Below the pieces are notes generated by a model. The model was not told the DNA's origin. It made no database searches and saw only the letters and a list, made by a program, of their open reading frames with translations. From Janibacter indicus (lineage in GTDB: Bacteria; Actinomycetota; Actinomycetes; Actinomycetales; Dermatophilaceae), in assembly GCF_900176385.1 (NCBI RefSeq), contig NZ_FWXN01000013.1, positions 1 through 64,000 on the forward strand: a DNA stretch of 64,000 bases, written 5' to 3'. The position numbers and the translations under genes were made by a program. Positions 1-64,000 of the stretch are shown here, piece after piece; the stretch's first letter is position 1, and each line of letters opens with the position of its first letter.

Positions 1-948
1 GATCCTCGGCGGCGAGGGCGGCGTTGAACCGGGGGCCTTTTGCTTCACGGTGAGGTGCTCGTAGCCGGTGAGCAGCAGTTGCCGGCTGGCCCAGAGTTTG
101 TCGGTGGCGGTGCCGCGGCGGCCGTGCAGTTGCCGGGTGATCCGTTGACGGACCTGGGTGACCATGAGGTTGGCGAGGGCGACGAGATGCCACTTGTCGA
201 CTGCGATCCGCGCGTCCGGCAGGGCGGTGCGGATCCCGCCCGCGTACGGCGCGGACGGGTCGATCACGACCAGGTCGATGCCGGCCCGGAACGCGGGTGT
301 CTGCAGCGCGAGCCAGTCGATCACGCACGCCCCGGAGCGGCCCGGGGTCAGCCCGAGAAGGTGCCCGGGCAGGGTGGGGTCGGCGTTGACGAACGAGGTC
401 ATCCACGGGTTCGACCGTGTCCAGCCGGCCTCTTCGAGCACCCAGCGCACCGACCGGGCGCGGGTCTCGTCGATGCCGAGCACGCGGGTGGGTTCCGGCT
501 CGGGCAGCCACTGGTTGGCCAGTGCGATGAGCGCCCGGTGCGCGGTCGACCACGCCACCTGGTACTCGCTAGCGACCTCGCTGACGGCGCGGTTGCCCGA
601 CGCGATCGCCGAACCGATCTTCTCTCGTAGCCGGGTCGTGAGCCGCGACCGTGCCGGCACAGCGCGGGACTGCTGCGTGAATGTCGCTGTCCCACAGGCC
701 GGTTCGCGGCACACCAAGCGCCGTTTGAGCCACCACAGATCGGTTCATTGGCCGGAGGCAGGCAAGTCCTTGACTCGAACCAGTGGCCGCTCCGTGATCC
801 TTGAGGTGAGCACCCCGCACTCGGGGCAGGCGCCCTCCGGGTCGATGACCTCGATGACGACACGCACCGTGTCGGCATCGATTCGTTCGAGCTGCAGGAC
901 GGTGAACTCGTCCTCCAGCCCGAGCAGCACTGACGTACCCTGGTTCAT
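1..948 (-). pseudogene. ISL3-family transposase, interrupted by an in-frame stop and cut by the window edge
   Basis: The ATG at 948 opens a typical ISL3 N-terminus with a zinc-finger pair (C41PEC44, then a second Cys pair after the stop). Codon 68 (745-747) is TGA, yet the same frame continues without further stops to base 1. It reads through WWLKRRLVC, LGIDETRARS, VVIDPSAPYAGG and AVDKWHLVALANL, which hold the first two acidic residues of the DDE site. A single nonsense change therefore splits an otherwise intact transposase. The distal third, with the catalytic Glu, is off the window. Possible readthrough or a sequencing error cannot be excluded. The element is probably immobile by itself. 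Confidence 0.85.
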
Positions 949-1020
949 GCTCGTGGCCTCGCTGTTGTCGCGTTGTGAGAGACCAACAGCATGTCGGGGC
1001 CACGAGCCCCATCAACTACC

Positions 1021-1047
1021 GGGCACCCCGCTCAAGCGCGAAGAGCC
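1021..1047 (-). repeat. terminal inverted repeat of the ISL3 element
   Basis: Reading leftward from 1047 the sequence begins GGCTCTTCGCGCTT and runs on to 1021. This form is characteristic of actinobacterial ISL3 elements. It sits about 70 bp upstream of the transposase start, as expected for the outer end. The partner repeat is not in the window. Confidence 0.75.
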
Positions 1048-1183
1048 ACGTTATCAACCGTGGGCGGGCGTCATGTGCCAGTAATCGCCCTTCCCGGCGA
1101 GGCCCTCCGACTGACCTCTGGCAAACTACGCCGCGGCCGCCGAGATCACGAATAAGCGAGTCTCTGTGTCGTCCCGATCCGTC

Positions 1184-3037
1184 TCAGACAGAGGCCACCT
1201 GGGTTCGTGTGCCGCGCCTGCTGGACTCGAGTGCCGCAGTCAACGTCCGGGCGTCATAGTCGCCCAGCAAGCGGTGACCTTCGACGAAGAAGGTTGGAGT
1301 GGCGTGGGCTCCGCTGTTCTCGGCGCTCACGAGATCGCGGTTGACTCGTTCTGCGACGGCCTCGCCGTCCATGTCCTGTACGAAGCGATCGACGTCCAGT
1401 CCGAGGTCTTCCGCGTAACCAATAAGGTGCTCTCGCTCGAGCGCGTCCTGATGGGTGAATACGTAGTCGAGCCATGTCCAGAACTCGCCTTGGTTCGCGG
1501 CTGCTTCAGATGCTTTTGCAGCCAGCGGCCCATGTGGGTGGTGGGGAAGGTGCCGTACGACGTAACGAAGATCGTGACCGAAGTGCCCACTCAGATCTTC
1601 CCAGGAGCCAGTGGCGTGTGCACAGTACTCGCACTCGAAGTCGATGTATTCGACCAGCGTCAGCTGGGCATCCTCAGGGCCGCGGATGTGGTCAACTTCG
1701 GGGTCGACTGGGGGGTCGAGCACCATGGGGAGATCTGCACTCTCCTCGCCCCACCGCTGAGCGGCGATCTTGAATATCAACCAGCCCAGGGCGACGGCGA
1801 GCACCATGGACACCAGCACCCCAACCGTCGCCTGTCGCCCGAGGTCGGTTGTCGAGCCGAAAGCAAGTCCGATGATGAGCAGAGAGACGGTGAACCCCAT
1901 GCCTGAAAGTGCTGCACCGCCGAAGACGCTGCCCATACCCACTCCTTCCGGGGGTCGACCAAGGCCCATCCTGACCGCCAGGAGAGTGGCAACGCCAATT
2001 CCGGCAAGCTTGCCGAGTACGAGGCCAGCAATGACCCCCCAGGTCACGGATGATCCGAAGGAATCTGCCAGGAGTCCACCCCTGAGGTCGACGCCGGCAT
2101 TGGCGAGAGCGAAGATCGGCACGACAAGCAGTGCAGTGGGGCGGCGAAGGACTTCGTGCATTCTCTCGTTCACCGAGATCCCCCGGGCCAGGCCACGGCT
2201 GACACTGCGCGCCGACGCGGCGCTGGGCGACTGCCAGAAGTCACGGAAGAACTGGCGGGCGGCGACTACCTCTTGGCGCTGAGTGGGGTAGGCGGGGATC
2301 AGTAGACCGGCGAGCATGCCGGCGAGTGAGGCGTGCACCCCGGAAGAGACAGTGGCGAACCACATGACAATCACAAGGATCACATAAGGTGCGGCATTCC
2401 ACTGCTGTGAGCGGCCGAGTCCCCACAAGCCGATGAGGCAGGCGAGAGCAATCGACAAGGGGACAAGCTTGATCTGATCGCTGTAGACAATTCCAATGAT
2501 CGATACCGCTAGGAAGTCATCGACCACTGTCAGGGTGAGGAGGAAGACACGCAACTGGCCAGACAGTCGTGGACCCACTATGGCGAGTGCGCCCAGCATG
2601 AATGCTGTATCGGTTCCGACGACAGCACCCCATCCGCCAAGTCCGCTCCCGCCGGACACGCTGACGACAAGCACATAGACCAGAGCCGGAAGAGCGACAC
2701 CTGCAACTCCAGCCATCGCAGCGAGTTGAGCACGGCTGCGATCCCGTAAAGTCCCGTGCACGAACTCCTGTCGAACCTCCAATCCGACAACAAAGAAGAA
2801 GATCACCATCAGGCCGTCGTTGATCCAATGATGCAGATTCATATGCATGCCGGCGGGGCCGACATCGAAGCCGACTTCCTGATGCCACAGTTCGAAATAG
2901 CTTTCAGACAACGGCGAGTTCGCCCAGACGAGCGCCATGACGGTCACGAGCGCCAGAAACATCGCCGATCCGGACTCCGTCCGTAAACTGCGTGCAATGT
3001 GACCGGGAACCAGGCGACCTGGTGCCGTGGTTTCCAT
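1184..3037 (-). CDS. nhaA: NhaA-type Na+/H+ antiporter fused to a DsbA/thioredoxin-like domain
   Basis: Residues 1-430 form a multi-spanning NhaA antiporter. They carry the conserved TDTAF (D143) and VVDD (D173, D174) acidic sites, which in E. coli NhaA bind and exchange Na+ and H+. After the last membrane segment, residues 445-617 form a DsbA/thioredoxin_4-like domain with a CEYC motif (C469, C472) and a late cis-Pro region ATPTFFVEG. The whole is 617 aa against about 390 for plain NhaA. Such fusions are known in actinobacteria; the role of the redox domain is not established. The gene stands alone next to an ISL3 end, and its G+C and codon use are visibly lower than those of its neighbours, which suggests horizontal acquisition. 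The topology of the redox domain (in or out) was not determined. Confidence 0.9.
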   Translation of the reverse strand: METTAPGRLVPGHIARSLRTESGSAMFLALVTVMALVWANSPLSESYFELWHQEVGFDVGPAGMHMNLHHWINDGLMVIFFFVVGLEVRQEFVHGTLRDRSRAQLAAMAGVAGVALPALVYVLVVSVSGGSGLGGWGAVVGTDTAFMLGALAIVGPRLSGQLRVFLLTLTVVDDFLAVSIIGIVYSDQIKLVPLSIALACLIGLWGLGRSQQWNAAPYVILVIVMWFATVSSGVHASLAGMLAGLLIPAYPTQRQEVVAARQFFRDFWQSPSAASARSVSRGLARGISVNERMHEVLRRPTALLVVPIFALANAGVDLRGGLLADSFGSSVTWGVIAGLVLGKLAGIGVATLLAVRMGLGRPPEGVGMGSVFGGAALSGMGFTVSLLIIGLAFGSTTDLGRQATVGVLVSMVLAVALGWLIFKIAAQRWGEESADLPMVLDPPVDPEVDHIRGPEDAQLTLVEYIDFECEYCAHATGSWEDLSGHFGHDLRYVVRHLPHHPHGPLAAKASEAAANQGEFWTWLDYVFTHQDALEREHLIGYAEDLGLDVDRFVQDMDGEAVAERVNRDLVSAENSGAHATPTFFVEGHRLLGDYDARTLTAALESSRRGTRTQVASV

Positions 3038-3192
3038 GCGGGGAGTCTACCTAGAGCAGCCCCATGAACCCTTCACTGCTCGCGTGAGCACAGGGCTTCA
3101 CGAAGCGTCCCCGGGTCCGCACACGGGCCAGTGACGACATCTGCCCTATGCGGAGTCCACGACTCAGGAACACCGAAGGAGTGGGGGCTCGT

Positions 3193-4461
3193 TCAGCTCG
3201 CAGTCGTGCCGGGCTCGAGGCGGGCTCCCGGCTCGAGGACGACCCCCTTCGCCACGTGCGACTCACGACCGACGAGCACGACGGCGGAGTCCGAGGGCGG
3301 CCAGCGCTTCGGCTGGGCCCCGACCTGCGCGTCCTCGCCGACCCGGCACGAGTCGTCGACGACCGAGGCGTAGACCTGTGCACCGGACGCGACCCGCACC
3401 CGGTGCATGAGCACCGAGTCCTCGACCACCGCTCCCGCCTCGACGACGCAGCCCGGTCCGACGACGCTGCGGCGCACGGTGCCGTGCACGTGCGACCCGG
3501 GGCTGATCATCGAGTCCTCGACGACGCTGCCCGCGTGCATCATCGGCGGCGGCATCTCCGGCGACCGGGTGAGGATCGGCCACGCCGGGTCGTCGAAGAC
3601 GTCGACTCGTCCGCGCAGCAGCTCGCGGTGCGCGGCCAGGTAGGCGGAGGGGCGGCCGAGGTCGCGCCAGTAGCCCGTGAGCGCGTACGCGTGGGTCTTC
3701 CCGCCCTCGACGAGCCGCGGGAGCAGGCGGTCGGGGAAGTCGCCGATCCCCTCCGTGAGCCCTGGGTCGGCCTGCGCCCGTTCGTGCCGGACCGCGTCGA
3801 GCGTGCGCAGCAGCACCGGGACGTCGTAGACGAAGATCTCGGCGGCGATCGTCCCGTGCGGCGGGCCGGTGGGCTTGTCGGTCAGCCCCTGCACGACGCC
3901 GTCCCGGCCGACGTCGACGACCGTCTTGTGCTTGGCCTGCGCGAGCGGCACCTCGACGGTGACGATCGTGGCCTCGGACCCGCGCTCGAGGTGCTGGGCG
4001 ACGACGGCCCGCATGTCGAGGCGGTAGACCTGGTCGGCGCTCGTCACGACGACGACCTCGGCGCCCGCCTCACGCAGCTGGGCACCCATCTTCAGCAGGT
4101 CGTCGGCGTTGCCGGCGCTGAAGCCCTCGGACCCGCTGGCCTGCCCTTCCTCCGGCACGAGCCGCCGGTAGCCGCCGCGGGTGCGGTCGAGGTCCCAGGG
4201 CCGCCCACCGGCGAGGTGGCGGTCGAGCGAGGACGCCTCGTACTGCACCGAGACCCACACGTCGGGGATGCCGCTGTTGCCGAAGTTGCTCAGTGCGAAG
4301 TCGACGAGCTGGTAGCTGCCGGCGAAGGGGAGGGCGGGCTTGGCGCGCTCACGCGTGAGGACGTCCATCCGGGAGCCCTGACCACCCGCCTGGACGACCC
4401 CGACGATCTTCGGGATGCGGGAGAGGGGGACGACGCTCGACATACCCAGATCCGCACTCAT
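3193..4461 (-). CDS. glgC: glucose-1-phosphate adenylyltransferase-like nucleotidyltransferase
   Basis: This 422-aa protein matches ADP-glucose pyrophosphorylase, which makes ADP-glucose for glycogen. The nucleotidyltransferase signature is at residues 22-41 (VVQAGGQGSRM, then RAKPALPF) and is followed by YQLVDFALSN. A left-handed beta-helix-like C-terminus starts near residue 300. The usual GGKGTRL loop reads GGQGSRM here, so a related sugar-nucleotide specificity is possible. The start at 4461 has AGGGGA about ten bases upstream; a second ATG at 4443 is less well supported. No other glycogen gene is adjacent in the window. Confidence 0.82.
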   Translation of the reverse strand: MSADLGMSSVVPLSRIPKIVGVVQAGGQGSRMDVLTRERAKPALPFAGSYQLVDFALSNFGNSGIPDVWVSVQYEASSLDRHLAGGRPWDLDRTRGGYRRLVPEEGQASGSEGFSAGNADDLLKMGAQLREAGAEVVVVTSADQVYRLDMRAVVAQHLERGSEATIVTVEVPLAQAKHKTVVDVGRDGVVQGLTDKPTGPPHGTIAAEIFVYDVPVLLRTLDAVRHERAQADPGLTEGIGDFPDRLLPRLVEGGKTHAYALTGYWRDLGRPSAYLAAHRELLRGRVDVFDDPAWPILTRSPEMPPPMMHAGSVVEDSMISPGSHVHGTVRRSVVGPGCVVEAGAVVEDSVLMHRVRVASGAQVYASVVDDSCRVGEDAQVGAQPKRWPPSDSAVVLVGRESHVAKGVVLEPGARLEPGTTAS

Positions 4462-4509
4462 CTCATGACGTCCCCTCGCGACAGTGTCTAGGTCGAGATG
4501 CCCATCTGG

Positions 4510-4815
4510 ACCTCATCACCAGGTCCCATGACAACGTCAGCATCGCACGGCTTGAACTGTGCCTGGACCGCGGTAGGGGTCGGCCTGGTCGTTCACCGCG
4601 TGCAGCAACGCCTCGACCCGGACGGCGCGGCGTCGCTGGTGACCGGGCCTACCCCGGTCAGCCCGGTCAGGTCGGCGAAGAACTCGTTCCATGCTGCCTG
4701 TCTCCTCGGTGTCCACCCGCAGGTCCAAGACCTCGCGCTGCCCGTCGCCGTTGACGCCCACGACGATCACCACGACGGCGTTGGTCACCGCCGGGCCCTC
4801 GGCCCTTCTTCACGT
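4510..4815 (-). pseudogene. relic of an IS256-family transposase
   Basis: Minus-strand translation gives pieces of a Mutator/IS256 transposase in more than one frame. VTNAVVVIVVGVNGDGQREV runs to EETGS, a one-base shift leads to WNEFFADLTGLTGV and VTSDA, and a further piece reads EALLHAVNDQAD then AVQAQF. In intact IS256 proteins these blocks are in one frame and separated by about 40 more residues. The relic therefore has a frameshift and an internal deletion, and neither end of the IS is recognisable. It lies between glgC and fadB and has no coding potential left. Confidence 0.65.
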
Positions 4816-4825
4816 CGAAACGACC

Positions 4826-4868
4826 GTGGTCCTCGCAACTCCTCGGACGCAGGAGTTGCGAGGACCAC
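4826..4868 (-). terminator. strong hairpin downstream of the fadA-fadB operon
   Basis: A perfect 18-bp inverted repeat with a 7-nt loop (stems 4826-4843 and 4851-4868) lies 77 bp past the fadB stop. There is no clear T tract on the minus strand, as is common for terminators of high-G+C bacteria. Confidence 0.65.
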
Positions 4869-4945
4869 GAGAAGCGAAGGTCGTCGTCGTGACCTCCCCT
4901 TCGACATGCCGGAAGCCGGTCAGGCCTCGTCATGCTGCCAACGCA

Positions 4946-7018
4946 TCAGGCCGGGACGCTGGCCACACCCTTCGGCAGGAAGCGCTGCCCGGTGACCTTC
5001 TCCGAGACGCCCTCACGGTCCAGGAGCGGCGTGAGGCCACCGTTCCAGAACTGGAAGCCGGCGCCGGTGATCATCGCGAGGTCGATGTCCATCGGGGCCT
5101 GGGCGACGCCGTCGTCGAGCATCGTGCGCACCTCCTCGGCGAGGACGCCGAGGACGCGCTCGCGGACCTGCTGCGCGGTGAGCTCGACCGGCGACTCGGG
5201 GGCGGTGAGCAGCTCGGCCGCGCCCTCGTCGTCGTAGGAGCGCTTGCCGGCCTCGACGAGTGCCTTGAGGTTGGGCGAGACGTAGAAGCGCTCGCCGAGC
5301 TCACGGCGGAGCGTCTCGCTGTTGTGCAGCGCGATCGCCGGACCGACGAGGCCGACGAGGACCAGCGGCGGCATCGGGGCCAGGCCCGCGATGCCCTCGT
5401 TGGCGACCTCGACCGGCGTGCCCTCGTCGACGATCTTCGAGAACTCGCCCATGAAGCGGCCGAGCAGGCGGTTGGCGATGAAGGAGGGGCTGTCCTTGAC
5501 CAGGATGCAGGTCTTCTTCAGGCCCTTGCCGGTGGCGAAGGCCGTGGCCAGCGCCGCGTCGTCGGTCCGATCGCCCGGGATGATCTCGAGCAGCGGCATG
5601 ACCGCGACCGGGTTGAAGAAGTGGAAGCCCACGACCCGCTCGGGGTGCTGCAGCTCGGACGCCATCTCGGTGATCGACAGCGACGAGGTGTTGGAGGCGA
5701 GCACGCACTCGGGCGTGACGACCTGCTCGACCTCGGCCCAGACCTTCTTCTTGACGCCCATCTCCTCGAAGACGGCCTCGATGACGAAGTCGGCGTCGGC
5801 GAAGCCCTCCTTGCTCGTGGAGCCGGTGATGAGGGCCTTGAGCTGGTTGGCCTTGTCCGGCGTGATCTTGCCCTTGGCGAGGGAGGTGTCGATCTCGCCG
5901 TGGACATAGGCGACGCCCTTGTCGACCCGCTCCTGGTCGAGGTCGGTCATGACCACCGGCACCTTGAGCGAGCGGATGAAGAGCATCGCCAGCTGGCTGG
6001 CCATGAGGCCGGCGCCGACGATGCCGACCTTGCCGACCGGGCGCGCGAGCGCCTTGTCGGGGGCGCCGGCAGGTCGCTTCGCGCGCCTCTGCACGAGGTC
6101 GAAGGAGTACAGCCCGGCGCGCAGCTCGTCACCCATGAGCAGGTCGGCCAGGGCCTCGTCCTCGGCGGCGAAGGCGGCATCGCGCTCGGCGGTGCGCGCG
6201 GCCTTGACGAGCTCGATGGCGCGGTAGGGCGAAGGGGACTTTCCTGCGGTCTTCGCGTCGGCCAGCTGCGTGGCGGCCGCGGCAGCGGCCTCCCACACGG
6301 CGGCGTCGTCGTTCACCGGCTCGCGCTCGACCTTCGTCTCGCCGGAGAGCACACCGGCGGCCCAGATGATCGACTGCTCGAGGAAGTCGGCGCCGTCGAG
6401 GAGCGCGTCGGCGAGGCCCAGCTTCGCCGCGGCCGGGCCGTTCAGCATCCGGTTGGTGTTGAGCGGGTTCTCGACGATGACCTTGAGGGCCTTCTCCGGG
6501 CCGACGAGGCGGGGGAGCAGGTAGCAGCCGCCCCAGCCGGGGACGAGGCCGAGGAAGACCTCGGGCAGCGCGATCGCCGGCACGGCCTTGCTCATCGTGC
6601 GGTAGTCGCAGGCCAGCGACAGCTCGACGCCACCGCCCATCGCTGCACCGTTGACGAACGCGAAGGTCGGCACCGGAAGGTCCATGACCGCCGCGTACGC
6701 GGCGTGGCCAGCGCGGGCGATCTCGAGGGCCTGCTCGCGGGAGGCGACACCCGGGACTCCGGACAGGTCGGCGCCCACCGCGAAGATGAAGGGCTTGCCG
6801 GTCACGGCGACCGCGACGATCTCGCCGGCCTCGGCGCGCTGCTGCAGCGTCGCGACGGCGGCGCTGAGGCCGGCCATGCCCTCGAGGCCGAAGGTGTTGG
6901 GCTTGGTGTGGTCGTGGCCGTTGTCCAGCGTGACGAGGGCCAGCGTCCCGCCGTCGGCGGGGAGCTGGACGTCCTGGACGAGGGCGCGGGTGACGACCTC
7001 GGGCTTGGGCTCGCTCAT
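4946..7018 (-). CDS. fadB: 3-hydroxyacyl-CoA dehydrogenase/enoyl-CoA hydratase, fatty-acid oxidation subunit alpha
   Basis: This 690-aa bifunctional beta-oxidation enzyme has an N-terminal crotonase fold and C-terminal 3-hydroxyacyl-CoA dehydrogenase domains. The crotonase part carries NGAAMGGGVELSLACDYR (residues 123-140) and LPEVFLGLVPGWGG (151-164); E132 and E153 match the two catalytic glutamates of FadB. The Rossmann motif VGIVGAGLM lies near residue 337 and is followed by GFHFFNPVAVMPLLE with the dehydrogenase His. It hydrates enoyl-CoA and oxidises the 3-hydroxyacyl-CoA. The ATG at 7018 was chosen because it lies two bases past the fadA stop, whereas an upstream GTG would overlap fadA. 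It forms an operon with fadA. Confidence 0.93.
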   Translation of the reverse strand: MSEPKPEVVTRALVQDVQLPADGGTLALVTLDNGHDHTKPNTFGLEGMAGLSAAVATLQQRAEAGEIVAVAVTGKPFIFAVGADLSGVPGVASREQALEIARAGHAAYAAVMDLPVPTFAFVNGAAMGGGVELSLACDYRTMSKAVPAIALPEVFLGLVPGWGGCYLLPRLVGPEKALKVIVENPLNTNRMLNGPAAAKLGLADALLDGADFLEQSIIWAAGVLSGETKVEREPVNDDAAVWEAAAAAATQLADAKTAGKSPSPYRAIELVKAARTAERDAAFAAEDEALADLLMGDELRAGLYSFDLVQRRAKRPAGAPDKALARPVGKVGIVGAGLMASQLAMLFIRSLKVPVVMTDLDQERVDKGVAYVHGEIDTSLAKGKITPDKANQLKALITGSTSKEGFADADFVIEAVFEEMGVKKKVWAEVEQVVTPECVLASNTSSLSITEMASELQHPERVVGFHFFNPVAVMPLLEIIPGDRTDDAALATAFATGKGLKKTCILVKDSPSFIANRLLGRFMGEFSKIVDEGTPVEVANEGIAGLAPMPPLVLVGLVGPAIALHNSETLRRELGERFYVSPNLKALVEAGKRSYDDEGAAELLTAPESPVELTAQQVRERVLGVLAEEVRTMLDDGVAQAPMDIDLAMITGAGFQFWNGGLTPLLDREGVSEKVTGQRFLPKGVASVPA

Positions 7019-7020
7019 GC

Positions 7021-8232
7021 TCAGTTCTCCTTGCCGTAGTCGGCGTGGTGCGGGTTCTCCCAGATGACGGCGCCACCCATGCCGATGCCGATGCACATGG
7101 CGGTCATGCCGTAGCGGACGCTCGGGTCCTCGGCGAACTGCCGGGACAGCTGCGTCATGAGGCGCACGCCGGAGGAGGCGAGCGGGTGCCCGGTGGCGAT
7201 GGCGCCGCCGTAGCGGTTGACCTTGTCGGAGTCGTCGGCGATGCCGAAGTGCTCGAGGAAGGCGAGCACCTGCACGGCGAAGGCCTCGTTGAGCTCGAAG
7301 AGACCGATGTCGTCGATCGTCAGGCCGGCCTTGGCCAGAGCCTTCTCCGCGGCGGGGACGGGGCCGTAGCCCATGACCTCCGGCTCGACGCCGACGAAGG
7401 CGAACTCGACGAGGCGCATGCCGACGGGCAGGCCCAGCTCCTGGGCGGTCTCCTCGGCCGCGAGGATGCAGGCCGTGGCACCGTCGTTGAGACCGGCGGC
7501 ATTGCCGGCCGTGACCTTGCCGTGCGGGCGGAAGGGGGTCTTCAGGCTCTGCAGGGACTCAAGCGTCGTCTGCGGGCGCGGGGGCTCGTCGGCCGTGGCC
7601 AGGCCCCAGCCCTTGTCGGCGTGGCGGGTGGCGGTCGGGACGAGGTCGGGCTGGATCTTGCCGTCCTCGTAGGCCTGCGCGAGCTTGCGCTGGCTGTTGA
7701 CGGCGAACTCGTCCGAGCGCTCCTTGGTGAGCGTGGGGTATCGGTCGTGCAGGTTTTCGGCCGTCTTGCCCATGACGAGTGCGGACGGGTCGACGAGCTT
7801 TTCGGCGACGACGCGCGGGTTGGGGTCGACGCCCTCACCCATGGGGTGGCGGCCCATGTGCTCGACGCCACCGGCGACGGCGACGTCGATCGAGCCGAAG
7901 GAGATGGCGCCGGCGATGTTGGTCACCGCGGTCATCGCGCCGGCACACATGCGGTCGACGGAGTAGCCGGGGGTGGTGTTGGGCAGGCCCGACAGGAGCG
8001 ACGCCATGCGGCCCAGGGTCAGGCCCTGGTCGCCGATCTGGGTCGTCGCCGCGATCGCGACCTCCTCGACCCGCTCCGGCGGGAGCTCGGGGTGGCGGCG
8101 CATGAGCTCGCGGATGCAGTTGATGACCAGGTCGTCGGCGCGGGTCTGGGCGTACATGCCCTTTTCCCCGGCCTTGCCGAAGGGCGTACGGACGCCGTCG
8201 ACGAAAACGACCTCGCGTGAAGTGCGGGGCAC
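7021..8232 (-). CDS. fadA: acetyl-CoA acyltransferase (3-ketoacyl-CoA thiolase)
   Basis: This 403-aa thiolase cleaves 3-ketoacyl-CoA in the last step of beta-oxidation and pairs with the downstream FadB. The nucleophilic Cys is C96 in YSVDRMCAGAM, the GHPLASSG motif holds the catalytic His, and CIGIGMGGA near the end holds the second Cys. The GTG start at 8232 is preferred because AGAGAGG precedes it by about seven bases and the protein then begins just before EVVFVDGVRTPFG; a longer reading from 8277 adds an unlikely Cys-rich tail. Upstream is a repeat-rich intergenic region. Confidence 0.93.
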   Translation of the reverse strand: MPRTSREVVFVDGVRTPFGKAGEKGMYAQTRADDLVINCIRELMRRHPELPPERVEEVAIAATTQIGDQGLTLGRMASLLSGLPNTTPGYSVDRMCAGAMTAVTNIAGAISFGSIDVAVAGGVEHMGRHPMGEGVDPNPRVVAEKLVDPSALVMGKTAENLHDRYPTLTKERSDEFAVNSQRKLAQAYEDGKIQPDLVPTATRHADKGWGLATADEPPRPQTTLESLQSLKTPFRPHGKVTAGNAAGLNDGATACILAAEETAQELGLPVGMRLVEFAFVGVEPEVMGYGPVPAAEKALAKAGLTIDDIGLFELNEAFAVQVLAFLEHFGIADDSDKVNRYGGAIATGHPLASSGVRLMTQLSRQFAEDPSVRYGMTAMCIGIGMGGAVIWENPHHADYGKEN

Positions 8233-8356
8233 GGTGGGCCTCTCTGTCGTGGTGCAGGAGCAGCCGGGTGGTTCCACCCGACGCCTCTGAGGCTACTAAG
8301 CGCTTGCTCACCTGCGACAGGTGCGCCTCGCGTGACCCCGCCCACGTTCCCCCTTC

Positions 8357-8400
8357 GCTGGTCGAGGTGGGAGGCCTTCCACGGCCGAGCCTCGAGACCC
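8357..8400. repeat. GGTCGAGG/CCTCGAGACC dispersed imperfect palindrome, copy A
   Basis: The element starts GCTGGTCGAGGTGGGAGG and ends GAGCCTCGAGACCC. A second copy with the same ends but a different middle lies at 31667-31709. The ends can pair, so it resembles a REP-type intergenic element. It sits about 125 bp upstream of the fadA start. Confidence 0.6.
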
Positions 8401-8429
8401 CGGTGCCCTCCGACCTGCCCCTCACCCGC

Positions 8430-8558
8430 CGACTGCTGGGTCGAGGTGATCGCGTCCGACTATCCGGTCGCTGGTACCTCCACCCGCTCCCGCGGGCCGC
8501 CCTCGACTGCCGGGTCGAGGTAAGCGCGTCCGACTATCCGGTCGCTGGAACCTCTACC
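8430..8558. repeat. two direct repeats of about 55 bp, period 74
   Basis: Units 8430-8484 and 8504-8558 match at all but about six positions and share GCGTCCGACTATCCGGTCGC. The spacer is about 19 bp. The region from 8285 to 8589, between fadA and RNase D, contains only these repeats, copy A of the GGTCGAGG element and the hairpin at 8563. No gene is seen there. Confidence 0.75.
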
Positions 8559-8562
8559 GGAA

Positions 8563-8580
8563 GCGGGGTCGCGACCCCGC
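8563..8580 (-). terminator. palindromic hairpin after RNase D
   Basis: GCGGGGTCGCGACCCCGC is a perfect 18-nt palindrome ten bases past the RNase D stop codon on the minus strand. It is a likely terminator for the DUF3000-rnd operon. Confidence 0.55.
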
Positions 8581-8589
8581 GGGTGCCCG

Positions 8590-9822
8590 TCAGGCGTCGG
8601 GGTGGGCGGCGAAGGCGTCGGCGAGCATCGGGGCGACGATCTCGCGCTGCCAGGGGCGCACGCCGAGGTCGGCGAGGGCGGCGGCGAAGGCCGCGGGGGT
8701 GCGCTCGGCCGGCGGGCTCCACACGACCCGGCGCAGCGGGTCGGGGGAGCAGACGTTTTCGATCGGGACCGTGTGTGCCTCGGCGAAGGCGCCGAGGGTC
8801 TCGCGGGTGGTGGCCAGCCGCTCGGCGGCGAGCGGGTCGCGGCTGGGCCAGGAGCGTTGCGGGGGAGGGCCGTCGGCCTTGACCGAGGCCGGCGGCAGTT
8901 CGGCGTCGGGGAGCTTGCGGGCCCGGGCCACAGCGTCGAGCCAGGCCCGCTGACTGCGCTGGATCGCCCGGTGGCCGCGAGGCAGGTCAGCGGGGGCGTG
9001 CGGGTCGGCGAGGGCGATGTCGACGAGGGAGGTGTCGGGGATGACCCGACCCGGCGAGGTGTCGCGGTCGCGCGCGATGCGGTCGCGCTCGTACCAGAGC
9101 TCGCGCACCGTCGCGAGCACGCGCGGCTGACGGATCTTGTGGAGGCCGGAGGTGCGTCGCCACGGGTCCTCCTTGACGGCCGGGCGCCAGGACAGCAGGG
9201 CCTCGAACTCCTGTCGCGCCCACTCGCCCTTGCCCTGGGACGCCAGGTCCGCACCCATGAGGTTGCGCAGCTCGCCGAGCACCTCGACGTCGAGCGCCGC
9301 GTAGCGCAGCCACGGCTCGGGCAGCGGTCGGGTCGACCAGTCGACCGCGGAGTGCTCCTTGGCCAGGCTGATGCCGAGGTAGTGCTCGATGACGGCGGCG
9401 AGCCCGACGCGGGGGAGCCCGAGCAGGCGCGCGGCGAGCTCGGTGTCGAAGATCTGCCGTGGCACCAGACCTACCTCGCGCAGGCAGGGCAGGTCCTGGG
9501 TGGCCGCGTGCAGGATCCACTCACCGGTGCCGATGGACCGGTCGAGAGGTGTCAGGTCGGGCAGGGTCACCGGGTCGATGAGCCAGGTCCCGGCGCCCTC
9601 GCGACGTACCTGGACGAGGTAGGCGCTCTGCCCGTAGCGATATCCGGACGCACGCTCGGCGTCGAGCGCCACCGGTCCGACGCCCGCGGCGATCGCCGCC
9701 GCGCAGTCGTCGAGCTCGGACTCGCTCGTGATGACCGGCGGGACGCCCTCGGCGGGTTCGGTGAGCACCGGCAGCGGAGCGGGCGCCTCCGCTGCCTCGT
9801 CCGTGACGGGCTCGTCGCTCAC
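8590..9822 (-). CDS. rnd: ribonuclease D-like 3'-5' exonuclease with HRDC domain
   Basis: This 410-aa protein has a DEDD exonuclease domain: D54-A-E56 in [13 protein letters not shown], an Asp in [14 protein letters not shown], and the Tyr/Asp of [14 protein letters not shown]. An HRDC-like helical region with [15 protein letters not shown] follows, then further helices. RNase D trims the 3' ends of structured RNAs such as tRNA precursors. The GTG start at 9822 overlaps the DUF3000 stop as GTGA, so the two genes are probably translationally coupled. The same DUF3000/RNase D-like pair lies near hemE in Mycobacterium (Rv2680, Rv2681). Confidence 0.88.
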
Positions 9823-10400
9823 CGGCGGCGCCCCGGGAGAGCCGTGACGCCTGCGGGCAGGGGCGGGAGCCCGCCGACGGTGCCGAGCATGTCGGCCCAG
9901 GCCTGCAGGTGCACACCGACGGCCGAGTCGGCGGGGGTCCACGACGCGCGGATCTCCATCTCGACGTCGGGCTCGCGCTCCTCGAGGTCGGCGAAGGACT
10001 CGGAGACGACCCGGGTCACGGTGCCGGCGAGGTTGCCGGGCGTGATCCCGTGCGCCTGAAGCGCGTCGGTGAGCCAGGACCAGCCGACCGCGCCGAGCAT
10101 CGGGTCACCGGCGACCTCGGGCTCGAGCTCGGCCCGGGCGAAGGTCACCACGCGCCACGCGCCGCCCCAGGGCTCGGGCTCGCTCGGGTCGTGCAGCAGC
10201 ACGAAGCGCCCGGTCGCCAGGTCCTCGCCGTCGGAGGCGTCGAAGATGTCGGCGGTCATGGCGACGGCGTGGGGTGCCAGGCGGCTGGGCGCGGGCACCT
10301 CCGTCAGGCGCACCTCGGGGCGCAGCCGCGACTCGTGCAGGCTGCGCAGCGCGTGCGCGAAGTCCGGCGACTGGGCGTCGGAGATCTCTCGGGTGGCCAC
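9819..10400 (-). CDS. DUF3000 domain protein
   Basis: This conserved actinobacterial protein of 193 aa has no known function. It has no signal peptide or membrane segment. Recognisable blocks are [20 protein letters not shown] and [16 protein letters not shown]. The GTG at 10400 ([14 protein letters not shown]) was chosen because the longer start at 10457 would crowd the divergent hemE promoter. Its stop overlaps the RNase D start by GTGA. It is divergent from hemE with about 70 bp between the starts, so the two may share a regulatory region. Confidence 0.82.
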
Positions 10401-10472
10401 CCTGCGAGGGTAGGTCGCCGACGGCCGCCAGCGCGGGAGGGCACGCCGGACGGGCATGGGAGGATGCGGCCC

Positions 10473-11516
10473 GTGACCACCTCTGCCTCGCCCTCCGACA
10501 GCCCCCTGGTCCGCGCGGCCCGCGGGGAGACCGTCTCGCACACCCCGGTGTGGTTCATGCGCCAGGCCGGTCGCTCGCTTCCCGAGTACCGCGAGGTCCG
10601 ACGCGGCACCGACATGCTCGAGACCTGCCGCACGCCCGACCTGGTCACCGAGATCACCCTGCAGCCGGTGCGCCGACACCGGGTCGACGCCGCGATCTTC
10701 TTCTCCGACATCGTCGTCCCCCTGCAGGCCGCCGGCGTCGACATCGACATCGAGCCGGGCGTCGGACCGGTCCTCGACGAGCCCTTCGCCTCCCGCGAGG
10801 ACCTCGACCGGATCCCCGAGCTGACCGCCGACATGATCCCCGACATCGCCGAGTCGGTCCGGAGGATCGTCCTCGAGCTCGGCCCGACCCCGCTCATCGG
10901 GTTCGCCGGTGCCCCCTTCACCCTCGCCTCCTACCTCATCGAGGGCGGGCCCAGCCGCAACCACGAGCTGACCAAGTCGCTCATGCACGGCGACCCCGAG
11001 CTGTGGAACGACCTGTGCGCCCGGCTGACGCAGATCTCCGCCGCCTTCCTCAAGGTCCAGGTCGAGGCGGGCGCCAGCGCCCTGCAGCTCTTCGACTCGT
11101 GGGCCGGCTTCCTCTCCAAGGCCGACTACCGCCGTTACGTCCTGCCGCACACCCAGGCGACCCTCGCCGCGCTGGCCGACGCAGGCGTCCCGCGGATCCA
11201 CTTCGGCGTCGGCACCGGCGAGCTGCTGCCCGACATGGCCGCTGCCGGCACCGAGGTCATCGGCGTGGACTACCGCGTCAACCTCGCCGAGGCCATCGAG
11301 CGGGTCGGCGGGGACCAGCCGGTCCAGGGCAACCTCGACCCGGCGCTGCTCTTCGCCCCCTGGGAGGTCGTCGAGCGCGAGGTGCGGCGCATCCTCGACG
11401 AGGGCCGGGCCGCCCCCGGCCACATCTTCAACCTCGGCCACGGCGTCCTGCCCGACACCGACCCCGTGGTCCTCACCCGGGTCGTCGAGCTGGTCCACGA
11501 GGTCAGCGCGCGCTGA
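10473..11516 (+). CDS. hemE: uroporphyrinogen decarboxylase
   Basis: This 347-aa enzyme converts uroporphyrinogen III to coproporphyrinogen III in the cytoplasm. Both family signatures are present: [11 protein letters not shown] (residues 25-35, substrate-binding Arg) and [17 protein letters not shown]. The length is typical. The GTG at 10473 lies eight bases after GGGAGGA; an in-frame ATG at 10464 is too close to that site. The haem genes hemY and hemQ follow after one intervening convergent gene, and the set matches the Rv2678c-Rv2676c group of mycobacteria. Confidence 0.95.
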
Positions 11517-11528
11517 GCCGCTCGGGGC

Positions 11529-12515
11529 TCAGGCCTCCGCGGTCGGGGTCGCAGGCGTGGCTGCGGGACGAGCCGCCCGACGGCGGCGCACCCACCACAC
11601 GAGCGGCGCTCCGAGGATCGCCAGCGTCACGGCGAAGGGGGTCACCGCGCCGAGCACGGTCATGCCGACGGCCAGTGCGTCGGTGAAGGCCGACCACCCG
11701 GAGCCCAGCCCGGCGAGGAAGCCGGTGCGCTCCTCCTCGGGCTCGTCGGCCGGTGCGTCCTCGGTCGTCAGGCTCACTGTGATCGGGGCCGTCGTCGTGC
11801 GCTTCTCGAGCGACTTCTGCTGGCTCTTCAGCGCCTCGAGGTCCGCCTCGCGCGTCGACAGCTGGCTCTCGAGCGAGACGATCTGGTCGAGGTCGTCGGC
11901 GGAGTCGATGAGCTTGCGCAGTCGCTCCACCGAGGCGGTCATCGTGCGCACCCTGGCGTCGGTGTCGGTGTACTGCGAGGTGAGGTCCTCCGCCTCGGCC
12001 GAACGGTGGGTCACCTCGCCGACGTCGGCAAGCTTGGTGATCGTCGCGTCGAGCTCGTCGACGGGGACGGTGACGGTGATCTCCGCCCAGTCGCCGCGCG
12101 ACCCGTCATCAGCCCGCGAGTCCTCGCTCGAGACATAGCCGCCGGCACGCCTGGCCGTCGAGCGCACCTTGGCGCTGGCCTGGTCGACGTCCCCCACGGT
12201 CAGCGACAGCTCCGCGGAACGGGCCACGTGCGTCCCGGCCGGCGTCGTGTCCGATGCCTTGTGGCTGGACCGCTGCTGGTCACTCTGCCCTGACGAGTCC
12301 CGCCCTGACGCGTCCTGCGCTGAGCCCGGCGCCGCTCCACCGGCGGCCGACTCGCTCTGCCCGTCCCCGGAGCTCTGGGTCGTGGACATGCTGGGTGCCA
12401 CGTCGCTGCCACTGTCGCTACCGCCGGCGCAGCCCGCCAGGGTCACCCCGCCCGCGGCGACCAGCGCCGCCCAGCGTGCCGTCGTCCACCGTGTCGTCCC
12501 TCGTGTGTTGCTCAT
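11529..12515 (-). CDS. DUF4349 lipoprotein with C-terminal membrane anchor
   Basis: This 328-aa protein has an N-terminal lipoprotein signal with lipobox LAGC (TLAGCAGGSD), then a Ser/Gly/Gln-rich linker. A DUF4349 domain starts around SAELSLTVGDVDQASAKV and includes a coiled coil (ESQLSTREADLEALKSQQ). One C-terminal membrane helix ends in WWVRRRRA. It should be exposed on the outer face of the membrane. The function is unknown. The ATG at 12515 follows AGGGGTGA; an upstream GTG at 12563 has no such support. It is convergent with hemE and divergent from hemY. Confidence 0.85.
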   Translation of the reverse strand: MSNTRGTTRWTTARWAALVAAGGVTLAGCAGGSDSGSDVAPSMSTTQSSGDGQSESAAGGAAPGSAQDASGRDSSGQSDQQRSSHKASDTTPAGTHVARSAELSLTVGDVDQASAKVRSTARRAGGYVSSEDSRADDGSRGDWAEITVTVPVDELDATITKLADVGEVTHRSAEAEDLTSQYTDTDARVRTMTASVERLRKLIDSADDLDQIVSLESQLSTREADLEALKSQQKSLEKRTTTAPITVSLTTEDAPADEPEEERTGFLAGLGSGWSAFTDALAVGMTVLGAVTPFAVTLAILGAPLVWWVRRRRAARPAATPATPTAEA

Positions 12516-12643
12516 CTCGATCACCCCTGCGTCGTGCGTCGGGTCTGCTCCCTTCGCTGTCATGGGTGTGACGGGGCCGCCGTGCGGACGGTTCCGTGCG
12601 GGCCGGTTCCTCCCGACGCGGGCGGCGGTGGGAGAGTGGGGGC

Positions 12644-14059
12644 ATGCCCCCTTCGGTCGTCGTCGTGGGTGGCGGACTCGCCGGTCTGGCCACGGCCCAC
12701 CACCTCCTGAGCTCCCGCCCCGACCTCGAGGTCACCGTCCTCGACGGGGGCGACCGCCCCGGTGGCAAGGTCCGCCGCGAGGAGGTCGGCGGTGTGCGGG
12801 TCGACGTCGGCGCCGAGTCGGTCGTCGCCAGCAGCGTCGCCGCCCGAGAGCTCGTCACCGGGCTGGGGTTGGCCGACCGGATCGTCCACCCCGAGCCGGT
12901 GCCCGCCTCGATCTGGTCCCGCGGCCGACGGCACCCGGTGCCGGCCCGCACCTTCATGGGCGTCCCCGGTCACGACTGCGACCCCTCCGGTCTCCTCGAC
13001 GAAGGGGAGGTCGCCCGCGCCACGCAGCCGACCCCCTTCGTCGTGGACCGCGACGACGTCACCGTCGCCGAGGCGGTCGCGACCGTCCACGGCCGTGCCG
13101 TCGTCGACCGGGTCGTCGAGCCGCTCCTCGGTGGCGTCTACGCCGGGCGGGTGGACCGCCTGTCGCTGCGCGCGACGATGCCGCTGCTGTGGGCGGCGCT
13201 CGCCGACGGCCGGTCGATGACCGAGGCCGTCGACGGGCTGCTCCCGCCGCCGGGGACCCCGCCGCGACCACGCGTCATGGGGCTGCGCGGGGGCATCGGG
13301 GGGCTCGCCGACGCCCTGGCCGATGCCGTCGTCGCCGCCGGCGGTCGGATCCGGACCGGGAGCCTCGTGCGGCGCCTGCAGCGCACGCCCACCGGCTGGC
13401 AGGTCATCGCCGGGGCGACCACCGCGCCCGTCGTCCACGACGCCGACCACGTCGTCCTCGCCACGCCCGCGACCCCGACCGCTCGCCTGCTCGCCGGCCA
13501 CGCGCCGGCCGGGTCGTCCGCGCTCGCCGGCATCGAGTACGCCTCGATGGCGGTCATGACGATGGCGCTGCCCGCGGCCACCACGCCGCAGCTTCCGGGC
13601 AGCGGTTTCCTCGTGCCGGCGGTCGAGGGCACGGCGATCAAGGCGAGCACCTTCAGCGCCTCGAAGTGGGCCTGGGTCCGCGAGGCCGGCGGGGAGGTCG
13701 TCCTGCTGCGCGCCTCGGCAGGGCGCGCGGGCGAGGTCGCCTCCCTCCAGCGCGACGACGACGAGCTCGTCGCCGCGGCGCTCGCCGAGATCGGCGAGGC
13801 GGTGGGCTCGCCGCTGCCCACGCCGGTCGACCACCACGTGCAGCGCTGGGGCGGCGGGCTGCCGCAGTACGACCTCGGGCACACTGAGCGGGTCGCCGCG
13901 GTCCGCGCCGCGGTGGCCGACCTGCCCGGGATCGAGGTCACCGGGGCGGCCTACGACGGTGTGGGCATCGGCGCGGTCCTCACCGGGGCCGCCGCCACGG
14001 CCACGACGATCCTCGACGCACTTCCCCCTTCGTCCACCCCTCGACAGGAGCACCGATGA
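12644..14059 (+). CDS. hemY: coproporphyrinogen III oxidase/protoporphyrinogen oxidase (HemY type, CgoX)
   Basis: This 471-aa FAD enzyme starts [20 protein letters not shown] with the dinucleotide-binding motif GGGLAGLA and has the family C-terminus [13 protein letters not shown]. In actinobacteria with HemQ this enzyme oxidises coproporphyrinogen III to coproporphyrin III. The neighbouring hemQ makes that the likely substrate here. The start at 12644 is preceded by a G-rich GGGAG stretch. Its last codon overlaps the hemQ start as ATGA, so the two genes are probably coupled. Confidence 0.9.
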
Positions 14060-14775
14060 CCACCCGGCCCGTCCCCGCCAAGCCCACGCGCGAGCAGCTC
14101 GAGGCGATCAACAGCAGCGTGCACTACGCGATGTTCAGCGCCTTCGCGCTCGTGACGCCCGTCGGTGACGACGACCGCGCGGCGATCACGCAGGAGGTCG
14201 AGGCGCTCTTCGCGGAGCTCACCGAGGGGGGCGTGCGCATCCGTGGCGTCTACGACGTCGCGGGCCTGCGCGCCGACGCCGACATCCTCGTGTGGTGGCA
14301 CGCCGACGACATCGAGCTGCTGCAGGACGCCTACAAGCGACTGCTGCGCACCGAGCTCGGCGCGCACCTCGACCCGGTGTGGTCCAACGCCGCGGTCCAC
14401 CGTCAGGCGGAGTTCAACCGCAGCCACGTGCCGGCCTTCATGGCGGGGGAGGAGCCGCGCGACTACGTGTGCGTCTACCCCTTCGTGCGCTCCTACGACT
14501 GGTACGTCCTCGACGACAAGGACCGCCGCTTCATGCTCGCCGAGCACGGGGCGATGGCCAAGGACTACCCGGACGTGCGCGCCAACACCATCCCTGCCTT
14601 CGCCCTCGGCGACTACGAGTGGATTCTCGCCTTCGAGGCCGACGAGCTGCACCGCATCGTCGACCTCATGCGCGAGCTGCGGGCCTCCAAGGCGCGCCTG
14701 CACGTGCGCGAGGAGATCCCCTTCTTCACCGGCCCGCGCGTGAGCGTCGAGGCCCTGGTGGCCGGCCTGCGCTGA
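14056..14775 (+). CDS. hemQ: coproheme decarboxylase (HemQ/ChdC)
   Basis: This 239-aa protein of the chlorite dismutase-like family decarboxylates coproheme to haem b in the last step of the coproporphyrin route. Family blocks seen are [39 protein letters not shown] (with the active-site Tyr region), [21 protein letters not shown] and [12 protein letters not shown]. It overlaps hemY by ATGA. Ferrochelatase (cpfC) is not in the window. Directly after the stop is copy 1 of the dispersed palindrome. Confidence 0.94.
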
Positions 14776-14803
14776 CGCGGCGCGGCGGCTCAGGTCCCAC
14801 CTG

Positions 14804-14887
14804 CCCCACGATTTCCGGGTCACCCGAGAAACTGCCCCTTCGCAAGGGTTTGAAACCCTTGCGAAGGGGCAGTTTCTCTTGCTGAGC
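14804..14887 (+). repeat. dispersed palindromic element, copy 1
   Basis: It begins CCCCACGATTTCCGGGTCAC and ends CTTGCTGAGC. Within it 14826-14878 is an almost perfect inverted repeat (stem of at least 24 bp around a single central base) that contains CCCCTTCG and its complement. It lies 28 bp past the hemQ stop. Confidence 0.9.
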
Positions 14888-14981
14888 CGGCCGCGTCCAC
14901 ACCCTTCGGTGCCGTGTGACGCTCGTCCACAGCCGGACGAAGGGAGGGTCAGCCGGGCCGCGGGACCAGCACCGTGGTCCC

Positions 14982-15893
14982 ATGATCGACGTCACCAGCG
15001 ACCTCTTCGCCGATCTGCTGCGGCTGCCCGACGGTCTCTTCACGCGCCAGGACGCCGTGCGCGCGGGGGTGCGTGACCGCGTCATCGCCGCCGCCGTACA
15101 CCGTCGGCTCATCGTCCGGGTCTGTCGTGGTGTGTACACGTCACCCGGCCCTCTCACCGTCGACGAGCAGCGTCACCTCGTGGCCCGCGCAGCACTGCGC
15201 TCCTACGAGGACGCCGTGCTCGTCGGAGCGCCCGCCGTCGCCGCTCATGGCATCCCGCTCTTCGAGGTGCCGGCGCTGCCGGGGGACATTGCGCGACCGA
15301 TCGTCAGGGAGGCGCGGACTGCGCAGCTGCGGATCCGCCCCCTTCGTCATGCGTCGGTGGAGACCGACTGGGGGCCGGCGACGGATCTGCCGACCTCGCT
15401 CCTCCAGCTGACGATGGACCACGGCATCCCGGCTGGGATCGCGTCCATCGACGCGGCCCTGCACACCGGCGCCACGGACACCGACGCGCTGCAGGCGGCG
15501 CTGGGCGAGATCGCCGCGTGGCCCCGCTCGTCCCGGGCTCGATGCGCCATTGCCTGGTCCGATGGGCGGGCGGAGTCGCTGGGAGAGAGCGTCACTCGCG
15601 CGATCCTGAATGGTGCCGGCTACCGCGTCGACTCGCAGGTGCGCATCGCCGACGGTGACGGGGTGGTCGTCGCCCGTGTCGACCTGGGCATCGAGGGCAC
15701 CCACGTGCTCCTCGAGTTCGACGGCAAGGTCAAGTACACGGATGGTGGGCCCGATGCGCTCTTCCGGGAGAAGAAGCGCGAGGACCGGATCAGGTCCCTC
15801 GGCTACGTCGTCATCCGCGTGACCTGGGCTGACCTCTTCCACGCCGAGCGCATCGTGCGCGCGGTCCGGGATGCCCTCGCTGCGGCCGCCTGA
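14982..15893 (+). CDS. AbiEi-type winged-helix plus DUF559/Vsr-like (PD-(D/E)XK) protein
   Basis: Residues 10-60 resemble the AbiEi antitoxin winged helix (LPDGLFTRQDAVRAGV, then RLIVRVCRGVYTSP). Residues 200-300 resemble DUF559/Vsr endonucleases: E202, D234 in ARVDLGI, E245-F-D-G-K in HVLLEFDGKV, and a tail REDRIRSLGYVVIRVTWADL. These could form a PD-(D/E)XK active site. The 303-aa form starts at ATG 14982, which has no Shine-Dalgarno site but a 7-bp hairpin (14962-14981) directly before it; a GTG at 14916 would add 22 unlikely residues. There is no AbiEii toxin partner. The cognate role is unknown: orphan antitoxin, nuclease or DNA-binding regulator. Confidence 0.75.
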   Translation: MIDVTSDLFADLLRLPDGLFTRQDAVRAGVRDRVIAAAVHRRLIVRVCRGVYTSPGPLTVDEQRHLVARAALRSYEDAVLVGAPAVAAHGIPLFEVPALPGDIARPIVREARTAQLRIRPLRHASVETDWGPATDLPTSLLQLTMDHGIPAGIASIDAALHTGATDTDALQAALGEIAAWPRSSRARCAIAWSDGRAESLGESVTRAILNGAGYRVDSQVRIADGDGVVVARVDLGIEGTHVLLEFDGKVKYTDGGPDALFREKKREDRIRSLGYVVIRVTWADLFHAERIVRAVRDALAAAA

Positions 15894-15905
15894 GGTTGAC
15901 AAGAC

Positions 15906-15977
15906 AAACTGCCCCTTCGCAGCAGTTTCAAACTCCTGCGAAGGGGCAGTTTCTCGGGTGACCCGGAAATCGTGGGG
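15906..15977 (-). repeat. dispersed palindromic element, copy 2 (inverted)
   Basis: On the minus strand it begins CCCCACGATTTCCGGGTCAC from 15977 and keeps the 16-bp outer stem AAACTGCCCCTTCGCA and its complement. The inner arms differ from copy 1 but still mostly pair. It lies between the convergent DUF559-like gene and msrB. Confidence 0.9.
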
Positions 15978-15996
15978 CGGGTGAGGTACCAGCCCC

Positions 15997-16425
15997 TCAG
16001 CCCTGAGCGGGCCGCAGCGTCATCGAGATCGAGTTGATGCAGTAGCGCTGGTCGGTCGGGGTGTCGTAGCCCTCGCCCTCGAAGACGTGGCCCATGTGGC
16101 TGCCGCAGTTGGCGCAGCGAACCTCGATGCGGGGGCGGCCGGGGAGCGAGTCGTCCTGGATGTACTCGACCCGGTCCTCGGCGAGCGGGGTGTAGAAGCT
16201 CGGCCAGCCGCAGTGGCTGTCGAACTTCGTGTCCGAGGTGAAGAGCTCGCTGCCGCAGGCGCGGCAGGCGTAGACGCCCTCGGTCTTGGTGTCGGTGTAC
16301 TCGCCGGTGAAGGGCCGCTCGGTGCCCGCGGCCCGCAGGACGGAGAACTCGTCGGCCGACAGCTCCTCGCGCCACTGCTCGTCGGACTTGGTGACCGCGT
16401 AGTCGCGGCCGGTGGGCTCCATCAT
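15997..16425 (-). CDS. msrB: peptide-methionine (R)-S-oxide reductase
   Basis: This 142-aa MsrB repairs R-methionine sulfoxide in proteins. Two CxxC pairs (C54/C57 and C104/C107) would hold the structural zinc. The catalytic Cys is C129 in RYCINSISM. HCGWPSF and GSHMGHVFEGEG are the usual substrate-site blocks. AGGAG stands upstream of the ATG at 16425; the next codon is also ATG. It is transcribed alone and leftward. Confidence 0.95.
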   Translation of the reverse strand: MMEPTGRDYAVTKSDEQWREELSADEFSVLRAAGTERPFTGEYTDTKTEGVYACRACGSELFTSDTKFDSHCGWPSFYTPLAEDRVEYIQDDSLPGRPRIEVRCANCGSHMGHVFEGEGYDTPTDQRYCINSISMTLRPAQG

Positions 16426-16525
16426 CGTCAGGCTCCTCGTCGATCGGTCTGCTCATCATGCAACGCGACGGCCCCCGGAGATCATCCGGGGGCCGTCGCA
16501 CGCCGTGGGGCGAAGGGAGATCAGC

Positions 16526-18961
16526 TCATTTCTTCAGGTCCAGGTGCACGACCTGCGGGTCGTGGTCGCTGTCCTGGTCGGCGAAGGGCGAGTTGGTGTG
16601 GACGATGTCGTAGGTGAAGGCCGGTCGGTGCCCCGTGCCGGGGCGGAAGGGTCCGGCGTTCTTCTTCTTCGAGTCGAGCGTCGCCAGCGCCGGCGAGACG
16701 AAGGTGTGGTCGAGCACCTGGCTGTTGCCGTCGTAGACATAGGTCCAGCGCTCCGACGCCGGCAGCGTGCGCGGCAGGTCGGTCATCGCTGTCGTGCCCG
16801 AGCCCTCGACGATGTCGGCGAGGATGTCGCTCGTCTCGCTGAACTCGAAGTCGTTGACGTCACCGGCGACGACGAACTTGGCCTGCGGGTCGGCAGCCAG
16901 CAGGTCGTCGGCCAGGGCCCGCACCTCGCGCGCCTGCTCGTGACGGGCGTCCTCGCTCGAGCGCACCGGCTGCTGCCAGCGACCGAAGAGCGGGTCGTCG
17001 CCCCCCTTCGAGCTGAAGTGCACGGCGGCGACGAAGACGCGCTCACCGCGGAAGCGGTACTCGCCGACGAGGGGCTTGCGCGAGTCGGCGAAGGCCTCGG
17101 ACGACGGCGCGACGCGACCGGGCGACTCGGTGAGGTAGGGGCCCTTCTTGTCCTTCGCGACGCTCGTCGCGTGGTCGGCGGCGCCGGAGCTGCGCTCGAC
17201 GAAGTCGATGCCGCGGTCGGTGCGGTGGAGCAGCACGTTGCGGATGTTGCCGCCGGGCTGACCACCGTCGGCCTTGTCCTGCGGGTCGACCCAGTGGGCC
17301 TCGTAGGTGGGCCCGCCGGCGGCCTCGATGGCCGCGATGAGCTTGTCGGTCGTCGCCGAGGAGTCGACGGTGCCGTCGTCGGTCGGGCCGCTGTTGTCCT
17401 GGACCTCCTCGACGGCGATGACGTCGGGGCTGCGCAGGTTGGTGACGATCTGACCGGCGAGCCGGTCGAACTTGCTCTGGTCGTTGCCCGGCGCCAGGTT
17501 TTCGACGTTGAAGGAGGCGACCGACAACTCCCGGTCGTGCTGCGGCTGGGTCACCTCGCGCTCGAGCCCGCCGTCCTCGACGGTCGGGACCTGCGTGGCG
17601 AGCAGCTTGAAGTTGGCGAAGGAGTAGTCGAGCGGCCCGGCGACCAGGCCGGGCAGCCGGTCACGCACGTCGGCGTCGGGCAGCGAGCCGCTCGGCAGCA
17701 GCACGTCGTCGACGAGCACGCGCATCGCATTGGGCTGGTCGTAGCCGCCGTAGACGACCCCACCGGCCGACGACCGCGTCGCCTCGACGGCGCTGCCGGG
17801 CACGACGGGGATCTCGTAGCCGGTCGGCCCGACGACCTCGGCGTCGCGCACACCGACCTGCATGCCCTCCATCGACTCGTAGAAGTCGATCGCGTCGCGG
17901 TCGGGGCGGAAGGCCGCATCGTCGTACTCGACGCTCTTGGGGTCCTCGGCCTCGATCGTCTGCTGCGGCGCGGTGCGGTCCTCGCCGAGGACGACCGGCT
18001 CGGGCACCTCGCCGGTGCCGGTCTTCGTCACCACGGGCGAGACGATCTCGGTCGTCGTGAGGTTGTCCCAGCCGCTGGAGCCACCGGGGCGGAACTCGTC
18101 GACGACGCCGTCGACGGTCACCGTGTCGCCCACGGCGACGGCCGGCGCCGAACGCGTGTAGACGAGGACGGCCTCGGAGGTCGCGTCGTCGTCGTCCGGC
18201 GTCGTGCTCTGCAGCCAGAAGCCGGAGGAGGAGACGGCGGTGACGACGCCCTCGACACCGTTGACTTTGGCGCCGTCGAAGGGGGAGAGGTGGTGCCGGC
18301 CCTGGATCTGGGCGATGGTCTCGGGCTCGTCGACGGGCGGCTCCTCGCCGTCGTCGGGCTCGCAGACGACCGGCGGGGTCGAGGAGTTCTGCGGCGTCGG
18401 AGCACCCACCGCGAAGTCCGCGGCGTTGTTGTCGGTGTCGACGCACACGTCGGTGCGCGCCACGGAGGTCTCGTTGCTCGTCGCGTCGGCGGCGGCGCCC
18501 TCGGCGGTCGTGGCCGCGCCCCAGCCGAGGCGGTCGGCGACCTGGCCGTCGGGCCGCACGATCTCGACGCGGGCCCCGGAGGAGGACATCGGCACCGTGC
18601 CCGTGGCGTCCGGCGTCGGCAGCGCGGGCAGCGAGGTGTTGGCGCCGTCGGCCTGCTTGACGAGGTAGCGCCCGCCGGCGAAGACCTGGCCGCTCAGCGA
18701 GGTCGTCTGCGGCGTCGTGCCGCTGGCGGAGTAGTAGCGCAGCGTCCAGCCGGTGAGGTCGACGTCGGCCTGGCCGCGGTTGGCGAGCTCGACGAAGTCG
18801 CTGCGCAGCGTCGCGCGCGAGTTGCCACCGCCTCCGTAGGCCTCGGAGATGACGAGGTCGGGGGAGGCGGCGGAGGCGCTGGGGGCAAGCACCGCGAGGC
18901 CGGTGAGGCCGAGCGGCGCGATGGTCAGTGCCGCGAGGGCACGGCGACGACGGGAGGGCAT
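16526..18961 (-). CDS. secreted ExeM/NucH-family extracellular nuclease with lamin-tail domain
   Basis: This 811-aa protein has a signal peptide (MPSRRRRALAALTIAPLGLT to about residue 32, ASA/AS). It continues with a lamin-tail-like domain (LVISEAYGGGGNSRATLRSD), an OB-fold-like middle (VNGVEGVVTAVSSSGFWLQS) and a C-terminal endonuclease/exonuclease/phosphatase domain from about residue 490. The latter has SFNVENL, DVIAVEEVQD, FVVAGDVNDF and the final DSDHDPQVVHL motif with catalytic Asp/His. ExeM-type enzymes degrade extracellular DNA for nutrition or biofilm remodelling. It is a single gene, divergent from the LigD-type polymerase. Confidence 0.88.
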   Translation of the reverse strand: MPSRRRRALAALTIAPLGLTGLAVLAPSASAASPDLVISEAYGGGGNSRATLRSDFVELANRGQADVDLTGWTLRYYSASGTTPQTTSLSGQVFAGGRYLVKQADGANTSLPALPTPDATGTVPMSSSGARVEIVRPDGQVADRLGWGAATTAEGAAADATSNETSVARTDVCVDTDNNAADFAVGAPTPQNSSTPPVVCEPDDGEEPPVDEPETIAQIQGRHHLSPFDGAKVNGVEGVVTAVSSSGFWLQSTTPDDDDATSEAVLVYTRSAPAVAVGDTVTVDGVVDEFRPGGSSGWDNLTTTEIVSPVVTKTGTGEVPEPVVLGEDRTAPQQTIEAEDPKSVEYDDAAFRPDRDAIDFYESMEGMQVGVRDAEVVGPTGYEIPVVPGSAVEATRSSAGGVVYGGYDQPNAMRVLVDDVLLPSGSLPDADVRDRLPGLVAGPLDYSFANFKLLATQVPTVEDGGLEREVTQPQHDRELSVASFNVENLAPGNDQSKFDRLAGQIVTNLRSPDVIAVEEVQDNSGPTDDGTVDSSATTDKLIAAIEAAGGPTYEAHWVDPQDKADGGQPGGNIRNVLLHRTDRGIDFVERSSGAADHATSVAKDKKGPYLTESPGRVAPSSEAFADSRKPLVGEYRFRGERVFVAAVHFSSKGGDDPLFGRWQQPVRSSEDARHEQAREVRALADDLLAADPQAKFVVAGDVNDFEFSETSDILADIVEGSGTTAMTDLPRTLPASERWTYVYDGNSQVLDHTFVSPALATLDSKKKNAGPFRPGTGHRPAFTYDIVHTNSPFADQDSDHDPQVVHLDLKK

Positions 18962-19064
18962 GTGGGCTCCTGGGAAGGGGTGGGTGTGGCCACGGGCACA
19001 CTAGAACCGCAGGGTGCTGCGCGCAGCGCGAGCGGGTGAACGTCGCGTGACGATCACCCGACGG

Positions 19065-19093
19065 GACGAAGGGGGGAGCCGCCCCCCTTCGTC
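19065..19093. repeat. inverted pair of the CGAAGGGG motif
   Basis: A perfect 12-bp stem (GACGAAGGGGGG with its complement) closes a 5-nt loop in the divergent region between the nuclease start (18961) and the polymerase start (19118). It is not in a terminator position for either gene. Confidence 0.8.
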
Positions 19094-19105
19094 GGTGGCA
19101 GCCCA

Positions 19106-19111
19106 TACGCT
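19106..19111 (+). promoter_or_regulatory. -10 box of a probable leaderless promoter
   Basis: TACGCT is followed by exactly six bases and then the ATG at 19118. The transcript would start at or next to the A of the start codon. No Shine-Dalgarno site is present. Confidence 0.55.
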
Positions 19112-19117
19112 GATCGC

Positions 19118-20200
19118 ATGGCCAAGACCCCCGCCGTCATGGTGCCCGCCGGCGACCGGGAGGTGCGCGTCTCCAGCCCCGACCGGGTGATCTACGAGGC
19201 CACCGACCGCACCCCCGAGATCACCAAGCTGCAGGTGTGCGAGTACTACGCCGCCGTGGGTGAGGCGATGATGCGCCAGATCCGCGAGCGCCCCACGGCG
19301 ATGGAGCGCTGGCCCGACGGGTGGCGCGAGGGCATGCGGCTGGCCGTCGGCCCGCGTGACAAGGACGCCGACGGTTTCTACCAGAAGCGGCTGCCCCGGG
19401 GAGCGCCCGAGTGGATCGAGACGGTCGGCATCACCTTCCCGAGCGGGCGGACCGCGGAGGAGCTGTGCCCGAGCGAGCCGGCGGCCCTGGTGTGGGCGGC
19501 CCAGATGGGCACGCTGACCTTCCACCCGTGGCCGGTACGCCGGCCCGACGTCGACCACCCCGACGAGCTGCGCATCGACCTCGACCCGCAGCCGGGCACG
19601 ACCTTCGCCGACGTGCAGCGCGTCGCCGGAGTCGCGCGCGAGCTCCTCGAGGACCTCGGCATGCGGGGCTACCCCAAGACGAGCGGCAACCGCGGCATCC
19701 ACGTCTACGTGCGCATCGAGCCGCGATGGTCCTTCGAGGACCTGCGGCACGCGGCGATCGGCTTCGGCCGCGAGCTCGAGCGGCGTGACGACGGGGTGAC
19801 GACGGCCTGGTGGAAGGAGGAGCGCGGCGAGCGGATCTTCGTCGACTTCAACCAGAACAACCGCGACCGCACCATCGCCGGCGCCTGGAGCCTGCGCGCC
19901 CGACCCGGTGCACCCGTGAGCACGCCGATGACGTGGGAGCAGATCGCCGAGGTCACCGACCCCGCCGAGCACAACATCACGACCGTGCTCGACCACCTGG
20001 CCGACGGCGACCCGTGGGCCGACATGGACGACACGGCCCACTCGCTCGAGCCGCTCCTCGACCTGTGGGAGACCCTGCCGGGCGGCGAGCTCAACTTCCC
20101 GCCCGACTACCCGAAGATGCCGGGCGAGCCGCCTCGCGTGCAGCCGAGCAAGAAGGTCGCCGAGCACTGGGACGAGGACGGCAACCGGGTCGAGGAGTAG
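19118..20200 (+). CDS. LigD-type DNA polymerase/primase domain protein (NHEJ)
   Basis: This 360-aa stand-alone polymerase domain is of the LigD/Prim-Pol family. The metal-binding Asp pair is D154/D156 in DELRIDLDPQPG, and SGNRGIHVYVRI (residues 189-200) and FVDFNQNNRDRT are further family blocks. In actinobacterial end joining this enzyme fills gaps, often with ribonucleotides. A stand-alone ATP-dependent ligase follows 382 bp downstream on the opposite strand. No Ku gene is in the window. It has a leaderless-type promoter. Confidence 0.9.
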   Translation: MAKTPAVMVPAGDREVRVSSPDRVIYEATDRTPEITKLQVCEYYAAVGEAMMRQIRERPTAMERWPDGWREGMRLAVGPRDKDADGFYQKRLPRGAPEWIETVGITFPSGRTAEELCPSEPAALVWAAQMGTLTFHPWPVRRPDVDHPDELRIDLDPQPGTTFADVQRVAGVARELLEDLGMRGYPKTSGNRGIHVYVRIEPRWSFEDLRHAAIGFGRELERRDDGVTTAWWKEERGERIFVDFNQNNRDRTIAGAWSLRARPGAPVSTPMTWEQIAEVTDPAEHNITTVLDHLADGDPWADMDDTAHSLEPLLDLWETLPGGELNFPPDYPKMPGEPPRVQPSKKVAEHWDEDGNRVEE

Positions 20201-20209
20201 CAGCGCCCC

Positions 20210-20488
20210 TCAGGCGACGAAGCCGTCGAACTCCGCCACCGTCTCACCGGCCGCGGAGACGACGACCCGGCTGGGCCCGACCATCGACTGGGTGATCGCG
20301 GCGGTGACCTCTGTGCCGGTCGAGAGGGTGCCGACGAGGTCTTCGCTGCCCGAGACCATCGTCGTGGAGGCGAGCAGCTCGTCCCCCTCGAAGAGCTCCC
20401 AAGTGGCCTTGACCAGGCCCGTGGTGCCGACGACGCGCACGGGGCGGCCGTCGACGGTGACGTTGTGGTTGTCCTTGGTGATCCCCAT
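20210..20488 (-). CDS. small conserved protein of unknown function
   Basis: This 92-aa protein begins MGITKDNHNVTVDGRPVRVV and ends AAGETVAEFDGFVA. It has no signal peptide, membrane helix or motif that I recognise; it reads as a compact beta-rich protein. The ATG at 20488 was chosen over an upstream start at 20578 because TAGCCT followed by seven bases stands directly before it, as for a leaderless transcript. It lies between the polymerase and ligase genes and is convergent with the polymerase, so a link to end joining is possible but unproven. Confidence 0.6.
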   Translation of the reverse strand: MGITKDNHNVTVDGRPVRVVGTTGLVKATWELFEGDELLASTTMVSGSEDLVGTLSTGTEVTAAITQSMVGPSRVVVSAAGETVAEFDGFVA

Positions 20489-20495
20489 GTTCGGC

Positions 20496-20501
20496 AGGCT
20501 A
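20496..20501 (-). promoter_or_regulatory. -10 box of a probable leaderless promoter
   Basis: TAGCCT on the minus strand is followed by GCCGAAC and the ATG at 20488. No Shine-Dalgarno site is visible. Confidence 0.5.
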
Positions 20502-20582
20502 GCCGGGTCGCTCGCGCAACGACGTCGGGCCCAGCCCCGGGCGCGCGCCTTCGTCGCGTGCCGAGGCGTCGACGTCACCGCG

Positions 20583-21641
20583 TCAGTCGAGGACCTCGCC
20601 CAGGTCGTACGCCGCGGCCCGGTCGATCTGATCGAGCGTGCACGACTCGGGCTCGCGGTCGGGCCGCCAGCGCAGGAACTGCACGGTGTGCCGGAAGCGC
20701 CACCCCTCGAGCTGGTCGAAGGCCACCTCGACGACCCGCTCGGGCCGCAGTGGCACGAAGCTCACGTCCTTGCCCGAGCTGAACCGGGACCGGTCCGTCT
20801 CGGCGTGCTCGACGTTGCCCTCCGCGTCACGCCGCACGAGCGGCTCGAGCTCGTCGACGAGCTCGAGCCGGCGCTGCGCGGTGAAGGCGGCGATGCCGCC
20901 GACGTTGAAGAGCTGCCCGTCCTGGTACAGCCCGAGCAGCAGCGAGCCGACGCCTTGGCCGGACTTGTGCACGCGATAGCCGGTGACGACCGCCTCCGCC
21001 GTGCGCTTGTGCTTGATCTTGAGCATCGTGCGCTTGCCGGGGGAGTAGGGCGAGGCGAGCGCCTTGGCGACGACCCCGTCGAGCCCGGCCCCCTCGAAGC
21101 GGGTGAACCAGTCGCGGGCCTCGTCGGCGTCACGGGTGACCCGCGTGAGGTGCAGCGGCGCTCCCTTCGCCATGCCGTCGAAGAGCGTCTCGAGCCGCTC
21201 CCGCCGCTCCGCGAAGGGGGAGTCCGTCACGTCCTCGTCACCGACGGCGAGCAGGTCGAAGGCGATCAGCTCCGCGGGCGTCTCCTGCGACAGCTTGGTG
21301 ATCCGCGACTCGGCGGGGTGGATCCGCTGACCCAGCGCCTCCCAGTCGAGGCGCTGCGCGCCCGGCTCGCCACTGCGCACGACGACCTCGCCGTCGACGA
21401 CGGCGCTGCCCGGCAGGTGCTCGCGGATCGCCGCGACGAGCTCGGGGAAGTAGCGGGTCAGGGGCTTCTTGCCGCGGCTGATGAGCTCGACGTCGTCGCC
21501 GTCCTTGCGCACGAGGCAGCGGAAGCCGTCCCACTTCGGCTCGTAGCTGTAGCCCCCCTCGACGGCGTCGGCAGCCGGCACGTCCTTGACAGCCTTGGCG
21601 AGCATCGGGTCGAGGAGCAGGTCAGCGGGAAGTGGCGTCAC
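20583..21641 (-). CDS. ligC: ATP-dependent DNA ligase (LigC/LigD-ligase type)
   Basis: This 352-aa ligase has the adenylation motif EPKWDGFR with the nucleophilic K36. Further motifs are ISRGKKPLTRYFPEL, VVDGEVVV, GLDGVVAKAL and GKRTMLKIKHKR. The C-terminal OB domain ends with PVTLQ-like FRHTVQFLRWRPDREPESC. It seals nicks and ends in non-homologous repair, and no polymerase or nuclease domain is fused to it. The GTG start at 21641 follows GTGGTGA. It faces the alpha/beta-hydrolase gene divergently. Confidence 0.92.
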   Translation of the reverse strand: MTPLPADLLLDPMLAKAVKDVPAADAVEGGYSYEPKWDGFRCLVRKDGDDVELISRGKKPLTRYFPELVAAIREHLPGSAVVDGEVVVRSGEPGAQRLDWEALGQRIHPAESRITKLSQETPAELIAFDLLAVGDEDVTDSPFAERRERLETLFDGMAKGAPLHLTRVTRDADEARDWFTRFEGAGLDGVVAKALASPYSPGKRTMLKIKHKRTAEAVVTGYRVHKSGQGVGSLLLGLYQDGQLFNVGGIAAFTAQRRLELVDELEPLVRRDAEGNVEHAETDRSRFSSGKDVSFVPLRPERVVEVAFDQLEGWRFRHTVQFLRWRPDREPESCTLDQIDRAAAYDLGEVLD

Positions 21642-21687
21642 TCACCACATTCTGCCCGTGGGGCACGACATTTGAGACGATGACGAC

Positions 21688-22848
21688 GTGACACAACGGA
21701 CGGCTGCCGAGCGCGCCCTGACCTATGGCGCGGTCGCCACGGGATCCGCCCTCGTCGGTGCCGGGTCCGTCTGGGTCGGCGCCGGCACCTACTTCGCCCG
21801 CAAGGTGCTCACCCCGGACCTCGTGCGGCCGGACGACACCGAGATCCACGTCATCCACTCCGACAGCGTCACCCTCTCCGGCACCCCCGACCTGCTCGTG
21901 CCCGGCCGCTACGGGCTGTGGCTCGACGGCGGCCGCGGCCACGCCCGCATCGGCAGCGTGCTCGAGGTCGACCACCGCCGCCAGCGGGTGCGCCGCGAGC
22001 TGCTCGAAGTCGACGAGGGCGTGCTGCAGCCCGGGCCGGCCCGCTTCAACGGCTACTACTACGGCCGCGACCCGCGCGCCGACCTCGGGCTGGAGACCCA
22101 GGACGTCGCCGTCCCGGCCCAGCTCGGACCGATGCCCGCCTGGGTCGTCCCGGGCGGCAGCGGCGACCGGTGGGCCGTGCTCGTCCACGGCCGCGGTGCC
22201 CGTCGCCACGAGACGCTGCGCGCCATCCCGGCGCTCCACGCCGCCGGCCTGACCTGCCTCGTGCCCAGCTACCGCAACGACGGAGATGCCCCCCGCGGCC
22301 CCGACGGCCGCTACAACCTCGGCCTGTCGGAGTGGCGCGACATCGAGGACGCCGTCCGTCTGGCGCTCGCCCGCGGCGCCCGCGAGATCGTCCTCGTCGG
22401 CTGGTCCATGGGCGGGGCGATCGTCCTGCAGTTCCTCGACCGGTCGCCGCTGGCAGCCGACGTGTCACGGGCGGTGCTCGACGGCCCGGTCGTCGACTGG
22501 GGCGACGTGCTGCGCCACCACGCCGAGCTGCACCGGGTCCCGGCGCCCGTCTCGCACCTCGGCAGCGCCCTCATGGGCCAGCACTGGGCCCGCCGGCTCG
22601 TCGGGGTCTCCGAGAGCGTCGACGTCGCTCGCACCAACTGGGTCAAGCGGGCCGACGAGCTGCAGCACCAGATCCTGCTCATCCACTCGCGCGACGACGA
22701 GTTCGTGCCCGTCGGCCCGAGCGAGGCGCTCGCCGCGGCCCGCCCCGACCTGGTGACCTTCGTCCCGTGGTCGCTGGCTCGCCACTGCAAGGAGTGGAAC
22801 GTCGACCCGCGACGGTGGACCGACACGGTCGTGGACTTCGTGCGCTAG
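21688..22848 (+). CDS. alpha/beta-hydrolase with N-terminal membrane segment
   Basis: This 386-aa protein starts with a hydrophobic stretch (ALTYGAVATGSALVGAGSVWVG) that could anchor it in the membrane. The hydrolase fold follows, with GWSMGG (nucleophile S240), the Asp of HSRDDEFVP and the His of ARHCKEWN. The substrate is unknown; actinobacterial relatives are annotated as acyl-CoA thioester hydrolase/BAAT-like or general esterases. The GTG start at 21688 lies six bases after GACGAT. It is convergent with the RibD-like reductase gene. Confidence 0.8.
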   Translation: MTQRTAAERALTYGAVATGSALVGAGSVWVGAGTYFARKVLTPDLVRPDDTEIHVIHSDSVTLSGTPDLLVPGRYGLWLDGGRGHARIGSVLEVDHRRQRVRRELLEVDEGVLQPGPARFNGYYYGRDPRADLGLETQDVAVPAQLGPMPAWVVPGGSGDRWAVLVHGRGARRHETLRAIPALHAAGLTCLVPSYRNDGDAPRGPDGRYNLGLSEWRDIEDAVRLALARGAREIVLVGWSMGGAIVLQFLDRSPLAADVSRAVLDGPVVDWGDVLRHHAELHRVPAPVSHLGSALMGQHWARRLVGVSESVDVARTNWVKRADELQHQILLIHSRDDEFVPVGPSEALAAARPDLVTFVPWSLARHCKEWNVDPRRWTDTVVDFVR

Positions 22849-22854
22849 ACCCGG

Positions 22855-23532
22855 TCAGCGCGTCAGGCGCCACAGGCCGAGGAGCGTCCCGTCCTCCTCG
22901 AGCAGGTGCCGCGACGTCAGGCGAAGGGAGAGCCCGTCGCCGTCGAGGATGCGCGGGTGCTCCACCCGGTGGCCACCGACCAGACGGGGAGTCCACGTCA
23001 GCCCGAGCTCGTCGACGAGGCCGGCCGCGGCCAGGTCCGCGGCGAGCGAGGGGCCGCCTTCGCACAGCACGTGGGGCCCGAAGGCGGAGCGGGCGCGCTC
23101 GAGGACCTGCGCCAGGTCCACCGTCTCGTCCCCGCACAGCCAGCGGTCCTCCCCTTCGTCCATGCCGGAGGCGCGGGTCGTCGCCAGGACGACCCGCTCG
23201 GCGCCGCGCAGGGTCTCGGGGAGCACGCCCCGGCGCGAGACGACCACGAGGGGCAGCCCCGCCGACCCGTAGCCCTCGGCTCGGGCGGTGCCGGCACCGA
23301 CCACCACGACGTCGGCGGCGCGTCGCATCGCGGTGAAGGCCCGGTGGTCGGCGGGGGAGTTGATCGAGCCCGACAGTCCGTCGGGGCCGGTGGCGGCGCC
23401 GTCGAGGGTGCTGACGAAGTTCAACCGCAGCAGGGGGCCGGGGTGGGCGTAGAGCCGGTCGAGCAGGTCGTCGTCGACGGGGGAGCCGGGGGTGACATCG
23501 GCCGCGGGGGCGTCCGCGCTGAGGATCCGCAT
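22855..23532 (-). CDS. pyrimidine reductase, RibD C-terminal (dihydrofolate reductase-like) family
   Basis: This 225-aa protein has the RibD_C fold: LRLNFVSTLDGAATGPDGLS, NSPADHRAF, DVVVVGAGTARAEGYGS and LCEGGPSLAADLAAAGLVDEL. The family reduces the ribosyl side chain of pyrimidine intermediates in riboflavin synthesis. This form lacks a deaminase domain, and there are no other rib genes nearby, so its substrate is uncertain. The start at 23532 leaves 46 bp to the divergent ppk2 gene. Confidence 0.82.
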   Translation of the reverse strand: MRILSADAPAADVTPGSPVDDDLLDRLYAHPGPLLRLNFVSTLDGAATGPDGLSGSINSPADHRAFTAMRRAADVVVVGAGTARAEGYGSAGLPLVVVSRRGVLPETLRGAERVVLATTRASGMDEGEDRWLCGDETVDLAQVLERARSAFGPHVLCEGGPSLAADLAAAGLVDELGLTWTPRLVGGHRVEHPRILDGDGLSLRLTSRHLLEEDGTLLGLWRLTR

Positions 23533-23578
23533 GGCGTCGAGTCTGCCCCAGTAGCCGCGGTGCTGACATGATGCGGTA

Positions 23579-24448
23579 ATGGCCAAGGACAAGAAGTCAG
23601 CCAAGAAGTCGTCTGCCGCGTCCTTCAGCGAGGCCCTGCGCGCCGACCCCGGCACGGACCTCGCGTCGATCGACCCGCGCAGCACGCCGGGCTTCGACGG
23701 GGACAAGGAGGCCGGGCAGGCGGCCCTCGCCGAGCTGACCGACGTCGTGTCCGACTTGCAGGAGCGGCTCTTCGCCGAGTCCAAGGGGGGCGGCGTTCGC
23801 AGCGTCCTGCTCGTCGTGCAGGGGATGGACACCGCCGGCAAGGGCGGGATCATGCGGCACGTCGTCGGCGCGGTCGACCCCCAGGGCGTCGACATCACCA
23901 GCTTCAAGGCGCCGACTGCCGAGGAGCGCAAGCACCCCTTCCTCTGGCGCATCCGCAAGGCGCTGCCCGAGCCCGGCATGATCGGCGTCTTCGACCGCAG
24001 CCACTACGAGGACGTGCTCATCGTGCGCGTGCACGACTTCGTCCCGCGGGCCCAGTGGTCGCGCCGCTACGGGCAGATCAACACCTTCGAGGAGAGCGTC
24101 GCCGACAAGGGCACGACGATCATCAAGGTCATGCTCCACATCAGCAAGGACGAGCAGAAGTCGCGACTCACCGAGCGCCTCGAGCGTCCCGACAAGCACT
24201 GGAAGTTCAACCCCGGCGACATCGACGAGCGTGAGCACTGGGCCGACTACCAGGAGGCCTACCAGGCCGTCATCGACAAGTGCTCGACCGACGTCGCGCC
24301 CTGGTACGTCGTGCCCGCAGACCGCAAGTGGTTTGCGCGGCTGGCAGTGATGCAGCTGCTCAAGGAGCACCTCGAGCAGCTCGACCCGCAGTGGCCCGTG
24401 GCCGACTTCGACGTCGCGGCCGAGCTGAAGCGGCTCAAGAAGTCCTGA
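23579..24448 (+). CDS. ppk2: polyphosphate kinase 2 family nucleotide phosphotransferase
   Basis: This 289-aa single-domain PPK2 has Walker A GMDTAGKGG (residues 82-90) and Walker B FDRSHYED (138-145). The lid region holds KHWKFNPGDIDEREHW. Enzymes of this type use polyphosphate to phosphorylate nucleotides. The lid sequence resembles class III enzymes that accept both NMP and NDP, but the class is an inference. The N-terminus is Lys/Ser-rich. A terminator-like hairpin follows seven bases after the stop. Confidence 0.9.
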   Translation: MAKDKKSAKKSSAASFSEALRADPGTDLASIDPRSTPGFDGDKEAGQAALAELTDVVSDLQERLFAESKGGGVRSVLLVVQGMDTAGKGGIMRHVVGAVDPQGVDITSFKAPTAEERKHPFLWRIRKALPEPGMIGVFDRSHYEDVLIVRVHDFVPRAQWSRRYGQINTFEESVADKGTTIIKVMLHISKDEQKSRLTERLERPDKHWKFNPGDIDEREHWADYQEAYQAVIDKCSTDVAPWYVVPADRKWFARLAVMQLLKEHLEQLDPQWPVADFDVAAELKRLKKS

Positions 24449-24454
24449 CACCCC

Positions 24455-24488
24455 CCGGTCTGCATTGCCCTACGGCAATGCAGACCGG
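24455..24488 (+). terminator. GCATTGCC-type terminator hairpin, copy 1
   Basis: A perfect 15-bp stem (CCGGTCTGCATTGCC and its complement) with loop CTAC begins seven bases past the ppk2 stop. It shares its core with 41844, 42015 and 57427. The outer arm GGTCT/AGACC is specific to this copy. Confidence 0.8.
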
Positions 24489-24505
24489 ACACAGGGTCCA
24501 GCGCC

Positions 24506-26179
24506 TCAGGCGGTGACCGTGGCCCGCTCGATGGCCGTGGCGCCGGCTGCGGTCACCAGGCCGGCGTCGAGCGTGCCGAAGCTCTCGCCGCGGCGGCCGT
24601 CGAGGCGTGAGGCCACGAAGGCCTCGGCGAGCTCGGCGGGGGAGTGCCGCACCATCAGGCTCGCCTGCAGGGTGACCGCCAGCCGCTCGACGAGCCGTCG
24701 GGCGCCCGCGGCGACCTCGACCCCGTCGAGAGAGGCGAGCCCGGCGCAGTCGCGCTCGAGGTCGTCGAGCGCGGTGTCCAGCGCGGCGAGGTGCCCGCGG
24801 GCGACGGAGGCCTCCTTGAGCAGCGCCATGAGGGACGCGGGCTCGCGGGAGATCGCGCGCAGGACGTCGAGGGCGTTGACATTGCCCGAGCCCTCCCAGA
24901 TCGAGTTGAGCGGCGCCTGCCGGTAGAGCCGGGCCATGCCGTGGTCCTCGACGTAGCCGTTGCCACCGAGGCACTCCAGGGCCTCCGCGACGAAGGGGGA
25001 GGTCCGCTTGCAGACCCAGTACTTGCCGACCGCGACGCCGAGCCGGGTCAGCTCGGTGTCGTCCTCGTCGAGGGCGTGGGCGAGTCGCAGCCCGAGGAGG
25101 GTGGCCGCCTCCGACTCGAGCGCGAGGTCGGTGAGCACGTTGCGCATGAGCGGCTGGTCGACGAGCAACACCCCGAAGGCCCGACGGTGCCGGGTGTGGT
25201 GGACCGCCCGCGTCAGCGCCGCGCGCATGGTGCCGGCGGAGCCGAGCACGCAGTCGAGCCGGGTGGCCGAGACCATGTCGATGATCGTGCGCACCCCGCG
25301 CCCCTCCTCGCCGACGAGCGCGCCCCAGGTGCCGTCGAGCTCGATCTCCGAGGAGGCATTGGACCGGTCGCCGAGCTTGTCCTTCAGGCGCTGCAGGGCG
25401 AAGGGGTTGCGCGTGCCGTCCTCGAGCACCCGCGGCACGAGGAAGCAGCTCGGCGGAGCGTCCTCGGCGGTCTTGGCCAGGACGAGGAAGACATCGCTCA
25501 TCGGTGCGGAGCAGAACCACTTGTGCCCGGTGAGCCGGTAGGTCTCGCCGGTCAGCGGACCACCGGGGGTGCGCACGGCGAGGGTGGAGTTGGCCCGGAC
25601 GTCGGAGCCGCCCTGCTTCTCGGTCATGCCCATGCCGGCGATGGCGCCCGCCTTGGTGCCCACCTCGCGCAGGCCGAAGTCGTAGTCGCGGGAGGCGAGC
25701 TTGGGCGTCCACCGGTCGGCCAGCTCGGGGGAGTGGCGAAGGGCGGGGACCGCGGCGTTGGTCATGGTGATCGGGCAGATGTGCCCCGGCTCGACCTGAC
25801 TCCACGTGAGGAAGGCCGCGGCGCGGGTCACGTGCGCCCCGCTGCCGGACGGTTGGGTCCACGGGACCGCCGTCAGGCCGGCCGCCGCTGCGTGCCCCAT
25901 GAGGGCGTGCCACGCGGGGTCGAACTCGACCTCGTCGATGCGGTGGCCCCAGCGATCGTGGGTCACGAGGCGGGGGATGTTGCGCTGGGCGCGGTCGGCC
26001 AGCTCGGCGGCCTCGTCGGATCCGGCGAGTCGGCCGAGCGCGGACAGCTCGCTGGTGGTCACGGCAAGGTGCTCGTCGGGGACCCAGCGATCGACGCCCT
26101 GTGCGACGACGGGATCGCTCGCGAAGACGTCGTGACCCCCGTAGGGCGGGACCTGGTTGGTGACCTCGTGCGTCGGCAT
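24506..26179 (-). CDS. aidB: AidB-like acyl-CoA dehydrogenase
   Basis: This 557-aa flavoprotein of the acyl-CoA dehydrogenase superfamily is closest in layout to AidB/isovaleryl-CoA dehydrogenase-like proteins. Seen are NQVPPYGGHDVFASDP at the N-terminus, the FAD/substrate block GMGMTEKQGGSDVRAN, ECLGGNGYVEDHGM and NSIWEGSGNVNALDVLR. E. coli AidB protects DNA under alkylation stress, and its natural substrate is unclear. It is monocistronic and divergent from the tRNA cluster. Confidence 0.87.
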   Translation of the reverse strand: MPTHEVTNQVPPYGGHDVFASDPVVAQGVDRWVPDEHLAVTTSELSALGRLAGSDEAAELADRAQRNIPRLVTHDRWGHRIDEVEFDPAWHALMGHAAAAGLTAVPWTQPSGSGAHVTRAAAFLTWSQVEPGHICPITMTNAAVPALRHSPELADRWTPKLASRDYDFGLREVGTKAGAIAGMGMTEKQGGSDVRANSTLAVRTPGGPLTGETYRLTGHKWFCSAPMSDVFLVLAKTAEDAPPSCFLVPRVLEDGTRNPFALQRLKDKLGDRSNASSEIELDGTWGALVGEEGRGVRTIIDMVSATRLDCVLGSAGTMRAALTRAVHHTRHRRAFGVLLVDQPLMRNVLTDLALESEAATLLGLRLAHALDEDDTELTRLGVAVGKYWVCKRTSPFVAEALECLGGNGYVEDHGMARLYRQAPLNSIWEGSGNVNALDVLRAISREPASLMALLKEASVARGHLAALDTALDDLERDCAGLASLDGVEVAAGARRLVERLAVTLQASLMVRHSPAELAEAFVASRLDGRRGESFGTLDAGLVTAAGATAIERATVTA

Positions 26180-26300
26180 GACCGCACGATACGACCCCGC
26201 GCGAGGGTGGCGAGGGGAGGTCCGGACCCTCGGTTTGGAATCTGTGCCCGAGGTGGGCTAATCTCGCCCAGCGCGGTCAGCAGCGATGCCGACCGCGAGT

Positions 26301-26373
26301 GCGGATGTAGCTCAGTTGGTAGAGCGCAACCTTGCCAAGGTTGAGGTCGCCGGTTCGAGCCCGGTCATCCGCT
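26301..26373 (+). tRNA. tRNA-Gly (anticodon GCC), copy 1
   Basis: The cloverleaf is complete. The acceptor GCGGATG pairs with CATCCGC, the anticodon loop is TTGCCAA, the T loop is TTCGAGC, and the discriminator base is T. CCA is not encoded. It is identical to 26639-26711. Confidence 0.97.
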
Positions 26374-26404
26374 CTGATGGCGCCACCCCGGTGGCGCCGT
26401 CCCC

Positions 26405-26476
26405 GGGCGATTGGCGCAGCGGTAGCGCGCTTCCTTGACACGGAAGAGGTCACTGGTTCAAACCCAGTATCGCCCA
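26405..26476 (+). tRNA. tRNA-Val (anticodon GAC), copy 1
   Basis: The acceptor GGGCGAT pairs with ATCGCCC, the anticodon loop is TTGACAC and the T loop is TTCAAAC. It is identical to 26834-26905. A terminator hairpin follows. Confidence 0.96.
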
Positions 26477-26489
26477 CCGGAGGTCCTTG

Positions 26490-26520
26490 GGCCCCGGACT
26501 GCGAGAGCGGTCCGGGGCCT
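26490..26520 (+). terminator. tRNA operon terminator, copy 1
   Basis: GGCCCCGGACTG, a short loop and CGGTCCGGGGCC form a strong GC stem, followed by TTCGTCGTGCC. A near-identical hairpin follows the second tRNA-Val. Confidence 0.75.
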
Positions 26521-26638
26521 TCGTCGTGCCCGCTCGGTGCCCTGCGCCACGCTGAAGGGGGTCGGTTGGGAGAGTCGGCGGTCCATGGGTTAATGTTTCT
26601 CCTCGTGCCCCGCGTTACAACGCGACCTAGCGGGGCGT

Positions 26639-26711
26639 GCGGATGTAGCTCAGTTGGTAGAGCGCAACCTTGCCAAGGTTGAGGTCGCCGGTTCGAGCCC
26701 GGTCATCCGCT
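26639..26711 (+). tRNA. tRNA-Gly (anticodon GCC), copy 2
   Basis: It is identical over 73 nt to the copy at 26301, again with discriminator T and no encoded CCA. Confidence 0.97.
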
Positions 26712-26736
26712 CAGAAGGTTGATAGCCACCTTCGGT

Positions 26737-26807
26737 GGTGGAGTGGCCGAGAGGCGAGGCAACGGCCTGCAAAGCCGTCTACACGGGTTCAAATCCCGTC
26801 TCCACCT
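26737..26807 (+). tRNA. tRNA-Cys (anticodon GCA)
   Basis: The acceptor GGTGGAG pairs with CTCCACC, the anticodon loop is CTGCAAA, the T loop is TTCAAAT, and the discriminator U73 is as expected for cysteine tRNA. It lies between the second Gly and second Val copies. Confidence 0.96.
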
Positions 26808-26833
26808 CGACCATGCAGTCAGCTGCATGACCC

Positions 26834-26905
26834 GGGCGATTGGCGCAGCGGTAGCGCGCTTCCTTGACACGGAAGAGGTCACTGGTTCAAACCCAGTATC
26901 GCCCA
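26834..26905 (+). tRNA. tRNA-Val (anticodon GAC), copy 2
   Basis: It is identical to 26405-26476. CCA happens to follow the discriminator base here (26906-26908) but not in the first copy. Confidence 0.96.
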
Positions 26906-26919
26906 CCAGCACCCCCGAA

Positions 26920-26950
26920 GGCCCCGAACTGCGAGAGCGGTCCGGGGCCT
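26920..26950 (+). terminator. tRNA operon terminator, copy 2
   Basis: This hairpin resembles 26490-26520, with one mismatch in the left arm (CCCCGAACTG) and the same downstream TTCGTCGTGCC. Confidence 0.7.
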
Positions 26951-26966
26951 TCGTCGTGCCACGGCG

Positions 26967-27050
26967 CCCCACGATTTCCGGGTGACCCGAGAAACTGCCC
27001 CTTCGCATGGGTTTCAAACTCTTGCGAAGGGGCAGTTCCTCTTGCTGAGC
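26967..27050 (+). repeat. dispersed palindromic element, copy 3 (solo)
   Basis: It begins CCCCACGATTTCCGGGTGAC and ends CTTGCTGAGC like copy 1, with the same GAAACTGCCCCTTCGCA stem. No partner copy or cargo gene is adjacent. It lies between the tRNA cluster terminator and the PH-domain gene. Confidence 0.9.
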
Positions 27051-27105
27051 TGTCCTCGTCAGCCGCAACCGGCCCCGTCCGCGTCGGCGGTGGCAGGATG
27101 CGTCC

Positions 27106-27645
27106 ATGGCCCTCAAGGACAAGCACCTCGCCGACGGCGAGGAGATCCGGCTCGACCTGCGCACCCACTGGAAGGCCCTCGTCGGACCCCTGGTGCTCCT
27201 CGTCCTCCTCGTCGCCTTCGTGGCGGCGGCCGCGGTGCTCACCCGCGACAGCGACCAGCGCACGTGGATCGTGCTCGGCGTCGCCGTGGTGGCCCTGGCG
27301 CTGGCCGTGCCGGGGGTCCTCGTCCCTGTCTGGCGGTGGAACTCCACGCGTTATGTCTTCACCAACCGTCGGGTGAGCAACCGCTACGGCCTGCTGACCA
27401 AGAGGGGGCGCGACATCCCCCTCTACCGGATCAACGACGTCGCCATCGAAAAGAGCGTGCTCGACCGCATGCTCGGCTGCGGCACGCTCGTCATCTCCGA
27501 CGCGACGGACAAGGCCGGCATGGAGCTGCACGACGTGCCCCGCGTCGAGGGGGTGCAGGTCGAGCTGCAGAACCTGCTCTTCTCCGCCGACGACGGCAGC
27601 GACGACGGCGAGTGGCCACCCACGGAGCCGCGCCGCCGGCGGTGA
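27106..27645 (+). CDS. bacterial PH-domain (bPH2/DUF304) membrane protein
   Basis: This 179-aa protein has two membrane helices (WKALVGPLVLLVLLVAFVAA and WIVLGVAVVALALAVPGVLV). A PH-like domain follows with WNSTRYVFTNRRVSNRYGLL, DIPLYRINDVAIEKSVLDRM and GCGTLVISDA. This architecture is common in actinobacteria and its function is not established. The ATG at 27106 lies six bases after CAGGAT. It is convergent with the XRE regulator gene. Confidence 0.85.
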   Translation: MALKDKHLADGEEIRLDLRTHWKALVGPLVLLVLLVAFVAAAAVLTRDSDQRTWIVLGVAVVALALAVPGVLVPVWRWNSTRYVFTNRRVSNRYGLLTKRGRDIPLYRINDVAIEKSVLDRMLGCGTLVISDATDKAGMELHDVPRVEGVQVELQNLLFSADDGSDDGEWPPTEPRRRR

Positions 27646-27690
27646 CCGGGCCGTGGGTCCGGCGCCCGCCGGCCCGACCTACTCGCCGGC

Positions 27691-28545
27691 TCACCACTGC
27701 CAGGTGAAGCCGAAGGCGCCCGGGCCGGCGTCCTCGAGGACGATCGACGCCCGACGGTCGTCGTCGAGGGTCACGGCCCCGCCGAGGACCAGCTGACCCC
27801 CGGGTGGGCACCCGACCCGCGTGATCGCGGCCGGTGGGACCTCGAACTCCACCGACACGACGACCGACCGGGCCGTGTGGGGCGGACCCCAGACGAAGCC
27901 GTCGCTGTCACCCAGGTCGGCGTCCGGTGCCACCTCGTCGATGATCTGGTACGCGTAGGCGTGCATCTCCCCCTTCGCCAGACGGCGGGGGAGACCCACC
28001 TCGAAGACGACGACATTGCTGTCGGGGAAGTCGTGTCGGCCCAGCAGGGAGCACCCGAGCAGCGGGACGAAGCGCATGTCCGCCGCGCACGTCGTCTCGT
28101 CGCCGCCCTGGACGCTGAAGACCCGCTCGAGGCCGTCCTCGACGGCGGCGATGGAGGTGTGGCACCCGGTGCGGGTGATGCGGCGGTTGGCCGCGACGCT
28201 CGTGCGCCACACCTGGCTGATGACGCGGTAGGCGCCCAGCGAGAGGCGGGTCAGGGCGTCGATCTGCTCGAGCTCGCTGAGCCCGGGGTCGAGCAGGTCC
28301 TCGAAGGTGATGAGCCGTTCGGTCGCCCAGGCGTGCATGAACTCGGTCTGCTCCTGGGGCGTGAGGCCGAGCGCGACGGCGATCTGCTGCAGCGTGGCGA
28401 TCTGCGGGGTGAGGATCTCACCGCGCTCGAGGCCACGGATGGTCCGCACGCTCACTCCGGAGCGGTCGCTGAGGGCGCCCTGGGTCAGGCCCTCCTCGCG
28501 GCGGACCCGACGTAGCCACGCGCCTCCCCGTGCTGCCCGACTCAT
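27691..28545 (-). CDS. XRE-family transcriptional regulator with unrecognised C-terminal domain
   Basis: This 284-aa protein carries an N-terminal helix-turn-helix (residues 10-65: WLRRVRREEGLTQGALSDRS, then VSVRTIRGLERG). A middle helical region follows (FMHAWATERLITFEDLLDPG). The roughly 150-residue C-terminal part is beta-rich, with VVVFEVGLPRRLAKGEMHAY and VVVSVEFEVPP, and I do not recognise it; it may sense a ligand or bind a partner. The ATG at 28545 places the HTH right at the N-terminus. Its target is unknown, but it is divergent from the YjbR-like gene across a long hairpin. Confidence 0.75.
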   Translation of the reverse strand: MSRAARGGAWLRRVRREEGLTQGALSDRSGVSVRTIRGLERGEILTPQIATLQQIAVALGLTPQEQTEFMHAWATERLITFEDLLDPGLSELEQIDALTRLSLGAYRVISQVWRTSVAANRRITRTGCHTSIAAVEDGLERVFSVQGGDETTCAADMRFVPLLGCSLLGRHDFPDSNVVVFEVGLPRRLAKGEMHAYAYQIIDEVAPDADLGDSDGFVWGPPHTARSVVVSVEFEVPPAAITRVGCPPGGQLVLGGAVTLDDDRRASIVLEDAGPGAFGFTWQW

Positions 28546-28602
28546 GGTCCAAGGGTGCACCAGCGGCGGCTCCGGTGGGGCGCAGACCACACCCCCCGGC
28601 AT

Positions 28603-28646
28603 GTCGAAGGGGGCCGCTCCCGGCGTCGGGAACGGCCCCCTTCGAC
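28603..28646. repeat. long inverted repeat containing paired CGAAGGGG motifs
   Basis: Stems GTCGAAGGGGGCCG and CGGCCCCCTTCGAC, plus a few more pairs inside, form a 14-bp or longer hairpin between the divergent XRE and YjbR-like genes. It may be an operator or part of the motif family. Confidence 0.8.
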
Positions 28647-28774
28647 GATCTCCCCCGGAGCGATGTACTGGTGCGTACCCAACGGTAGGTCTGTGGCCGC
28701 GGTGGACTCCAGTGATGTCGGCAAGGTTGCCGCTGGATTGCCGCTTGTGCGGACCGCCACGGAGTAGGAGGGCC

Positions 28775-29197
28775 ATGCCTACTGTGGAGCGCATGGCGCA
28801 CCCCCTGATGTTCGACGACGACGATCCGTTGCTGGCGCGCGTCCGCGGGCTGGCCCTCGCACTGCCCGGCAGCGACGAAAAGTTCAGCCACGGGCACCCC
28901 GCCTTCTTCACGACCAAGGTCTTCGCCTACTACGGCGGCTCGATCAAGGTCGACGGGCAGTACGAGCAGCACGGCACCTCGCTCGTCGTCCAGCCGGACG
29001 AGGAGGAGGCCCGCGCGCTCCTGCAGGACCCCCGCTGCTACCGGCCGGCCTACCTCGGGCCGAGCGGGTGGGTCGGTCTCGACCTCGACGACGGCACCGA
29101 CTGGGACGAGGTCGCCGAGCTGCTCGAGATCTCCTACCGGCGCACCGCCGGCACGCGGCTCGTCACCCGCCTCGACGCGGAGCGCGGAGCCGACTGA
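28775..29197 (+). CDS. MmcQ/YjbR-family protein
   Basis: This 140-aa protein resembles the MmcQ/YjbR (CyaY-like fold) DNA-binding family: LALALPGSDEKFSHGHPAFF, VFAYYGGSIKVDG, CYRPAYLGPSGWVGLDLDD and VAELLEISYRRTA. The family is common in actinobacteria and its physiological role is unclear. The ATG at 28775 has AGGAGG just upstream; an internal ATG at 28793 is less well placed. The pabB gene follows 21 bp later with its own leaderless-type promoter. Confidence 0.83.
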   Translation: MPTVERMAHPLMFDDDDPLLARVRGLALALPGSDEKFSHGHPAFFTTKVFAYYGGSIKVDGQYEQHGTSLVVQPDEEEARALLQDPRCYRPAYLGPSGWVGLDLDDGTDWDEVAELLEISYRRTAGTRLVTRLDAERGAD

Positions 29198-29206
29198 CCC
29201 GCCGCC

Positions 29207-29212
29207 TATCCT
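29207..29212 (+). promoter_or_regulatory. -10 box of a probable leaderless promoter for pabB
   Basis: TATCCT is followed by CGTCGC and the GTG at 29219. The gap of six bases puts the transcript start at the start codon. Confidence 0.55.
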
Positions 29213-29218
29213 CGTCGC

Positions 29219-30241
29219 GTGGAGTTCGCGCGCTTCGGGTCGACGACGTGGTGGGACCCGGTCGAGGTCAGCCACGACCCGGCCGACCTCGAGCGTGGCC
29301 GGTGGGCCGTCGTGGTGACCTTTGAGGGCGAGCTGACCGCCGTGCGCTTCGCGCGTCGGGACGAAGGGGGGAGCGCCCCCGGTGACGCGGCCTGCTGGCC
29401 GGCGGTCACGGACTGGAGCCCGTCGCTCGACCGAGCCACCTACGTCGCAGGGGTCGAGGAGGTCCGCCGCCGCATCGCGGCCGGCACGGTCTACCAGGTC
29501 AACCTCACGACGGTGCTCTCGGCGCCGCTGCCCGATGACGCCCGGCTGCCCGATCTCGCTGCGCGGCTCGCGGCCGGCAACCCCGCCCCCTTCGCCGGGG
29601 TCGTGCACGTGCCCTCCGCCGGCGTCGACGTCGTCACGGCCTCGCCCGAGCGCTACCTGACCCGCACGGGGGACCGGATCGTGTCGAGCCCGATCAAGGG
29701 GACCGCGCCGACGGTCGAGCAGATGCTCACCAAGGACGTCGCGGAGAACGTCATGATCGTCGACCTCGTCCGCAATGACCTGCAGCACGTGTGTGCTCCC
29801 GGCAGCGTCGTCGTCGAGCGGCTCTGCGGGCCGGAGGAGCACCCCGGGCTGGTGCACTTCGTGAGCGATGTCGCCGGCGACCTGCGGTCCGGCACGACGT
29901 GGGCGGAGGTGCTCGACGCGAGCTTCCCGCCCGGGTCGGTGAGCGGGGCCCCGAAGTCGAGCGCCCTCACCGCCATCGCCGACATCGAGCCGGTGCCGCG
30001 CGGTCCCTACTGCGGTGCGGTGGGCTGGGTCGACGCCGATCATCCTGACGGTCCGCGCGGGGAACTCGCCGTGGGGATCCGCACGTTCTGGACTGCGACG
30101 GACCCCGACGGGGTGCGTCGGCTGCGCTTCGGCACCGGGGCGGGCATCACATGGGCATCCGACCCGGAGGGGGAATGGCGTGAGGGCGAGCTCAAGGCCC
30201 GTGTCCTCGTCGGGCTGGCATCTGGAAGAGTGGTGACATGA
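29219..30241 (+). CDS. pabB: aminodeoxychorismate synthase component I-like protein
   Basis: This 340-aa chorismate-binding enzyme has the family blocks AGTVYQVNLTTVLSAPL, ASPERYLTRTGDRIVSSPIKG, DLVRNDLQHV, FPPGSVSGAPKS and FGTGAGITWASDPEGEW. The PIKGT motif fits aminodeoxychorismate synthase. It makes 4-amino-4-deoxychorismate for folate synthesis, and the next gene encodes the matching lyase. It is shorter than stand-alone PabB proteins because the N-terminal half is reduced. It overlaps pabC by ATGA, so the pair is coupled. Confidence 0.9.
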   Translation: MEFARFGSTTWWDPVEVSHDPADLERGRWAVVVTFEGELTAVRFARRDEGGSAPGDAACWPAVTDWSPSLDRATYVAGVEEVRRRIAAGTVYQVNLTTVLSAPLPDDARLPDLAARLAAGNPAPFAGVVHVPSAGVDVVTASPERYLTRTGDRIVSSPIKGTAPTVEQMLTKDVAENVMIVDLVRNDLQHVCAPGSVVVERLCGPEEHPGLVHFVSDVAGDLRSGTTWAEVLDASFPPGSVSGAPKSSALTAIADIEPVPRGPYCGAVGWVDADHPDGPRGELAVGIRTFWTATDPDGVRRLRFGTGAGITWASDPEGEWREGELKARVLVGLASGRVVT

Positions 30242-31086
30242 GCAACGAGGTACGCGTCTGGGTCGACGGGGCGCTCGTCGCGGCGGACCAGCCGGCGCTG
30301 GCAGCTCTCGACCACGGGGTGACCGTGGGCGACGGCGCCTTCGAGACGTGCAAGATCGTCGACGGGCAAGTGTTCGCGGCCGACCGGCACTACGCCCGTC
30401 TCGACCGCACCCTCGCCGGGCTGGGGCTGCCCGCGGCGGACCGCGACGTCATCGAGCAGGGCGTCGCCGCGGTGCTCGGGGCCGGCCCCACGATCGGCTT
30501 CGGCCGGCTGCGATACACCGTGACCGCCGGGCTGGGGCCGCTCGGCTCTGACCGGGGCGACAGCGGACTGACCTACATCGTCACCGCGGCGGAGGTTCCC
30601 CCCTTCGCCCCCAGCGTGGCGGTCGCGACCGTGCCCTGGACCCGCAACGAGCGGGCCGCGACGGCGGGGCTCAAGACGACCTCCTACGCCGACAACGTCA
30701 TCGCGCTCGCGCACGCCAAGGCCCGCGGGGCGTCGGAGGCGATCTTCGGCAACAACCGCGGCGAGCTGTGCGAGGCGACCGGGAGCAACATCTTCGTCGT
30801 CGTCGACGGCGTGGTGCGCACACCCGCGCTGAGCAGCGCGCCATTGGCAGGCATCACCCGTGAGCTGACCGTCGAGTGGGCCCGCGCCGCCGGCATCGAG
30901 GTCGTCGAGGAGGCCCTGCCGATGTCCGTCCTCGAGACGTGCGACGAGGTCTTCCTCACCGGCACCACCCGCGACGTGCACCCGGTCCACCGGGTCGACG
31001 AGCGTGAGCTGCCGGCGCCCGGCCCCGTGACCACCCGCGTCCAGCAGGCCTGGGCCGCGGCGTCCGCGACCGAGATCAACCCCTGA
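30238..31086 (+). CDS. pabC: aminodeoxychorismate lyase (class IV aminotransferase)
   Basis: This 282-aa fold-type IV PLP enzyme has the cofactor lysine K146 in AGLKTTSYADN and further motifs VGDGAFETCKI, CEATGSNIFVVVDG, PLAGITREL and DEVFLTGTTRDV. It releases pyruvate from aminodeoxychorismate to give p-aminobenzoate. A branched-chain or D-amino-acid aminotransferase role cannot be excluded by sequence alone, but the upstream pabB supports PabC. The start overlaps the pabB stop. Confidence 0.87.
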   Translation: MSNEVRVWVDGALVAADQPALAALDHGVTVGDGAFETCKIVDGQVFAADRHYARLDRTLAGLGLPAADRDVIEQGVAAVLGAGPTIGFGRLRYTVTAGLGPLGSDRGDSGLTYIVTAAEVPPFAPSVAVATVPWTRNERAATAGLKTTSYADNVIALAHAKARGASEAIFGNNRGELCEATGSNIFVVVDGVVRTPALSSAPLAGITRELTVEWARAAGIEVVEEALPMSVLETCDEVFLTGTTRDVHPVHRVDERELPAPGPVTTRVQQAWAAASATEINP

Positions 31087-31100
31087 CCGGAGTGGAGACC

Positions 31101-31658
31101 ATGGCGGGGGACGTGGACACGACCAGCGAGACGGCTGGTCAGGGCAGGGACGCATCGGGGGCCCGAAGGGCCTACCGTGACGTGCGCCGCGAGCAGCACG
31201 CGATCGTGCGCCAGGAGCTGCTCGACCGCTTCGGCGAGGACGGCCGGATCGACGCGCACGAGGACCCGATCCGCTGGCGACGGGCGCTGCGCACCAACCC
31301 GGTCACCGGGCCGCTCTACCGCGTCGTCATCGCGGTGCTCGGCTTGGCGCTGATCATCGCCGGCATCCCGATGGTGCCGCTCATCGGACCCGGGTGGGCG
31401 GTGATCTTCATCGGCCTCTTCCTGTGGAGCACGGAGTTCCTCTGGGCCCGACGGGTCACGCAGTTCGTCAAGGCGGAGGTCAAGGCCTTCGACCAGTACG
31501 CGCGGGCGCTGCCGTGGAAGGCGAAGATCCCGATGCTGTTGCTGTCTGCGGCCTTCGGCTGGCTCTGCTTCTACGTCGCGCTGCTCGTCACCGGCGTGCC
31601 GGACTGGACGCCGGACCTGGTCAAGGAGTACCTCGTGATGGTGCCCGGTTTGGAGTGA
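31101..31658 (+). CDS. TIGR02611/PGPGW-type small membrane protein
   Basis: This 185-aa protein has two hydrophobic regions (LYRVVIAVLGLALIIAGIPM and IPMLLLSAAFGWLCFYVALL). Between them it carries MVPLIGPGWAVIFIGLFLWS, matching the PGPGW family. A charged N-terminus (RDVRREQHAIVRQELLDRFG) precedes the membrane part. Its function is unknown. ATG 31101 is favoured over GTG 31092 because GGAG at 31089 is then eight bases upstream. It follows pabC by 14 bp and may share its transcript. Confidence 0.78.
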   Translation: MAGDVDTTSETAGQGRDASGARRAYRDVRREQHAIVRQELLDRFGEDGRIDAHEDPIRWRRALRTNPVTGPLYRVVIAVLGLALIIAGIPMVPLIGPGWAVIFIGLFLWSTEFLWARRVTQFVKAEVKAFDQYARALPWKAKIPMLLLSAAFGWLCFYVALLVTGVPDWTPDLVKEYLVMVPGLE

Positions 31659-31666
31659 GGCCACTC

Positions 31667-31709
31667 GTTGGTCGAGGTGTGAGGAGCTCTGCGACGAGCC
31701 TCGAGACCC
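31667..31709. repeat. GGTCGAGG/CCTCGAGACC dispersed imperfect palindrome, copy B
   Basis: It starts GTTGGTCGAGGTGTGAGG and ends GAGCCTCGAGACCC, with a middle (AGCTCTGCGAC) unlike copy A at 8357. It is intergenic between the PGPGW gene and tRNA-Val. Confidence 0.6.
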
Positions 31710-31809
31710 AAGGCCGGTACCCGCGAAGAGAGCCGATTGGCACCTTGGGGAGCCCGCCGGGTACTCTGCTCAGGTTGCCCGGCCGGGACGCTGGCTCGGG
31801 GAGCACCAC

Positions 31810-31883
31810 GGACGTATAGCTCAGTTGGTTAGAGCGTTCGCTTCACACGCGAAAGGTCAGGGGTTCGAGTCCCTTTACGTCCA
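31810..31883 (+). tRNA. tRNA-Val (anticodon CAC)
   Basis: The acceptor GGACGTA pairs with TACGTCC, the anticodon loop is TTCACAC, the T loop is TTCGAGT and the discriminator is A. CCA is encoded at 31884-31886. Confidence 0.97.
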
Positions 31884-31890
31884 CCACCCC

Positions 31891-31928
31891 GAAGGCCCGA
31901 GACCCGCACCAGCAGGTCTCGGGCCTTC
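31891..31928 (+). terminator. terminator after tRNA-Val(CAC)
   Basis: Arms GAAGGCCCGAGACC and GGTCTCGGGCCTTC form a perfect 14-bp stem with a 10-nt loop. It lies between the tRNA and the convergent Tag-like gene, so it can serve both directions. Confidence 0.75.
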
Positions 31929-31942
31929 GTCGTGCCCGCGCC

Positions 31943-32578
31943 TCACCCGGACCAGACCCCCGAGGTGCCACGCCGCTGCGATCCGAGCAGGTGGGTGTCG
32001 ACGATCCCGACCGCCTCCATCAGCGCGTACATCGTCGTCGGCCCCACGAAGGCAAAGCCCTCCGTGCGCAGCGCCTTGGACAGCGCGAGCGACTCGGCGG
32101 ACTTCGTCGGGACTTCGTCGAAGGTCCGCGGGGTCGGTGTCTCCGAGGGCTGGAAGGACCAGACGAAGGGGGCGAGCCCGCCCCTGTCCCGCAGCCGGAT
32201 GGTCGCCTGGGCGTTGGTGATGGTGGCGTGAATCTTGGCGCGGTTGCGCACGATGCCCGCGTCGGCCATGAGCCGCTCGACGTCGTCGTCCCCGTAGCGG
32301 GCGACGACGTCCGGGTCGAAGCCGTCGAAGGCCGACCGGAAGGCGGGCCGCTTGCGCAGGATCGTCGCCCACGACAGGCCGGCCTGGAAGGCCTCGAGGC
32401 TGATCCGCTCGTACATGCCCTGCTCGTCGCGGACGGGCATGCCCCACTCGGTGTCGTAGTACTCGCGCATCATCGGGTCGACGCTCGCCCAGACCGGGCG
32501 GGCCAGACCGTCGTCGCCGACGACGATGCCGGGGTCGTCGGCCGCGCTCGAGTCGTCAGTGGGAGTGGGTGCGTTCAC
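31943..32578 (-). CDS. tag: DNA-3-methyladenine glycosylase I-like protein lacking most zinc ligands
   Basis: This 211-aa protein matches Tag along its length: YYDTEWGMPVRDE, SLEAFQAGLSWATILRKR (with the catalytic Glu), ERLMADAGIVRNRAKI, ALSKALRTEGFAFVGPTT. Compared with E. coli Tag, Cys4 is replaced in RPVWASV, His17 reads Tyr in EYYDTEWG, and Cys179 reads Ser in THLLGS; only the late His remains. The zinc site is therefore probably lost, as in a divergent subfamily. Excision of 3-methyladenine is likely but not certain. It is followed on the same strand by neither partner nor terminator of its own. Confidence 0.83.
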   Translation of the reverse strand: MNAPTPTDDSSAADDPGIVVGDDGLARPVWASVDPMMREYYDTEWGMPVRDEQGMYERISLEAFQAGLSWATILRKRPAFRSAFDGFDPDVVARYGDDDVERLMADAGIVRNRAKIHATITNAQATIRLRDRGGLAPFVWSFQPSETPTPRTFDEVPTKSAESLALSKALRTEGFAFVGPTTMYALMEAVGIVDTHLLGSQRRGTSGVWSG

Positions 32579-32645
32579 GCGTGCGTCCTTCGGTGGGCAT
32601 CGGGTGGCACGACCATGTCTACCGCTCCGGCTTCACGGGCGTCGC

Positions 32646-33233
32646 TCACGCCGCGCCCTCCAGCTCCAGCAGGGTCCGCTTGGCGTCGAGACCGCCGAGG
32701 TAGCCGCCCATGCTGCCGTCGCTGCGCAGCACCCGGTGGCAGGGCACGACGACCGGGAGCGGGTTGGTCGCGCACGCCGTGCCGACCGCGCGGACCGCCC
32801 GGGGGTTGCCCACGGTCTCGGCGACCTCCGTGTAGGTCTGCGTGTGCCCGTAGCCGATGTGCGGCAGGTAGCGCTGCACCACCTGGCGGAAGCCTGAGGA
32901 GAGCGCGAGGTCCAGGGGCAGGTCGAAGGCCCGTCGCGTGCCGGCGAAGTACTCGTCGAGCTCGGCAGCGGCCGTGTCCAGCCGTCGCGGCGCCTGCAGC
33001 ACCCGCGGGCTGACCCTGGTCGCGAGTGACTCGAGCACCGTGTCGAACCCCTCGCGCTCGAAGGCGACGCGCACCAAGCCCGTCTCGGTGGCGGCCAGCA
33101 GCAGCGGGCCGACGGGGGAATCGATCGTGCGGTAGGCGACGTCGAGCAGGGTCAACTCGTCGGCACGCGCCGCGAGGCGCGCGCGCAGGTCGGCCATGGC
33201 TCCGGGCTCGATGGGGAAGGTCGTGGGGTTCAT
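32646..33233 (-). CDS. ogt: methylated-DNA-protein-cysteine methyltransferase
   Basis: This 195-aa Ogt has the acceptor cysteine C165 in VVVPCHRVLRSDG. Other family blocks are QVVQRYLPHIGYGHTQTYTE (DNA-binding helix region) and MGGYLGGLDAKRTLLELE. It removes O6-alkylguanine lesions. Its ATG at 33233 overlaps the stop of the upstream sigma-factor gene (ATGA), so its expression is tied to that regulator. Together with the Tag-like gene downstream it forms a small alkylation-repair group. Confidence 0.93.
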   Translation of the reverse strand: MNPTTFPIEPGAMADLRARLAARADELTLLDVAYRTIDSPVGPLLLAATETGLVRVAFEREGFDTVLESLATRVSPRVLQAPRRLDTAAAELDEYFAGTRRAFDLPLDLALSSGFRQVVQRYLPHIGYGHTQTYTEVAETVGNPRAVRAVGTACATNPLPVVVPCHRVLRSDGSMGGYLGGLDAKRTLLELEGAA

Positions 33234-33730
33234 CGTGGTGCTCCTGTCGCGTCCTCGCCGGAGTGCTGTCGTCTCAGGCTCCTGATGCCGTCGGAGGCGG
33301 CCCGGCGCACGGCCTCCGGCGTGCCGCCGATGATCTCGGCCGTCTCGGCGTGCGGCAGGCCGCCGAGGTAGTGGTAGGCGACCGCCAGGCGCTGCCGCTC
33401 CGGCAGGGCCGCCACGGACGACCACACGCGGTGCGCATCGTCACCGGGGTTGCCCCGCGGCGACACCCGCTCCGGGAGCTGGTCGGTGGGGACGGCGTGC
33501 CGGGCACGCGCCCTCGTGACGTCGATCGCCTTGCGCTGCGAGACGCGCACCAGCCAGGCCTCGACATTGGTCGCCTCGGGCAGGTCCGGCCAGGCGGTGA
33601 GCGCGGCCACGAACGTCTCGGACCACGCGTCGTCGGCGTCCGGGCCGGACCCGAGGACGGCGCGGCAGACCCGCAGCACGGTCTCACCGTGCTGCTCGAC
33701 GGCCTGCTCGAAGGGAATCTTCATCGTCAT
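33230..33730 (-). CDS. ECF-type RNA polymerase sigma factor
   Basis: This 166-aa protein has sigma region 2 (ADDAWSETFVAALTAWPDLP, EAWLVRVSQRKAIDV) and region 4 (LPERQRLAVAYHYLGGLPHA, then ETAEIIGGTPEAVRRAASDG). There is no anti-sigma gene next to it. The overlap with ogt suggests that it acts with alkylation repair or was recruited to drive it. The start MTMKIPFEQAVEQ at 33730 is close to the divergent methyltransferase at 33791. The promoter it recognises is not known. Confidence 0.88.
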   Translation of the reverse strand: MTMKIPFEQAVEQHGETVLRVCRAVLGSGPDADDAWSETFVAALTAWPDLPEATNVEAWLVRVSQRKAIDVTRARARHAVPTDQLPERVSPRGNPGDDAHRVWSSVAALPERQRLAVAYHYLGGLPHAETAEIIGGTPEAVRRAASDGIRSLRRQHSGEDATGAPR

Positions 33731-33790
33731 CGCACGGTAGTCGCGCCGGCCCCGCCGGATGTGAGGTCCCGACCGTAGACTCGCCGCACC

Positions 33791-34927
33791 ATGGAGACCA
33801 TCCGCTGGGTCGACCGCGACCGTGACCACGAGGCCGAGTGGCACTCCGAGAGCGGGGCGCCCGTCCCGGAGCGAGTCGTCGTCGCCGAAGACACGATGAC
33901 CGCCGACGCGGCGATGCGGCTCGCCTCCCGCGGTACCGCGATCCTCTGGCGCGGTGACTACCACAACGCCCGTCAGCTGCTGAAGGCCATGGACCGCCGC
34001 ATCGAGCGCCGCGCGTCGCGACGGCAGCGGGGCGAGGTGACCTTCGCCGGGCACCGGGCCGAGCGCACCCAGCGGGCCACCCTCTTGGCGCACCTCGTCG
34101 TCGAGCTGGGGCCCGATCGGTCCCTCGACCTGCGGCGGGCCCCCGACGTGCGCGAAGCCTGCTGGGCCGCCTACGGCCCCGGTACCGGCCCCATGGTGGT
34201 TGCCCTGAGCGAGCTCCTCGGCGTCATCGGTGCCCACCAGTGGCAGACGAAGGGGGTGCACGTCCCGGCGCTCGGGGCGAGCATCCACCCGGCCTACGGC
34301 GTCTTCTCCCCGGTCCGCGGCGAGTACATCGACCTCGTGGCCAATGCGCCTCTGGCGCAGCCGGTCCCGCGCACCGCCTTCGACCTCGGCACCGGCACGG
34401 GAGTGCTCGCCGTCGTCCTGGCCCAGCGGGGCGTCGAGCGGGTCGTCGCCACCGACATCAACCCGCGGGCCGTGGCCTGTGCCCGTGACAACGCCAAGCG
34501 GCTGGGCGTCGGCGACCGGGTCGAGGCCGTCGAGGCGGACCTCTACCCGGACGGTCGGGCCGACCTCGTCGTGTGCAACCCGCCGTGGCTGCCCGGGGAG
34601 CCGACCTCGGACCTCGAGGCGGGCATCTACGACCCCGGCTCGGACATGCTGCGGCGCTTCCTCTCCGGCCTGGCCGAGCACCTCGAGCCGGGCGGCGAGG
34701 GCTGGTTGGTCATCTCCGACCTCGCCGAGCACCTCGGTCTGCGTGCCCGGGAGGAGCTGCTGGGGCTCATCGACGATGCCGGGCTCGAGGTCGTCGACCG
34801 GCTCGAGACGGTGCCCCGCCACCAGCGGGCGAGCGACGCCAAGGACGCACTGCACGCCGCCCGGCGCGCCGAGGTGACCTCCCTGTGGCGGCTGGCGGTT
34901 GCTCAGGGGCGCCAGTCGGCCCGGTAG
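33791..34927 (+). CDS. class I SAM-dependent methyltransferase with NPPW motif
   Basis: This 378-aa protein carries the SAM-binding motif FDLGTGTGVLAV (residues 197-208), the acidic loop ATDINPRA and the catalytic-type motif VCNPPWLP (NPPW 263-266). This is the N6-methyltransferase layout of HemK/RsmC-like enzymes acting on rRNA or protein Gln/Asn. A roughly 180-residue N-terminal region with an Arg-rich stretch precedes it and may bind RNA. The target is unknown. Its end overlaps the end of the convergent membrane-protein gene by about 25 bp. Confidence 0.8.
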   Translation: METIRWVDRDRDHEAEWHSESGAPVPERVVVAEDTMTADAAMRLASRGTAILWRGDYHNARQLLKAMDRRIERRASRRQRGEVTFAGHRAERTQRATLLAHLVVELGPDRSLDLRRAPDVREACWAAYGPGTGPMVVALSELLGVIGAHQWQTKGVHVPALGASIHPAYGVFSPVRGEYIDLVANAPLAQPVPRTAFDLGTGTGVLAVVLAQRGVERVVATDINPRAVACARDNAKRLGVGDRVEAVEADLYPDGRADLVVCNPPWLPGEPTSDLEAGIYDPGSDMLRRFLSGLAEHLEPGGEGWLVISDLAEHLGLRAREELLGLIDDAGLEVVDRLETVPRHQRASDAKDALHAARRAEVTSLWRLAVAQGRQSAR

Positions 34928-35554
34928 CCGGGCATCTCGTCGCGGGCCGTGCTCACGAAGCCGCCGGGCTTCAGCGGGCCGGCGGATTGACGACCACCAG
35001 GCCACGTGACGGGGCACCCCGTGGGCGACGAGAGCCACCCGCAGCTCGTGCCCGATCTCCTTCGCGTGGCGTGAGGCGAAGAGGACGAAGCCGTCACCCG
35101 GAGCAGGAGGCGAGGTGAACCCCGGCCCACGGACGGCACCCGGCGACGGACCGACGAAGGAGATGGCCCCGGTCGACGTCGGGTGGATGTGCCAGGCGTG
35201 CGGCACCACACGCCCCACGACCGACACCACACCCGAGATGTCGCTGTAGGTGGCGATCGACGCGGGGTGGATCGAGCCGTAGGGGATGTCGTGGCGCTCC
35301 CCGATCCGGCGGAGGGCGACGCCGTGGGCGTGCAGGTGGAGCGTCGAGGAGGTCGACCACACGATCCACGCGACGGCGAGCGTGCCGACGACGAGGGTCC
35401 CGAAGCCGGCCCAGGCCCGCCGTTCCCGGCCGCCCTCGGAGAGGAGAGCCGCACAAGGGGCGAAGCTGACGACGACCGCGACCGCGATGTCGAAGGGGGC
35501 AGGCGTCATGCGGTAGGACCGCACCACCGGGCCAAGCCATGAGGGCGCGCTCAT
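34903..35554 (-). pseudogene. membrane protein with PH-like domain, apparent frameshift near the 3' end
   Basis: An ATG at 35554 overlaps the cysteine desulfurase stop (ATGA). It opens MSAPSWLGPVVRSYRM, two membrane helices and a PH-like part (ALRRIGERHDIPYGSIHPAS, GFVLFASRHAKEIGHELRVA). After HGVPRHVAWW this frame has no stop until it meets the sigma-factor gene. A neighbouring frame continues instead as LKPGGFVSTARDEMPGYRAD and ends at 34903, giving about 217 residues. A third frame would end at once after GLVVVNPPAR. A one-base change near 34960-34990 thus breaks the gene, or the sequence has an error there. The N-terminal part looks under coding constraint; the function is unknown. Confidence 0.55.
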
Positions 35555-36669
35555 CCGCCGAGTCCTCGGGCCAGTGCGGTGGCTGCGGACTCGACGTCCG
35601 CAATGCTCGTCGACCGCCCGAGGGAGAGGCGGAGCGCACCGAGCGCGGTGTCGGCGTCGAGTCCCATGGCGAGCAGGGCGGCGTTGGGGGAGTGCACGCC
35701 CGCGTGGCAGGCGCTGCCGGTCGAGGCTGACACGTCGCCGACCGCCTCGAGGACGTGCGCACCGACGCGGCCCGGCAGGGCAACCATCAGGGTGTTGGGC
35801 AGACAGGCCTGCTCGGGCGACACCCGCACCAGTCCCGGCACGGCACGGGCGAGCTTGTCCCACAACGCCTCTCGTAGGGCGGACTGGCGTTCGACCTCGG
35901 TCGCGAGCACCTTCGCGGCCAGTTCGGCGGCCACGCCGAGGCCCACGATCAGCGCGACGTTCTCCGTCCCCGGCCGCAGGCCACGCTCCTGCCCGGCACC
36001 GAGGACGACCGGCGCGACGCGGGTGCCGCGCCGCACGTAGAGGGCCCCGACCCCCTTCGGTCCATAGAGCTTGTGCCCCGCGATCGACAGCAGGTCGACA
36101 CCGAGGTCGTCGGCGGCGACCGGGATCTTGCCGACGGCCTGGGCCGCGTCGGCGTGGACCAGGCCACCCAGCCGGTGGACCCGCTCGGCGAGCTCGGGCA
36201 CCGGCTGGATCGCACCTGTCTCGTTGTGCGCGAGGATCAGTGTGCCGAGACCGACTGCGCCGGAGGGCATCTCGTCCAGCACGACCCGGCACGCGCCGTC
36301 GACCGGCAGCTCGTGCACCCGCCAGCCGTGGTGCTCCCGCAGGTGCGCCAGGGGCGCAGCCGTCGCAGGGTGCTCGACGCACGAGGTGACGGCCACGCGG
36401 GTCGCGAGGTGCCGAGCGGCGCCCCGGATCGCGATGTTGTTGGCCTCTGTCCCACCCGAGGTGAAGACGATCTCGTCCGGCTCGGCACCGACGAGTGCCG
36501 CGACCTGCTCGCGGGCGTGGTCGACCGCCGCCCGAGCACGCCGACCCTGCACCGAGGCGCTCGACGGGTTGCCGAAGTCCTGCGTCAGGTGCGGCCACAC
36601 CGCCTCGGCGACCTCGCGGGCGATCGGCGTCGTCGCGTTGTGGTCGAGGTACAGGGGGTCGGCGGTCAT
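35551..36669 (-). CDS. cysteine desulfurase (NifS/IscS type)
   Basis: This 372-aa PLP enzyme has LYLDHNATTP at the N-terminus, TSGGTEANNIAIRGA, the cofactor lysine K200 in IAGHKLYGPKG, and the mobile-loop cysteine in STGSACHAGVHSPN. It takes sulfur from cysteine for Fe-S clusters or tRNA thiolation; in actinobacteria this type often stands upstream of mnmA, which is not seen here. The ATG at 36669 starts right at the conserved N-terminus. It is followed by the frameshifted membrane-protein gene with an ATGA overlap. Confidence 0.92.
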   Translation of the reverse strand: MTADPLYLDHNATTPIAREVAEAVWPHLTQDFGNPSSASVQGRRARAAVDHAREQVAALVGAEPDEIVFTSGGTEANNIAIRGAARHLATRVAVTSCVEHPATAAPLAHLREHHGWRVHELPVDGACRVVLDEMPSGAVGLGTLILAHNETGAIQPVPELAERVHRLGGLVHADAAQAVGKIPVAADDLGVDLLSIAGHKLYGPKGVGALYVRRGTRVAPVVLGAGQERGLRPGTENVALIVGLGVAAELAAKVLATEVERQSALREALWDKLARAVPGLVRVSPEQACLPNTLMVALPGRVGAHVLEAVGDVSASTGSACHAGVHSPNAALLAMGLDADTALGALRLSLGRSTSIADVESAATALARGLGG

Positions 36670-36733
36670 GCCCCCATGATGTCGAGCGTCGCCCGGCCGG
36701 GGAGGATGGGGCCACCCCGACGAGAGGACTGCG

Positions 36734-37576
36734 ATGCTCCGCTCCCGTGCCTTCACCCAGGTCGACGTCTTCGGGACCCGGCCCTACGCCGGCAACCCGC
36801 TCGCCGTCATCCTCGACGCCGAGGGCGTCGACGACGCAGCGATGCAGGACGTTGCGCGCTGGACCAACCTGTCCGAGACGACCTTCGTCCTGCCGCCGAC
36901 GACGCCCGAGGCCGACTACCGGGTGCGCATCATGACCCCCGGCGGCGAGCTCCCCTTCGCCGGTCACCCGACGCTCGGGACCGCGCACGCCTGGCTGGCA
37001 CACGGCGGCACCCCACGACAGAGCGACCGCGTCGTCCAGGAGTGCGGCGCGGGTCTCGTCGACGTCCACCGCTCCGGGAGCGAGCTGGCCTTCACCGCGC
37101 CGCCGCTGATGCGGACCGGGCCGCTCGACGACGCGGACCTCGACCCGCTCGTCGCGGCCCTCGGGATCTCGCGCGCCGACGTCGTCGCACACCAGTGGGT
37201 CGACAACGGGCCGGGCTGGGCCGCGCTGCGGCTGCGCTCGGCCGAGCAGGTGCGGGCCCTCGAGCCGGACTGGACGCAGGCACCCGACGCCAAGGTCGGC
37301 GTCATCGGGTGGCACGAGGACGGCGGCGAACACCTCTACGAGACACGGGCCTTCGTCCCCGGTCTCGGCGTCGGTGAGGACCCGGTGACCGGCAGCCTCA
37401 ACGCCGGCATCGCCCAGTGGCTCGCGGGCGAAGGGGAGGTCCCGCGCCGCTGGACCGTTACCCAGGGCGGGTGCATCGGTCGGGCGGGAGTGCTGTCCCT
37501 GACGACCGCCGACGACGGTGAGGTTCGGGTCGGCGGCGCCGTCACCACGCTCGTGGAGGGGACGATCAGGCTCTGA
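36734..37576 (+). CDS. PhzF-family isomerase
   Basis: This 280-aa protein has the PhzF fold signatures FTQVDVFGTRPYAGNPLAV, the catalytic Glu E48 in NLSETTFV, GGELPFAGHPTLGTA (residues 70-84) and the mirror motif GVGEDPVTGSLNAG. PhzF itself isomerises a phenazine precursor. No other phenazine genes are present, so this is an uncharacterised family member with an unknown small-molecule substrate. GAGAGGA lies upstream of the ATG. Confidence 0.88.
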   Translation: MLRSRAFTQVDVFGTRPYAGNPLAVILDAEGVDDAAMQDVARWTNLSETTFVLPPTTPEADYRVRIMTPGGELPFAGHPTLGTAHAWLAHGGTPRQSDRVVQECGAGLVDVHRSGSELAFTAPPLMRTGPLDDADLDPLVAALGISRADVVAHQWVDNGPGWAALRLRSAEQVRALEPDWTQAPDAKVGVIGWHEDGGEHLYETRAFVPGLGVGEDPVTGSLNAGIAQWLAGEGEVPRRWTVTQGGCIGRAGVLSLTTADDGEVRVGGAVTTLVEGTIRL

Positions 37577-37579
37577 CCC

Positions 37580-37585
37580 TAGGCT
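37580..37585 (+). promoter_or_regulatory. -10 box of a probable leaderless promoter
   Basis: TAGGCT, then GGGGTC, then the ATG at 37592. It overlaps the end of the phzF-like gene. Confidence 0.55.
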
Positions 37586-37591
37586 GGGGTC

Positions 37592-37825
37592 ATGGCACGC
37601 ATCGTCACCGACCAGAAGACCCGAGTCGTCAGCGCCCCGGTGGCGATCATCGTCGCCATCGTCACCGCCGGCTACATGCTCCCGTGGGCCATCGCGGCCG
37701 TGCGCGGGAACCGCAACGCGTGGTCGGTCTTCTGGGTCAACCTGCTCCTCGGCTGGACCGTCATCGGCTGGATCATCGCGCTCGTCATGTCGATCAAGGA
37801 GCACCGCATCCTCGAGGTGCGCTGA
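37592..37825 (+). CDS. superinfection immunity (T4 Imm-like) family membrane protein
   Basis: This 77-aa protein has two membrane helices: VAIIVAIVTAGYMLPWAIAA and NLLLGWTVIGWIIALVMSIK. The second, with the N-x3-GWT-x-IGW pattern, fits the Pfam superinfection immunity family named after phage T4 Imm, which blocks DNA entry of related phages. The family is broad in bacteria and most members have no proven phage role. It stands alone, with its own leaderless promoter, directly before a tandem repeat array. Confidence 0.75.
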   Translation: MARIVTDQKTRVVSAPVAIIVAIVTAGYMLPWAIAAVRGNRNAWSVFWVNLLLGWTVIGWIIALVMSIKEHRILEVR

Positions 37826-37833
37826 CCCTTCGA

Positions 37834-38037
37834 GACGGCCGCGGGCGGCCTCCTCAGGGACCGGGGCGACGGCCGCGGGCGGCCTCCTCAGGGACCGGGG
37901 CGACGGCCGCGGGCGGCCTCCTCAGGGCCCGGGGCGACGGCCGCGGGCGGCCTCCTCAGGGCCCGGGGCGACGGCCGCGGGCGGCCTCCTCAGGGACCGG
38001 GGCGACGGCCGCGGGCGGCCTCCTCAGGGCCCGGCAG
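37834..38037. repeat. six tandem copies of a 34-bp unit
   Basis: The unit starts GACGGCCGCGGGCGGCCTCC and ends CAGGG(A/C)CCGGGGC. Units differ only at the A/C position, apart from the degenerate end of the last. Each contains GGCCGC-GG-GCGGCC, a perfect small hairpin. The array fills most of the gap between the Imm-like gene and the ABC-F gene. Apparent Gly/Arg/Pro-rich reading frames through it are artefacts of the repeat. Confidence 0.95.
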
Positions 38038-38083
38038 AGAATGCGCTTGGTGGCACCCGGCGGATCGGGGAGGATCCCCCTTC

Positions 38084-39769
38084 GTGGGACATGTCGACGT
38101 CGCCGGTGTCAGGTACGAGCTCTCCGACGGGCGGGTGCTGCTCGACGAGGTCTCCTTCCGCGTCGGTGAGGGCGCCAAGGTCGCGCTCGTCGGGGCCAAC
38201 GGCGCCGGCAAGACGACGCTGCTGCGCATCGTCACCGGCGAGCTGACCCCGCACGCGGGATCCGTCGCCCGCACCGGTGGGCTCGGGATCATGCGCCAGC
38301 ACGTCGGCGCCGGGCTGGGGGAGCGACCCACCGTCGCCGACCTGCTCATGTCGGTCTCCCCGCAGGCGGTTCGGGACGCGGCGGCCGAGGTCGACCGGCT
38401 CGAGCTGGCCCTCATGGAGACCGAGGACGAGCGCACCCAGATGCGCTACGCCACGGCCCTCAGCGACTACGCGGACGCCGGTGGCTACGACCAGGAGGTC
38501 GTCTGGGACGTGTGCACGACGGCCGCGCTGGGTGTCCCCTTCGAGCGGTGCAAGTACCGCGAGCTGAGCACGCTCTCCGGCGGCGAGCAGAAGCGGCTCG
38601 TCCTGGAGTACCTGCTGCGCGGACCCGACGAGGTGCTGCTGCTCGACGAGCCCGACAACTACCTCGACGTGCCGGGCAAGATCTGGATGGAGGAGCAGAT
38701 CCGCGCCTCCGACAAGACGATCCTCTTCATCAGCCACGACCGGGAGCTGCTGGCCAACACCGCCACCCGCGTCGTCACCGTCGAGCTCGGCAGCGCGGGC
38801 AACCGCGTGTGGACCCACCCCGGCGGGTTCGGGACGTACCACGAGGCGCGGCAGGAGCGCTTCGCGCGCTTCGAGGAGCTGCGCAAGCGGTGGGACGAGG
38901 AGCACGCCAAGCTCAAGGCCCTGGTGCTCATGTACAAGCAGAAGGCCAAGTACAACTCCGACATGGCCACGCGCTACCAGTCGGCGCGGACCCGGCTGGA
39001 GCGCTTCGAGGCCGACGGCCCGCCGACCGAGCAACCGCGCGAGCAGAAGGTGACCATGCGGCTGCACGGAGGGCGCACCGGCAAGCGCGCGGTCGTCTGC
39101 GAGCGGCTCGAGCTCACCGGCCTCATGCAGCCCTTCGACCTCGAGGTCTGGTACGGCGAGCGGGTCGCGGTGCTCGGCTCCAACGGCTCGGGCAAGTCGC
39201 ACTTCCTGCGGCTGCTCGCCGCCGGTGGCAGCGACCCCGAGGTGGACAACCTGCCCGTCGGCGAGGCCGTCATCGCGCCCGTCGCACACACCGGCCGTGC
39301 CCGGCTGGGAGCGCGGGTGCGCCCGGGCTGGTTCGTCCAGACCCACAAGCACCCTGAGCTGATCGGCCGCACCCTGCTGCAGATCCTGCACCGCGGCGAC
39401 GACCACCGCTCGGGTCTGGGGCGCGAGGCCGCGAGTCGGGTCCTCGACCGCTACGAGCTCGCCCACGCGGGGGAGCAGACCTTCGAGTCGCTCTCGGGCG
39501 GGCAGCAGGCGCGCTTCCAGATCCTGCTGCTCGAGCTCTCCGGAGCGACGCTCCTCCTGCTCGACGAGCCGACCGACAACCTCGACGTCGAGTCCGCCGA
39601 GGCCCTCGAGGAGGGGCTGGACGCCTTCGAGGGCACCGTCCTCGCCGTGACCCACGACCGGTGGTTCGCCCGCGGCTTCGACCGCTTCCTCGTCTACGGG
39701 GCCGACGGGCGGGTCCGGGAGACCGACGGTCCCGTCTGGGACGAAGGGAGAGTCGCCCGCACCCGGTGA
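38084..39769 (+). CDS. ABC-F family ATPase
   Basis: This 561-aa protein has two ABC domains and no membrane part. Domain 1 carries GANGAGKTT (residues 37-45), LSGGEQKRLV and LLLDEPDNYLD; domain 2 carries GSNGSGKSH, LSGGQQARF and LLLDEPTDNLD. A charged linker (EELRKRWDEEHAKLKALVLM) joins them. ABC-F proteins act on the ribosome as translation factors or antibiotic-protection proteins; which group this belongs to is not decided. The GTG at 38084 lies eight bases after GGGGAGGAT. Confidence 0.92.
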   Translation: MGHVDVAGVRYELSDGRVLLDEVSFRVGEGAKVALVGANGAGKTTLLRIVTGELTPHAGSVARTGGLGIMRQHVGAGLGERPTVADLLMSVSPQAVRDAAAEVDRLELALMETEDERTQMRYATALSDYADAGGYDQEVVWDVCTTAALGVPFERCKYRELSTLSGGEQKRLVLEYLLRGPDEVLLLDEPDNYLDVPGKIWMEEQIRASDKTILFISHDRELLANTATRVVTVELGSAGNRVWTHPGGFGTYHEARQERFARFEELRKRWDEEHAKLKALVLMYKQKAKYNSDMATRYQSARTRLERFEADGPPTEQPREQKVTMRLHGGRTGKRAVVCERLELTGLMQPFDLEVWYGERVAVLGSNGSGKSHFLRLLAAGGSDPEVDNLPVGEAVIAPVAHTGRARLGARVRPGWFVQTHKHPELIGRTLLQILHRGDDHRSGLGREAASRVLDRYELAHAGEQTFESLSGGQQARFQILLLELSGATLLLLDEPTDNLDVESAEALEEGLDAFEGTVLAVTHDRWFARGFDRFLVYGADGRVRETDGPVWDEGRVARTR

Positions 39770-39797
39770 CCTCCTGCCCAGCGGTGGCCGGTCCGGC

Positions 39798-41741
39798 CTA
39801 GAAGCTCGCCAGGTCCGCCATCATCTCCGTGGTCAGCCAGTGGTCGGGGATGCCGAAGCCACCGACGAGCGTCGCCGCGTGGGGCCGCAGCTCGCCGCAC
39901 AGCTCGTTGACGCGCGCGACGACCCCCTTCGACTGGCTGGCGCTCAGCCGACCGTGCTCCATGAACCACGCGCGGTTGGCCTCGACCGTGCTGAAGACGA
40001 AGAGGTCGCACACGAGGTTGAGCAGATCGCGACCGGGACCGTCGGGGGCCTCCTCGATCGCGGTGACGAAGGCCTCGAGCGCGATCCGGTCGATGTGCGC
40101 CCGGGCCGACTCGAGCAGGTGGTCCTGGGCCTCGTTGAAGACCCGGAAGGAGTCGGCGCCCTCCTCGCCGGCGCGGCGCAGGCGCATCGCAAGCGTCTCG
40201 GTGAGGTGCGACTCGCGGTCCTCGAAGACGGCGAGCTGACCGCCGCGGTCCTCGAGGGCGTTGTCGCCGTCCTTGCCCGGGGCGCCGGAGATCAGTCGCT
40301 GGATGATCGACCCGCCGATCGTGTGCTCGATGACCGAGGTCGTCACCTGCCGGGCACCGAAGAGGATCGCGCCGCGGGTGTCGAGCTCCTGGAAGTCGCT
40401 CCTGTAGTCGGTGAGCATGCCCTTGGCGAGCAGCTGCAGCAGCACCGTGTTGTCGCCCTCGAAGGTCGCGAAGACGTCGGTGTCGGCCTTGAGGTCGGCG
40501 AAGCGGTTGAGCGCCATGTAGCCGGCCCCGCCGCACGCCTCCCGGCAGGCCTGGATCGTGTCGTTGGCGTGCTCGGTCGTGATCGCCTTGAGCCCGGCGG
40601 CGCGCGCTTCGAGCTCGCGCTGCGAGGACTCGTCGGTGATCTCGCCGGTGCTGATGTCGGCGAGCTTGCCGGTCAGGACGTTCTGCGCGAGGGCCAGCGC
40701 GTAGGACCTCGCGAGCCGGGGCAAAAGCTTGCGCTGGTGGGCCCGGTAGTCCATGACGACGACCTCGTGCTCGCCGTCGGGGTAGGTGAACTGCGTGCGC
40801 TGGAGGCCGTAGCGCACCGCGAGGGTGAGGGCGCTGCGGGTGGCCGCACCGGCGCCGGCGGCGACCGTCACCCGGCCGCGCACGAGCGTGCCGAGCATGG
40901 TGAAGAAGCGCCGGTTGACGCTCTCGATGGGCGAGGAGTAGCGGCCCTGGTCGTCGATGTCGCCGTACTTGTTGAGCAGGTTGGCGCGGGGGACGCGCAC
41001 CTGGTCGAACATCAGCCGGCCGTTGTCGACGCCCTTGAGGCCGAGCTTGGTCCCGCAGTCGCCGATCGTCACGCCGGGCATCGGCTGGCCCGATTCGTCG
41101 CGCAGGGGGACGAGGACGCAGTGCACGCCGTGCTGCTCCTCGCCGACGACGAGCTGGGCGAAGACCGCGGCGAGCCGGGCGTCGCGGGCCGCGCCGCCGA
41201 TGTAGTCCTTGCGGGCAGCGGGCGAAGGGGAGTGCACGACCAGCTCGTCGGTCTCGGGGTCGTAGGTGGCCATGGTGAGGATCGACTGCACATCGGAGCC
41301 GTGGCCGGTCTCGGTCATCGCGAAGCACCCGGGCAGCGACAGGTCGGCCATGCCGGGCAGGTACTCGCGGTGGTGGCGCTCGGTGCCGAGGTTGGCGATG
41401 GCCCCACCGAAGAGGCCGAACTGCACGCCCGCCTTGACGAAGACCGACAGGTCCCCGTGGCCGATCATCTCCAGCCCGGTGACCGAGGCCCCGACGTCAC
41501 CCGTGCCACCGAGCTCGACCGGCAGGGTCGCCCGGACGAGCTCGCTGTCGGTGAGGGCGGTGACGAGCTCCAGGGTGCGCGCCCGGTGCTGCTCGAGGTC
41601 GAGCCGCAGGTCGGGCTCGGCCACGGGGAAGCGCGGGTCCGCTCGCAGCTGCTGACGGATCGCCTCCCACCGACCGTCGAGGACGGCGCGGATCTGTTCG
41701 GCGACGGGGTCCTTGGTCTGCTCGGCGCTCATGCTGCGCAT
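39798..41741 (-). CDS. acyl-CoA oxidase/dehydrogenase family protein
   Basis: This 647-aa flavoprotein resembles acyl-CoA oxidases more than short dehydrogenases. It has FAMTETGHGSDVQSILTMAT, GDCGTKLGLKGVDNGRLMF, ACGGAGYMALNRFADLKADT and the catalytic-Glu block TFEGDNTVLLQLLAKGML, then a long C-terminal helical domain. It introduces the first double bond of acyl-CoA chains, passing electrons to oxygen or ETF. The ATG at 41741 is used; ATG 41732 is possible. It is monocistronic. Confidence 0.88.
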   Translation of the reverse strand: MRSMSAEQTKDPVAEQIRAVLDGRWEAIRQQLRADPRFPVAEPDLRLDLEQHRARTLELVTALTDSELVRATLPVELGGTGDVGASVTGLEMIGHGDLSVFVKAGVQFGLFGGAIANLGTERHHREYLPGMADLSLPGCFAMTETGHGSDVQSILTMATYDPETDELVVHSPSPAARKDYIGGAARDARLAAVFAQLVVGEEQHGVHCVLVPLRDESGQPMPGVTIGDCGTKLGLKGVDNGRLMFDQVRVPRANLLNKYGDIDDQGRYSSPIESVNRRFFTMLGTLVRGRVTVAAGAGAATRSALTLAVRYGLQRTQFTYPDGEHEVVVMDYRAHQRKLLPRLARSYALALAQNVLTGKLADISTGEITDESSQRELEARAAGLKAITTEHANDTIQACREACGGAGYMALNRFADLKADTDVFATFEGDNTVLLQLLAKGMLTDYRSDFQELDTRGAILFGARQVTTSVIEHTIGGSIIQRLISGAPGKDGDNALEDRGGQLAVFEDRESHLTETLAMRLRRAGEEGADSFRVFNEAQDHLLESARAHIDRIALEAFVTAIEEAPDGPGRDLLNLVCDLFVFSTVEANRAWFMEHGRLSASQSKGVVARVNELCGELRPHAATLVGGFGIPDHWLTTEMMADLASF

Positions 41742-41843
41742 GCTCGCAGATCCCCGGTCGCCGCGGGCGTGGGGGACGGTGGCGACCGCGTCACGCGGCC
41801 GCCACCGCGAGCCCCGTCAGACGTCTCTGCGTAGCCGCTCGAC

Positions 41844-41867
41844 CTGCATTGCCGTAGGGCAATGCAG
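41844..41867 (-). terminator. GCATTGCC-type hairpin, copy 2 (duplicated, no gene directly before it)
   Basis: Stem CTGCATTGCC and complement with loop GTAG on the plus strand (CTAC on the minus strand). It is part of a ~52-bp duplication of the 3' end of the MFS gene at 42015-42066. Confidence 0.65.
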
Positions 41868-41897
41868 CCTCGGGGTGGCTCAGACCTCGACGGGCGG
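41846..41897. repeat. duplicate of the 3' end of the MFS gene
   Basis: This stretch matches 42017-42068 at all but about one position, including the hairpin, the stop codon and the last codons of the MFS gene (EV and stop). Between the two copies lie the hairpin 41914-41957 and a GC-rich spacer. The gap 41742-42048 contains only these repeats; no gene is seen. Confidence 0.8.
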
Positions 41898-41913
41898 CGG
41901 CCGGGCCTTCGGA

Positions 41914-41957
41914 GTCAAAGACGTCCCGCGTGTTCAGGCACGCGAGACGTCTTTGAC
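41914..41957. terminator. long hairpin between MFS and acyl-CoA oxidase genes
   Basis: Arms GTCAAAGACGTCCCGCGTG and CACGCGAGACGTCTTTGAC pair over 19 bp with one mismatch around a 6-nt loop. Its lower G+C and position past the MFS stop suggest a terminator. Confidence 0.6.
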
Positions 41958-42014
41958 CCGCCGGATCGGCGACGCGGGCGAAGGGGGGAGGGCGCGCGGT
42001 GGTCGTGGGTGTGC

Positions 42015-42034
42015 GCATTGCCGTAGGGCAATGC
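42015..42034 (-). terminator. GCATTGCC-type terminator hairpin, copy 3
   Basis: GCATTGCC and its complement with loop CTAC on the minus strand, 14 bases past the MFS stop. The loop orientation follows the direction of the MFS gene. Confidence 0.75.
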
Positions 42035-42048
42035 GGCCTCGGGGTGGC

Positions 42049-43467
42049 TCAGACCTCGACGGGCTCGAGCTCGCGGTCCGTCGCGGGCAGGCGGGAGAGG
42101 GCGATCGCGGCGAGCAGGGCGGAGCCGGCGCAGATGCCCCACACCGTGATATAGCCCGAGAGTGGTGCGTGCCCCTCGGTCGGGTCGGAGATGCTGCCCG
42201 TGGACGCCAGGGCCACGGCGAAGAGCGCCGAGGCCAGGCACCCGCCGACGGTCTTGGTCGCATTGGTCAGGCCCGCCGCCTCGGCCGTGCCCCCGTGCGT
42301 CGAGGCCGCGGCCGCGGCGGCCGGGAGCGAGGCGACGAGGGCCCCCGATCCCAGGCCGGCGATGCCCATGGCGAGCATCGCGTGCGCGAGCGCGTCGTGC
42401 AGCGGGATGAAGGTCGCGTAGCCGACGGCGACGAGCACGGCGGCCCCGACGAGCATGCCCCGCACCCCGAGACGACGGGCGGCGAAGGGGGACAGCATCG
42501 CCCCGACGGCCATCGCGACGACGTAGAGGCCGATGAGGTTGGCGATCGCGGCGGCGTCGACGCCCAGTCCGTAGCCCACCTCCGCGGGGTCGGTCCGGGC
42601 GAAGGTCGACAGGGGGATCTGCGCGCCCAGGACGCTCATGCCGAAGAGGGCCGCGGCCAGCTGCACCGGCCACATCGTCGGGGCGGCGAGGGCACGCACG
42701 TCGAGGAGCGGCGAGCTGCTCGACATCTCGACGCGGACGAAGAGCCACATCACGGCGCAGCCGAGGGCCACGAGCAGCCAGGCCGGGGGACTGCCCAGGC
42801 CCTGCAGGCGCAGCACGACGAGCCCACCCAGGACGAGCAGCAGCCCAGTGCTCAGCAGCGCGGTGCCGACGAGGTCGAGGCGGCCGGTGGCCGGAGCCGA
42901 CTCGTCGCGCACTCCGAGGAGGATGGCCACCAGGGCGATCGTCGTCGCGGCGGCGGGCACGGCGAGCAGTGCGGTCATGCCGAGGACCGGCTGGAGCGCA
43001 CCGGCCCCCAGCGCGCCGGCGATGACGCCGACCTCGAGTGCCATGACGAGGAGGGCGGCGCCGCGCCTGACGAGCGCCGGGCGGTCGGGGTGCTCGCGAG
43101 AGCGCTCGTGGAGGATCGCGATCTCCATGGGGAGCCAGACGGTGTAGGCACCCTGGATCGCCCAGCCCACGAGGAAGGTCCAGAAGCCGGGGGCCAGGGC
43201 CACGACCCACCCGCCGACGGCGGTGATCATCGTCGCGACGACGAGCACCCGACGGTGACCGTGCAGGTCGCCCAGCCGGGAGAGCACGGGCACGGCCAGT
43301 GCCGCGACGATGAGCTGGGCGGCCTCGAACCAGTTGACGTCGCCGTCGGCGATGCGGAGGTGGTCGGCGATGTCGCTGTAGATCGGCGTGTAGTAGCCCT
43401 GCAGGATGCCGGAGGCGATCTCGACGGCGGCGAGGAAGCCGACGATCCGCCAGATGGTCGGGCTCAC
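42049..43467 (-). CDS. MFS transporter, DHA2-like
   Basis: This 472-aa protein has 12-14 membrane helices. Recognisable loops are LSRLGDLHGHRRVLVVATMI (MFS motif A) and MLSPFAARRLGVRGMLVGAA. The general form is that of a drug/proton antiporter. The GTG start at 43467 overlaps the stop of the M20 peptidase gene (GTGA), so the two are coupled; export or import of a product related to peptides is possible, but the substrate is unknown. A GCATTGCC-type hairpin ends the transcript. Confidence 0.85.
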   Translation of the reverse strand: MSPTIWRIVGFLAAVEIASGILQGYYTPIYSDIADHLRIADGDVNWFEAAQLIVAALAVPVLSRLGDLHGHRRVLVVATMITAVGGWVVALAPGFWTFLVGWAIQGAYTVWLPMEIAILHERSREHPDRPALVRRGAALLVMALEVGVIAGALGAGALQPVLGMTALLAVPAAATTIALVAILLGVRDESAPATGRLDLVGTALLSTGLLLVLGGLVVLRLQGLGSPPAWLLVALGCAVMWLFVRVEMSSSSPLLDVRALAAPTMWPVQLAAALFGMSVLGAQIPLSTFARTDPAEVGYGLGVDAAAIANLIGLYVVAMAVGAMLSPFAARRLGVRGMLVGAAVLVAVGYATFIPLHDALAHAMLAMGIAGLGSGALVASLPAAAAAASTHGGTAEAAGLTNATKTVGGCLASALFAVALASTGSISDPTEGHAPLSGYITVWGICAGSALLAAIALSRLPATDRELEPVEV

Positions 43468-44816
43468 CGCTCGCCCGCCAGGCCGTCGAGCAGCGCGCGG
43501 TACCACCGGATCCCGTCGAGGAAGTCCTCGACCGCCAGGCGCTCGTCGTAGGAGTGGATCGCCTCGCGCTGGGCGGCACTCATCCGGAAGGGCGCGAAGC
43601 GGTAGACCCGCTCGCAGATCGTCGTGAAGTGGCGCGCGTCCGTCGCGGCGTACATGACGTAGGGCACCGGCACCGCCTCGGCGAAGACCTCGGTGATCGT
43701 CCGCTCGAGGAGGGCGAAGGCGGGGTCGTCGACCGGCGAGAGCGGGCTCGGCTCGTGCGCGTCGGCCACCTCGACGTCGATGTCGGATCCGACGACCCGC
43801 CGGATCCGGTCGGTGGCGTCCGCGGTGGTCTCGCCGACCGCGATGCGCAGGTTGAGCCCGGCGACGACGGAGGTCGGGCTGACGTTGATCGCCGGCGACC
43901 CGGTGAGCGTCGTGACAGCCACCGTCGTGCGGGCCAGTGCGGCGGCCTCGGGGCCGGCGGCGACGAGCAGCCGGGCAAGGGCACTGGGGAAGCGGTCGGC
44001 GCGCTCGACGACCGGTCGCAGGGGGCGCGGCAGGTGCGGCGCGAGACGCCGGAGCATCTCGAGCGTCGCGGGGGAGACGTGGGCCGGGAAGGGTCGGCGC
44101 TCCAGCCGGGTGATCGCCGCGGCCACGCGGGCGGCGGGACCCCCCTTCGCCGGTCGCGAAGCGTGACCGCCGCGGCCGCTGGCCGTGAGCCGAAGGGAGA
44201 GCACCCCCTTTTCGGAGACGCCCACGACCCCGAGGGGTCGGGTGACCCCGGGGAAGGCCTCGGAGGCGATGGCCCCGCCCTCGTCGAGGACGAACCAGGG
44301 GCGTACGCCCCGCTCGCGCAGCGTCTCCACGGCACGACGGGCGCTGCTGCCCATGACCTCCTCGTCGCTGCCGAAGGAGAGCCACACGTCGCGTGCGGGC
44401 CGCTGCCCATCGGCCAGGAGGGACTCGACGGCGGCGATGACGGCGACGAGCTGGCCCTTGTCGTCGAGGGTCCCTCTACCCCAGATGACGCCGTCGACGA
44501 CCTCGGCCGCCAGCGGCGGGTGCGTCCACAGGCTCTCGTCGCCGAGCGGCACCACGTCCATGTGGGCCATGAGGACGACGGGGTCGGCCCCGGCCGTCGG
44601 CGAGGTCGGGTCGGCGGGCACCCGGATGAGCAGCGCGTGCGGCGGGACGTCGATGACCTCGCCCACCTCATGGGTCAGGGGGAAGTGCTCGCGCAGGCGG
44701 GAGTGCAGCTCGACGAAGGGAGCGGGGTCGGTCGTCTCCGGGTCTGCGGAGGCCACGGTCGGCAGCCGCAGGATCTCGCGCAGTGCCGTGACGGGAGCCG
44801 CGTCGATGGGGTCCAT
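43464..44816 (-). CDS. M20-family metallopeptidase (carboxypeptidase/aminoacylase type)
   Basis: This 450-aa enzyme has the M20 dinuclear zinc site: VLMAHMDVVP (H85, D87), WGRGTLDDKG (bridging Asp), FGSDEEVMGS (Glu pair) and a late ATDARHF His. Dimerisation-domain sequence GRGGHASRPAKGGPAARVAA lies between. It hydrolyses small peptides or N-acyl amino acids. It is the first gene of a pair with the MFS transporter and is followed upstream, after about 10 bp, by the end of the TetR gene on the same strand. Confidence 0.9.
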   Translation of the reverse strand: MDPIDAAPVTALREILRLPTVASADPETTDPAPFVELHSRLREHFPLTHEVGEVIDVPPHALLIRVPADPTSPTAGADPVVLMAHMDVVPLGDESLWTHPPLAAEVVDGVIWGRGTLDDKGQLVAVIAAVESLLADGQRPARDVWLSFGSDEEVMGSSARRAVETLRERGVRPWFVLDEGGAIASEAFPGVTRPLGVVGVSEKGVLSLRLTASGRGGHASRPAKGGPAARVAAAITRLERRPFPAHVSPATLEMLRRLAPHLPRPLRPVVERADRFPSALARLLVAAGPEAAALARTTVAVTTLTGSPAINVSPTSVVAGLNLRIAVGETTADATDRIRRVVGSDIDVEVADAHEPSPLSPVDDPAFALLERTITEVFAEAVPVPYVMYAATDARHFTTICERVYRFAPFRMSAAQREAIHSYDERLAVEDFLDGIRWYRALLDGLAGER

Positions 44817-44826
44817 GGGCGCGACC

Positions 44827-45510
44827 CTACGCGTCGGTAGGCTGCTTCCAGGCGATCTTCAGACCCGACCAGGCCAGGTCGGTCAGCTGGGCGGTGACCT
44901 CCTCGCGGGAGACCTCGCCCGCGGTGCCTGCGAGCCACGCGTCGGCGCCGGCTCGCACCAGGCCGACCATCGACTGGCCCCACAGCATCGCGGGGGCCGG
45001 GTCGTTGCCGCGCTCGACGAGGGCGGCGGCCACGAGGTCGCTGATCTGACCCGCCATCCGACCCGTGGCGCTGGCGGCGACCTCGGCGGCGTTGCCGCCG
45101 GTCGAGGTGCCGACGATCGGCGCGGAGACGATGAAGCGGTAGACCTCGGGGTCGCGCTCGACGAGCTGGAGGTAGGCGTCGATCGCGGCGTGGATCACCG
45201 AGCGCGGGTCGACGTCGAGCGCGTCGAGCCCGGAGCCGAACCCGCCCGTCCGGCGACCGAGGACCTTGCCGATGTCACGCAGGATGAGCTCGTCGACCCG
45301 GGCGGCGACGGCCTGGTAGAGGCCGCGTCGGTCGGTGAAGTGCCGGTAGAAGACCGTCTTGGAGGTGCCGGCGTCGGCGGCGAGCTCGTCCATGCCGACG
45401 GTGGCGCCCCGGCTGCGGATGGTGCGGATCGCCGACTCGACGAGCGCCTTGCGACGCTCCTGACGATGCACCTCCCAGCGGGCGCTGCGGCCGTCGGTGG
45501 TGTCACTCAC
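44827..45510 (-). CDS. TetR-family transcriptional regulator
   Basis: This 227-aa protein has the N-terminal HTH at residues 38-58 (VGMDELAADAGTSKTVFYRH) and a helical ligand-binding domain. It is divergent from the thiolase-fabG4-htdX operon with 124 bp between the starts. An inverted GGACGGTA/TACCGTCC pair lies in the gap, so it probably represses that operon and itself in response to an acyl-CoA. The GTG at 45510 has no clear Shine-Dalgarno site. It shares strand and close spacing with the M20-MFS pair, which it may also affect. Confidence 0.88.
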   Translation of the reverse strand: MSDTTDGRSARWEVHRQERRKALVESAIRTIRSRGATVGMDELAADAGTSKTVFYRHFTDRRGLYQAVAARVDELILRDIGKVLGRRTGGFGSGLDALDVDPRSVIHAAIDAYLQLVERDPEVYRFIVSAPIVGTSTGGNAAEVAASATGRMAGQISDLVAAALVERGNDPAPAMLWGQSMVGLVRAGADAWLAGTAGEVSREEVTAQLTDLAWSGLKIAWKQPTDA

Positions 45511-45516
45511 AAGGCG

Positions 45517-45553
45517 GGACGGTATCAGGGACGAGGGGTACCTGCTACCGTCC
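45517..45553. promoter_or_regulatory. candidate TetR operator half-sites
   Basis: GGACGGTA (45517-45524) and its exact complement TACCGTCC (45546-45553) are separated by 21 bp in the divergent region between the TetR gene and the thiolase operon. The spacing is longer than for a typical single TetR palindrome, so this may be two half-sites or chance. Confidence 0.4.
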
Positions 45554-45634
45554 GTATCGCATAAAGTCAGTGGTGGGAGAGGCGGCGCACGACGCCGTCC
45601 CCGACTGACACCAACACGACCCAGGAGACCTGTG

Positions 45635-46924
45635 GTGGCTAACAACCTGCCGCGTCGCGCCGCCGTCCTCGGTGGCAACCGCATCCCCTTCGCCCGCCAG
45701 TTCGCCGCGTACGCCGAGGCGTCCAACCAGGACATGTTCACCGCCGCCCTGGACGGGCTCGTCGCCCGCTACAACCTCGGTGGCAAGCACATCGACGAGG
45801 TTGCCGGTGGTGCGGTCATCAAGCACTCCCGCGACTTCAACCTCGTCCGCGAGGCCGTTCTCGGCTCGGCCCTCGCGCCGACGACCTCCGCCTACGACCT
45901 GCAGCAGGCCTGCGGCACCGGCCTCGAGACCGCGATCCTCGTGTCCAACAAGATCAAGCTGGGCCAGATCGAGTCCGGCATCGCCGGTGGCGTCGACACC
46001 GCCTCGGACGCCCCGATCACCGTCACCGAGTCGCTGCGCAAGAAGCTGCTCAAGGTCAACCGGGCCAAGGGCGCCAAGGCGCAGGCCCTGGCGCTCACCA
46101 AGATCCGCCCGACGGACCTCGGCATCGCCACCCCGGCCAACGTCGAGCCGCGCACCGGCCTGTCGATGGGTGACCACATGGCCATCACGGCCAAGAAGTG
46201 GGGCATCACCCGCGAGGCGCAGGACGAGCTCGCCATGAAGAGCCACCACAACCTCGCCCGCTCCTACGACGAGGGCTTCCAGGACGACCTCGTCACGAGC
46301 TTCATGGGTCTGTCCAAGGACCAGAACATGCGGGCCGACTCCTCGATGGAAAAGCTCGCCAAGCTCAAGCCGGTCTTCGGCAAGGGCGACGACGCGACGA
46401 TGACCGCCGGCAACTCGACGCCGCTCACCGACGGCGCGTCCGTGGTGCTGCTCGGCTCCGAGGAGTGGGCCGCGGAGCAGGGCCTCACCCCGCTCGCGTG
46501 GTTCGTCGACGGCCAGGCCGCCGCGGTCGACTACGTCCACGGTGCCGAGGGCCTGCTCATGGCCCCCGCCTATGCCATCCCGCGCATGCTCGAGCGCAAC
46601 GGCCTGACGCTGCAGGACTTCGACTACTACGAGATCCACGAGGCCTTCGCCGCGACGGTGCTCTCCACGCTCGCCGCGTGGGAGGACGAGGACTTCTGCC
46701 GCGAGAAGCTCGGCCTGGACGCCCCGCTCGGGTCCATCGACCGCGACAAGCTCAACGTCAACGGCTCCTCGCTCGCCGCTGGTCACCCCTTCGCCGCCAC
46801 CGGTGGCCGCATCGTCGCCGCGCTGGCCAAGATGCTGCACGCCAAGGGCCCGGGCAGCCGTGGCCTGATCTCCATCTGCGCCGCCGGTGGACAGGGCGTC
46901 GTGGCCATCCTCGAGGGCGCCTGA
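45635..46924 (+). CDS. acetyl-CoA C-acyltransferase (FadA2/FadI type)
   Basis: This 429-aa thiolase begins VANNLPRRAAVLGGNRIPFA. The nucleophile is C93 in DLQQACGTGLETA, the His lies in LAAGHPFAATGG and the second Cys in ISICAAGGQG. It cleaves 3-ketoacyl-CoA. GTG 45635 is seven bases from AGGAG; GTG 45632 is also possible. It heads a three-gene operon with the FabG4-like reductase and MaoC hydratase. The same order fadA2-fabG4-htdX is known from Mycobacterium tuberculosis (Rv0243-Rv0241c region). Confidence 0.92.
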   Translation: MANNLPRRAAVLGGNRIPFARQFAAYAEASNQDMFTAALDGLVARYNLGGKHIDEVAGGAVIKHSRDFNLVREAVLGSALAPTTSAYDLQQACGTGLETAILVSNKIKLGQIESGIAGGVDTASDAPITVTESLRKKLLKVNRAKGAKAQALALTKIRPTDLGIATPANVEPRTGLSMGDHMAITAKKWGITREAQDELAMKSHHNLARSYDEGFQDDLVTSFMGLSKDQNMRADSSMEKLAKLKPVFGKGDDATMTAGNSTPLTDGASVVLLGSEEWAAEQGLTPLAWFVDGQAAAVDYVHGAEGLLMAPAYAIPRMLERNGLTLQDFDYYEIHEAFAATVLSTLAAWEDEDFCREKLGLDAPLGSIDRDKLNVNGSSLAAGHPFAATGGRIVAALAKMLHAKGPGSRGLISICAAGGQGVVAILEGA

Positions 46925-46958
46925 GCCTTCCCCGCACCGACTCAAGGAGAACACCCAC

Positions 46959-48296
46959 ATGGGATTCGAGTACGGCAAGTTCGTCAGCTCCGGTCTGGGC
47001 AAGCAGATCGCCAACACCCTCGGCCTGCCCCGTCCGACCAAGCTGCGTCGCCACAAGGCCGGCGCCCCGCTCATCGGCGGCGCGGTCCTGCTCGCCGGGC
47101 ACGGTGACGCCCCGGTCGCCGCTCTGCTCACCGAGGCCCTGCAGGCCGACGGCGTGCAGATCGCGACCTCTCCGTCGACCTCGGTCGCCGGTGTTGTCGT
47201 GGACATGACCCAGGCCCGCACCCCCGCGGACCTGGAGACCCTGCGCGGCATCCTCGCCCCGGCGCTGAAGACCCTGGCCCCCACCGGCCGGGTCATCGTC
47301 ATCGGCCGTCCGGTCGCGGACACCGACGACGTCGCCGAGGCCGCGGCCCGCCGCGCGCTCGAGGGCATCGTGCGCTCGGTCGGCAAGGAGATGCGTGCCG
47401 GCGGCACGGCCAACATGGTCTACGTCGCCGAGGGTGCCGATGCCAACGCCGAGGCGACCGTCCGCTTCTTCCTCTCCGGCCGCTCGGCCTACGTCTCGGC
47501 GCAGGTCGTGCACGTCGGCGAGGCCGTCGGCGACATCGTTGTGCCCGAGAGCTGGGACGCCCCGCTCGAGGGCAAGGTCGCGGTCGTCACCGGCGCTGCG
47601 CGCGGCATCGGTGCCGCGATCGCCGAGGTCCTCAGCCGTGACGGCGCGACCGTCGTGTGCGTCGACATCCCCGCCGCCGGCGGCCCGCTGGCCGAGGTGG
47701 CCAACCGCATCGGTGGCTCTGCCCTGCAGGTCGACGTCACCGCCGAGGACGCGGGGGCCAAGATCGTCGAGCACGCGAGCCGGTTGCACGGTGGCTTCGA
47801 CATCGTCGTGCACAACGCGGGCATCACCCGCGACAAGCTGCTCGTCAACACCGACGCCGACCGCTGGGGCTCGGTGCTCAACGTCAACCTGCTGTCGATC
47901 CTCAAGATGAACGAGGCGCTCGTGCCCGCCATCAACGAGGGCGGCCACATCGTCAACGTCGCCTCGATCGCCGGCATCGCCGGCAACCGCGGTCAGGCCA
48001 ACTACGCGGCGAGCAAGGCCGGCGTCATCGGCATGACCTCGAGCCTGGCCAAGGACCGGCAGGTCCTCGCCAAGGGTGTGACGGTCAACGCCGTCGCCCC
48101 CGGCTTCATCGAGACCGAGATGACGGCCAAGATCCCGCTCGCGACGCGCGAGATCGGCCGCCTGACCAACTCCCTGTCGCAGGGTGGTCTGCCGGTCGAC
48201 GTCGCCGAGACGATCGGCTGGTTCGCGTGGGACAGCAACCGCGCCGTCACGGGCAACACCGTGCGCGTGTGCGGTCAGATGCTGCTGGGCGCCTGA
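46959..48296 (+). CDS. fabG4: FabG4-type 3-oxoacyl-(CoA/ACP) reductase, high-molecular-weight form
   Basis: This 445-aa protein has an N-terminal flavodoxin-like half (residues 1-200) without cofactor motifs. The C-terminal short-chain dehydrogenase carries TGAARGIG (211-218) and catalytic S336, Y349 and K353. This matches mycobacterial FabG4, which reduces 3-ketoacyl-CoA with NADH. AAGGAG lies ahead of the ATG. It shares one base with the start of the MaoC gene (TGATG). It would supply the 3-hydroxyacyl step for the thiolase and hydratase beside it. Confidence 0.92.
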   Translation: MGFEYGKFVSSGLGKQIANTLGLPRPTKLRRHKAGAPLIGGAVLLAGHGDAPVAALLTEALQADGVQIATSPSTSVAGVVVDMTQARTPADLETLRGILAPALKTLAPTGRVIVIGRPVADTDDVAEAAARRALEGIVRSVGKEMRAGGTANMVYVAEGADANAEATVRFFLSGRSAYVSAQVVHVGEAVGDIVVPESWDAPLEGKVAVVTGAARGIGAAIAEVLSRDGATVVCVDIPAAGGPLAEVANRIGGSALQVDVTAEDAGAKIVEHASRLHGGFDIVVHNAGITRDKLLVNTDADRWGSVLNVNLLSILKMNEALVPAINEGGHIVNVASIAGIAGNRGQANYAASKAGVIGMTSSLAKDRQVLAKGVTVNAVAPGFIETEMTAKIPLATREIGRLTNSLSQGGLPVDVAETIGWFAWDSNRAVTGNTVRVCGQMLLGA

Positions 48297-49141
48297 TGGC
48301 CGTCACGACCGTCAAGAGCATCCCGGCGCTCGGGCCGATCTACGCCAAGGCGGCGCTGCCGGGCAAGGGCGGCGGTTCGTCGCTGCCCGACACCCGGCTG
48401 CGCCTGGAGGGCCACGAGATCGACCGGTCCGATTTGCTCGAGTACCAGCGCATCTGCGGCTTCAACAACAGCGACGTGCTGCCGCACACCTACCCGCACG
48501 TCGTCGGCTTCCCGCTGCAGATGCAGCTGATGTCGGGCAAGGGCTTCCCCCTGCCGCTCATGGGCCTGGTCCACGTCGAGAACGTCATCACGGTGCACCG
48601 TGAGGTCCGCTTCGACGAGGCCCTGGACATCACCGTGTCCGCCGACAACCTGCGGGCCCACCCCAAGGGCAAGGTCGTCGACCTCGTCACCGAGGTCGAC
48701 GTCGCCGGCGAGCGTGTCTGGGAGGGGCGCTCGACCTACCTGGCCCGAGGCAAGGGTGACGCCGAGGCGGACCGGGGTGCGCAGCCCCCTTCGATCCCCA
48801 CGGGCCAGGCCGCCGCGAAGTGGTCGCTGCCCGGCGACCTCGGTCGCACCTACGGGCTCGTGTCGGGTGACATCAACCCGATCCACATGAGCGCCGTGAC
48901 GGCGAAGGCCATGGGCTTCCCCAAGGCGATCGCCCACGGCATGTGGACCTACGCACGGGTCCTCGGCGCCATCGGGCCGCGCACCAGCGGTCCGTGCACG
49001 AGCCACGTGTGGTTCAAGAAGCCGGTGCTGCTGCCGGCCAAGGTCGACTTCGTCATCGACACCACCGGCGAGGAGGTCGTCGCGGGACTGCGCAGCACGC
49101 GCAAGCCCGAGACGGAGCACCTCGTGCTCACCCTGGCCTGA
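48296..49141 (+). CDS. htdX: MaoC-type 3-hydroxyacyl dehydratase (HtdX-like)
   Basis: This 281-aa protein is a double hot-dog hydratase. The C-terminal half carries YGLVSGDINPIHMSAVTAKA with the catalytic Asp/His pair of MaoC enzymes, and AIAHGMWTYARVL. The N-terminal half has FNNSDVLPHTYPHVVGFPLQ. It interconverts trans-2-enoyl and 3-hydroxyacyl thioesters. Its start overlaps the fabG4 stop. With the upstream two genes it forms a compact, probably reversible chain-processing module under the TetR regulator. Confidence 0.9.
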   Translation: MAVTTVKSIPALGPIYAKAALPGKGGGSSLPDTRLRLEGHEIDRSDLLEYQRICGFNNSDVLPHTYPHVVGFPLQMQLMSGKGFPLPLMGLVHVENVITVHREVRFDEALDITVSADNLRAHPKGKVVDLVTEVDVAGERVWEGRSTYLARGKGDAEADRGAQPPSIPTGQAAAKWSLPGDLGRTYGLVSGDINPIHMSAVTAKAMGFPKAIAHGMWTYARVLGAIGPRTSGPCTSHVWFKKPVLLPAKVDFVIDTTGEEVVAGLRSTRKPETEHLVLTLA

Positions 49142-49203
49142 CCGCCGAGGTCACGACGGCCCGTGTCCCGCAGGGGGGACACGGGCCGTCGTCGTCCCCG
49201 TGG

Positions 49204-50592
49204 TCAGCCCGGGGACCGGATCTCCCGGATGCGCTCCCGCAGCCACGCGTAGCTGTCCTTGGGCACCCGCTGCTGATCACCCTCGACGTCGACCCGCACG
49301 AGCCCGAAGCGCTGCGTGTAGCCCTCGGCCCACTCGAAGTTGTCGAGCAGCGACCACACGAACCAGCCCCTGACGTCGACCCCGGCGTCGAGGGCATCGG
49401 CCACGGCATCGAGGTGCTGGTCGAGGTAGCGGATGCGCGCCTCGTCGTGCACCGTGCCGTCCTCGACCACGTCGTGCGTCGAGCACCCCGACTCGGTGAT
49501 GTGGACCGGGGGGAGCCGGTCGCCGTAGCGCTCGCGCAGCTGCACGAGGACCTCGGTCAGACACTCTGGCGCGACCGGCCACCCGAAGGCGGTGTACTCG
49601 CGAGCTGGCACCGGCACGAGCTGGAAGGGGATGCCATCGGGCACCTCCAGCTGGACCTGCTGGTCGGGGACCGCGGCGCGGGCGGCCGCGGTGCCGGGCG
49701 ACCCGGGCATCCCGACGAGCGTCGGGTTGTAGTAGTTGACCCCGTAGGCATCGAGGGGCGAGCTGATGACCGTCAGGTCCTCGGCGACCGGGCCGGGCAT
49801 CCCGTCACCCATGCCGTTGGGGTACTCGCCGAGCAGGATCGGCTCGGCGAAGGCCCGGTTGTGGATCGTGTCGTAAAGCGCTGCGGCAGCGACGTCCTCG
49901 TCGGCCTCGCTCACCGCGTGGACCGGGGTGTGGTTGTTGGCCGTGCCGATCGCAGCGACCCCCTCCGCGCGCAGCGACCGCGTGGCCAGCCCGTGCCCCA
50001 GGAGCAGGTGGTGGGCTGCGGCCAGGGCCTCGAAGCCGCGGGATTCGCCGGGGGCGTGCAGCCCGATGGCGTGGCCGAAGAGGGTCGCGACGACCGGCTC
50101 GTTGACCGGGATCCACATGGCCACCCGGTCGGCGAGGCGGTCGGCGACGAGGGCCGCGTAGTCGCCGAAGCGCTCGGCGGTCTCCCGGGCCATCCAGCCG
50201 CCCTTCGCCTGCAGGGCGGCGGGCAGGTCCCAGTGGTAGAGGGTGGCGAAGGGGGCGATCCCCGCCTTGCACAGGGCGTCGACGGCACGGTCGTAGAAGT
50301 CGAGACCGGCCGCATTGGCCGGCCCCGCCCCGTCGGGCTGGATGCGCGGCCAGGCGATGGAAAACCGGTAGGCGTCGACGCCCAGCCCGTGCAGGAGCTC
50401 GACGTCCTCGTCCCACCGGTGGTAGCTGTCGCAGGCCACCGCGCCCGAGGACCCGTCGGCGATCGCGCCGGGGCGGTCGCAGAAGTCGTCCCAGATGCTG
50501 CGGCCACGGCCACCGGCGGTCACACCCCCTTCGATCTGGTAGCTGGCGGTCGACGTGCCGAAGAGGAAGTCGCGGGGCAGGGGCGTGGGCAT
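49204..50592 (-). CDS. beta-glucosidase, glycoside hydrolase family 1
   Basis: This 462-aa enzyme has LPRDFLFGTSTASYQIEGG at the N-terminus, the acid/base E165 in WIPVNEPV and the nucleophile E367 in HITESGCS. WFVWSLLDNFEWAEGYTQRF is the family's C-terminal block. There is no signal peptide, so it acts in the cytoplasm on imported beta-glucosides. It lies seven bases after a sugar-type MFS transporter, which would bring the substrate in. Confidence 0.95.
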   Translation of the reverse strand: MPTPLPRDFLFGTSTASYQIEGGVTAGGRGRSIWDDFCDRPGAIADGSSGAVACDSYHRWDEDVELLHGLGVDAYRFSIAWPRIQPDGAGPANAAGLDFYDRAVDALCKAGIAPFATLYHWDLPAALQAKGGWMARETAERFGDYAALVADRLADRVAMWIPVNEPVVATLFGHAIGLHAPGESRGFEALAAAHHLLLGHGLATRSLRAEGVAAIGTANNHTPVHAVSEADEDVAAAALYDTIHNRAFAEPILLGEYPNGMGDGMPGPVAEDLTVISSPLDAYGVNYYNPTLVGMPGSPGTAAARAAVPDQQVQLEVPDGIPFQLVPVPAREYTAFGWPVAPECLTEVLVQLRERYGDRLPPVHITESGCSTHDVVEDGTVHDEARIRYLDQHLDAVADALDAGVDVRGWFVWSLLDNFEWAEGYTQRFGLVRVDVEGDQQRVPKDSYAWLRERIREIRSPG

Positions 50593-50599
50593 GGGTCTC

Positions 50600-51880
50600 C
50601 TAGGCGACGCTGCGGATCTTGCGGATGAGGACGGCGGCCGCCAGGCCGATGGCCGCGGCGAGCAGGTAGAGCGTGCGGTAGCCCGCAGCGTGGGTCGCAT
50701 GGGCGGCGAACCACGTGATGATCGGTCCGGCGACCGCCGGGGCCAGGACCTGTGGAAGGGCATTGGCGATGTTGATGACCCCGAGGTCGCGGGCCCGGTC
50801 ACCGGCCCGCGGGAGCACCTGGGTGATGAGCGCGAAGTCGACGGCGAGGTAGACGCCGTAGCCGATGCCGAGGATCACCGCACCGACGAGCGCCGCGGAC
50901 CAGGTCTGGACGATCGCGAGGAGGACCGCCGCGCTCGACATGACGACGCCGGAGGCGGTGACGAAGGGCTTGCGCAGGCCGATTCGGTCGGACCAGATGC
51001 CGGCGACGATCGCGGAGACGATGAGGCACGCGGCGTAGAGCAGGGTGAGCACGAGGACGCCGAGCTCGGGGTCGGCGACGCCGACGGCATCGGTGAGGAA
51101 GAAGAGCAGGTACATCGTGCAGATCGAGTTGGCGACCGTCGCGAGGAAGCGCGTGGCCCAGGCCCACGCGAAGTCGGGATGGCGTCGTGGCGAGATCCAG
51201 AAGCCGGCGAGGAACTGCCGCACGGGCGTCCTCGGCAGGTGGCCGCGGGGGAGTGGCCGGTCGAGGGAGCGCAGCACGAAGGGGGTGACCGCGGCGACCG
51301 CGAGCACGGCCAGGACGAGGTAGGCGCCGGTGGTGCCGGAGACGAGGGTCGCGACCCCGGTGCCGACGACGATGCCGAGGGTCTGGGTCATGCCGACGAC
51401 GCCGCTCACGAGCCCGCGCTGCTCGACGGGGACGAGATCGGGCACGGCGGCGGTGAGCGCGGCGAGGGTGCCGTTGAGCCCGGCCTGGACGAGGCACCAG
51501 CCGAGGATCATGAGGGGGACCGACCCGGCCGCGGCGAGGACGACGAGGCCGAGGGCCCCGACGAGCGTCCCGCCGACGAGCCACGGGACCCTCCGGCCGA
51601 AGCGCGAGGTCGTCCGGTCGCTGAAGGCTCCCGCGAGCGGGTTGGCGAGCGTCGACACGGCGGCGCCGACACCGGTGACGAGGGAGAGGGTGGCCTCCTT
51701 GTGGCCGGGCGTCAGGCTCGCGGCCTGGAGCCCGAGGAGCACCTGGATCGGGCCGAACCATCCGGCGCACATGCCCACACCGGCAAGGCCGAGGCGGGCG
51801 ATCCACCCGGGCGGGACCGGTGTCGTCGGGTCCGCGAAGGGGTCCGGGGCGTCGACGGTGACGCCCGACGGGGGCTGCAT
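50600..51880 (-). CDS. MFS transporter, glucoside/sugar type
   Basis: This 426-aa protein has about 12 helices. Loops include GAFSDRTTSRFGRRVPWLVG (MFS motif A) and GIWSDRIGLRKPFVTASGV. It resembles sugar:cation symporter-like MFS proteins of actinobacteria. The next gene is a family 1 beta-glucosidase, so import of a beta-glucoside is the likely role. TAGCAT lies six bases before the ATG, as for a leaderless transcript. Confidence 0.85.
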   Translation of the reverse strand: MQPPSGVTVDAPDPFADPTTPVPPGWIARLGLAGVGMCAGWFGPIQVLLGLQAASLTPGHKEATLSLVTGVGAAVSTLANPLAGAFSDRTTSRFGRRVPWLVGGTLVGALGLVVLAAAGSVPLMILGWCLVQAGLNGTLAALTAAVPDLVPVEQRGLVSGVVGMTQTLGIVVGTGVATLVSGTTGAYLVLAVLAVAAVTPFVLRSLDRPLPRGHLPRTPVRQFLAGFWISPRRHPDFAWAWATRFLATVANSICTMYLLFFLTDAVGVADPELGVLVLTLLYAACLIVSAIVAGIWSDRIGLRKPFVTASGVVMSSAAVLLAIVQTWSAALVGAVILGIGYGVYLAVDFALITQVLPRAGDRARDLGVINIANALPQVLAPAVAGPIITWFAAHATHAAGYRTLYLLAAAIGLAAAVLIRKIRSVA

Positions 51881-51886
51881 GGCCGC

Positions 51887-51892
51887 ATGCTA
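51887..51892 (-). promoter_or_regulatory. -10 box of a probable leaderless promoter for the MFS-GH1 operon
   Basis: On the minus strand TAGCAT is followed by GCGGCC and the ATG at 51880. Confidence 0.55.
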
Positions 51893-52006
51893 CTCGTCGG
51901 TAGCCCCGGGGGTCGAGGGTGTCGCGGAGGTGAGGTTGTCGCGGCTGACCGGACCGCTCACCTCGCGGGTGTGGTGGCTGTCACACCGCAGTGTCATGCT
52001 CGGCAG

Positions 52007-52372
52007 ATGGCACACGGAGACATCACGCACATCGACATCCCGGTCAGCGACCTCACGGCGGGCGCGGCCTTCTACAGCGGGCTCTTCGGCTGGCAGATCG
52101 CCGAGATCCCCGGCTTCGAGGGCTATCCCATGTGGCAGGCCCCCAACCAGATCAGCGGGGGAGGTCTGGCCCCCAGGGGCGAGGGCTTCGAGCATCCTCG
52201 CTCCTACGTCGAGGTCGACTCGATCGACGAGGTCCTCGCCAGGGCGACGGAGAGCGGGGGGTCGGTCGTCATGGACAAGTCACCGATCTCGGAGACGAGC
52301 TGGTTCGCCGTGCTCGCCGACCCCGACGGCAACCACATCGGGCTCTACGAGGGCACGACCGAGGCGGGCTGA
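52007..52372 (+). CDS. VOC (glyoxalase/bleomycin-resistance) family protein
   Basis: This 121-aa single-module protein starts GDITHIDIPVSDLTAGAAFY and ends FAVLADPDGNHIGLYEG. His and Glu positions fit a metal site (H8 region, E114 region), but the reaction is unknown. Such proteins range from dioxygenases to drug-binding proteins. It is convergent with the NupC-like gene. Confidence 0.85.
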   Translation: MAHGDITHIDIPVSDLTAGAAFYSGLFGWQIAEIPGFEGYPMWQAPNQISGGGLAPRGEGFEHPRSYVEVDSIDEVLARATESGGSVVMDKSPISETSWFAVLADPDGNHIGLYEGTTEAG

Positions 52373-52416
52373 GCCCGCCCGAGCTGACCCTGCGCTGGGC
52401 TGCGCCCGGCGCAAGG

Positions 52417-53319
52417 TCAGCCGAGCATGATCCCGGCGATCGTCGCGCTCATGAGGTTGGCCAGGGTCGCGGCGAGGATCGCGCGCATGCCCAGGCTCGC
52501 GATGTCCTTGCGGCGGCTCGGGGCCATCGACCCGAGCCCGCCGAGGAGGATGCCGAGCGAGCTGAGGTTGGCGAAGCCGGTGAGCGCGAAGGTGACGATC
52601 GCCTGCGTGCGCGGGCTGTAGGACTCGACCTCGGCCTCGTCGAACTCGGTGCCGGACGCGACGTTGTCCGGCTCCTCGGGCACGAGGATCTTGGCCATGA
52701 GCAGGGCGCCGGGTGCGGCCATGAAGCTCGCGGCGATGAGGTAGTCGAGGTCGGCGCCCAGCAGCGAGTAGCCGACGAGGACCGAGCCCGCGACCGTCGC
52801 CAGTCCACCGACCATGACGGCGAAGAGCCCCGAGCGGGTCAGGCCGGCGACGTAGGGCCGGATGACCAGGGGCGCCTCGGTCTGCCCGAGGAAGATGTTG
52901 GCCGCGGCATTGGTGGACTCGGCCTTGCCGGTGCCCAGGACCCGCTGCAGGCCACCGCCGAGCACCCGCACGACGACCTGGAGCCAGCCCAGGTGGAAGA
53001 GCACACCGGTGAGCGAGGCGAAGAAGACGACGACGGGCAGCACCTGCAGGGCGAAGACGACGCCCTCGTCGGGCAGCAGCGGACCGAAGAGGAAGCTGAT
53101 CCCCTCGGTCGCCGAGTCGATGACGGATTGGAAGCCGTCGGAGGCCCACCGCAGCGCGGTCCGGCCCCACGGGACGAAGAGCACGAGCGCCCCGAAGCCG
53201 ACCTGGATCGCCAGCGCCGGCAGCACCGTCCGCAGCCGGATCGCGCGACGGTTGGTCGACAGCGCGGCGGCGATGAGGAGCAGGCCGAGCATGCCGCCCA
53301 GGCCCCAGATGACGTGCAT
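52417..53319 (-). CDS. NupC-type nucleoside transporter, internally shortened
   Basis: This 300-aa protein has the concentrative nucleoside transporter layout: the gate region [27 protein letters not shown] and the C-terminal [20 protein letters not shown] with [14 protein letters not shown]. Full NupC proteins have about 400 residues. Here [20 protein letters not shown] leads straight into SYSPRTQ, so roughly 90-100 residues usually found between (a helix pair and linker) are missing, in frame. ATG 53319 has AGAGG eight bases upstream; an upstream GTG at 53361 is less likely. It may be non-functional or a reduced variant. Confidence 0.75.
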
Positions 53320-53365
53320 GGTCGTGCCTCTCATGGGGTGCGCCGTGGTGTGCCCGCCCACACTC

Positions 53366-54088
53366 TCAGATCAGGGCGACGGGGTCCTCTCGACGCACCA
53401 CGCCCGGGGTGACGACGTCGGCGTCGACGCCGAAGGGCACCTCGCCCTCCGGTCGGTCGCGGTGCGCCAGCGTGTGCAGGTGCCTCGTGTCCAGCTCACC
53501 GGTCTCGGTGTTGATGTCGACGACCCGGCAGCGGGGGACCGCACCACGCACCCGCACCACGGCCTCGCCCAGCCGCAGCAGGCTGCCCGGTTCGGGGTCG
53601 CGGTCGGCCGCGATCGTCAGCGTCGCGCGGAACCGGGAGTCCTGCACCTCGCCGAGCTCGCGCAGGGCGCCGGTGGTCACGATGCTGACCGACCCGCCGT
53701 AGACGACCTCGCCCGCGGACCGGATGCCGGCCAGGCGGACCGGGCGGTCGAGGTGGTCCCCGAGGAGCTCGGCGTGGTCCGAGGTCATGACCTCGAGCCG
53801 AGCAGGTCGCCCCCAGTAGTCCGCCTCGACGACGTGCCCGGTGGGCACGGGCTCGCCGGCGACCGTCCCTCCCTTCTGCGTGGTGACGGTGAGGACCGCG
53901 CCGTCCCGGGCCGCGGAGACGAGCACCATCGTGGGGTTCTCCACGGTGCGCAGCACCCGGTCCTCGTCGGCCTCGATCAGGCAGAAGAGCCGATCACCGC
54001 GGGGTCCCGACGGGTCGAGCCGGAGGTGGTCGAGGTCTGCGTGGCGGGCGCCCTTGAGCGGGGTGAGGCCGATCCGGGTGATGTGCAC
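53366..54088 (-). CDS. MOSC domain protein (YcbX/mARC-like)
   Basis: This 240-aa protein has an N-terminal beta-barrel-like part ([29 protein letters not shown]) and a MOSC domain with SRFRATLTI and [16 protein letters not shown], the Cys being the molybdenum ligand candidate. Such proteins reduce N-hydroxylated compounds or transfer sulfur to molybdenum enzymes. The GTG start is at 54088. The partner reductase is not in the window. Confidence 0.82.
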
Positions 54089-54113
54089 GGCGGCCAGTCA
54101 ACCAGCCGTGGGC

Positions 54114-55220
54114 TCAGGCGACGTGACGCTCGTAGTCGCGGTCACCACGTAACGGCATGAGGTGCTGCTCGACGATGCCCTCCGGGACCGTCTCGAGCCG
54201 CAGCACGCCGTACTCCTCCGGCCAGCTGCCGTCACGCGGGAGCTTGAAGCTGCCCATCAGCATGTCGACCACCGGCAGGTGGATCGCGTAGTTGCGGTCC
54301 CAGTAGTCGACGTGACGGGCGTGGTGCCAGTGGTGGTAGCGGGGCAGGACGACGAGGTACTCGAGCCAGCCGAAGCGGACCCCGATGTTGGCGTGGGCCA
54401 CGACGGCCTGGAGACCGACGATGATGACGTAGGCGTTCATCGCCGGCGTCGAGAAGCCGAGGACCATCAGCGGCAGCAGGACGATGCTGCGGGTGAGCAC
54501 CGTCTCGGCGAGGTGGACGCGGGAGCCGGCGAGCCAGTCGAGGTCGCGGCTGGAGTGGTGCACCGCGTGGAAGCGCCACAGGCTCGTGACCCGGTGGTAG
54601 GCGCGGTGGAGCACGGCCTGGGCGAGGTCGGCGACGAAGACGGCGAGCAGGACCTGCAGCCACAGGGGCAGGCCGACGACCAGCTCCTTGACCGGGTCGA
54701 CGGCGATGGCGGCGGCGACCGTCGTCGTCGACGTCGTGACGACGATGAGGATCAGCTGGACGAGGACGTGGCTGAGGAAGAAGTAGCAGACGTCGGTGCG
54801 CCAGCCCCGGCGCAGCACGGGGTGCGGCCGGTGGGCGAGGTAGCGCTCGAGCGGGATGAAGACGAGCGCGGAGAAGACGAGCGAGAGGATGAACCAATCG
54901 ACCCCGAGCGACCACGGGGTCGGCTCGATCTCGCCGAGCGGGATCGAGGAGCCACCCAGGAGCACGGCCACCGTGGCCGCGACGACACCGATGAAGGCGA
55001 TGGGCCGTCGCTGCCCGGCGAGCACGGCGACCGTGCCGATGACGAAGGCCCCGATGATGCCGACGAGCAGCAGGCCACGAGCAAACCCCGAGGTGTAGAC
55101 GGGGCGGAACTCCTGGCTCGTGAGCAGCTCGGGGAAGTGGAAGCACAGCACGGCGAGCAGGCTGAGCACGCCGAACCAGCAGGCGGTGTGCGGGAGCAGT
55201 CGAGCGTCCTTGGTGAGCAT
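54114..55220 (-). CDS. sterol desaturase/fatty-acid hydroxylase superfamily membrane protein
   Basis: This 368-aa protein has six or seven membrane helices and the histidine boxes of the superfamily: HRAYHRVTSLWRFHAVHHSS and YHHWHHARHVDYWD. These would bind a di-iron centre. The long hydrophobic N-terminal half (about 120 residues) is extra. The substrate may be a fatty acid, a carotenoid or another lipid. TACCGT stands six bases before the ATG, a leaderless-type promoter. It is divergent from thrS. Confidence 0.85.
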   Translation of the reverse strand: MLTKDARLLPHTACWFGVLSLLAVLCFHFPELLTSQEFRPVYTSGFARGLLLVGIIGAFVIGTVAVLAGQRRPIAFIGVVAATVAVLLGGSSIPLGEIEPTPWSLGVDWFILSLVFSALVFIPLERYLAHRPHPVLRRGWRTDVCYFFLSHVLVQLILIVVTTSTTTVAAAIAVDPVKELVVGLPLWLQVLLAVFVADLAQAVLHRAYHRVTSLWRFHAVHHSSRDLDWLAGSRVHLAETVLTRSIVLLPLMVLGFSTPAMNAYVIIVGLQAVVAHANIGVRFGWLEYLVVLPRYHHWHHARHVDYWDRNYAIHLPVVDMLMGSFKLPRDGSWPEEYGVLRLETVPEGIVEQHLMPLRGDRDYERHVA

Positions 55221-55226
55221 GACTCG

Positions 55227-55232
55227 ACGGTA
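55227..55232 (-). promoter_or_regulatory. -10 box of a probable leaderless promoter
   Basis: TACCGT on the minus strand is followed by CGAGTC and the ATG at 55220. Confidence 0.5.
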
Positions 55233-55320
55233 GGGACGACGAAGGGGGTCGCACATGGGGTCTGGTACTCAGCGGGGAATGCGTTGGGGGCCGCCCCCTT
55301 CGCGGGGATAGAGTTCGACG

Positions 55321-55338
55321 GGTGCCCGGCCGGGCACC
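55321..55338 (+). promoter_or_regulatory. perfect palindrome in the thrS leader
   Basis: GGTGCCCGGCCGGGCACC is an 18-nt perfect palindrome ending 14 bases before the thrS ribosome-binding site (AGGAG). As RNA it would form a hairpin close to the site and could control translation; as DNA it could be an operator. It is not a T-box, because no specifier or antiterminator structure is visible. Confidence 0.45.
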
Positions 55339-55363
55339 GCGAACCGTCCCACAGGAGCCACCC

Positions 55364-57412
55364 GTGTCTGCCCAGATCACCATCAACGTCGCCGGAGACG
55401 AGCGATCGGTGGACCAGGGCACTACTGCCGCGGACCTCTTCGAGGGCGACGGGGCCGTGCTCGTCGCCCGGGTCAACGGCGAGCTGCGGGACCTCGCGCA
55501 CGAGCTCGCCCAGGGCGATGTCGTCGAGCCGGTCACGGCGCAGGAGCAGGACGGCCTCGACGTGCTGCGGCACTCCACGGCCCACGTCCTGGCCCAGGCC
55601 GTGCAGCAGATCAACCCCTCCGCCAAGCTCGGCATCGGCCCGCCGATCCGCGACGGCTTCTACTACGACTTCGACGTCGAGGAGCCCTTCACCCCCGAGG
55701 ACCTCAAGGCCCTCGACAAGGCGATGCAGCGGATCATCAACGAGGGCCAGACCTTCGTTCGCCGCGAGATCAGCGACGACGACGCGCTCGTCGAGCTGGC
55801 CGACGAGCCCTACAAGTGCGAGCTCATCGGCCTCAAGGGCGGCGCCTCCGAGGACGCTGCGGAGGGCGCTTCGGTCGAGGTGGGCGGCGCCCAGCTGACG
55901 ATCTACGACAACGTCCGTCGCGACGGCACCCGCGCCTGGGGTGACCTGTGCCGCGGCCCGCACGTGCCGAGCACCAAGGTCATCGGCAATGCCTACAAGA
56001 TCATGCGCAGCGCCGCGGCCTACTGGCGCGGCAGTGAGAAGAACCCGCAGCTGCAGCGCGTCTACGGCACGGCCTGGCCGACCAAGGACGAGCTCAAGGC
56101 CTATCTCGACCGCCTCGCCGAGGCCGAGAAGCGCGACCACCGCAAGCTCGGCCGCGAGCTCGACCTCTACTCCTTCCCCGACGAGATCGGCTCCGGCCTG
56201 CCCGTCTTCCACCCCAAGGGTGGCGTCATCAAGCGGGAGATGGAGGACTACGTCCGGCGGCGGCACATCGAGGAGGGCTTCGAGTACGTCGGGACCCCCC
56301 ACATCGCCAAGGAGGGGCTCTTCCACACCTCCGGCCACCTCCCGTACTACGGCGAAGGCATGTATCCCCCCTTCGACGTCGACGGCATGGACTACCGCCT
56401 CAAGGCGATGAACTGCCCCATGCACAACCTCATCTACCGCAGCAAGCAGCGCTCCTACCGCGAGCTGCCGCTGCGGCTCTTCGAGTTCGGGCACGTCTAC
56501 CGCCACGAGAAGTCCGGCGTCATCCACGGCCTGACCCGGGTGCGCGGCTTCGCGCAGGACGACAGCCACTCCTACGTCACCAAGGAGCAGGCGCCCGACG
56601 AGATCCGTCACCTGCTCGACTTCATCCTCGGGCTGCTGCGCGACTTCGGTCTCGACGACTTCTACCTCGAGCTGTCGACCCGCGACGAAGGGGGCGACAA
56701 GAGCTCGAAGTTCATCGGCAGCGACGAGGACTGGGCCGAGGCGACGTCCGTCCTCGAGCAGGTGTGCTCCGAGACCGGTCTCGAGCTCGTGCCCGACCCG
56801 GGCGGCGCGGCCTACTACGGCCCCAAGGTGTCGGTGCAGGCTCGTGACGCGATCGGCCGCACCTGGCAGATGAGCACGATCCAGTACGACTTCAACCAGC
56901 CGTCCGCGGACCGCTTCGCGCTCGAGTACCAGGCCGCCGACGGCTCCCGTCAGCAGCCGGTGATGATCCACTCGGCGAAGTTCGGCTCGATCGAGCGCTT
57001 CATCGGGGTGCTCGTCGAGCACTACGCCGGCGCCTTCCCGGTGTGGCTCTCGCCCGTCCAGGTGCTCGGGGTGCCGGTCGCCGAGGAGTACAACGACTAC
57101 CTCTGGGACGTGCTGCAGCAGATGCGGGCGCAGGGGATCCGCGTCGAGCTCGACGAGAGCGACGACCGCTTCCCGAAGAAGATCCGCAATGCGAGCAAGT
57201 CCAAGGTGCCCTTCACCCTCATCGCCGGTGAGGAGGACCGCAGCAACAACGCGGTCTCCTTCCGCTACCGCGACGGGTCCCAGGAAAACGGGCTGCCGAT
57301 CGAGACCGCGATCGCGCGCGTCCTCGCGGCCGTCGAGGCCAAGGACCAGGTGATGTCGGCCCCGAGCCTGACCAACCCCGGCCCGGATGCCGCCCCCGCC
57401 GGCACGATCTGA
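55364..57412 (+). CDS. thrS: threonyl-tRNA synthetase
   Basis: This 682-aa class II enzyme has a TGS domain (residues 1-62), the editing domain with [11 protein letters not shown], and the catalytic core with [27 protein letters not shown] and [17 protein letters not shown]-type motif 3. A C-terminal anticodon-binding domain follows ([20 protein letters not shown]). The GTG start has AGGAG nine bases upstream. It precedes the HIT-pgsA-pimA genes as in mycobacteria (Rv2614c), with a GNAT gene and a DUF6882-like gene inserted between. Confidence 0.97.
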
Positions 57413-57426
57413 GGGATCGAGCCCAC

Positions 57427-57462
57427 CGGAGGCTGCATTGCCCTACGGCAATGCAGCCTCCG
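57427..57462 (+). terminator. GCATTGCC-type terminator hairpin, copy 4
   Basis: A perfect 16-bp stem (CGGAGGCTGCATTGCC and complement) with loop CTAC begins 15 bases past the thrS stop. The outer arm GGAGGCT/AGCCTCC differs from copy 1 but pairs equally well. Confidence 0.8.
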
Positions 57463-57497
57463 GGCCGCGTTTCCCTAAAGAAATGCTCGTTCTTGGT

Positions 57498-57503
57498 TAT
57501 GTT
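57498..57503 (+). promoter_or_regulatory. -10 box of a probable leaderless promoter
   Basis: TATGTT is followed by GCGGGC and the ATG at 57510, in a short AT-rich stretch. An in-frame ATG at 57483 would lie upstream of this box. Confidence 0.55.
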
Positions 57504-57509
57504 GCGGGC

Positions 57510-57974
57510 ATGACGACGCGGATCCGCCCGATCGAGCGCGACGACGCGCTCTCGCTCGGCGCGCTGCGCCTCCAGCAGGACCGTGAGGCCGGGCGCACGC
57601 CACGGCCCGGCTTCCTCACCGAGTACGCCGATGCCCTCCTGGCCGACTTCGCCGCGCAGCGGGGCTGGATCGCGGAGGAGCCCGACGGTCGCCCGGTCGG
57701 GTGCGTCCTCGTCCACCCGGTGCGCAAGCTGCCGACGCTGAGCCACCCCGGGCGGCCGGAGTGGTGGTACGTCCAGCAGGTCTTCGTCACCGCCGACCGA
57801 CGCCGCGAGGGGCTGGGCCGGCGCCTGCTGCACGCGGTGCAGGAGGCGGCGACCGCCGAGCGGGTGCGCTTCGTGCGGCTCAACTCGAGCGACGCGGGGC
57901 GACCGCTCTTCGACGCCACCGGCTTCGGCGACCCGACCGGCCGGCTGCGCGAGTGGGTCCCCCCGAAGGCCTGA
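57510..57974 (+). CDS. GNAT-family N-acetyltransferase
   Basis: This 154-aa protein has the acetyl-CoA motif YVQQVFVTADRRREGLGRRL (R/Q-x-x-G-x-G/A type) and the C-terminal GRPLFDATGFGD. The acceptor is unknown. The start at 57510 gives MTTRIRPIERDDALSLGALR, the usual N-terminus; ATG 57483 would add nine residues. It has a leaderless-type promoter and is convergent with the DUF6882-like gene. Confidence 0.85.
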   Translation: MTTRIRPIERDDALSLGALRLQQDREAGRTPRPGFLTEYADALLADFAAQRGWIAEEPDGRPVGCVLVHPVRKLPTLSHPGRPEWWYVQQVFVTADRRREGLGRRLLHAVQEAATAERVRFVRLNSSDAGRPLFDATGFGDPTGRLREWVPPKA

Positions 57975-57976
57975 GG

Positions 57977-58684
57977 TCAGCCCTGTGCGCCGTGCAGGCT
58001 CATGCTGGCGTTGGTGATCCGCTGCCGGTCGTCAAGGGTGAAGGTGACCGAGCCGGTCTCGTCCTGGAGCACGAGCTGAGGCCCCTGGTCGTCGACCGAG
58101 AAGCCTTCGCGGTGCTCCGCGAGACCCAGCACGGCCGAGCGGTGGTCGGTGATGATGCCGCTGGTGAGCACCGGCTCGATGCGCGAGGCGACCTGCATGA
58201 GGCTCGGCTCCGGGACGTCGATGCCCTCGAGCACCATGACGAGTCGGGTGCCGCCGCCGGCAATGACCGTGTAGTAGGGGGAGAGGCGCGTCGCCTCGAC
58301 GCCCACGCAGGCCGCGAGGTGGCCCAGGTGGGCCGTCGTCGCCGCGATGTCGTCGCCGGCGTCGAAGGGCAGCTCCGGCGAGGTGAGGTCGGTGATGCCG
58401 AAGCGCTCTCCGAGCTCCTTGACCCGGCCGGCCACCTCGCCGCCACCCTGGGGGTGCGCCCAGCCCCAGAGCAACGACTTCGGCCCAGGTGCGACCGAGG
58501 CGATGAGGTGGGAGCGGGCGGTGAGGGTGCGCTCGGCGCCGACGAACTGCAGCGTCCCCTTCTGCAGGTCCCCGGCGATCTGGTGATCGCCGACCTGCTC
58601 CTCGAGCGTCTCGGCGAGCAGCGTCTGGCGGAGGGTGGCGTAGTAGGCGGCCCGGTTGGCGACATTTTGCAGTCCTGGATGCAT
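57977..58684 (-). CDS. DUF6882-like protein
   Basis: This 235-aa protein has no signal peptide or membrane helix. Recognised blocks are LQFVGAERTLTARSHLIASV, APGPKSLLWGWAHPQGGG and LGHLAACVGVEATRLSPYYT, which recall the DUF6882 family of actinobacteria. Function unknown. CAGGAT lies six bases before the ATG at 58684. It is divergent from the HIT gene across an inverted CGAAGGGG pair. Confidence 0.65.
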   Translation of the reverse strand: MHPGLQNVANRAAYYATLRQTLLAETLEEQVGDHQIAGDLQKGTLQFVGAERTLTARSHLIASVAPGPKSLLWGWAHPQGGGEVAGRVKELGERFGITDLTSPELPFDAGDDIAATTAHLGHLAACVGVEATRLSPYYTVIAGGGTRLVMVLEGIDVPEPSLMQVASRIEPVLTSGIITDHRSAVLGLAEHREGFSVDDQGPQLVLQDETGSVTFTLDDRQRITNASMSLHGAQG

Positions 58685-58715
58685 GTCGCCATCCTGCCGG
58701 GGTCCGACCGGATGA

Positions 58716-58737
58716 CGAAGGGGAGAACTCCCCTTCG
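58716..58737. repeat. inverted pair of the CGAAGGGG motif
   Basis: CGAAGGGGAG-AA-CTCCCCTTCG is a perfect 10-bp stem with a 2-nt loop in the divergent region between the DUF6882-like gene and the HIT gene. Confidence 0.8.
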
Positions 58738-58763
58738 CCGTGGGGCGTGACAGGATCGGGCCC

Positions 58764-59324
58764 ATGACGCAGCACGACCACCCGACCGAGGACGATCGCT
58801 CCCTCGTGGGCGTGCCCGATGGCTTCGACCGGCTGTGGACGCCCCACCGGATGGCCTACGTGACGGGGGAGCGGCCCAGCGACGAGGCCGGGGACGGTTG
58901 CCCCTTCTGCGTCGCCCCCGACAAGGGCGACGCCGAGGGCCTCATCGTCCACCGGGGCGAAACCTGCTTCGTCGTCATGAACCTCTTTCCCTACAACGCC
59001 GGTCACGTCCTCGTCTGCCCCTACCGGCACGTCTCGCTCTACATCGACCTCACCGACGAGGAGACCCTGGAGTTCACCGCCCTGACCAAGGCGGCGATCC
59101 GGGCGCTGCAGGCCAGCTCCAACCCGCACGGCTTCAACCTCGGCATGAACCAGGGCGCCGTCGCCGGGGCGGGCGTCGCGGCCCACCTGCACCAGCACGT
59201 CATCCCGCGGTGGGGCGGCGACATGAACTTCCTGCCGATCGTCGCGCAGACCAAGGCGCTGCCGATCCTCCTCGAGGACGCGCGCGCCGCCCTGGCGGTG
59301 GCCTGGCCGGACGCCGGCAGCTGA
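58764..59324 (+). CDS. HIT-domain hydrolase/phosphorylase (AP4A phosphorylase-like)
   Basis: This 186-aa histidine-triad protein has HLHQHVIPRW (H141, H143, H145) as active site and CPFC (C46, C49) as a likely zinc pair. The closest layout is mycobacterial Rv2613c, an AP4A phosphorylase. It heads the pgsA-acyltransferase-pimA group; pgsA starts 74 bp later. CAGGAT lies seven bases before its ATG. Its link to lipid synthesis is by synteny only. Confidence 0.88.
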   Translation: MTQHDHPTEDDRSLVGVPDGFDRLWTPHRMAYVTGERPSDEAGDGCPFCVAPDKGDAEGLIVHRGETCFVVMNLFPYNAGHVLVCPYRHVSLYIDLTDEETLEFTALTKAAIRALQASSNPHGFNLGMNQGAVAGAGVAAHLHQHVIPRWGGDMNFLPIVAQTKALPILLEDARAALAVAWPDAGS

Positions 59325-59397
59325 GCCGACGGGGCCTGCATCACACTCCGGTGCGCCGTCAGGAGCACCGGCCCCGCGCAGTTACGCTTGACCCGCC

Positions 59398-60036
59398 ATG
59401 CTCAACCGATACGCGCGCGCAGCCGTCACCCGGATCCTCACCCCGGTGGCGCGCCTGCTGCTCCGCCTGGGCATCAGCCCCGACGTCGTCACCATCCTCG
59501 GCACGCTCGGCGTCTGCCTGGGGGCGCTCGTCTTCTTCCCGCAGGGGCAACTGCTCGTCGGTGTCCTGGTCATCACCGCCTTCGTCTTCTCCGACACCAT
59601 CGACGGGATCATGGCGCGCGAGCTCGGTCACTCGAGCAAGTGGGGCGCCTTCCTCGACTCCACGCTCGACCGCATCGGCGACGCGGCGATCTTCTCCGGC
59701 CTGACGATCTGGTACTTCCAGGGTGGCGACGACCGGCTCAAGGCGTGGCTCGCTCTCGCCTGTCTTGTCCTCGGCAGCGTCGTCTCCTACGCCCGGGCCC
59801 GGGCCGAGGGCCTGGGCATGCGGGCCGATGTCGGCATCGCCGAGCGAGCCGACCGGTTGGTGGCCACGCTCGTGACGACCGGTCTCGTCGGGCTGGGCCT
59901 GCCCGAGATCGTCCTCACGGTGGTGCTCGGCCTGCTCGCCGTCGCGAGCTTCGTCACGATCCTCCAGCGGGTCCTCCTCGTGCGCCAGCAGGTCATCGCC
60001 GCAGAGGCCGCCGGAACCACACCCTCGGGACCGTGA
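59398..60036 (+). CDS. pgsA1: phosphatidylinositol phosphate synthase
   Basis: This 212-aa membrane enzyme has the complete CDP-alcohol phosphatidyltransferase signature: D66-x2-D69-G-x2-A-R-x8-G-x3-D87-x3-D91 (SDTIDGIMAREL, then GAFLDSTLDRIGD). There are about five or six helices. In actinobacteria this enzyme joins CDP-diacylglycerol to inositol 3-phosphate, the first step toward PIMs. It overlaps the acyltransferase gene by GTGA. The order matches Rv2612c-Rv2610c. Confidence 0.93.
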   Translation: MLNRYARAAVTRILTPVARLLLRLGISPDVVTILGTLGVCLGALVFFPQGQLLVGVLVITAFVFSDTIDGIMARELGHSSKWGAFLDSTLDRIGDAAIFSGLTIWYFQGGDDRLKAWLALACLVLGSVVSYARARAEGLGMRADVGIAERADRLVATLVTTGLVGLGLPEIVLTVVLGLLAVASFVTILQRVLLVRQQVIAAEAAGTTPSGP

Positions 60037-60980
60037 GCCGGCTGCGCCAGCGCGCCACCGTCCTCGCCTTCCTCCTGGCCTGGCGGGTGCTGCGGGTGCT
60101 GCCGTCCCGCGCGGCCTACGCGCTCTTCGACCTCGCCGCCGACCGGACCGTCGCGGGCAACGGCAGCTCCGTCCAGCGGCTGCGGGCCAACTACGCCCGG
60201 GTGCGCCCGGAGCTGGGGCCGCACGAGCTCGAGGCGCTCGTCGCCGAGGGGGTGCGAGCCTCCCTTCGCTACTACGTCGAGGCCTTCCGGCTGCCGTCCG
60301 TGAGCGGCGCCGACGTCGACTCCCTCGTGCGCTTCGAGGGCGCCTTGCCCGAGCTGAAGTCGCACCTGCTCGCCGGGCGACCGGTGCTGGCCTTCCTCGG
60401 CCACACCGGCAACTGGGACCTGGCGGGGGTGTGGTGCGCCCGTCACCTCGGCATCGTCGTCACGGTGGCCGAGCGGCTCGAGCCCGAGGAGATGTTCCGG
60501 GCCTTCCTCGACTACCGCGAGCAGCTGGGCATGGTCATTCACCCGGCCGAGCGGGGCACCTACGAGCGGCTGCGGGCACAGCTCGCGACGGGGGAGCCGG
60601 TCGTCATGCCGCTGCTCGCCGACCGCGATCTGTCGGCGAGCGGGGTCGAGGTCGACCTGTGCGGCCACCGCGCGCGGATGGCAGCCGGTCCGGCAGCCCT
60701 GGCCGTCGAGACCGGCCTGCCGCTCTACCCGGTCACCCTGCGGCACGAGCGGGTCGGTCGCCGGTGGGGCATGGTCGTGACGGTCCACGACGCGGTCACC
60801 GTCGCGCCCGCCGGCTCGCGCGACGCGGTCGCGCGCACGACCCAGGCCTGCGCCGACGCCTTCGGCAGCGCGATCACCCGGCACACCGCCGACTGGCACA
60901 TGATGCAGCGGGTCTTCGTCGACGACCTCGACCCCGCACGCGACTGGGCGACCACGACCGCGGACCGGAGCGCCGCATGA
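60033..60980 (+). CDS. phosphatidylinositol mannoside acyltransferase (PatA-like)
   Basis: This 315-aa protein belongs to the HtrB/LpxL acyltransferase family. The catalytic H124-x4-D129 is in LGHTGNWDLAG, and VMPLLADRDLSASGVEVDLC is the second family block. It attaches a fatty acid to mannose of PIM1/PIM2 on the inner membrane face. The GTG start overlaps the pgsA stop, and its own stop overlaps pimA by ATGA, so the three are coupled. Confidence 0.92.
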   Translation: MSRLRQRATVLAFLLAWRVLRVLPSRAAYALFDLAADRTVAGNGSSVQRLRANYARVRPELGPHELEALVAEGVRASLRYYVEAFRLPSVSGADVDSLVRFEGALPELKSHLLAGRPVLAFLGHTGNWDLAGVWCARHLGIVVTVAERLEPEEMFRAFLDYREQLGMVIHPAERGTYERLRAQLATGEPVVMPLLADRDLSASGVEVDLCGHRARMAAGPAALAVETGLPLYPVTLRHERVGRRWGMVVTVHDAVTVAPAGSRDAVARTTQACADAFGSAITRHTADWHMMQRVFVDDLDPARDWATTTADRSAA

Positions 60981-62188
60981 GGGTCGGTCTGGTGAGCCCC
61001 TACTCCTTCGACGTGCCCGGGGGAGTGCAGTTCCACATCCGCGACCTCGCCGACTACCTCGCTCGGCACGGTCACGAGCCGTCGGTGCTCGCCCCCGCCG
61101 ACGAGGGCACCGTCCTGCCCGAGCACGTCGTCCCGGCCGGTCGGGCCGTGCCGATCCGCTACAACGGCTCGACCGCCCGGCTGCTCTTCGGTCCGGTCGC
61201 GTCGGCCCGCGTGGGCCGCTGGCTCGAGGAAGGCGACTTCGACGTCGTGCACATCCACGAGCCGCTCGCGCCCAGCCTGTCGGTGCTCGCGCTGTGGGCA
61301 GCCACGAGCCCCGTCGTCGCCACCTTCCACACCTCCAACGTCCGCTCACGCGTCATGCAGGCCGCCTACCCGCTCCTGCGGCCGTCGTTGGAGAAGATCC
61401 ACGGGCGCATCGCCGTCTCCGAGGACGCGCGGCGCACGGTCACCACCCACATCGGTGGGGACGCCGTCGTGATCCCTAACGGTGTCGACACCAGCGCCTT
61501 CGCCCGCGCCGAGCGTGACCCGCGGTGGACCGGCGCGCCCGGACGCCCGACGATCGTCTTCCTCGGTCGGATCGACGAGCCGCGCAAGGGGCTGCCGGTC
61601 CTCGCCGAGGCGATGCCCGCGGTCCTCGACGCCGTCCCCGGTGCGCGGCTGCTCGTCGTCGGCCCCGGCAGCGCCGAGGCGGCCCGGGCCAAGCTGCCCG
61701 AGCGCGTCGCGGCGGCCACCGAGTTCCTCGGAGCCCTGTCCGACGAGGACAAGGCGTCGGCCCTGGCATCCGCCGACCTCTACATCGCGCCCCACACCGG
61801 GGGAGAGAGCTTCGGGATCGTCCTCGTCGAGGCGATGGCGGCCGGCGCGCCGGTCCTCGCCAGCGACCTGGCGGCCTTCCAGCGGGTCCTCGACGGAGGG
61901 CGCGCCGGCATGGCAGGAGCCCTCTTCGGCAGCGAGCGTCCTGACGACCTCGCTGGCCGGGTCGTCGAGCTGCTCGGCGACCCAGAGCGACGCGCGACCC
62001 TCGCGCGACTGGGGCGGGAGCGCGCGCGGGCCTTCGACTGGGACGTCGTCGCCCGCGAGATCATCGCCGTCTACGAGACCGTCCTCGACGCGGGGCACCC
62101 CCGCGAGGTGACCCGGCTGCGGCCGGGACTGGGCCGGATCGGTGACCACGGGCCGCGTGGCCGGGCAGGAGAGCCATGGAGACGTTGA
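60977..62188 (+). CDS. pimA: phosphatidyl-myo-inositol mannosyltransferase
   Basis: This 403-aa GT4 glycosyltransferase starts MRVGLVSPYSFDVPGGVQFH (donor-side Gly-rich loop). It also has HIHEPLAPSLS, NGVDTSAF, FLGRIDEPRKGLPVL and HTGGESFGIVLVEAMAAG (E-x7-E motif). It transfers mannose from GDP-mannose to phosphatidylinositol. Position after pgsA and the acyltransferase supports PimA. The last 13 bases overlap the start of the LemA-like gene. Confidence 0.94.
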   Translation: MRVGLVSPYSFDVPGGVQFHIRDLADYLARHGHEPSVLAPADEGTVLPEHVVPAGRAVPIRYNGSTARLLFGPVASARVGRWLEEGDFDVVHIHEPLAPSLSVLALWAATSPVVATFHTSNVRSRVMQAAYPLLRPSLEKIHGRIAVSEDARRTVTTHIGGDAVVIPNGVDTSAFARAERDPRWTGAPGRPTIVFLGRIDEPRKGLPVLAEAMPAVLDAVPGARLLVVGPGSAEAARAKLPERVAAATEFLGALSDEDKASALASADLYIAPHTGGESFGIVLVEAMAAGAPVLASDLAAFQRVLDGGRAGMAGALFGSERPDDLAGRVVELLGDPERRATLARLGRERARAFDWDVVAREIIAVYETVLDAGHPREVTRLRPGLGRIGDHGPRGRAGEPWRR

Positions 62189-62748
62189 GCTGGATCGCCC
62201 TGACGCTCTGCGTCCTGCTCCTCCTCGCCTGGTACCTCTCCTACAGCGCCGCGCGGCTCGATCGCCTGCACGCCAAGGTCGAGGGCGCCCTGTCGGCCCT
62301 CGACGCGCACGTCGTGCGCCGGGCGGAGGCGAGCCTCGAGCTGGCCAACTCCGGCGCGGTCGACCCGGCGACGGGCTTCCTCCTGGCGGCCGCGGCGAGC
62401 GAGTCGCTGGAGCGGGTCAACGAGCGCACCTTCGAGGCCGACCTCCTCGAGGGACAGCACTTCGCCGGCCGGGAGTCGGTCGAGAGCGAGCTGACCGAGA
62501 TCCTGCACGCGGCGCTGCCACCCGAGGTCACCCGCGACATCGAGGCGCAAGGGGACCCCGGAGCCGCTGCGCTCGAGCGCGTCCGCGAGGCGGGCCTGCG
62601 GGTGCAGCTCGCCCGTCGCTTCCACAACGACGCTGTCAAGGACGTCCAGCGGGTGCGGGCCAAGCGGGTGGTGCGCCTGTTCCGACTGGCCGGCCACGCC
62701 GACCTGCCGCAGACCGTGGAGTTCGACGACACGCTCCCGGGAGCCTGA
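62176..62748 (+). CDS. LemA-like membrane-anchored protein
   Basis: This 190-aa protein has one N-terminal helix (WIALTLCVLLLLAWYLSYSA) and then a LemA-type helical domain: RLDRLHAKVEGALSALDAHV, ARRFHNDAVKDVQRVRAKRV and RLFRLAGHADLPQTVEFDD. Function is unknown; it sits where mycobacteria carry Rv2609c after pimA. Its start lies inside the 3' end of pimA, so it belongs to that operon. Confidence 0.82.
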   Translation: METLSWIALTLCVLLLLAWYLSYSAARLDRLHAKVEGALSALDAHVVRRAEASLELANSGAVDPATGFLLAAAASESLERVNERTFEADLLEGQHFAGRESVESELTEILHAALPPEVTRDIEAQGDPGAAALERVREAGLRVQLARRFHNDAVKDVQRVRAKRVVRLFRLAGHADLPQTVEFDDTLPGA

Positions 62749-62764
62749 GCGCCGCACAGCCGTC

Positions 62765-62977
62765 ATGATCGGGGCATGTCGTCGCTGGTCCTCGGGGTGC
62801 TGTGCTTGCCTCCCCCTGCTGCTCGCCGCACTCGTCGCCGCGCTCCTGCTCGCGGTGCGCGGCGAGCGGGCCCGCCGGCGTCCCCTTCGTGGTGGGGCCG
62901 GGTACCGACCCGCGGAGACGACACCGGGCCACGTCGAGCCGCCGTCACCGAGCGGGCCCGGCCACCAGCTGCCCTGA
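62765..62977 (+). CDS. possible small membrane protein with a frame problem
   Basis: A 70-aa frame from 62765 contains a helix LPLLLAALVAALLLAVRGER and a charged tail ending PSGPGHQLP. The more natural start, ATG 62776 (MSSLVLGVLCL), is in another frame; one base less in the C run near 62813 would join it to the helix. It may be a real short gene with a sequence error or a decayed gene. I do not recognise a family. Confidence 0.35.
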   Translation: MIGACRRWSSGCCACLPLLLAALVAALLLAVRGERARRRPLRGGAGYRPAETTPGHVEPPSPSGPGHQLP

Positions 62978-62985
62978 CGTCGGGC

Positions 62986-64000
62986 TCAGGCCGTGGCGGT
63001 CGCGGCGGCGACGATGTCGTCGGCGAGGGTCGCGGCCGAGGCCTCGTCGAGGTCGTGCACCGTGAGGCGCAGGTGCTGCGAAGGGGGTGCGCCCTCCGCC
63101 AGGCGGAACTCGTCTCCCGTGCGCACCAGCCAGCCACGCCGGGTCAGCCGATCGGCGACCTCCCGTGCCGCGACCGGCAGCGGGACCCACAGGCTGACGC
63201 CGTCACCGGGAGAGGTGGGCAGGCCACGCTCGGTGAGCAGCGCGGCGAAGGCGGCATTGCGCTCGGCGTAGTGCACCCCGGCGCGCTCGATGAGTGCGAG
63301 CGCGGAGGGGTCGGTGATCACCGCGTGGGTGATCCGCTGCAGCAGGTGGCTGACCCAGGTGGTCCCGGGGCTCAGGCGCATCTCGAGGCGGGCGGCGGTG
63401 TCGGCGTCGCAGGCCGTGACGGCCAGGCACATGTCGGGGCCGACGAACTTCGAGACCGAGCGCACCAGCGCCCAGCGCCGGTGATCGGGGCCGACGATGG
63501 AGTGGAAGGGCTGCTGGGACAGGTAGGAGAAGTAGTCGTCCTGGATGACGAGGACGTAGGGGTGGTCGGCGAGCACCTCGCGCAGCGCCGTGGCGCGGGC
63601 GGCACTCAGCGAGGAGCCGGTGGGGTTCTGGGCCCGCGGGGTGCACACGACCGCCCGCACACCCTGCTCGAGGGCGTGGCGCAGCCCCTCGACCGTCATG
63701 CCCTCGGCGTCGACCGGGACCGGGACCGCCCGGTAACCGCCGAGCTGGGCGAGATGGATGCTCGCGAGGAAGCACGGGTCCTCGAGCGCCACGGCGTCGT
63801 CGCGCAGCAGCGCCTGCGCGAGCAGGCGCTCGACGGCATCGACCGCGCCGCTCGTCAGGGTCAGCCGCACCTCTTCGGCCGGGACCGGGACGTCGGGGGC
63901 CATCCAGTCGAGCGCCCACGACCCGAGGTCCCGGTCGATCGTCGGCTCGCCGTAGAGCACGGGGCCGCGATCGGCGACGCTCGCCAGGGCCGGCGCGAGG
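62986..64000 (-). CDS. PLP-dependent aminotransferase, probably C-terminal part of a MocR/PdxR-like regulator (partial)
   Basis: The frame is open from the stop at 62986 to the window edge. The visible 338 residues are a fold-type I aminotransferase: TSGAVDAVERLLAQALLRDD, TPRAQNPTGSSLSAAR, VIQDDYFSYLS and the cofactor lysine in RSVSKFVGPDMCLAV. The sequence and the position near conserved genes that in other actinobacteria precede pdxS/pdxT suggest a GntR-MocR regulator of vitamin B6 synthesis. The DNA-binding domain would be off the window, so a plain aminotransferase is possible. Confidence 0.75.
   Translation of the reverse strand, partial: LAPALASVADRGPVLYGEPTIDRDLGSWALDWMAPDVPVPAEEVRLTLTSGAVDAVERLLAQALLRDDAVALEDPCFLASIHLAQLGGYRAVPVPVDAEGMTVEGLRHALEQGVRAVVCTPRAQNPTGSSLSAARATALREVLADHPYVLVIQDDYFSYLSQQPFHSIVGPDHRRWALVRSVSKFVGPDMCLAVTACDADTAARLEMRLSPGTTWVSHLLQRITHAVITDPSALALIERAGVHYAERNAAFAALLTERGLPTSPGDGVSLWVPLPVAAREVADRLTRRGWLVRTGDEFRLAEGAPPSQHLRLTVHDLDEASAATLADDIVAAATATA

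Follow-up and report, generated by a model that had tools for sequence, protein, structure and literature searches.

A widespread octamer in Janibacter with features of a DNA uptake sequence and clade-specific counterparts in its family

The DNA analysed here is a 64,000-nucleotide stretch of Janibacter indicus (GCF_900176385.1, contig NZ_FWXN01000013.1, positions 1 to 64,000 of the forward strand), referred to below as the window. Dispersed through it, including within thrS and a gene previously described as pabB, are 60 exact copies of the octamer CGAAGGGG, 28 on the plus strand and 32 on the minus strand (Table 1). A preliminary description of this DNA had estimated about 60 copies and a tenfold excess. 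The count was accurate, but 100 dinucleotide-preserving shuffles of the window gave a mean of 3.2 copies (sd 1.73, largest 8), which places the excess nearer 19-fold. All six hairpins that had been assigned to inverted pairs of the octamer are present, and the window contains two further close inverted pairs (13000-13040 and 55240-55302). The intergenic stretch upstream of thrS carries a pair of another word, CGGCATAC, in some relatives.

Table 1. Copies of CGAAGGGG and inverted CGAAGGGG pairs in the window, with the hairpins of the preliminary description
Feature	Position	Strand	Hairpin described previously	Remark
Copy	3244..3251	-		exact match
Copy	4323..4330	+		exact match
Copy	4896..4903	-		exact match
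Copy	6230..6237	+		exact match
Copy	8350..8357	-		exact match
Copy	11633..11640	+		exact match
Copy	12648..12655	-		exact match
Inverted pair, + then -	13000..13040	.		within called gene
Copy	14025..14032	-		exact match
Copy	14478..14485	-		exact match
Inverted pair, - then +	14835..14869	.	14828-14876	within longer palindromic repeat element
Copy	15339..15346	-		exact match
Inverted pair, - then +	15912..15946	.	15906-15950	repeat element of 14835..14869, other orientation
Copy	17003..17010	-		exact match
Copy	18277..18284	+		exact match
Inverted pair, intergenic, 12-bp stem	19067..19091	.	19065-19093	
Copy	21212..21219	+		exact match
Copy	23151..23158	-		exact match
Copy	24991..24998	+		exact match
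Copy	25399..25406	+		exact match
Inverted pair, - then +	26998..27032	.	26990-27040	within palindromic repeat element of 14835..14869
Copy	27970..27977	-		exact match
Inverted pair, long stem-loop, -42.3 kcal/mol, z -7.85	28605..28644	.	28603-28646	
Copy, GAA-GGG frame (pabB as previously described)	29362..29369	+		exact match
Copy	29587..29594	-		exact match
Copy	30600..30607	-		exact match
Copy	32164..32171	+		exact match
Copy	34248..34255	+		exact match
Copy	35491..35498	+		exact match
Copy	36052..36059	-		exact match
Copy	36952..36959	-		exact match
Copy	37429..37436	+		exact match
Copy	38077..38084	-		exact match
Copy	38536..38543	-		exact match
Copy	39924..39931	-		exact match
Copy	41223..41230	+		exact match
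Copy	41979..41986	+		exact match
Copy	42483..42490	+		exact match
Copy	44142..44149	-		exact match
Copy	45685..45692	-		exact match
Copy	46786..46793	-		exact match
Copy	48786..48793	-		exact match
Copy	50247..50254	+		exact match
Copy	50526..50533	-		exact match
Copy	51277..51284	+		exact match
Copy	51835..51842	+		exact match
Inverted pair, directly upstream of thrS	55240..55302	.		fold no better than chance
Copy in thrS	56368..56375	-		exact match
Copy in thrS, GAA-GGG frame	56686..56693	+		exact match
Inverted pair, intergenic, 9-bp stem	58716..58737	.	58716-58737	
Copy	62882..62889	-		exact match
Copy	63079..63086	+		exact match

A count over the whole 3.42-Mb genome, which had been proposed as a check, extends the enrichment beyond the window. 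The genome carries 1168 + 1169 = 2337 copies of CGAAGGGG, compared with 79 + 65 = 144 for the reversed word. This enrichment of about 16-fold corresponds to a density of 0.68 per kb, near that of the Haemophilus uptake sequence (USS). A short word present in hundreds to thousands of copies, far above background, is a characteristic of uptake sequences. Neither this count nor the synonymous-codon shuffles described below refutes the excess, although both bear on the outcomes named in advance as refuting. Alignment of the copies yields the consensus G-R-CGAAGGG-(G>A)-(G>A>T), which extends slightly past the octamer and is a little less strict. USSs are flanked by A/T tracts, for which the aligned CGAAGGGG copies show no counterpart.

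Counts in relatives, also suggested beforehand, reveal that the word is specific to a clade. CGAAGGGG is abundant in all 16 genomes of its own genus (1198-2588 copies) and in all three of one other genus, g35 (2589-3180 copies). The remaining 167 family genomes show no enrichment (84-396 copies). In an order-level sample, the only enriched genomes (5 of 297) belong to these same two genera. A second word, CGGCATAC, reaches at least 1,000 copies in at least one genome of 30 of the 53 genera, with forward and reverse strands about equal, and occurs only 7-41 times in Janibacter and g35. A third, CGGCATCC, is present in 2099-4480 copies in genera g9, g15 and g51, compared with 241-1336 in other genomes; two g15 genomes (G051 and G052) carry more than 1,000 copies each of CGGCATAC and CGGCATCC. 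Across 17 samples, coding copies of CGGCATAC number 152 against a synonymous-shuffle mean of 17.1. In some genera the reversed control is also raised (up to 578 copies, in G020; 13 coding copies against a shuffle mean of 3.0), so that the CGGCATAC excess there is just about three-fold. In genera lacking these motifs (10 samples), none of the three words departs from expectation.

CGAAGGGG and CGGCATAC have little in common beyond CG. In a ComEC tree, Janibacter and g35 form one clade (SH-aLRT 98) that adjoins a CGGCATAC genus; a ThrS tree is discordant, with Janibacter and Marihabitans not united. With this exception, the three words follow phylogeny across the 53 genera as uptake-sequence dialects do, and they look like clade-specific dialects of the kind known from the DNA uptake sequences (DUSs) of Neisseriaceae.

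The orientation of the copies was examined in 399,596 bases of the J. indicus genome (the own sample; 293 copies, 221 coding) and in a sample of a second genome, G012 (357 copies, 242 coding). The equality of strands noted previously holds by contig coordinate but not relative to transcription, where 145 of the coding copies in the own sample are antisense and 76 are sense; G012 has 119 antisense and 123 sense copies. Close pairs are overwhelmingly inverted, with inverted to direct ratios of 21:1 (own) and 34:2 (G012). Under random placement, 12.6 and 18.6 close pairs would be expected in total, in equal parts inverted and direct. Three of the 21 own inverted pairs belong to one palindromic repeat element.

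These findings bear on whether CGAAGGGG could be a Chi-type recombination hotspot, at which a RecBCD- or AddAB-like nuclease would be attenuated and whose word would differ by clade. Chi words vary among bacterial groups, and an over-represented, clade-specific octamer found within genes in high copy number would fit this model. Chi sites, however, usually favour the leading strand, whereas G012 carries 190 leading and 167 lagging copies (p = 0.24, with the strands assigned from a first gene judged by eye to be dnaA). The earlier argument that a lack of strand bias speaks against FtsK- or Chi-type polarity is borne out by this result, and strand balance without replication polarity is again a property of uptake sequences. 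Furthermore, a Chi function offers no reason for the preference for inverted over direct close pairs (55 to 3 in the two samples together). We consider this explanation unlikely.

In a single 40-kb island, picked afterwards for its copy poverty, the word falls to background: 2 copies lie between the copies at C7:71271 and 111418, where about 27 are expected (Poisson probability of three or fewer, 5e-9); the central 20 kb holds 1 copy. The island is lacking from relatives: among the matches listed for its centre in the 15 other genomes of the genus, no block is larger than about 2.1 kb. Sites are preserved more often than matched octamers in the comparison with G012 but not in that with G002. 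In the former, the one well-sampled comparison, 54 of 66 own sites are kept (p = 5e-7 against the 1105 kept among 2150 matched octamers), and 54 of 72 G012 sites are kept in the own genome, compared with 1105 of 2017 (p = 6e-4). In G002, sampled at tad loci only, 2 of 11 own sites are kept, below the control of 117 of 395; both of the G002 sites from these loci (2 of 2) are kept in the own genome.

A target of a methylase or other modification enzyme that marks self DNA, kept dense for defence or regulation, could likewise be a clade-specific, non-palindromic 8-mer at background level in one island. Restriction sites, in contrast, are usually avoided rather than enriched some 16-fold, and neither the inverted pairs nor the intergenic density described below would be expected, which makes this explanation improbable. 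We assign equally little weight to a binding site for a chromosome-organising or segregation protein, such as KOPS, matS or nucleoid-protein sites. Its genome-wide spread would be suitable, but G012 shows neither the polarity switch at the terminus that is expected of KOPS nor any macrodomain pattern (10-28 copies in each of 20 stretches around the chromosome), and the use of a different octamer in sister genera would be hard to explain.

A mutational, codon or gene-conversion bias without any recognition function might produce favourite words in a genome of high G+C content, for example through biased repair, and some single-mismatch relatives of CGAAGGGG are fairly common. All of them, however, are rarer than CGAAGGGG itself (0-122 versus 293 in the own sample; the commonest listed is CGACGGGG, 122 copies). 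Moreover, the codon-shuffled control recommended earlier leaves the count far from expectation: in 40 within-gene synonymous shuffles, coding copies in the own sample averaged 55.9 (largest 71) against the 221 observed, and the corresponding values for G012 are 49.2 (largest 65) and 242. This fourfold excess is conservative because the codons of CGAAGGGG itself stay in the pool. As previously reported, copies occur both in genes and between them, and the excess is strongest outside genes, with 1.91 (own) and 3.05 (G012) non-coding copies per kb versus 0.61 and 0.67 coding copies. Together with the background level of the island and the absence of CGAAGGGG enrichment from other genera of the family, these values leave a simple bias with very little probability. 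The proposal that the word forces rare codons holds in part. Of the Glu codons in the genes sampled, 4.2% are GAA, and both examples cited are correct (R-D-E-G-G-D-K at 56686 and R-R-D-E-G-G-S-A-P at 29362), but the GAA-GGG frame accounts for just 38 of 221 coding copies. The commonest frame in the own sample is antisense CCC-TTC (Pro-Phe; 111 of 221), whose codons are freely used.

Uptake sequences also often occur as inverted pairs with the potential to fold into stem-loops, and the same is seen here. Among five pair sites that were folded, four have z scores from -2.7 to -12.7 and one has -1.3. A terminator or RNA stem element spread with gene ends would account for such stable stems and for the 36 inward inverted pairs, 12 of them between convergent genes, in the two samples, but it fails as a full account because most copies are single and lie in coding sequence, and we give it almost no credence. 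No evident T-run was seen by eye in the pair stem-loops. Some inverted pairs near gene ends may also act as terminators, and termination could be a secondary role of CGAAGGGG pairs.

The search for competence genes that had been advised identified ComEA, ComEC, TadA and TadE/G-like proteins (by Pfam), DprA, and two tad clusters (tad-1 and tad-2), each with candidate minor pilins by name. Judged from its genes, the host has the natural-transformation machinery that an uptake sequence presupposes. ComEC occurs in 180 of 186 family genomes and T2SSE-type ATPases in 185 of 186, motif-less genera included; because they are nearly universal, the presence of the machinery does not predict the motif. 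The tad-2 ATPase is found in at least one genome of 34/34 motif genera versus 13/19 others (p = 0.001, uncorrected for kinship). Its match is missing in some motif-rich genomes and weak or partial in six motif-bearing ones: G092 (best 2.8e-55), G117, G123, G072, G100 and G012, where it spans residues 1-275 of 409.

The resemblance to a DUS that was proposed at the outset is supported by a copy number in the thousands, the balance between strands, inverted pairing, codon excess, one background-level island and dialects, and the testable genomic properties fit for the most part. Judging from these sequence characteristics, CGAAGGGG is probably a DNA uptake sequence by which Janibacter and one related genus recognise their own DNA. 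A minor pilin, or less likely another surface component of a Tad/Flp competence pilus, would bind the word in double-stranded DNA, which would favour DNA from the same clade; ComEA and ComEC would then import one strand, which DprA and RecA would recombine. Since fragments bearing the word would enter more often, alleles that create copies could spread through biased uptake, and the word would accumulate in and between genes and on both strands, with no such build-up in recently acquired DNA. A shift in receptor preference might gradually rewrite a genome into a new dialect, which would explain why much of the family carries CGGCATAC, three genera carry CGGCATCC and Janibacter carries CGAAGGGG.

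Two established systems offer comparisons. The available text on Neisseriaceae describes DUSs with thousands of copies, inverted pairs tied to terminators, dialects that follow phylogeny and two dialects in one genome (PMC3630211), as in G051 and G052 here. The present words differ in belonging to Gram-positive Actinomycetota, in being associated with Tad-type pilus genes (the putative apparatus) rather than a type IVa pilus, and in composition: CGAAGGGG is unrelated to the neisserial core 5'-CTG-3', and whereas Neisseriaceae dialects keep a core, CGAAGGGG and CGGCATAC share none. Pasteurellaceae USSs, as far as the available texts describe them, number hundreds to thousands of copies, are often inverted repeats and exist in two versions (PMC12616744, PMC3630211); the Haemophilus 9-mer, AAGTGCGGT, is a different word from a different phylum.

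Micrococcus luteus, like Janibacter a member of the Micrococcales, has a Flp/Tad pilus, ComEA, ComEC and DprA, and we know of no uptake word for it. Its transformation needs ComEC and both tad clusters, and the main text of that study, in the part available, does not use the term 'uptake sequence' (PMC4322843). The J. indicus genome has a matching set of genes. No earlier report of such an uptake word appears among the literature matches listed.

With somewhat less assurance, we favour a broader reading in which 34 of the 53 sampled genera of this Gram-positive family use uptake sequences in transformation. The sequences would form three or more dialects recognised by a component of the Tad pilus, with an origin independent of Neisseriaceae and Pasteurellaceae, and an ancestor of Janibacter would have swapped the common CGGCATAC for an unrelated word. 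A 2013 paper, in its available part, held the requirement for short uptake sequences to be unique to Neisseria and Pasteurellaceae (PMC3630211). If the broader reading is true, this family would represent a third, apparently independent origin of uptake words, in a Gram-positive phylum, and the general features of such words could be asked about. Dialect contrasts over more than 30 genera would permit a search for the receptor by co-evolution. Many of these genera would be predicted to be naturally transformable, with a predicted word for labelling DNA in laboratory transformation, and sexual isolation by uptake words would shape a large bacterial group.

The octamer CGAAGGGG occurs exactly 60 times in the window (28 copies on the plus strand and 32 on the minus strand), compared with a mean of 3.2 and a maximum of 8 in 100 dinucleotide shuffles of the same DNA. 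All 24 of its single-mismatch neighbours are less frequent, with 0-22 copies each in the window, and 0-122 copies in a 399,596-base sample of the source genome that carries 293 copies of CGAAGGGG. Across the whole genome the word is found 1168 + 1169 times on the two strands, whereas a control word with the same letters in reverse order is found 79 + 65 times. The over-representation claimed in a preliminary description of this DNA is therefore upheld by exact counting and is not restricted to the window; the genome-wide counts, shuffles and neighbour counts together indicate that the enrichment is neither local nor compositional. The copies in the source-genome sample share the consensus G-R-CGAAGGG-G/A-G, and the extended forms CGAAGGGGG, CGAAGGGAG and CGAAGGGGA are present there in 212, 70 and 45 copies, respectively. 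Octamer ranking by a simple ratio was noisy and was superseded by a Markov order-2 ranking together with whole-genome counts. A maximal-order Markov expectation, which derives from the sub-words of a given word, did not rank CGAAGGGG because its sub-words are largely the motif itself.

Codon usage was controlled for by synonymous shuffling within genes. The 391 genes called in the source-genome sample hold 221 copies, whereas 40 shuffles gave a mean of 55.9 and a maximum of 71; in a single-contig relative (G012, 400,000 bases) 242 coding copies compare with a mean of 49.2 and a maximum of 65. The enrichment thus persists under a codon-shuffled control, which even understates the excess because the codons of the motif itself remain in the pool. 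It had also been proposed that the motif forces codons that the organism otherwise avoids. This is true of the GAA-GGG frame (38 of 221 coding copies in the sample), as GAA accounts for just 4.2% of the codons for Glu in the sampled genes, but not of the commonest frame (111 of 221), in which the antisense CCC-TTC uses common codons. Copies lie in the sense and antisense orientations relative to transcription 76 and 145 times in the source-genome sample, and 123 and 119 times in G012. The word is denser in non-coding DNA than in genes, at 1.91 versus 0.61 copies per kb in the source genome and 3.05 versus 0.67 in G012. These densities are approximate because the gene calls are; those for the source genome were made by a simple script with approximate starts and some missed genes, and six stretches of more than 400 bases in the window have no called gene. 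Two other words, GGCATTGG and CGGCATTG, reach 4-8 times the codon-shuffle level in coding sequence of the source genome and G012, and are perhaps relics of a CGGCAT-type dialect.

Neighbouring copies no more than 60 bases apart, here termed close pairs, are overwhelmingly inverted, with 21 inverted and 1 direct in the source-genome sample and 34 and 2 in G012. Random placement predicts 12.6 and 18.6 pairs in total, half of them inverted (binomial p 1e-5 and 2e-8). Many stems run beyond the word itself and the loops vary. Among five places folded, the pair at 28605-28644 reaches -42.3 kcal/mol (z -7.85), and that at 55240-55302 folds at chance level (z -1.34). Of 36 inward-facing pairs, 30 are intergenic (12 with convergent, 8 with divergent and 10 with tandem flanking genes), 5 fall within genes and 1 closes a sequenced stretch. 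A role of the pairs in transcription termination stays a possibility, as no consistent T-run was seen downstream of them.

Three of the 21 inverted pairs in the source genome belong to a single repeat element, in which the word is paired with CCCCTTCG (see table). The pattern of this element is absent from the other 335,596 bases of the source-genome sample and from 400 kb of G012. The three copies may represent a small mobile sequence, or one of the REP type, with the word as part of it. As a source of the whole signal it was rejected, since it contributes just 6 of the 60 copies in the window. A tRNA block close to its third copy is itself duplicated, with a 41-nt repeat after each tRNA-Val.

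Repeated features of the window
Feature	Position	Description
Palindromic element (~84-95 bp), copy 1	14803-14897	CCCCTTCG/CGAAGGGG in near-perfect stem
Palindromic element, copy 2	15880-15974	inverted; CCCCTTCG/CGAAGGGG in near-perfect stem
Palindromic element, copy 3	26966-27060	CCCCTTCG/CGAAGGGG in near-perfect stem
Duplicated tRNA block	26301-26908	two tRNA-Gly(gcc), two tRNA-Val(gac) flanking tRNA-Cys(gca)

Enrichment of CGAAGGGG is confined to two genera among 186 genomes of the family, namely g1 (16 of 16 genomes, 1198-2588 copies) and g35 (3 of 3, 2589-3180), whereas the other 167 genomes hold 84-396 copies. An order-level sample yielded 5 enriched genomes among 297, every one from g1 or g35. 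The window's ThrS shares 96% identity with its Janibacter hoylei counterpart and clusters with it in a tree; g1 therefore most probably corresponds to Janibacter, which the NCBI taxonomy places in Intrasporangiaceae. Sampling of 39 genera, at about 20 kb each, revealed other words. In 30 genera one genome or more holds at least 1,000 copies of CGGCATAC, about equally on both strands, and g1 and g35 have only 7-41 copies. The reversed control of CGGCATAC is also high in some genera (to 578 in genome G020), where the excess is just about threefold. A further word, CGGCATCC, reaches 2099-4480 copies in genera g9, g15 and g51 compared with 241-1336 elsewhere, and two of four g15 genomes exceed 1,000 copies of both words.

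In a pool of 17 samples from carriers of CGGCATAC, 152 coding copies of this word were found against a shuffle mean of 17.1 (reversed word, 13 against 3.0), and its density, equally approximate, is 1.00 per kb between genes and 0.57 within them. As with CGAAGGGG, its close pairs are inverted, 21 times against 0 direct in 28 loci, some of them mutually homologous. All three words are at expectation in 10 samples from motif-free genera. Among named species, a locus of about 22 kb in Marihabitans asiaticum holds 29 copies of CGAAGGGG, and loci of that size hold 10-18 copies of CGGCATAC in two Knoellia, three Terrabacter, Intrasporangium oryzae, Phycicoccus Soil802, a Lapillicoccus, Ornithinimicrobium tianjinense and a Serinicoccus. 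Few or no copies occur in further members of the family, among them Phycicoccus Soil748 (4), Intrasporangium calvum (5), Ornithinimicrobium pekingense (2), Kribbia (0) and Kineosphaera (0). Three genomes (G113 of g41, G023 of g4 and G083 of g32) have 19-50 copies of CGGCATAC, whereas their other sampled congeners have hundreds to thousands, and may recently have lost the word or switched dialect. A 20-kb locus of g22 contains 12 copies of CGGCATTC beside 8 of CGGCATAC, making CGGCATTC a possible fourth dialect. In 14 Nocardioidaceae loci, CGGCGTAC, which differs from CGGCATAC by one base, occurs in 154 coding copies where shuffling gives a mean of 44.4. At about 3.5 times that mean and with no higher density between genes, it is not claimed as a word of that family; it is a candidate for a weak signal of the same type in other families, or for codon-pair bias.

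The distribution of the words was compared with two gene trees. In a ComEC tree of 35 sequences, with 12 unresolved branches among the 32 inner ones, the CGAAGGGG carriers, two rows from g1 and one from g35, group in a single clade (SH-aLRT 98). This clade sits within the CGGCATAC genera next to g24 (97), and the tree also joins g15 with g46 (97). A single replacement of CGGCATAC would be the simplest account of this topology. A ThrS tree of 33 rows does not unite Janibacter and Marihabitans; ThrS may have been exchanged, or Marihabitans may not be g35. Upstream of thrS, two copies of CGAAGGGG lie in the window and in J. hoylei, and one in Marihabitans. Inspection of 260 bases at this site in 17 of 80 fetched loci revealed an inverted CGGCATAC pair in four (two Knoellia, Phycicoccus, Lapillicoccus), one CGGCATAC copy in three, CGAAGGGG in two and neither word in eight.

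Individual sites are retained more often than controls, defined as octamers containing two A/T letters in the form AA or TT, when the source genome is aligned with G012 (87.2% identity): 54 of 66 source-genome copies are intact in G012 (controls 1105/2150, p 5e-7), and 54 of 72 G012 copies in the source genome (controls 1105/2017, p 6e-4). J. hoylei keeps 5 of 5 source-genome copies, with 5 of 8 in the reverse direction. The comparison with a second relative, G002, across two aligned tad stretches goes against uniform conservation, with 2 of 11 source-genome copies kept versus 117 of 395 controls. Five of the nine lost sites are one base off, both copies of G002 are kept in the source genome, and G002 is poorer in the word overall (1553 copies).

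One region of the source genome, on contig C7, is poor in the word. The copies at 71271 and 111418 have only two others between them, against an expectation of about 27 (Poisson for no more than 3, 5e-9), and the 20-kb centre at 80001-100000 holds 1; this single island was chosen for its low copy number. Among the matches listed between this centre and 15 other genomes of the genus, none exceeds about 2.1 kb and most are 65-83% identical, and several segments also match elsewhere in the source genome. A copy level that matches the background given by the reversed word is consistent with recent acquisition of this one island. It carries a second DprA-family gene at 99641-100291 and an SSB-like gene, with another just ahead of it (both by eye), and many proteins without an assignable name.

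The source genome encodes ComEA (SLBB and HHH_3 domains) and ComEC (Competence and metallo-beta-lactamase domains), as well as DprA, which has paralogues on contigs C7 and C15. Its tad-1 locus includes a Flp-like pilin (DUF4244) plus a weak TadE match; the tad-2 locus contains TadA, one TadE, one weak TadE and a TadE/G-like protein. Two TadE matches fall slightly below the Pfam cut-off, and the labels TadB/TadC and tad-2 Flp were given by gene position and by reading the sequences. Transformation of M. luteus is reported to need ComEC plus both tad clusters (PMC4322843). Presence of ComEC (PF03772; 180 of 186 family genomes) or T2SSE (PF00437; 185 of 186) is near-universal and fails to split motif from non-motif genera. 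The tad-2 ATPase separates genera in one direction only, with single genomes as exceptions. Every one of the 34 motif genera includes a genome with a match of 8.7e-113 or better, and the best match across 13 genomes of g2, g12, g16, g27, g28 and g37, all motif-free, is 8.5e-53; 13 of 19 non-motif genera also have the ATPase (weakest best match 5.2e-110). The association (Fisher p 0.001) ignores kinship, and the boundary between presence and absence was set after the E-values were known. Motif carriers with weak matches are G092 (2.8e-55; just a 30% identical match in the fetched stretch), G117 (1.3e-59), G123 (6.1e-62), G072 (9.3e-69) and G100 (1.7e-44; 73% complete). In G012 the match covers residues 1-275 of 409 (locus L182, about 9769-10569), yet this genome has the highest CGAAGGGG count in its genus. 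Such weak or partial cases could reflect recent loss or broken matches.

Chi- and KOPS-type functions would orient the word with replication. In 20 stretches of 20 kb from G012, with the origin set at position 1 (first gene dnaA-like by eye) and the terminus assumed at the midpoint, 190 copies run along the leading strand and 167 opposite (p 0.24). This balance goes against both functions, in agreement with the earlier argument from lack of polarity. DNA uptake sequences are described in two articles (PMC3630211, PMC12616744) as having thousands of copies, inverted pairs associated with terminators, and dialects whose distribution tracks phylogeny. Among the titles and abstract beginnings listed, from open-licence literature without most subscription papers, there was no report of one in Actinomycetota. 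The present words fit the description in the features tested, except that the comparison of core with acquired DNA comes from one island and that conservation failed in one small comparison. On the basis of this fit the words of this family probably work like uptake sequences, with a provisional place in that class.
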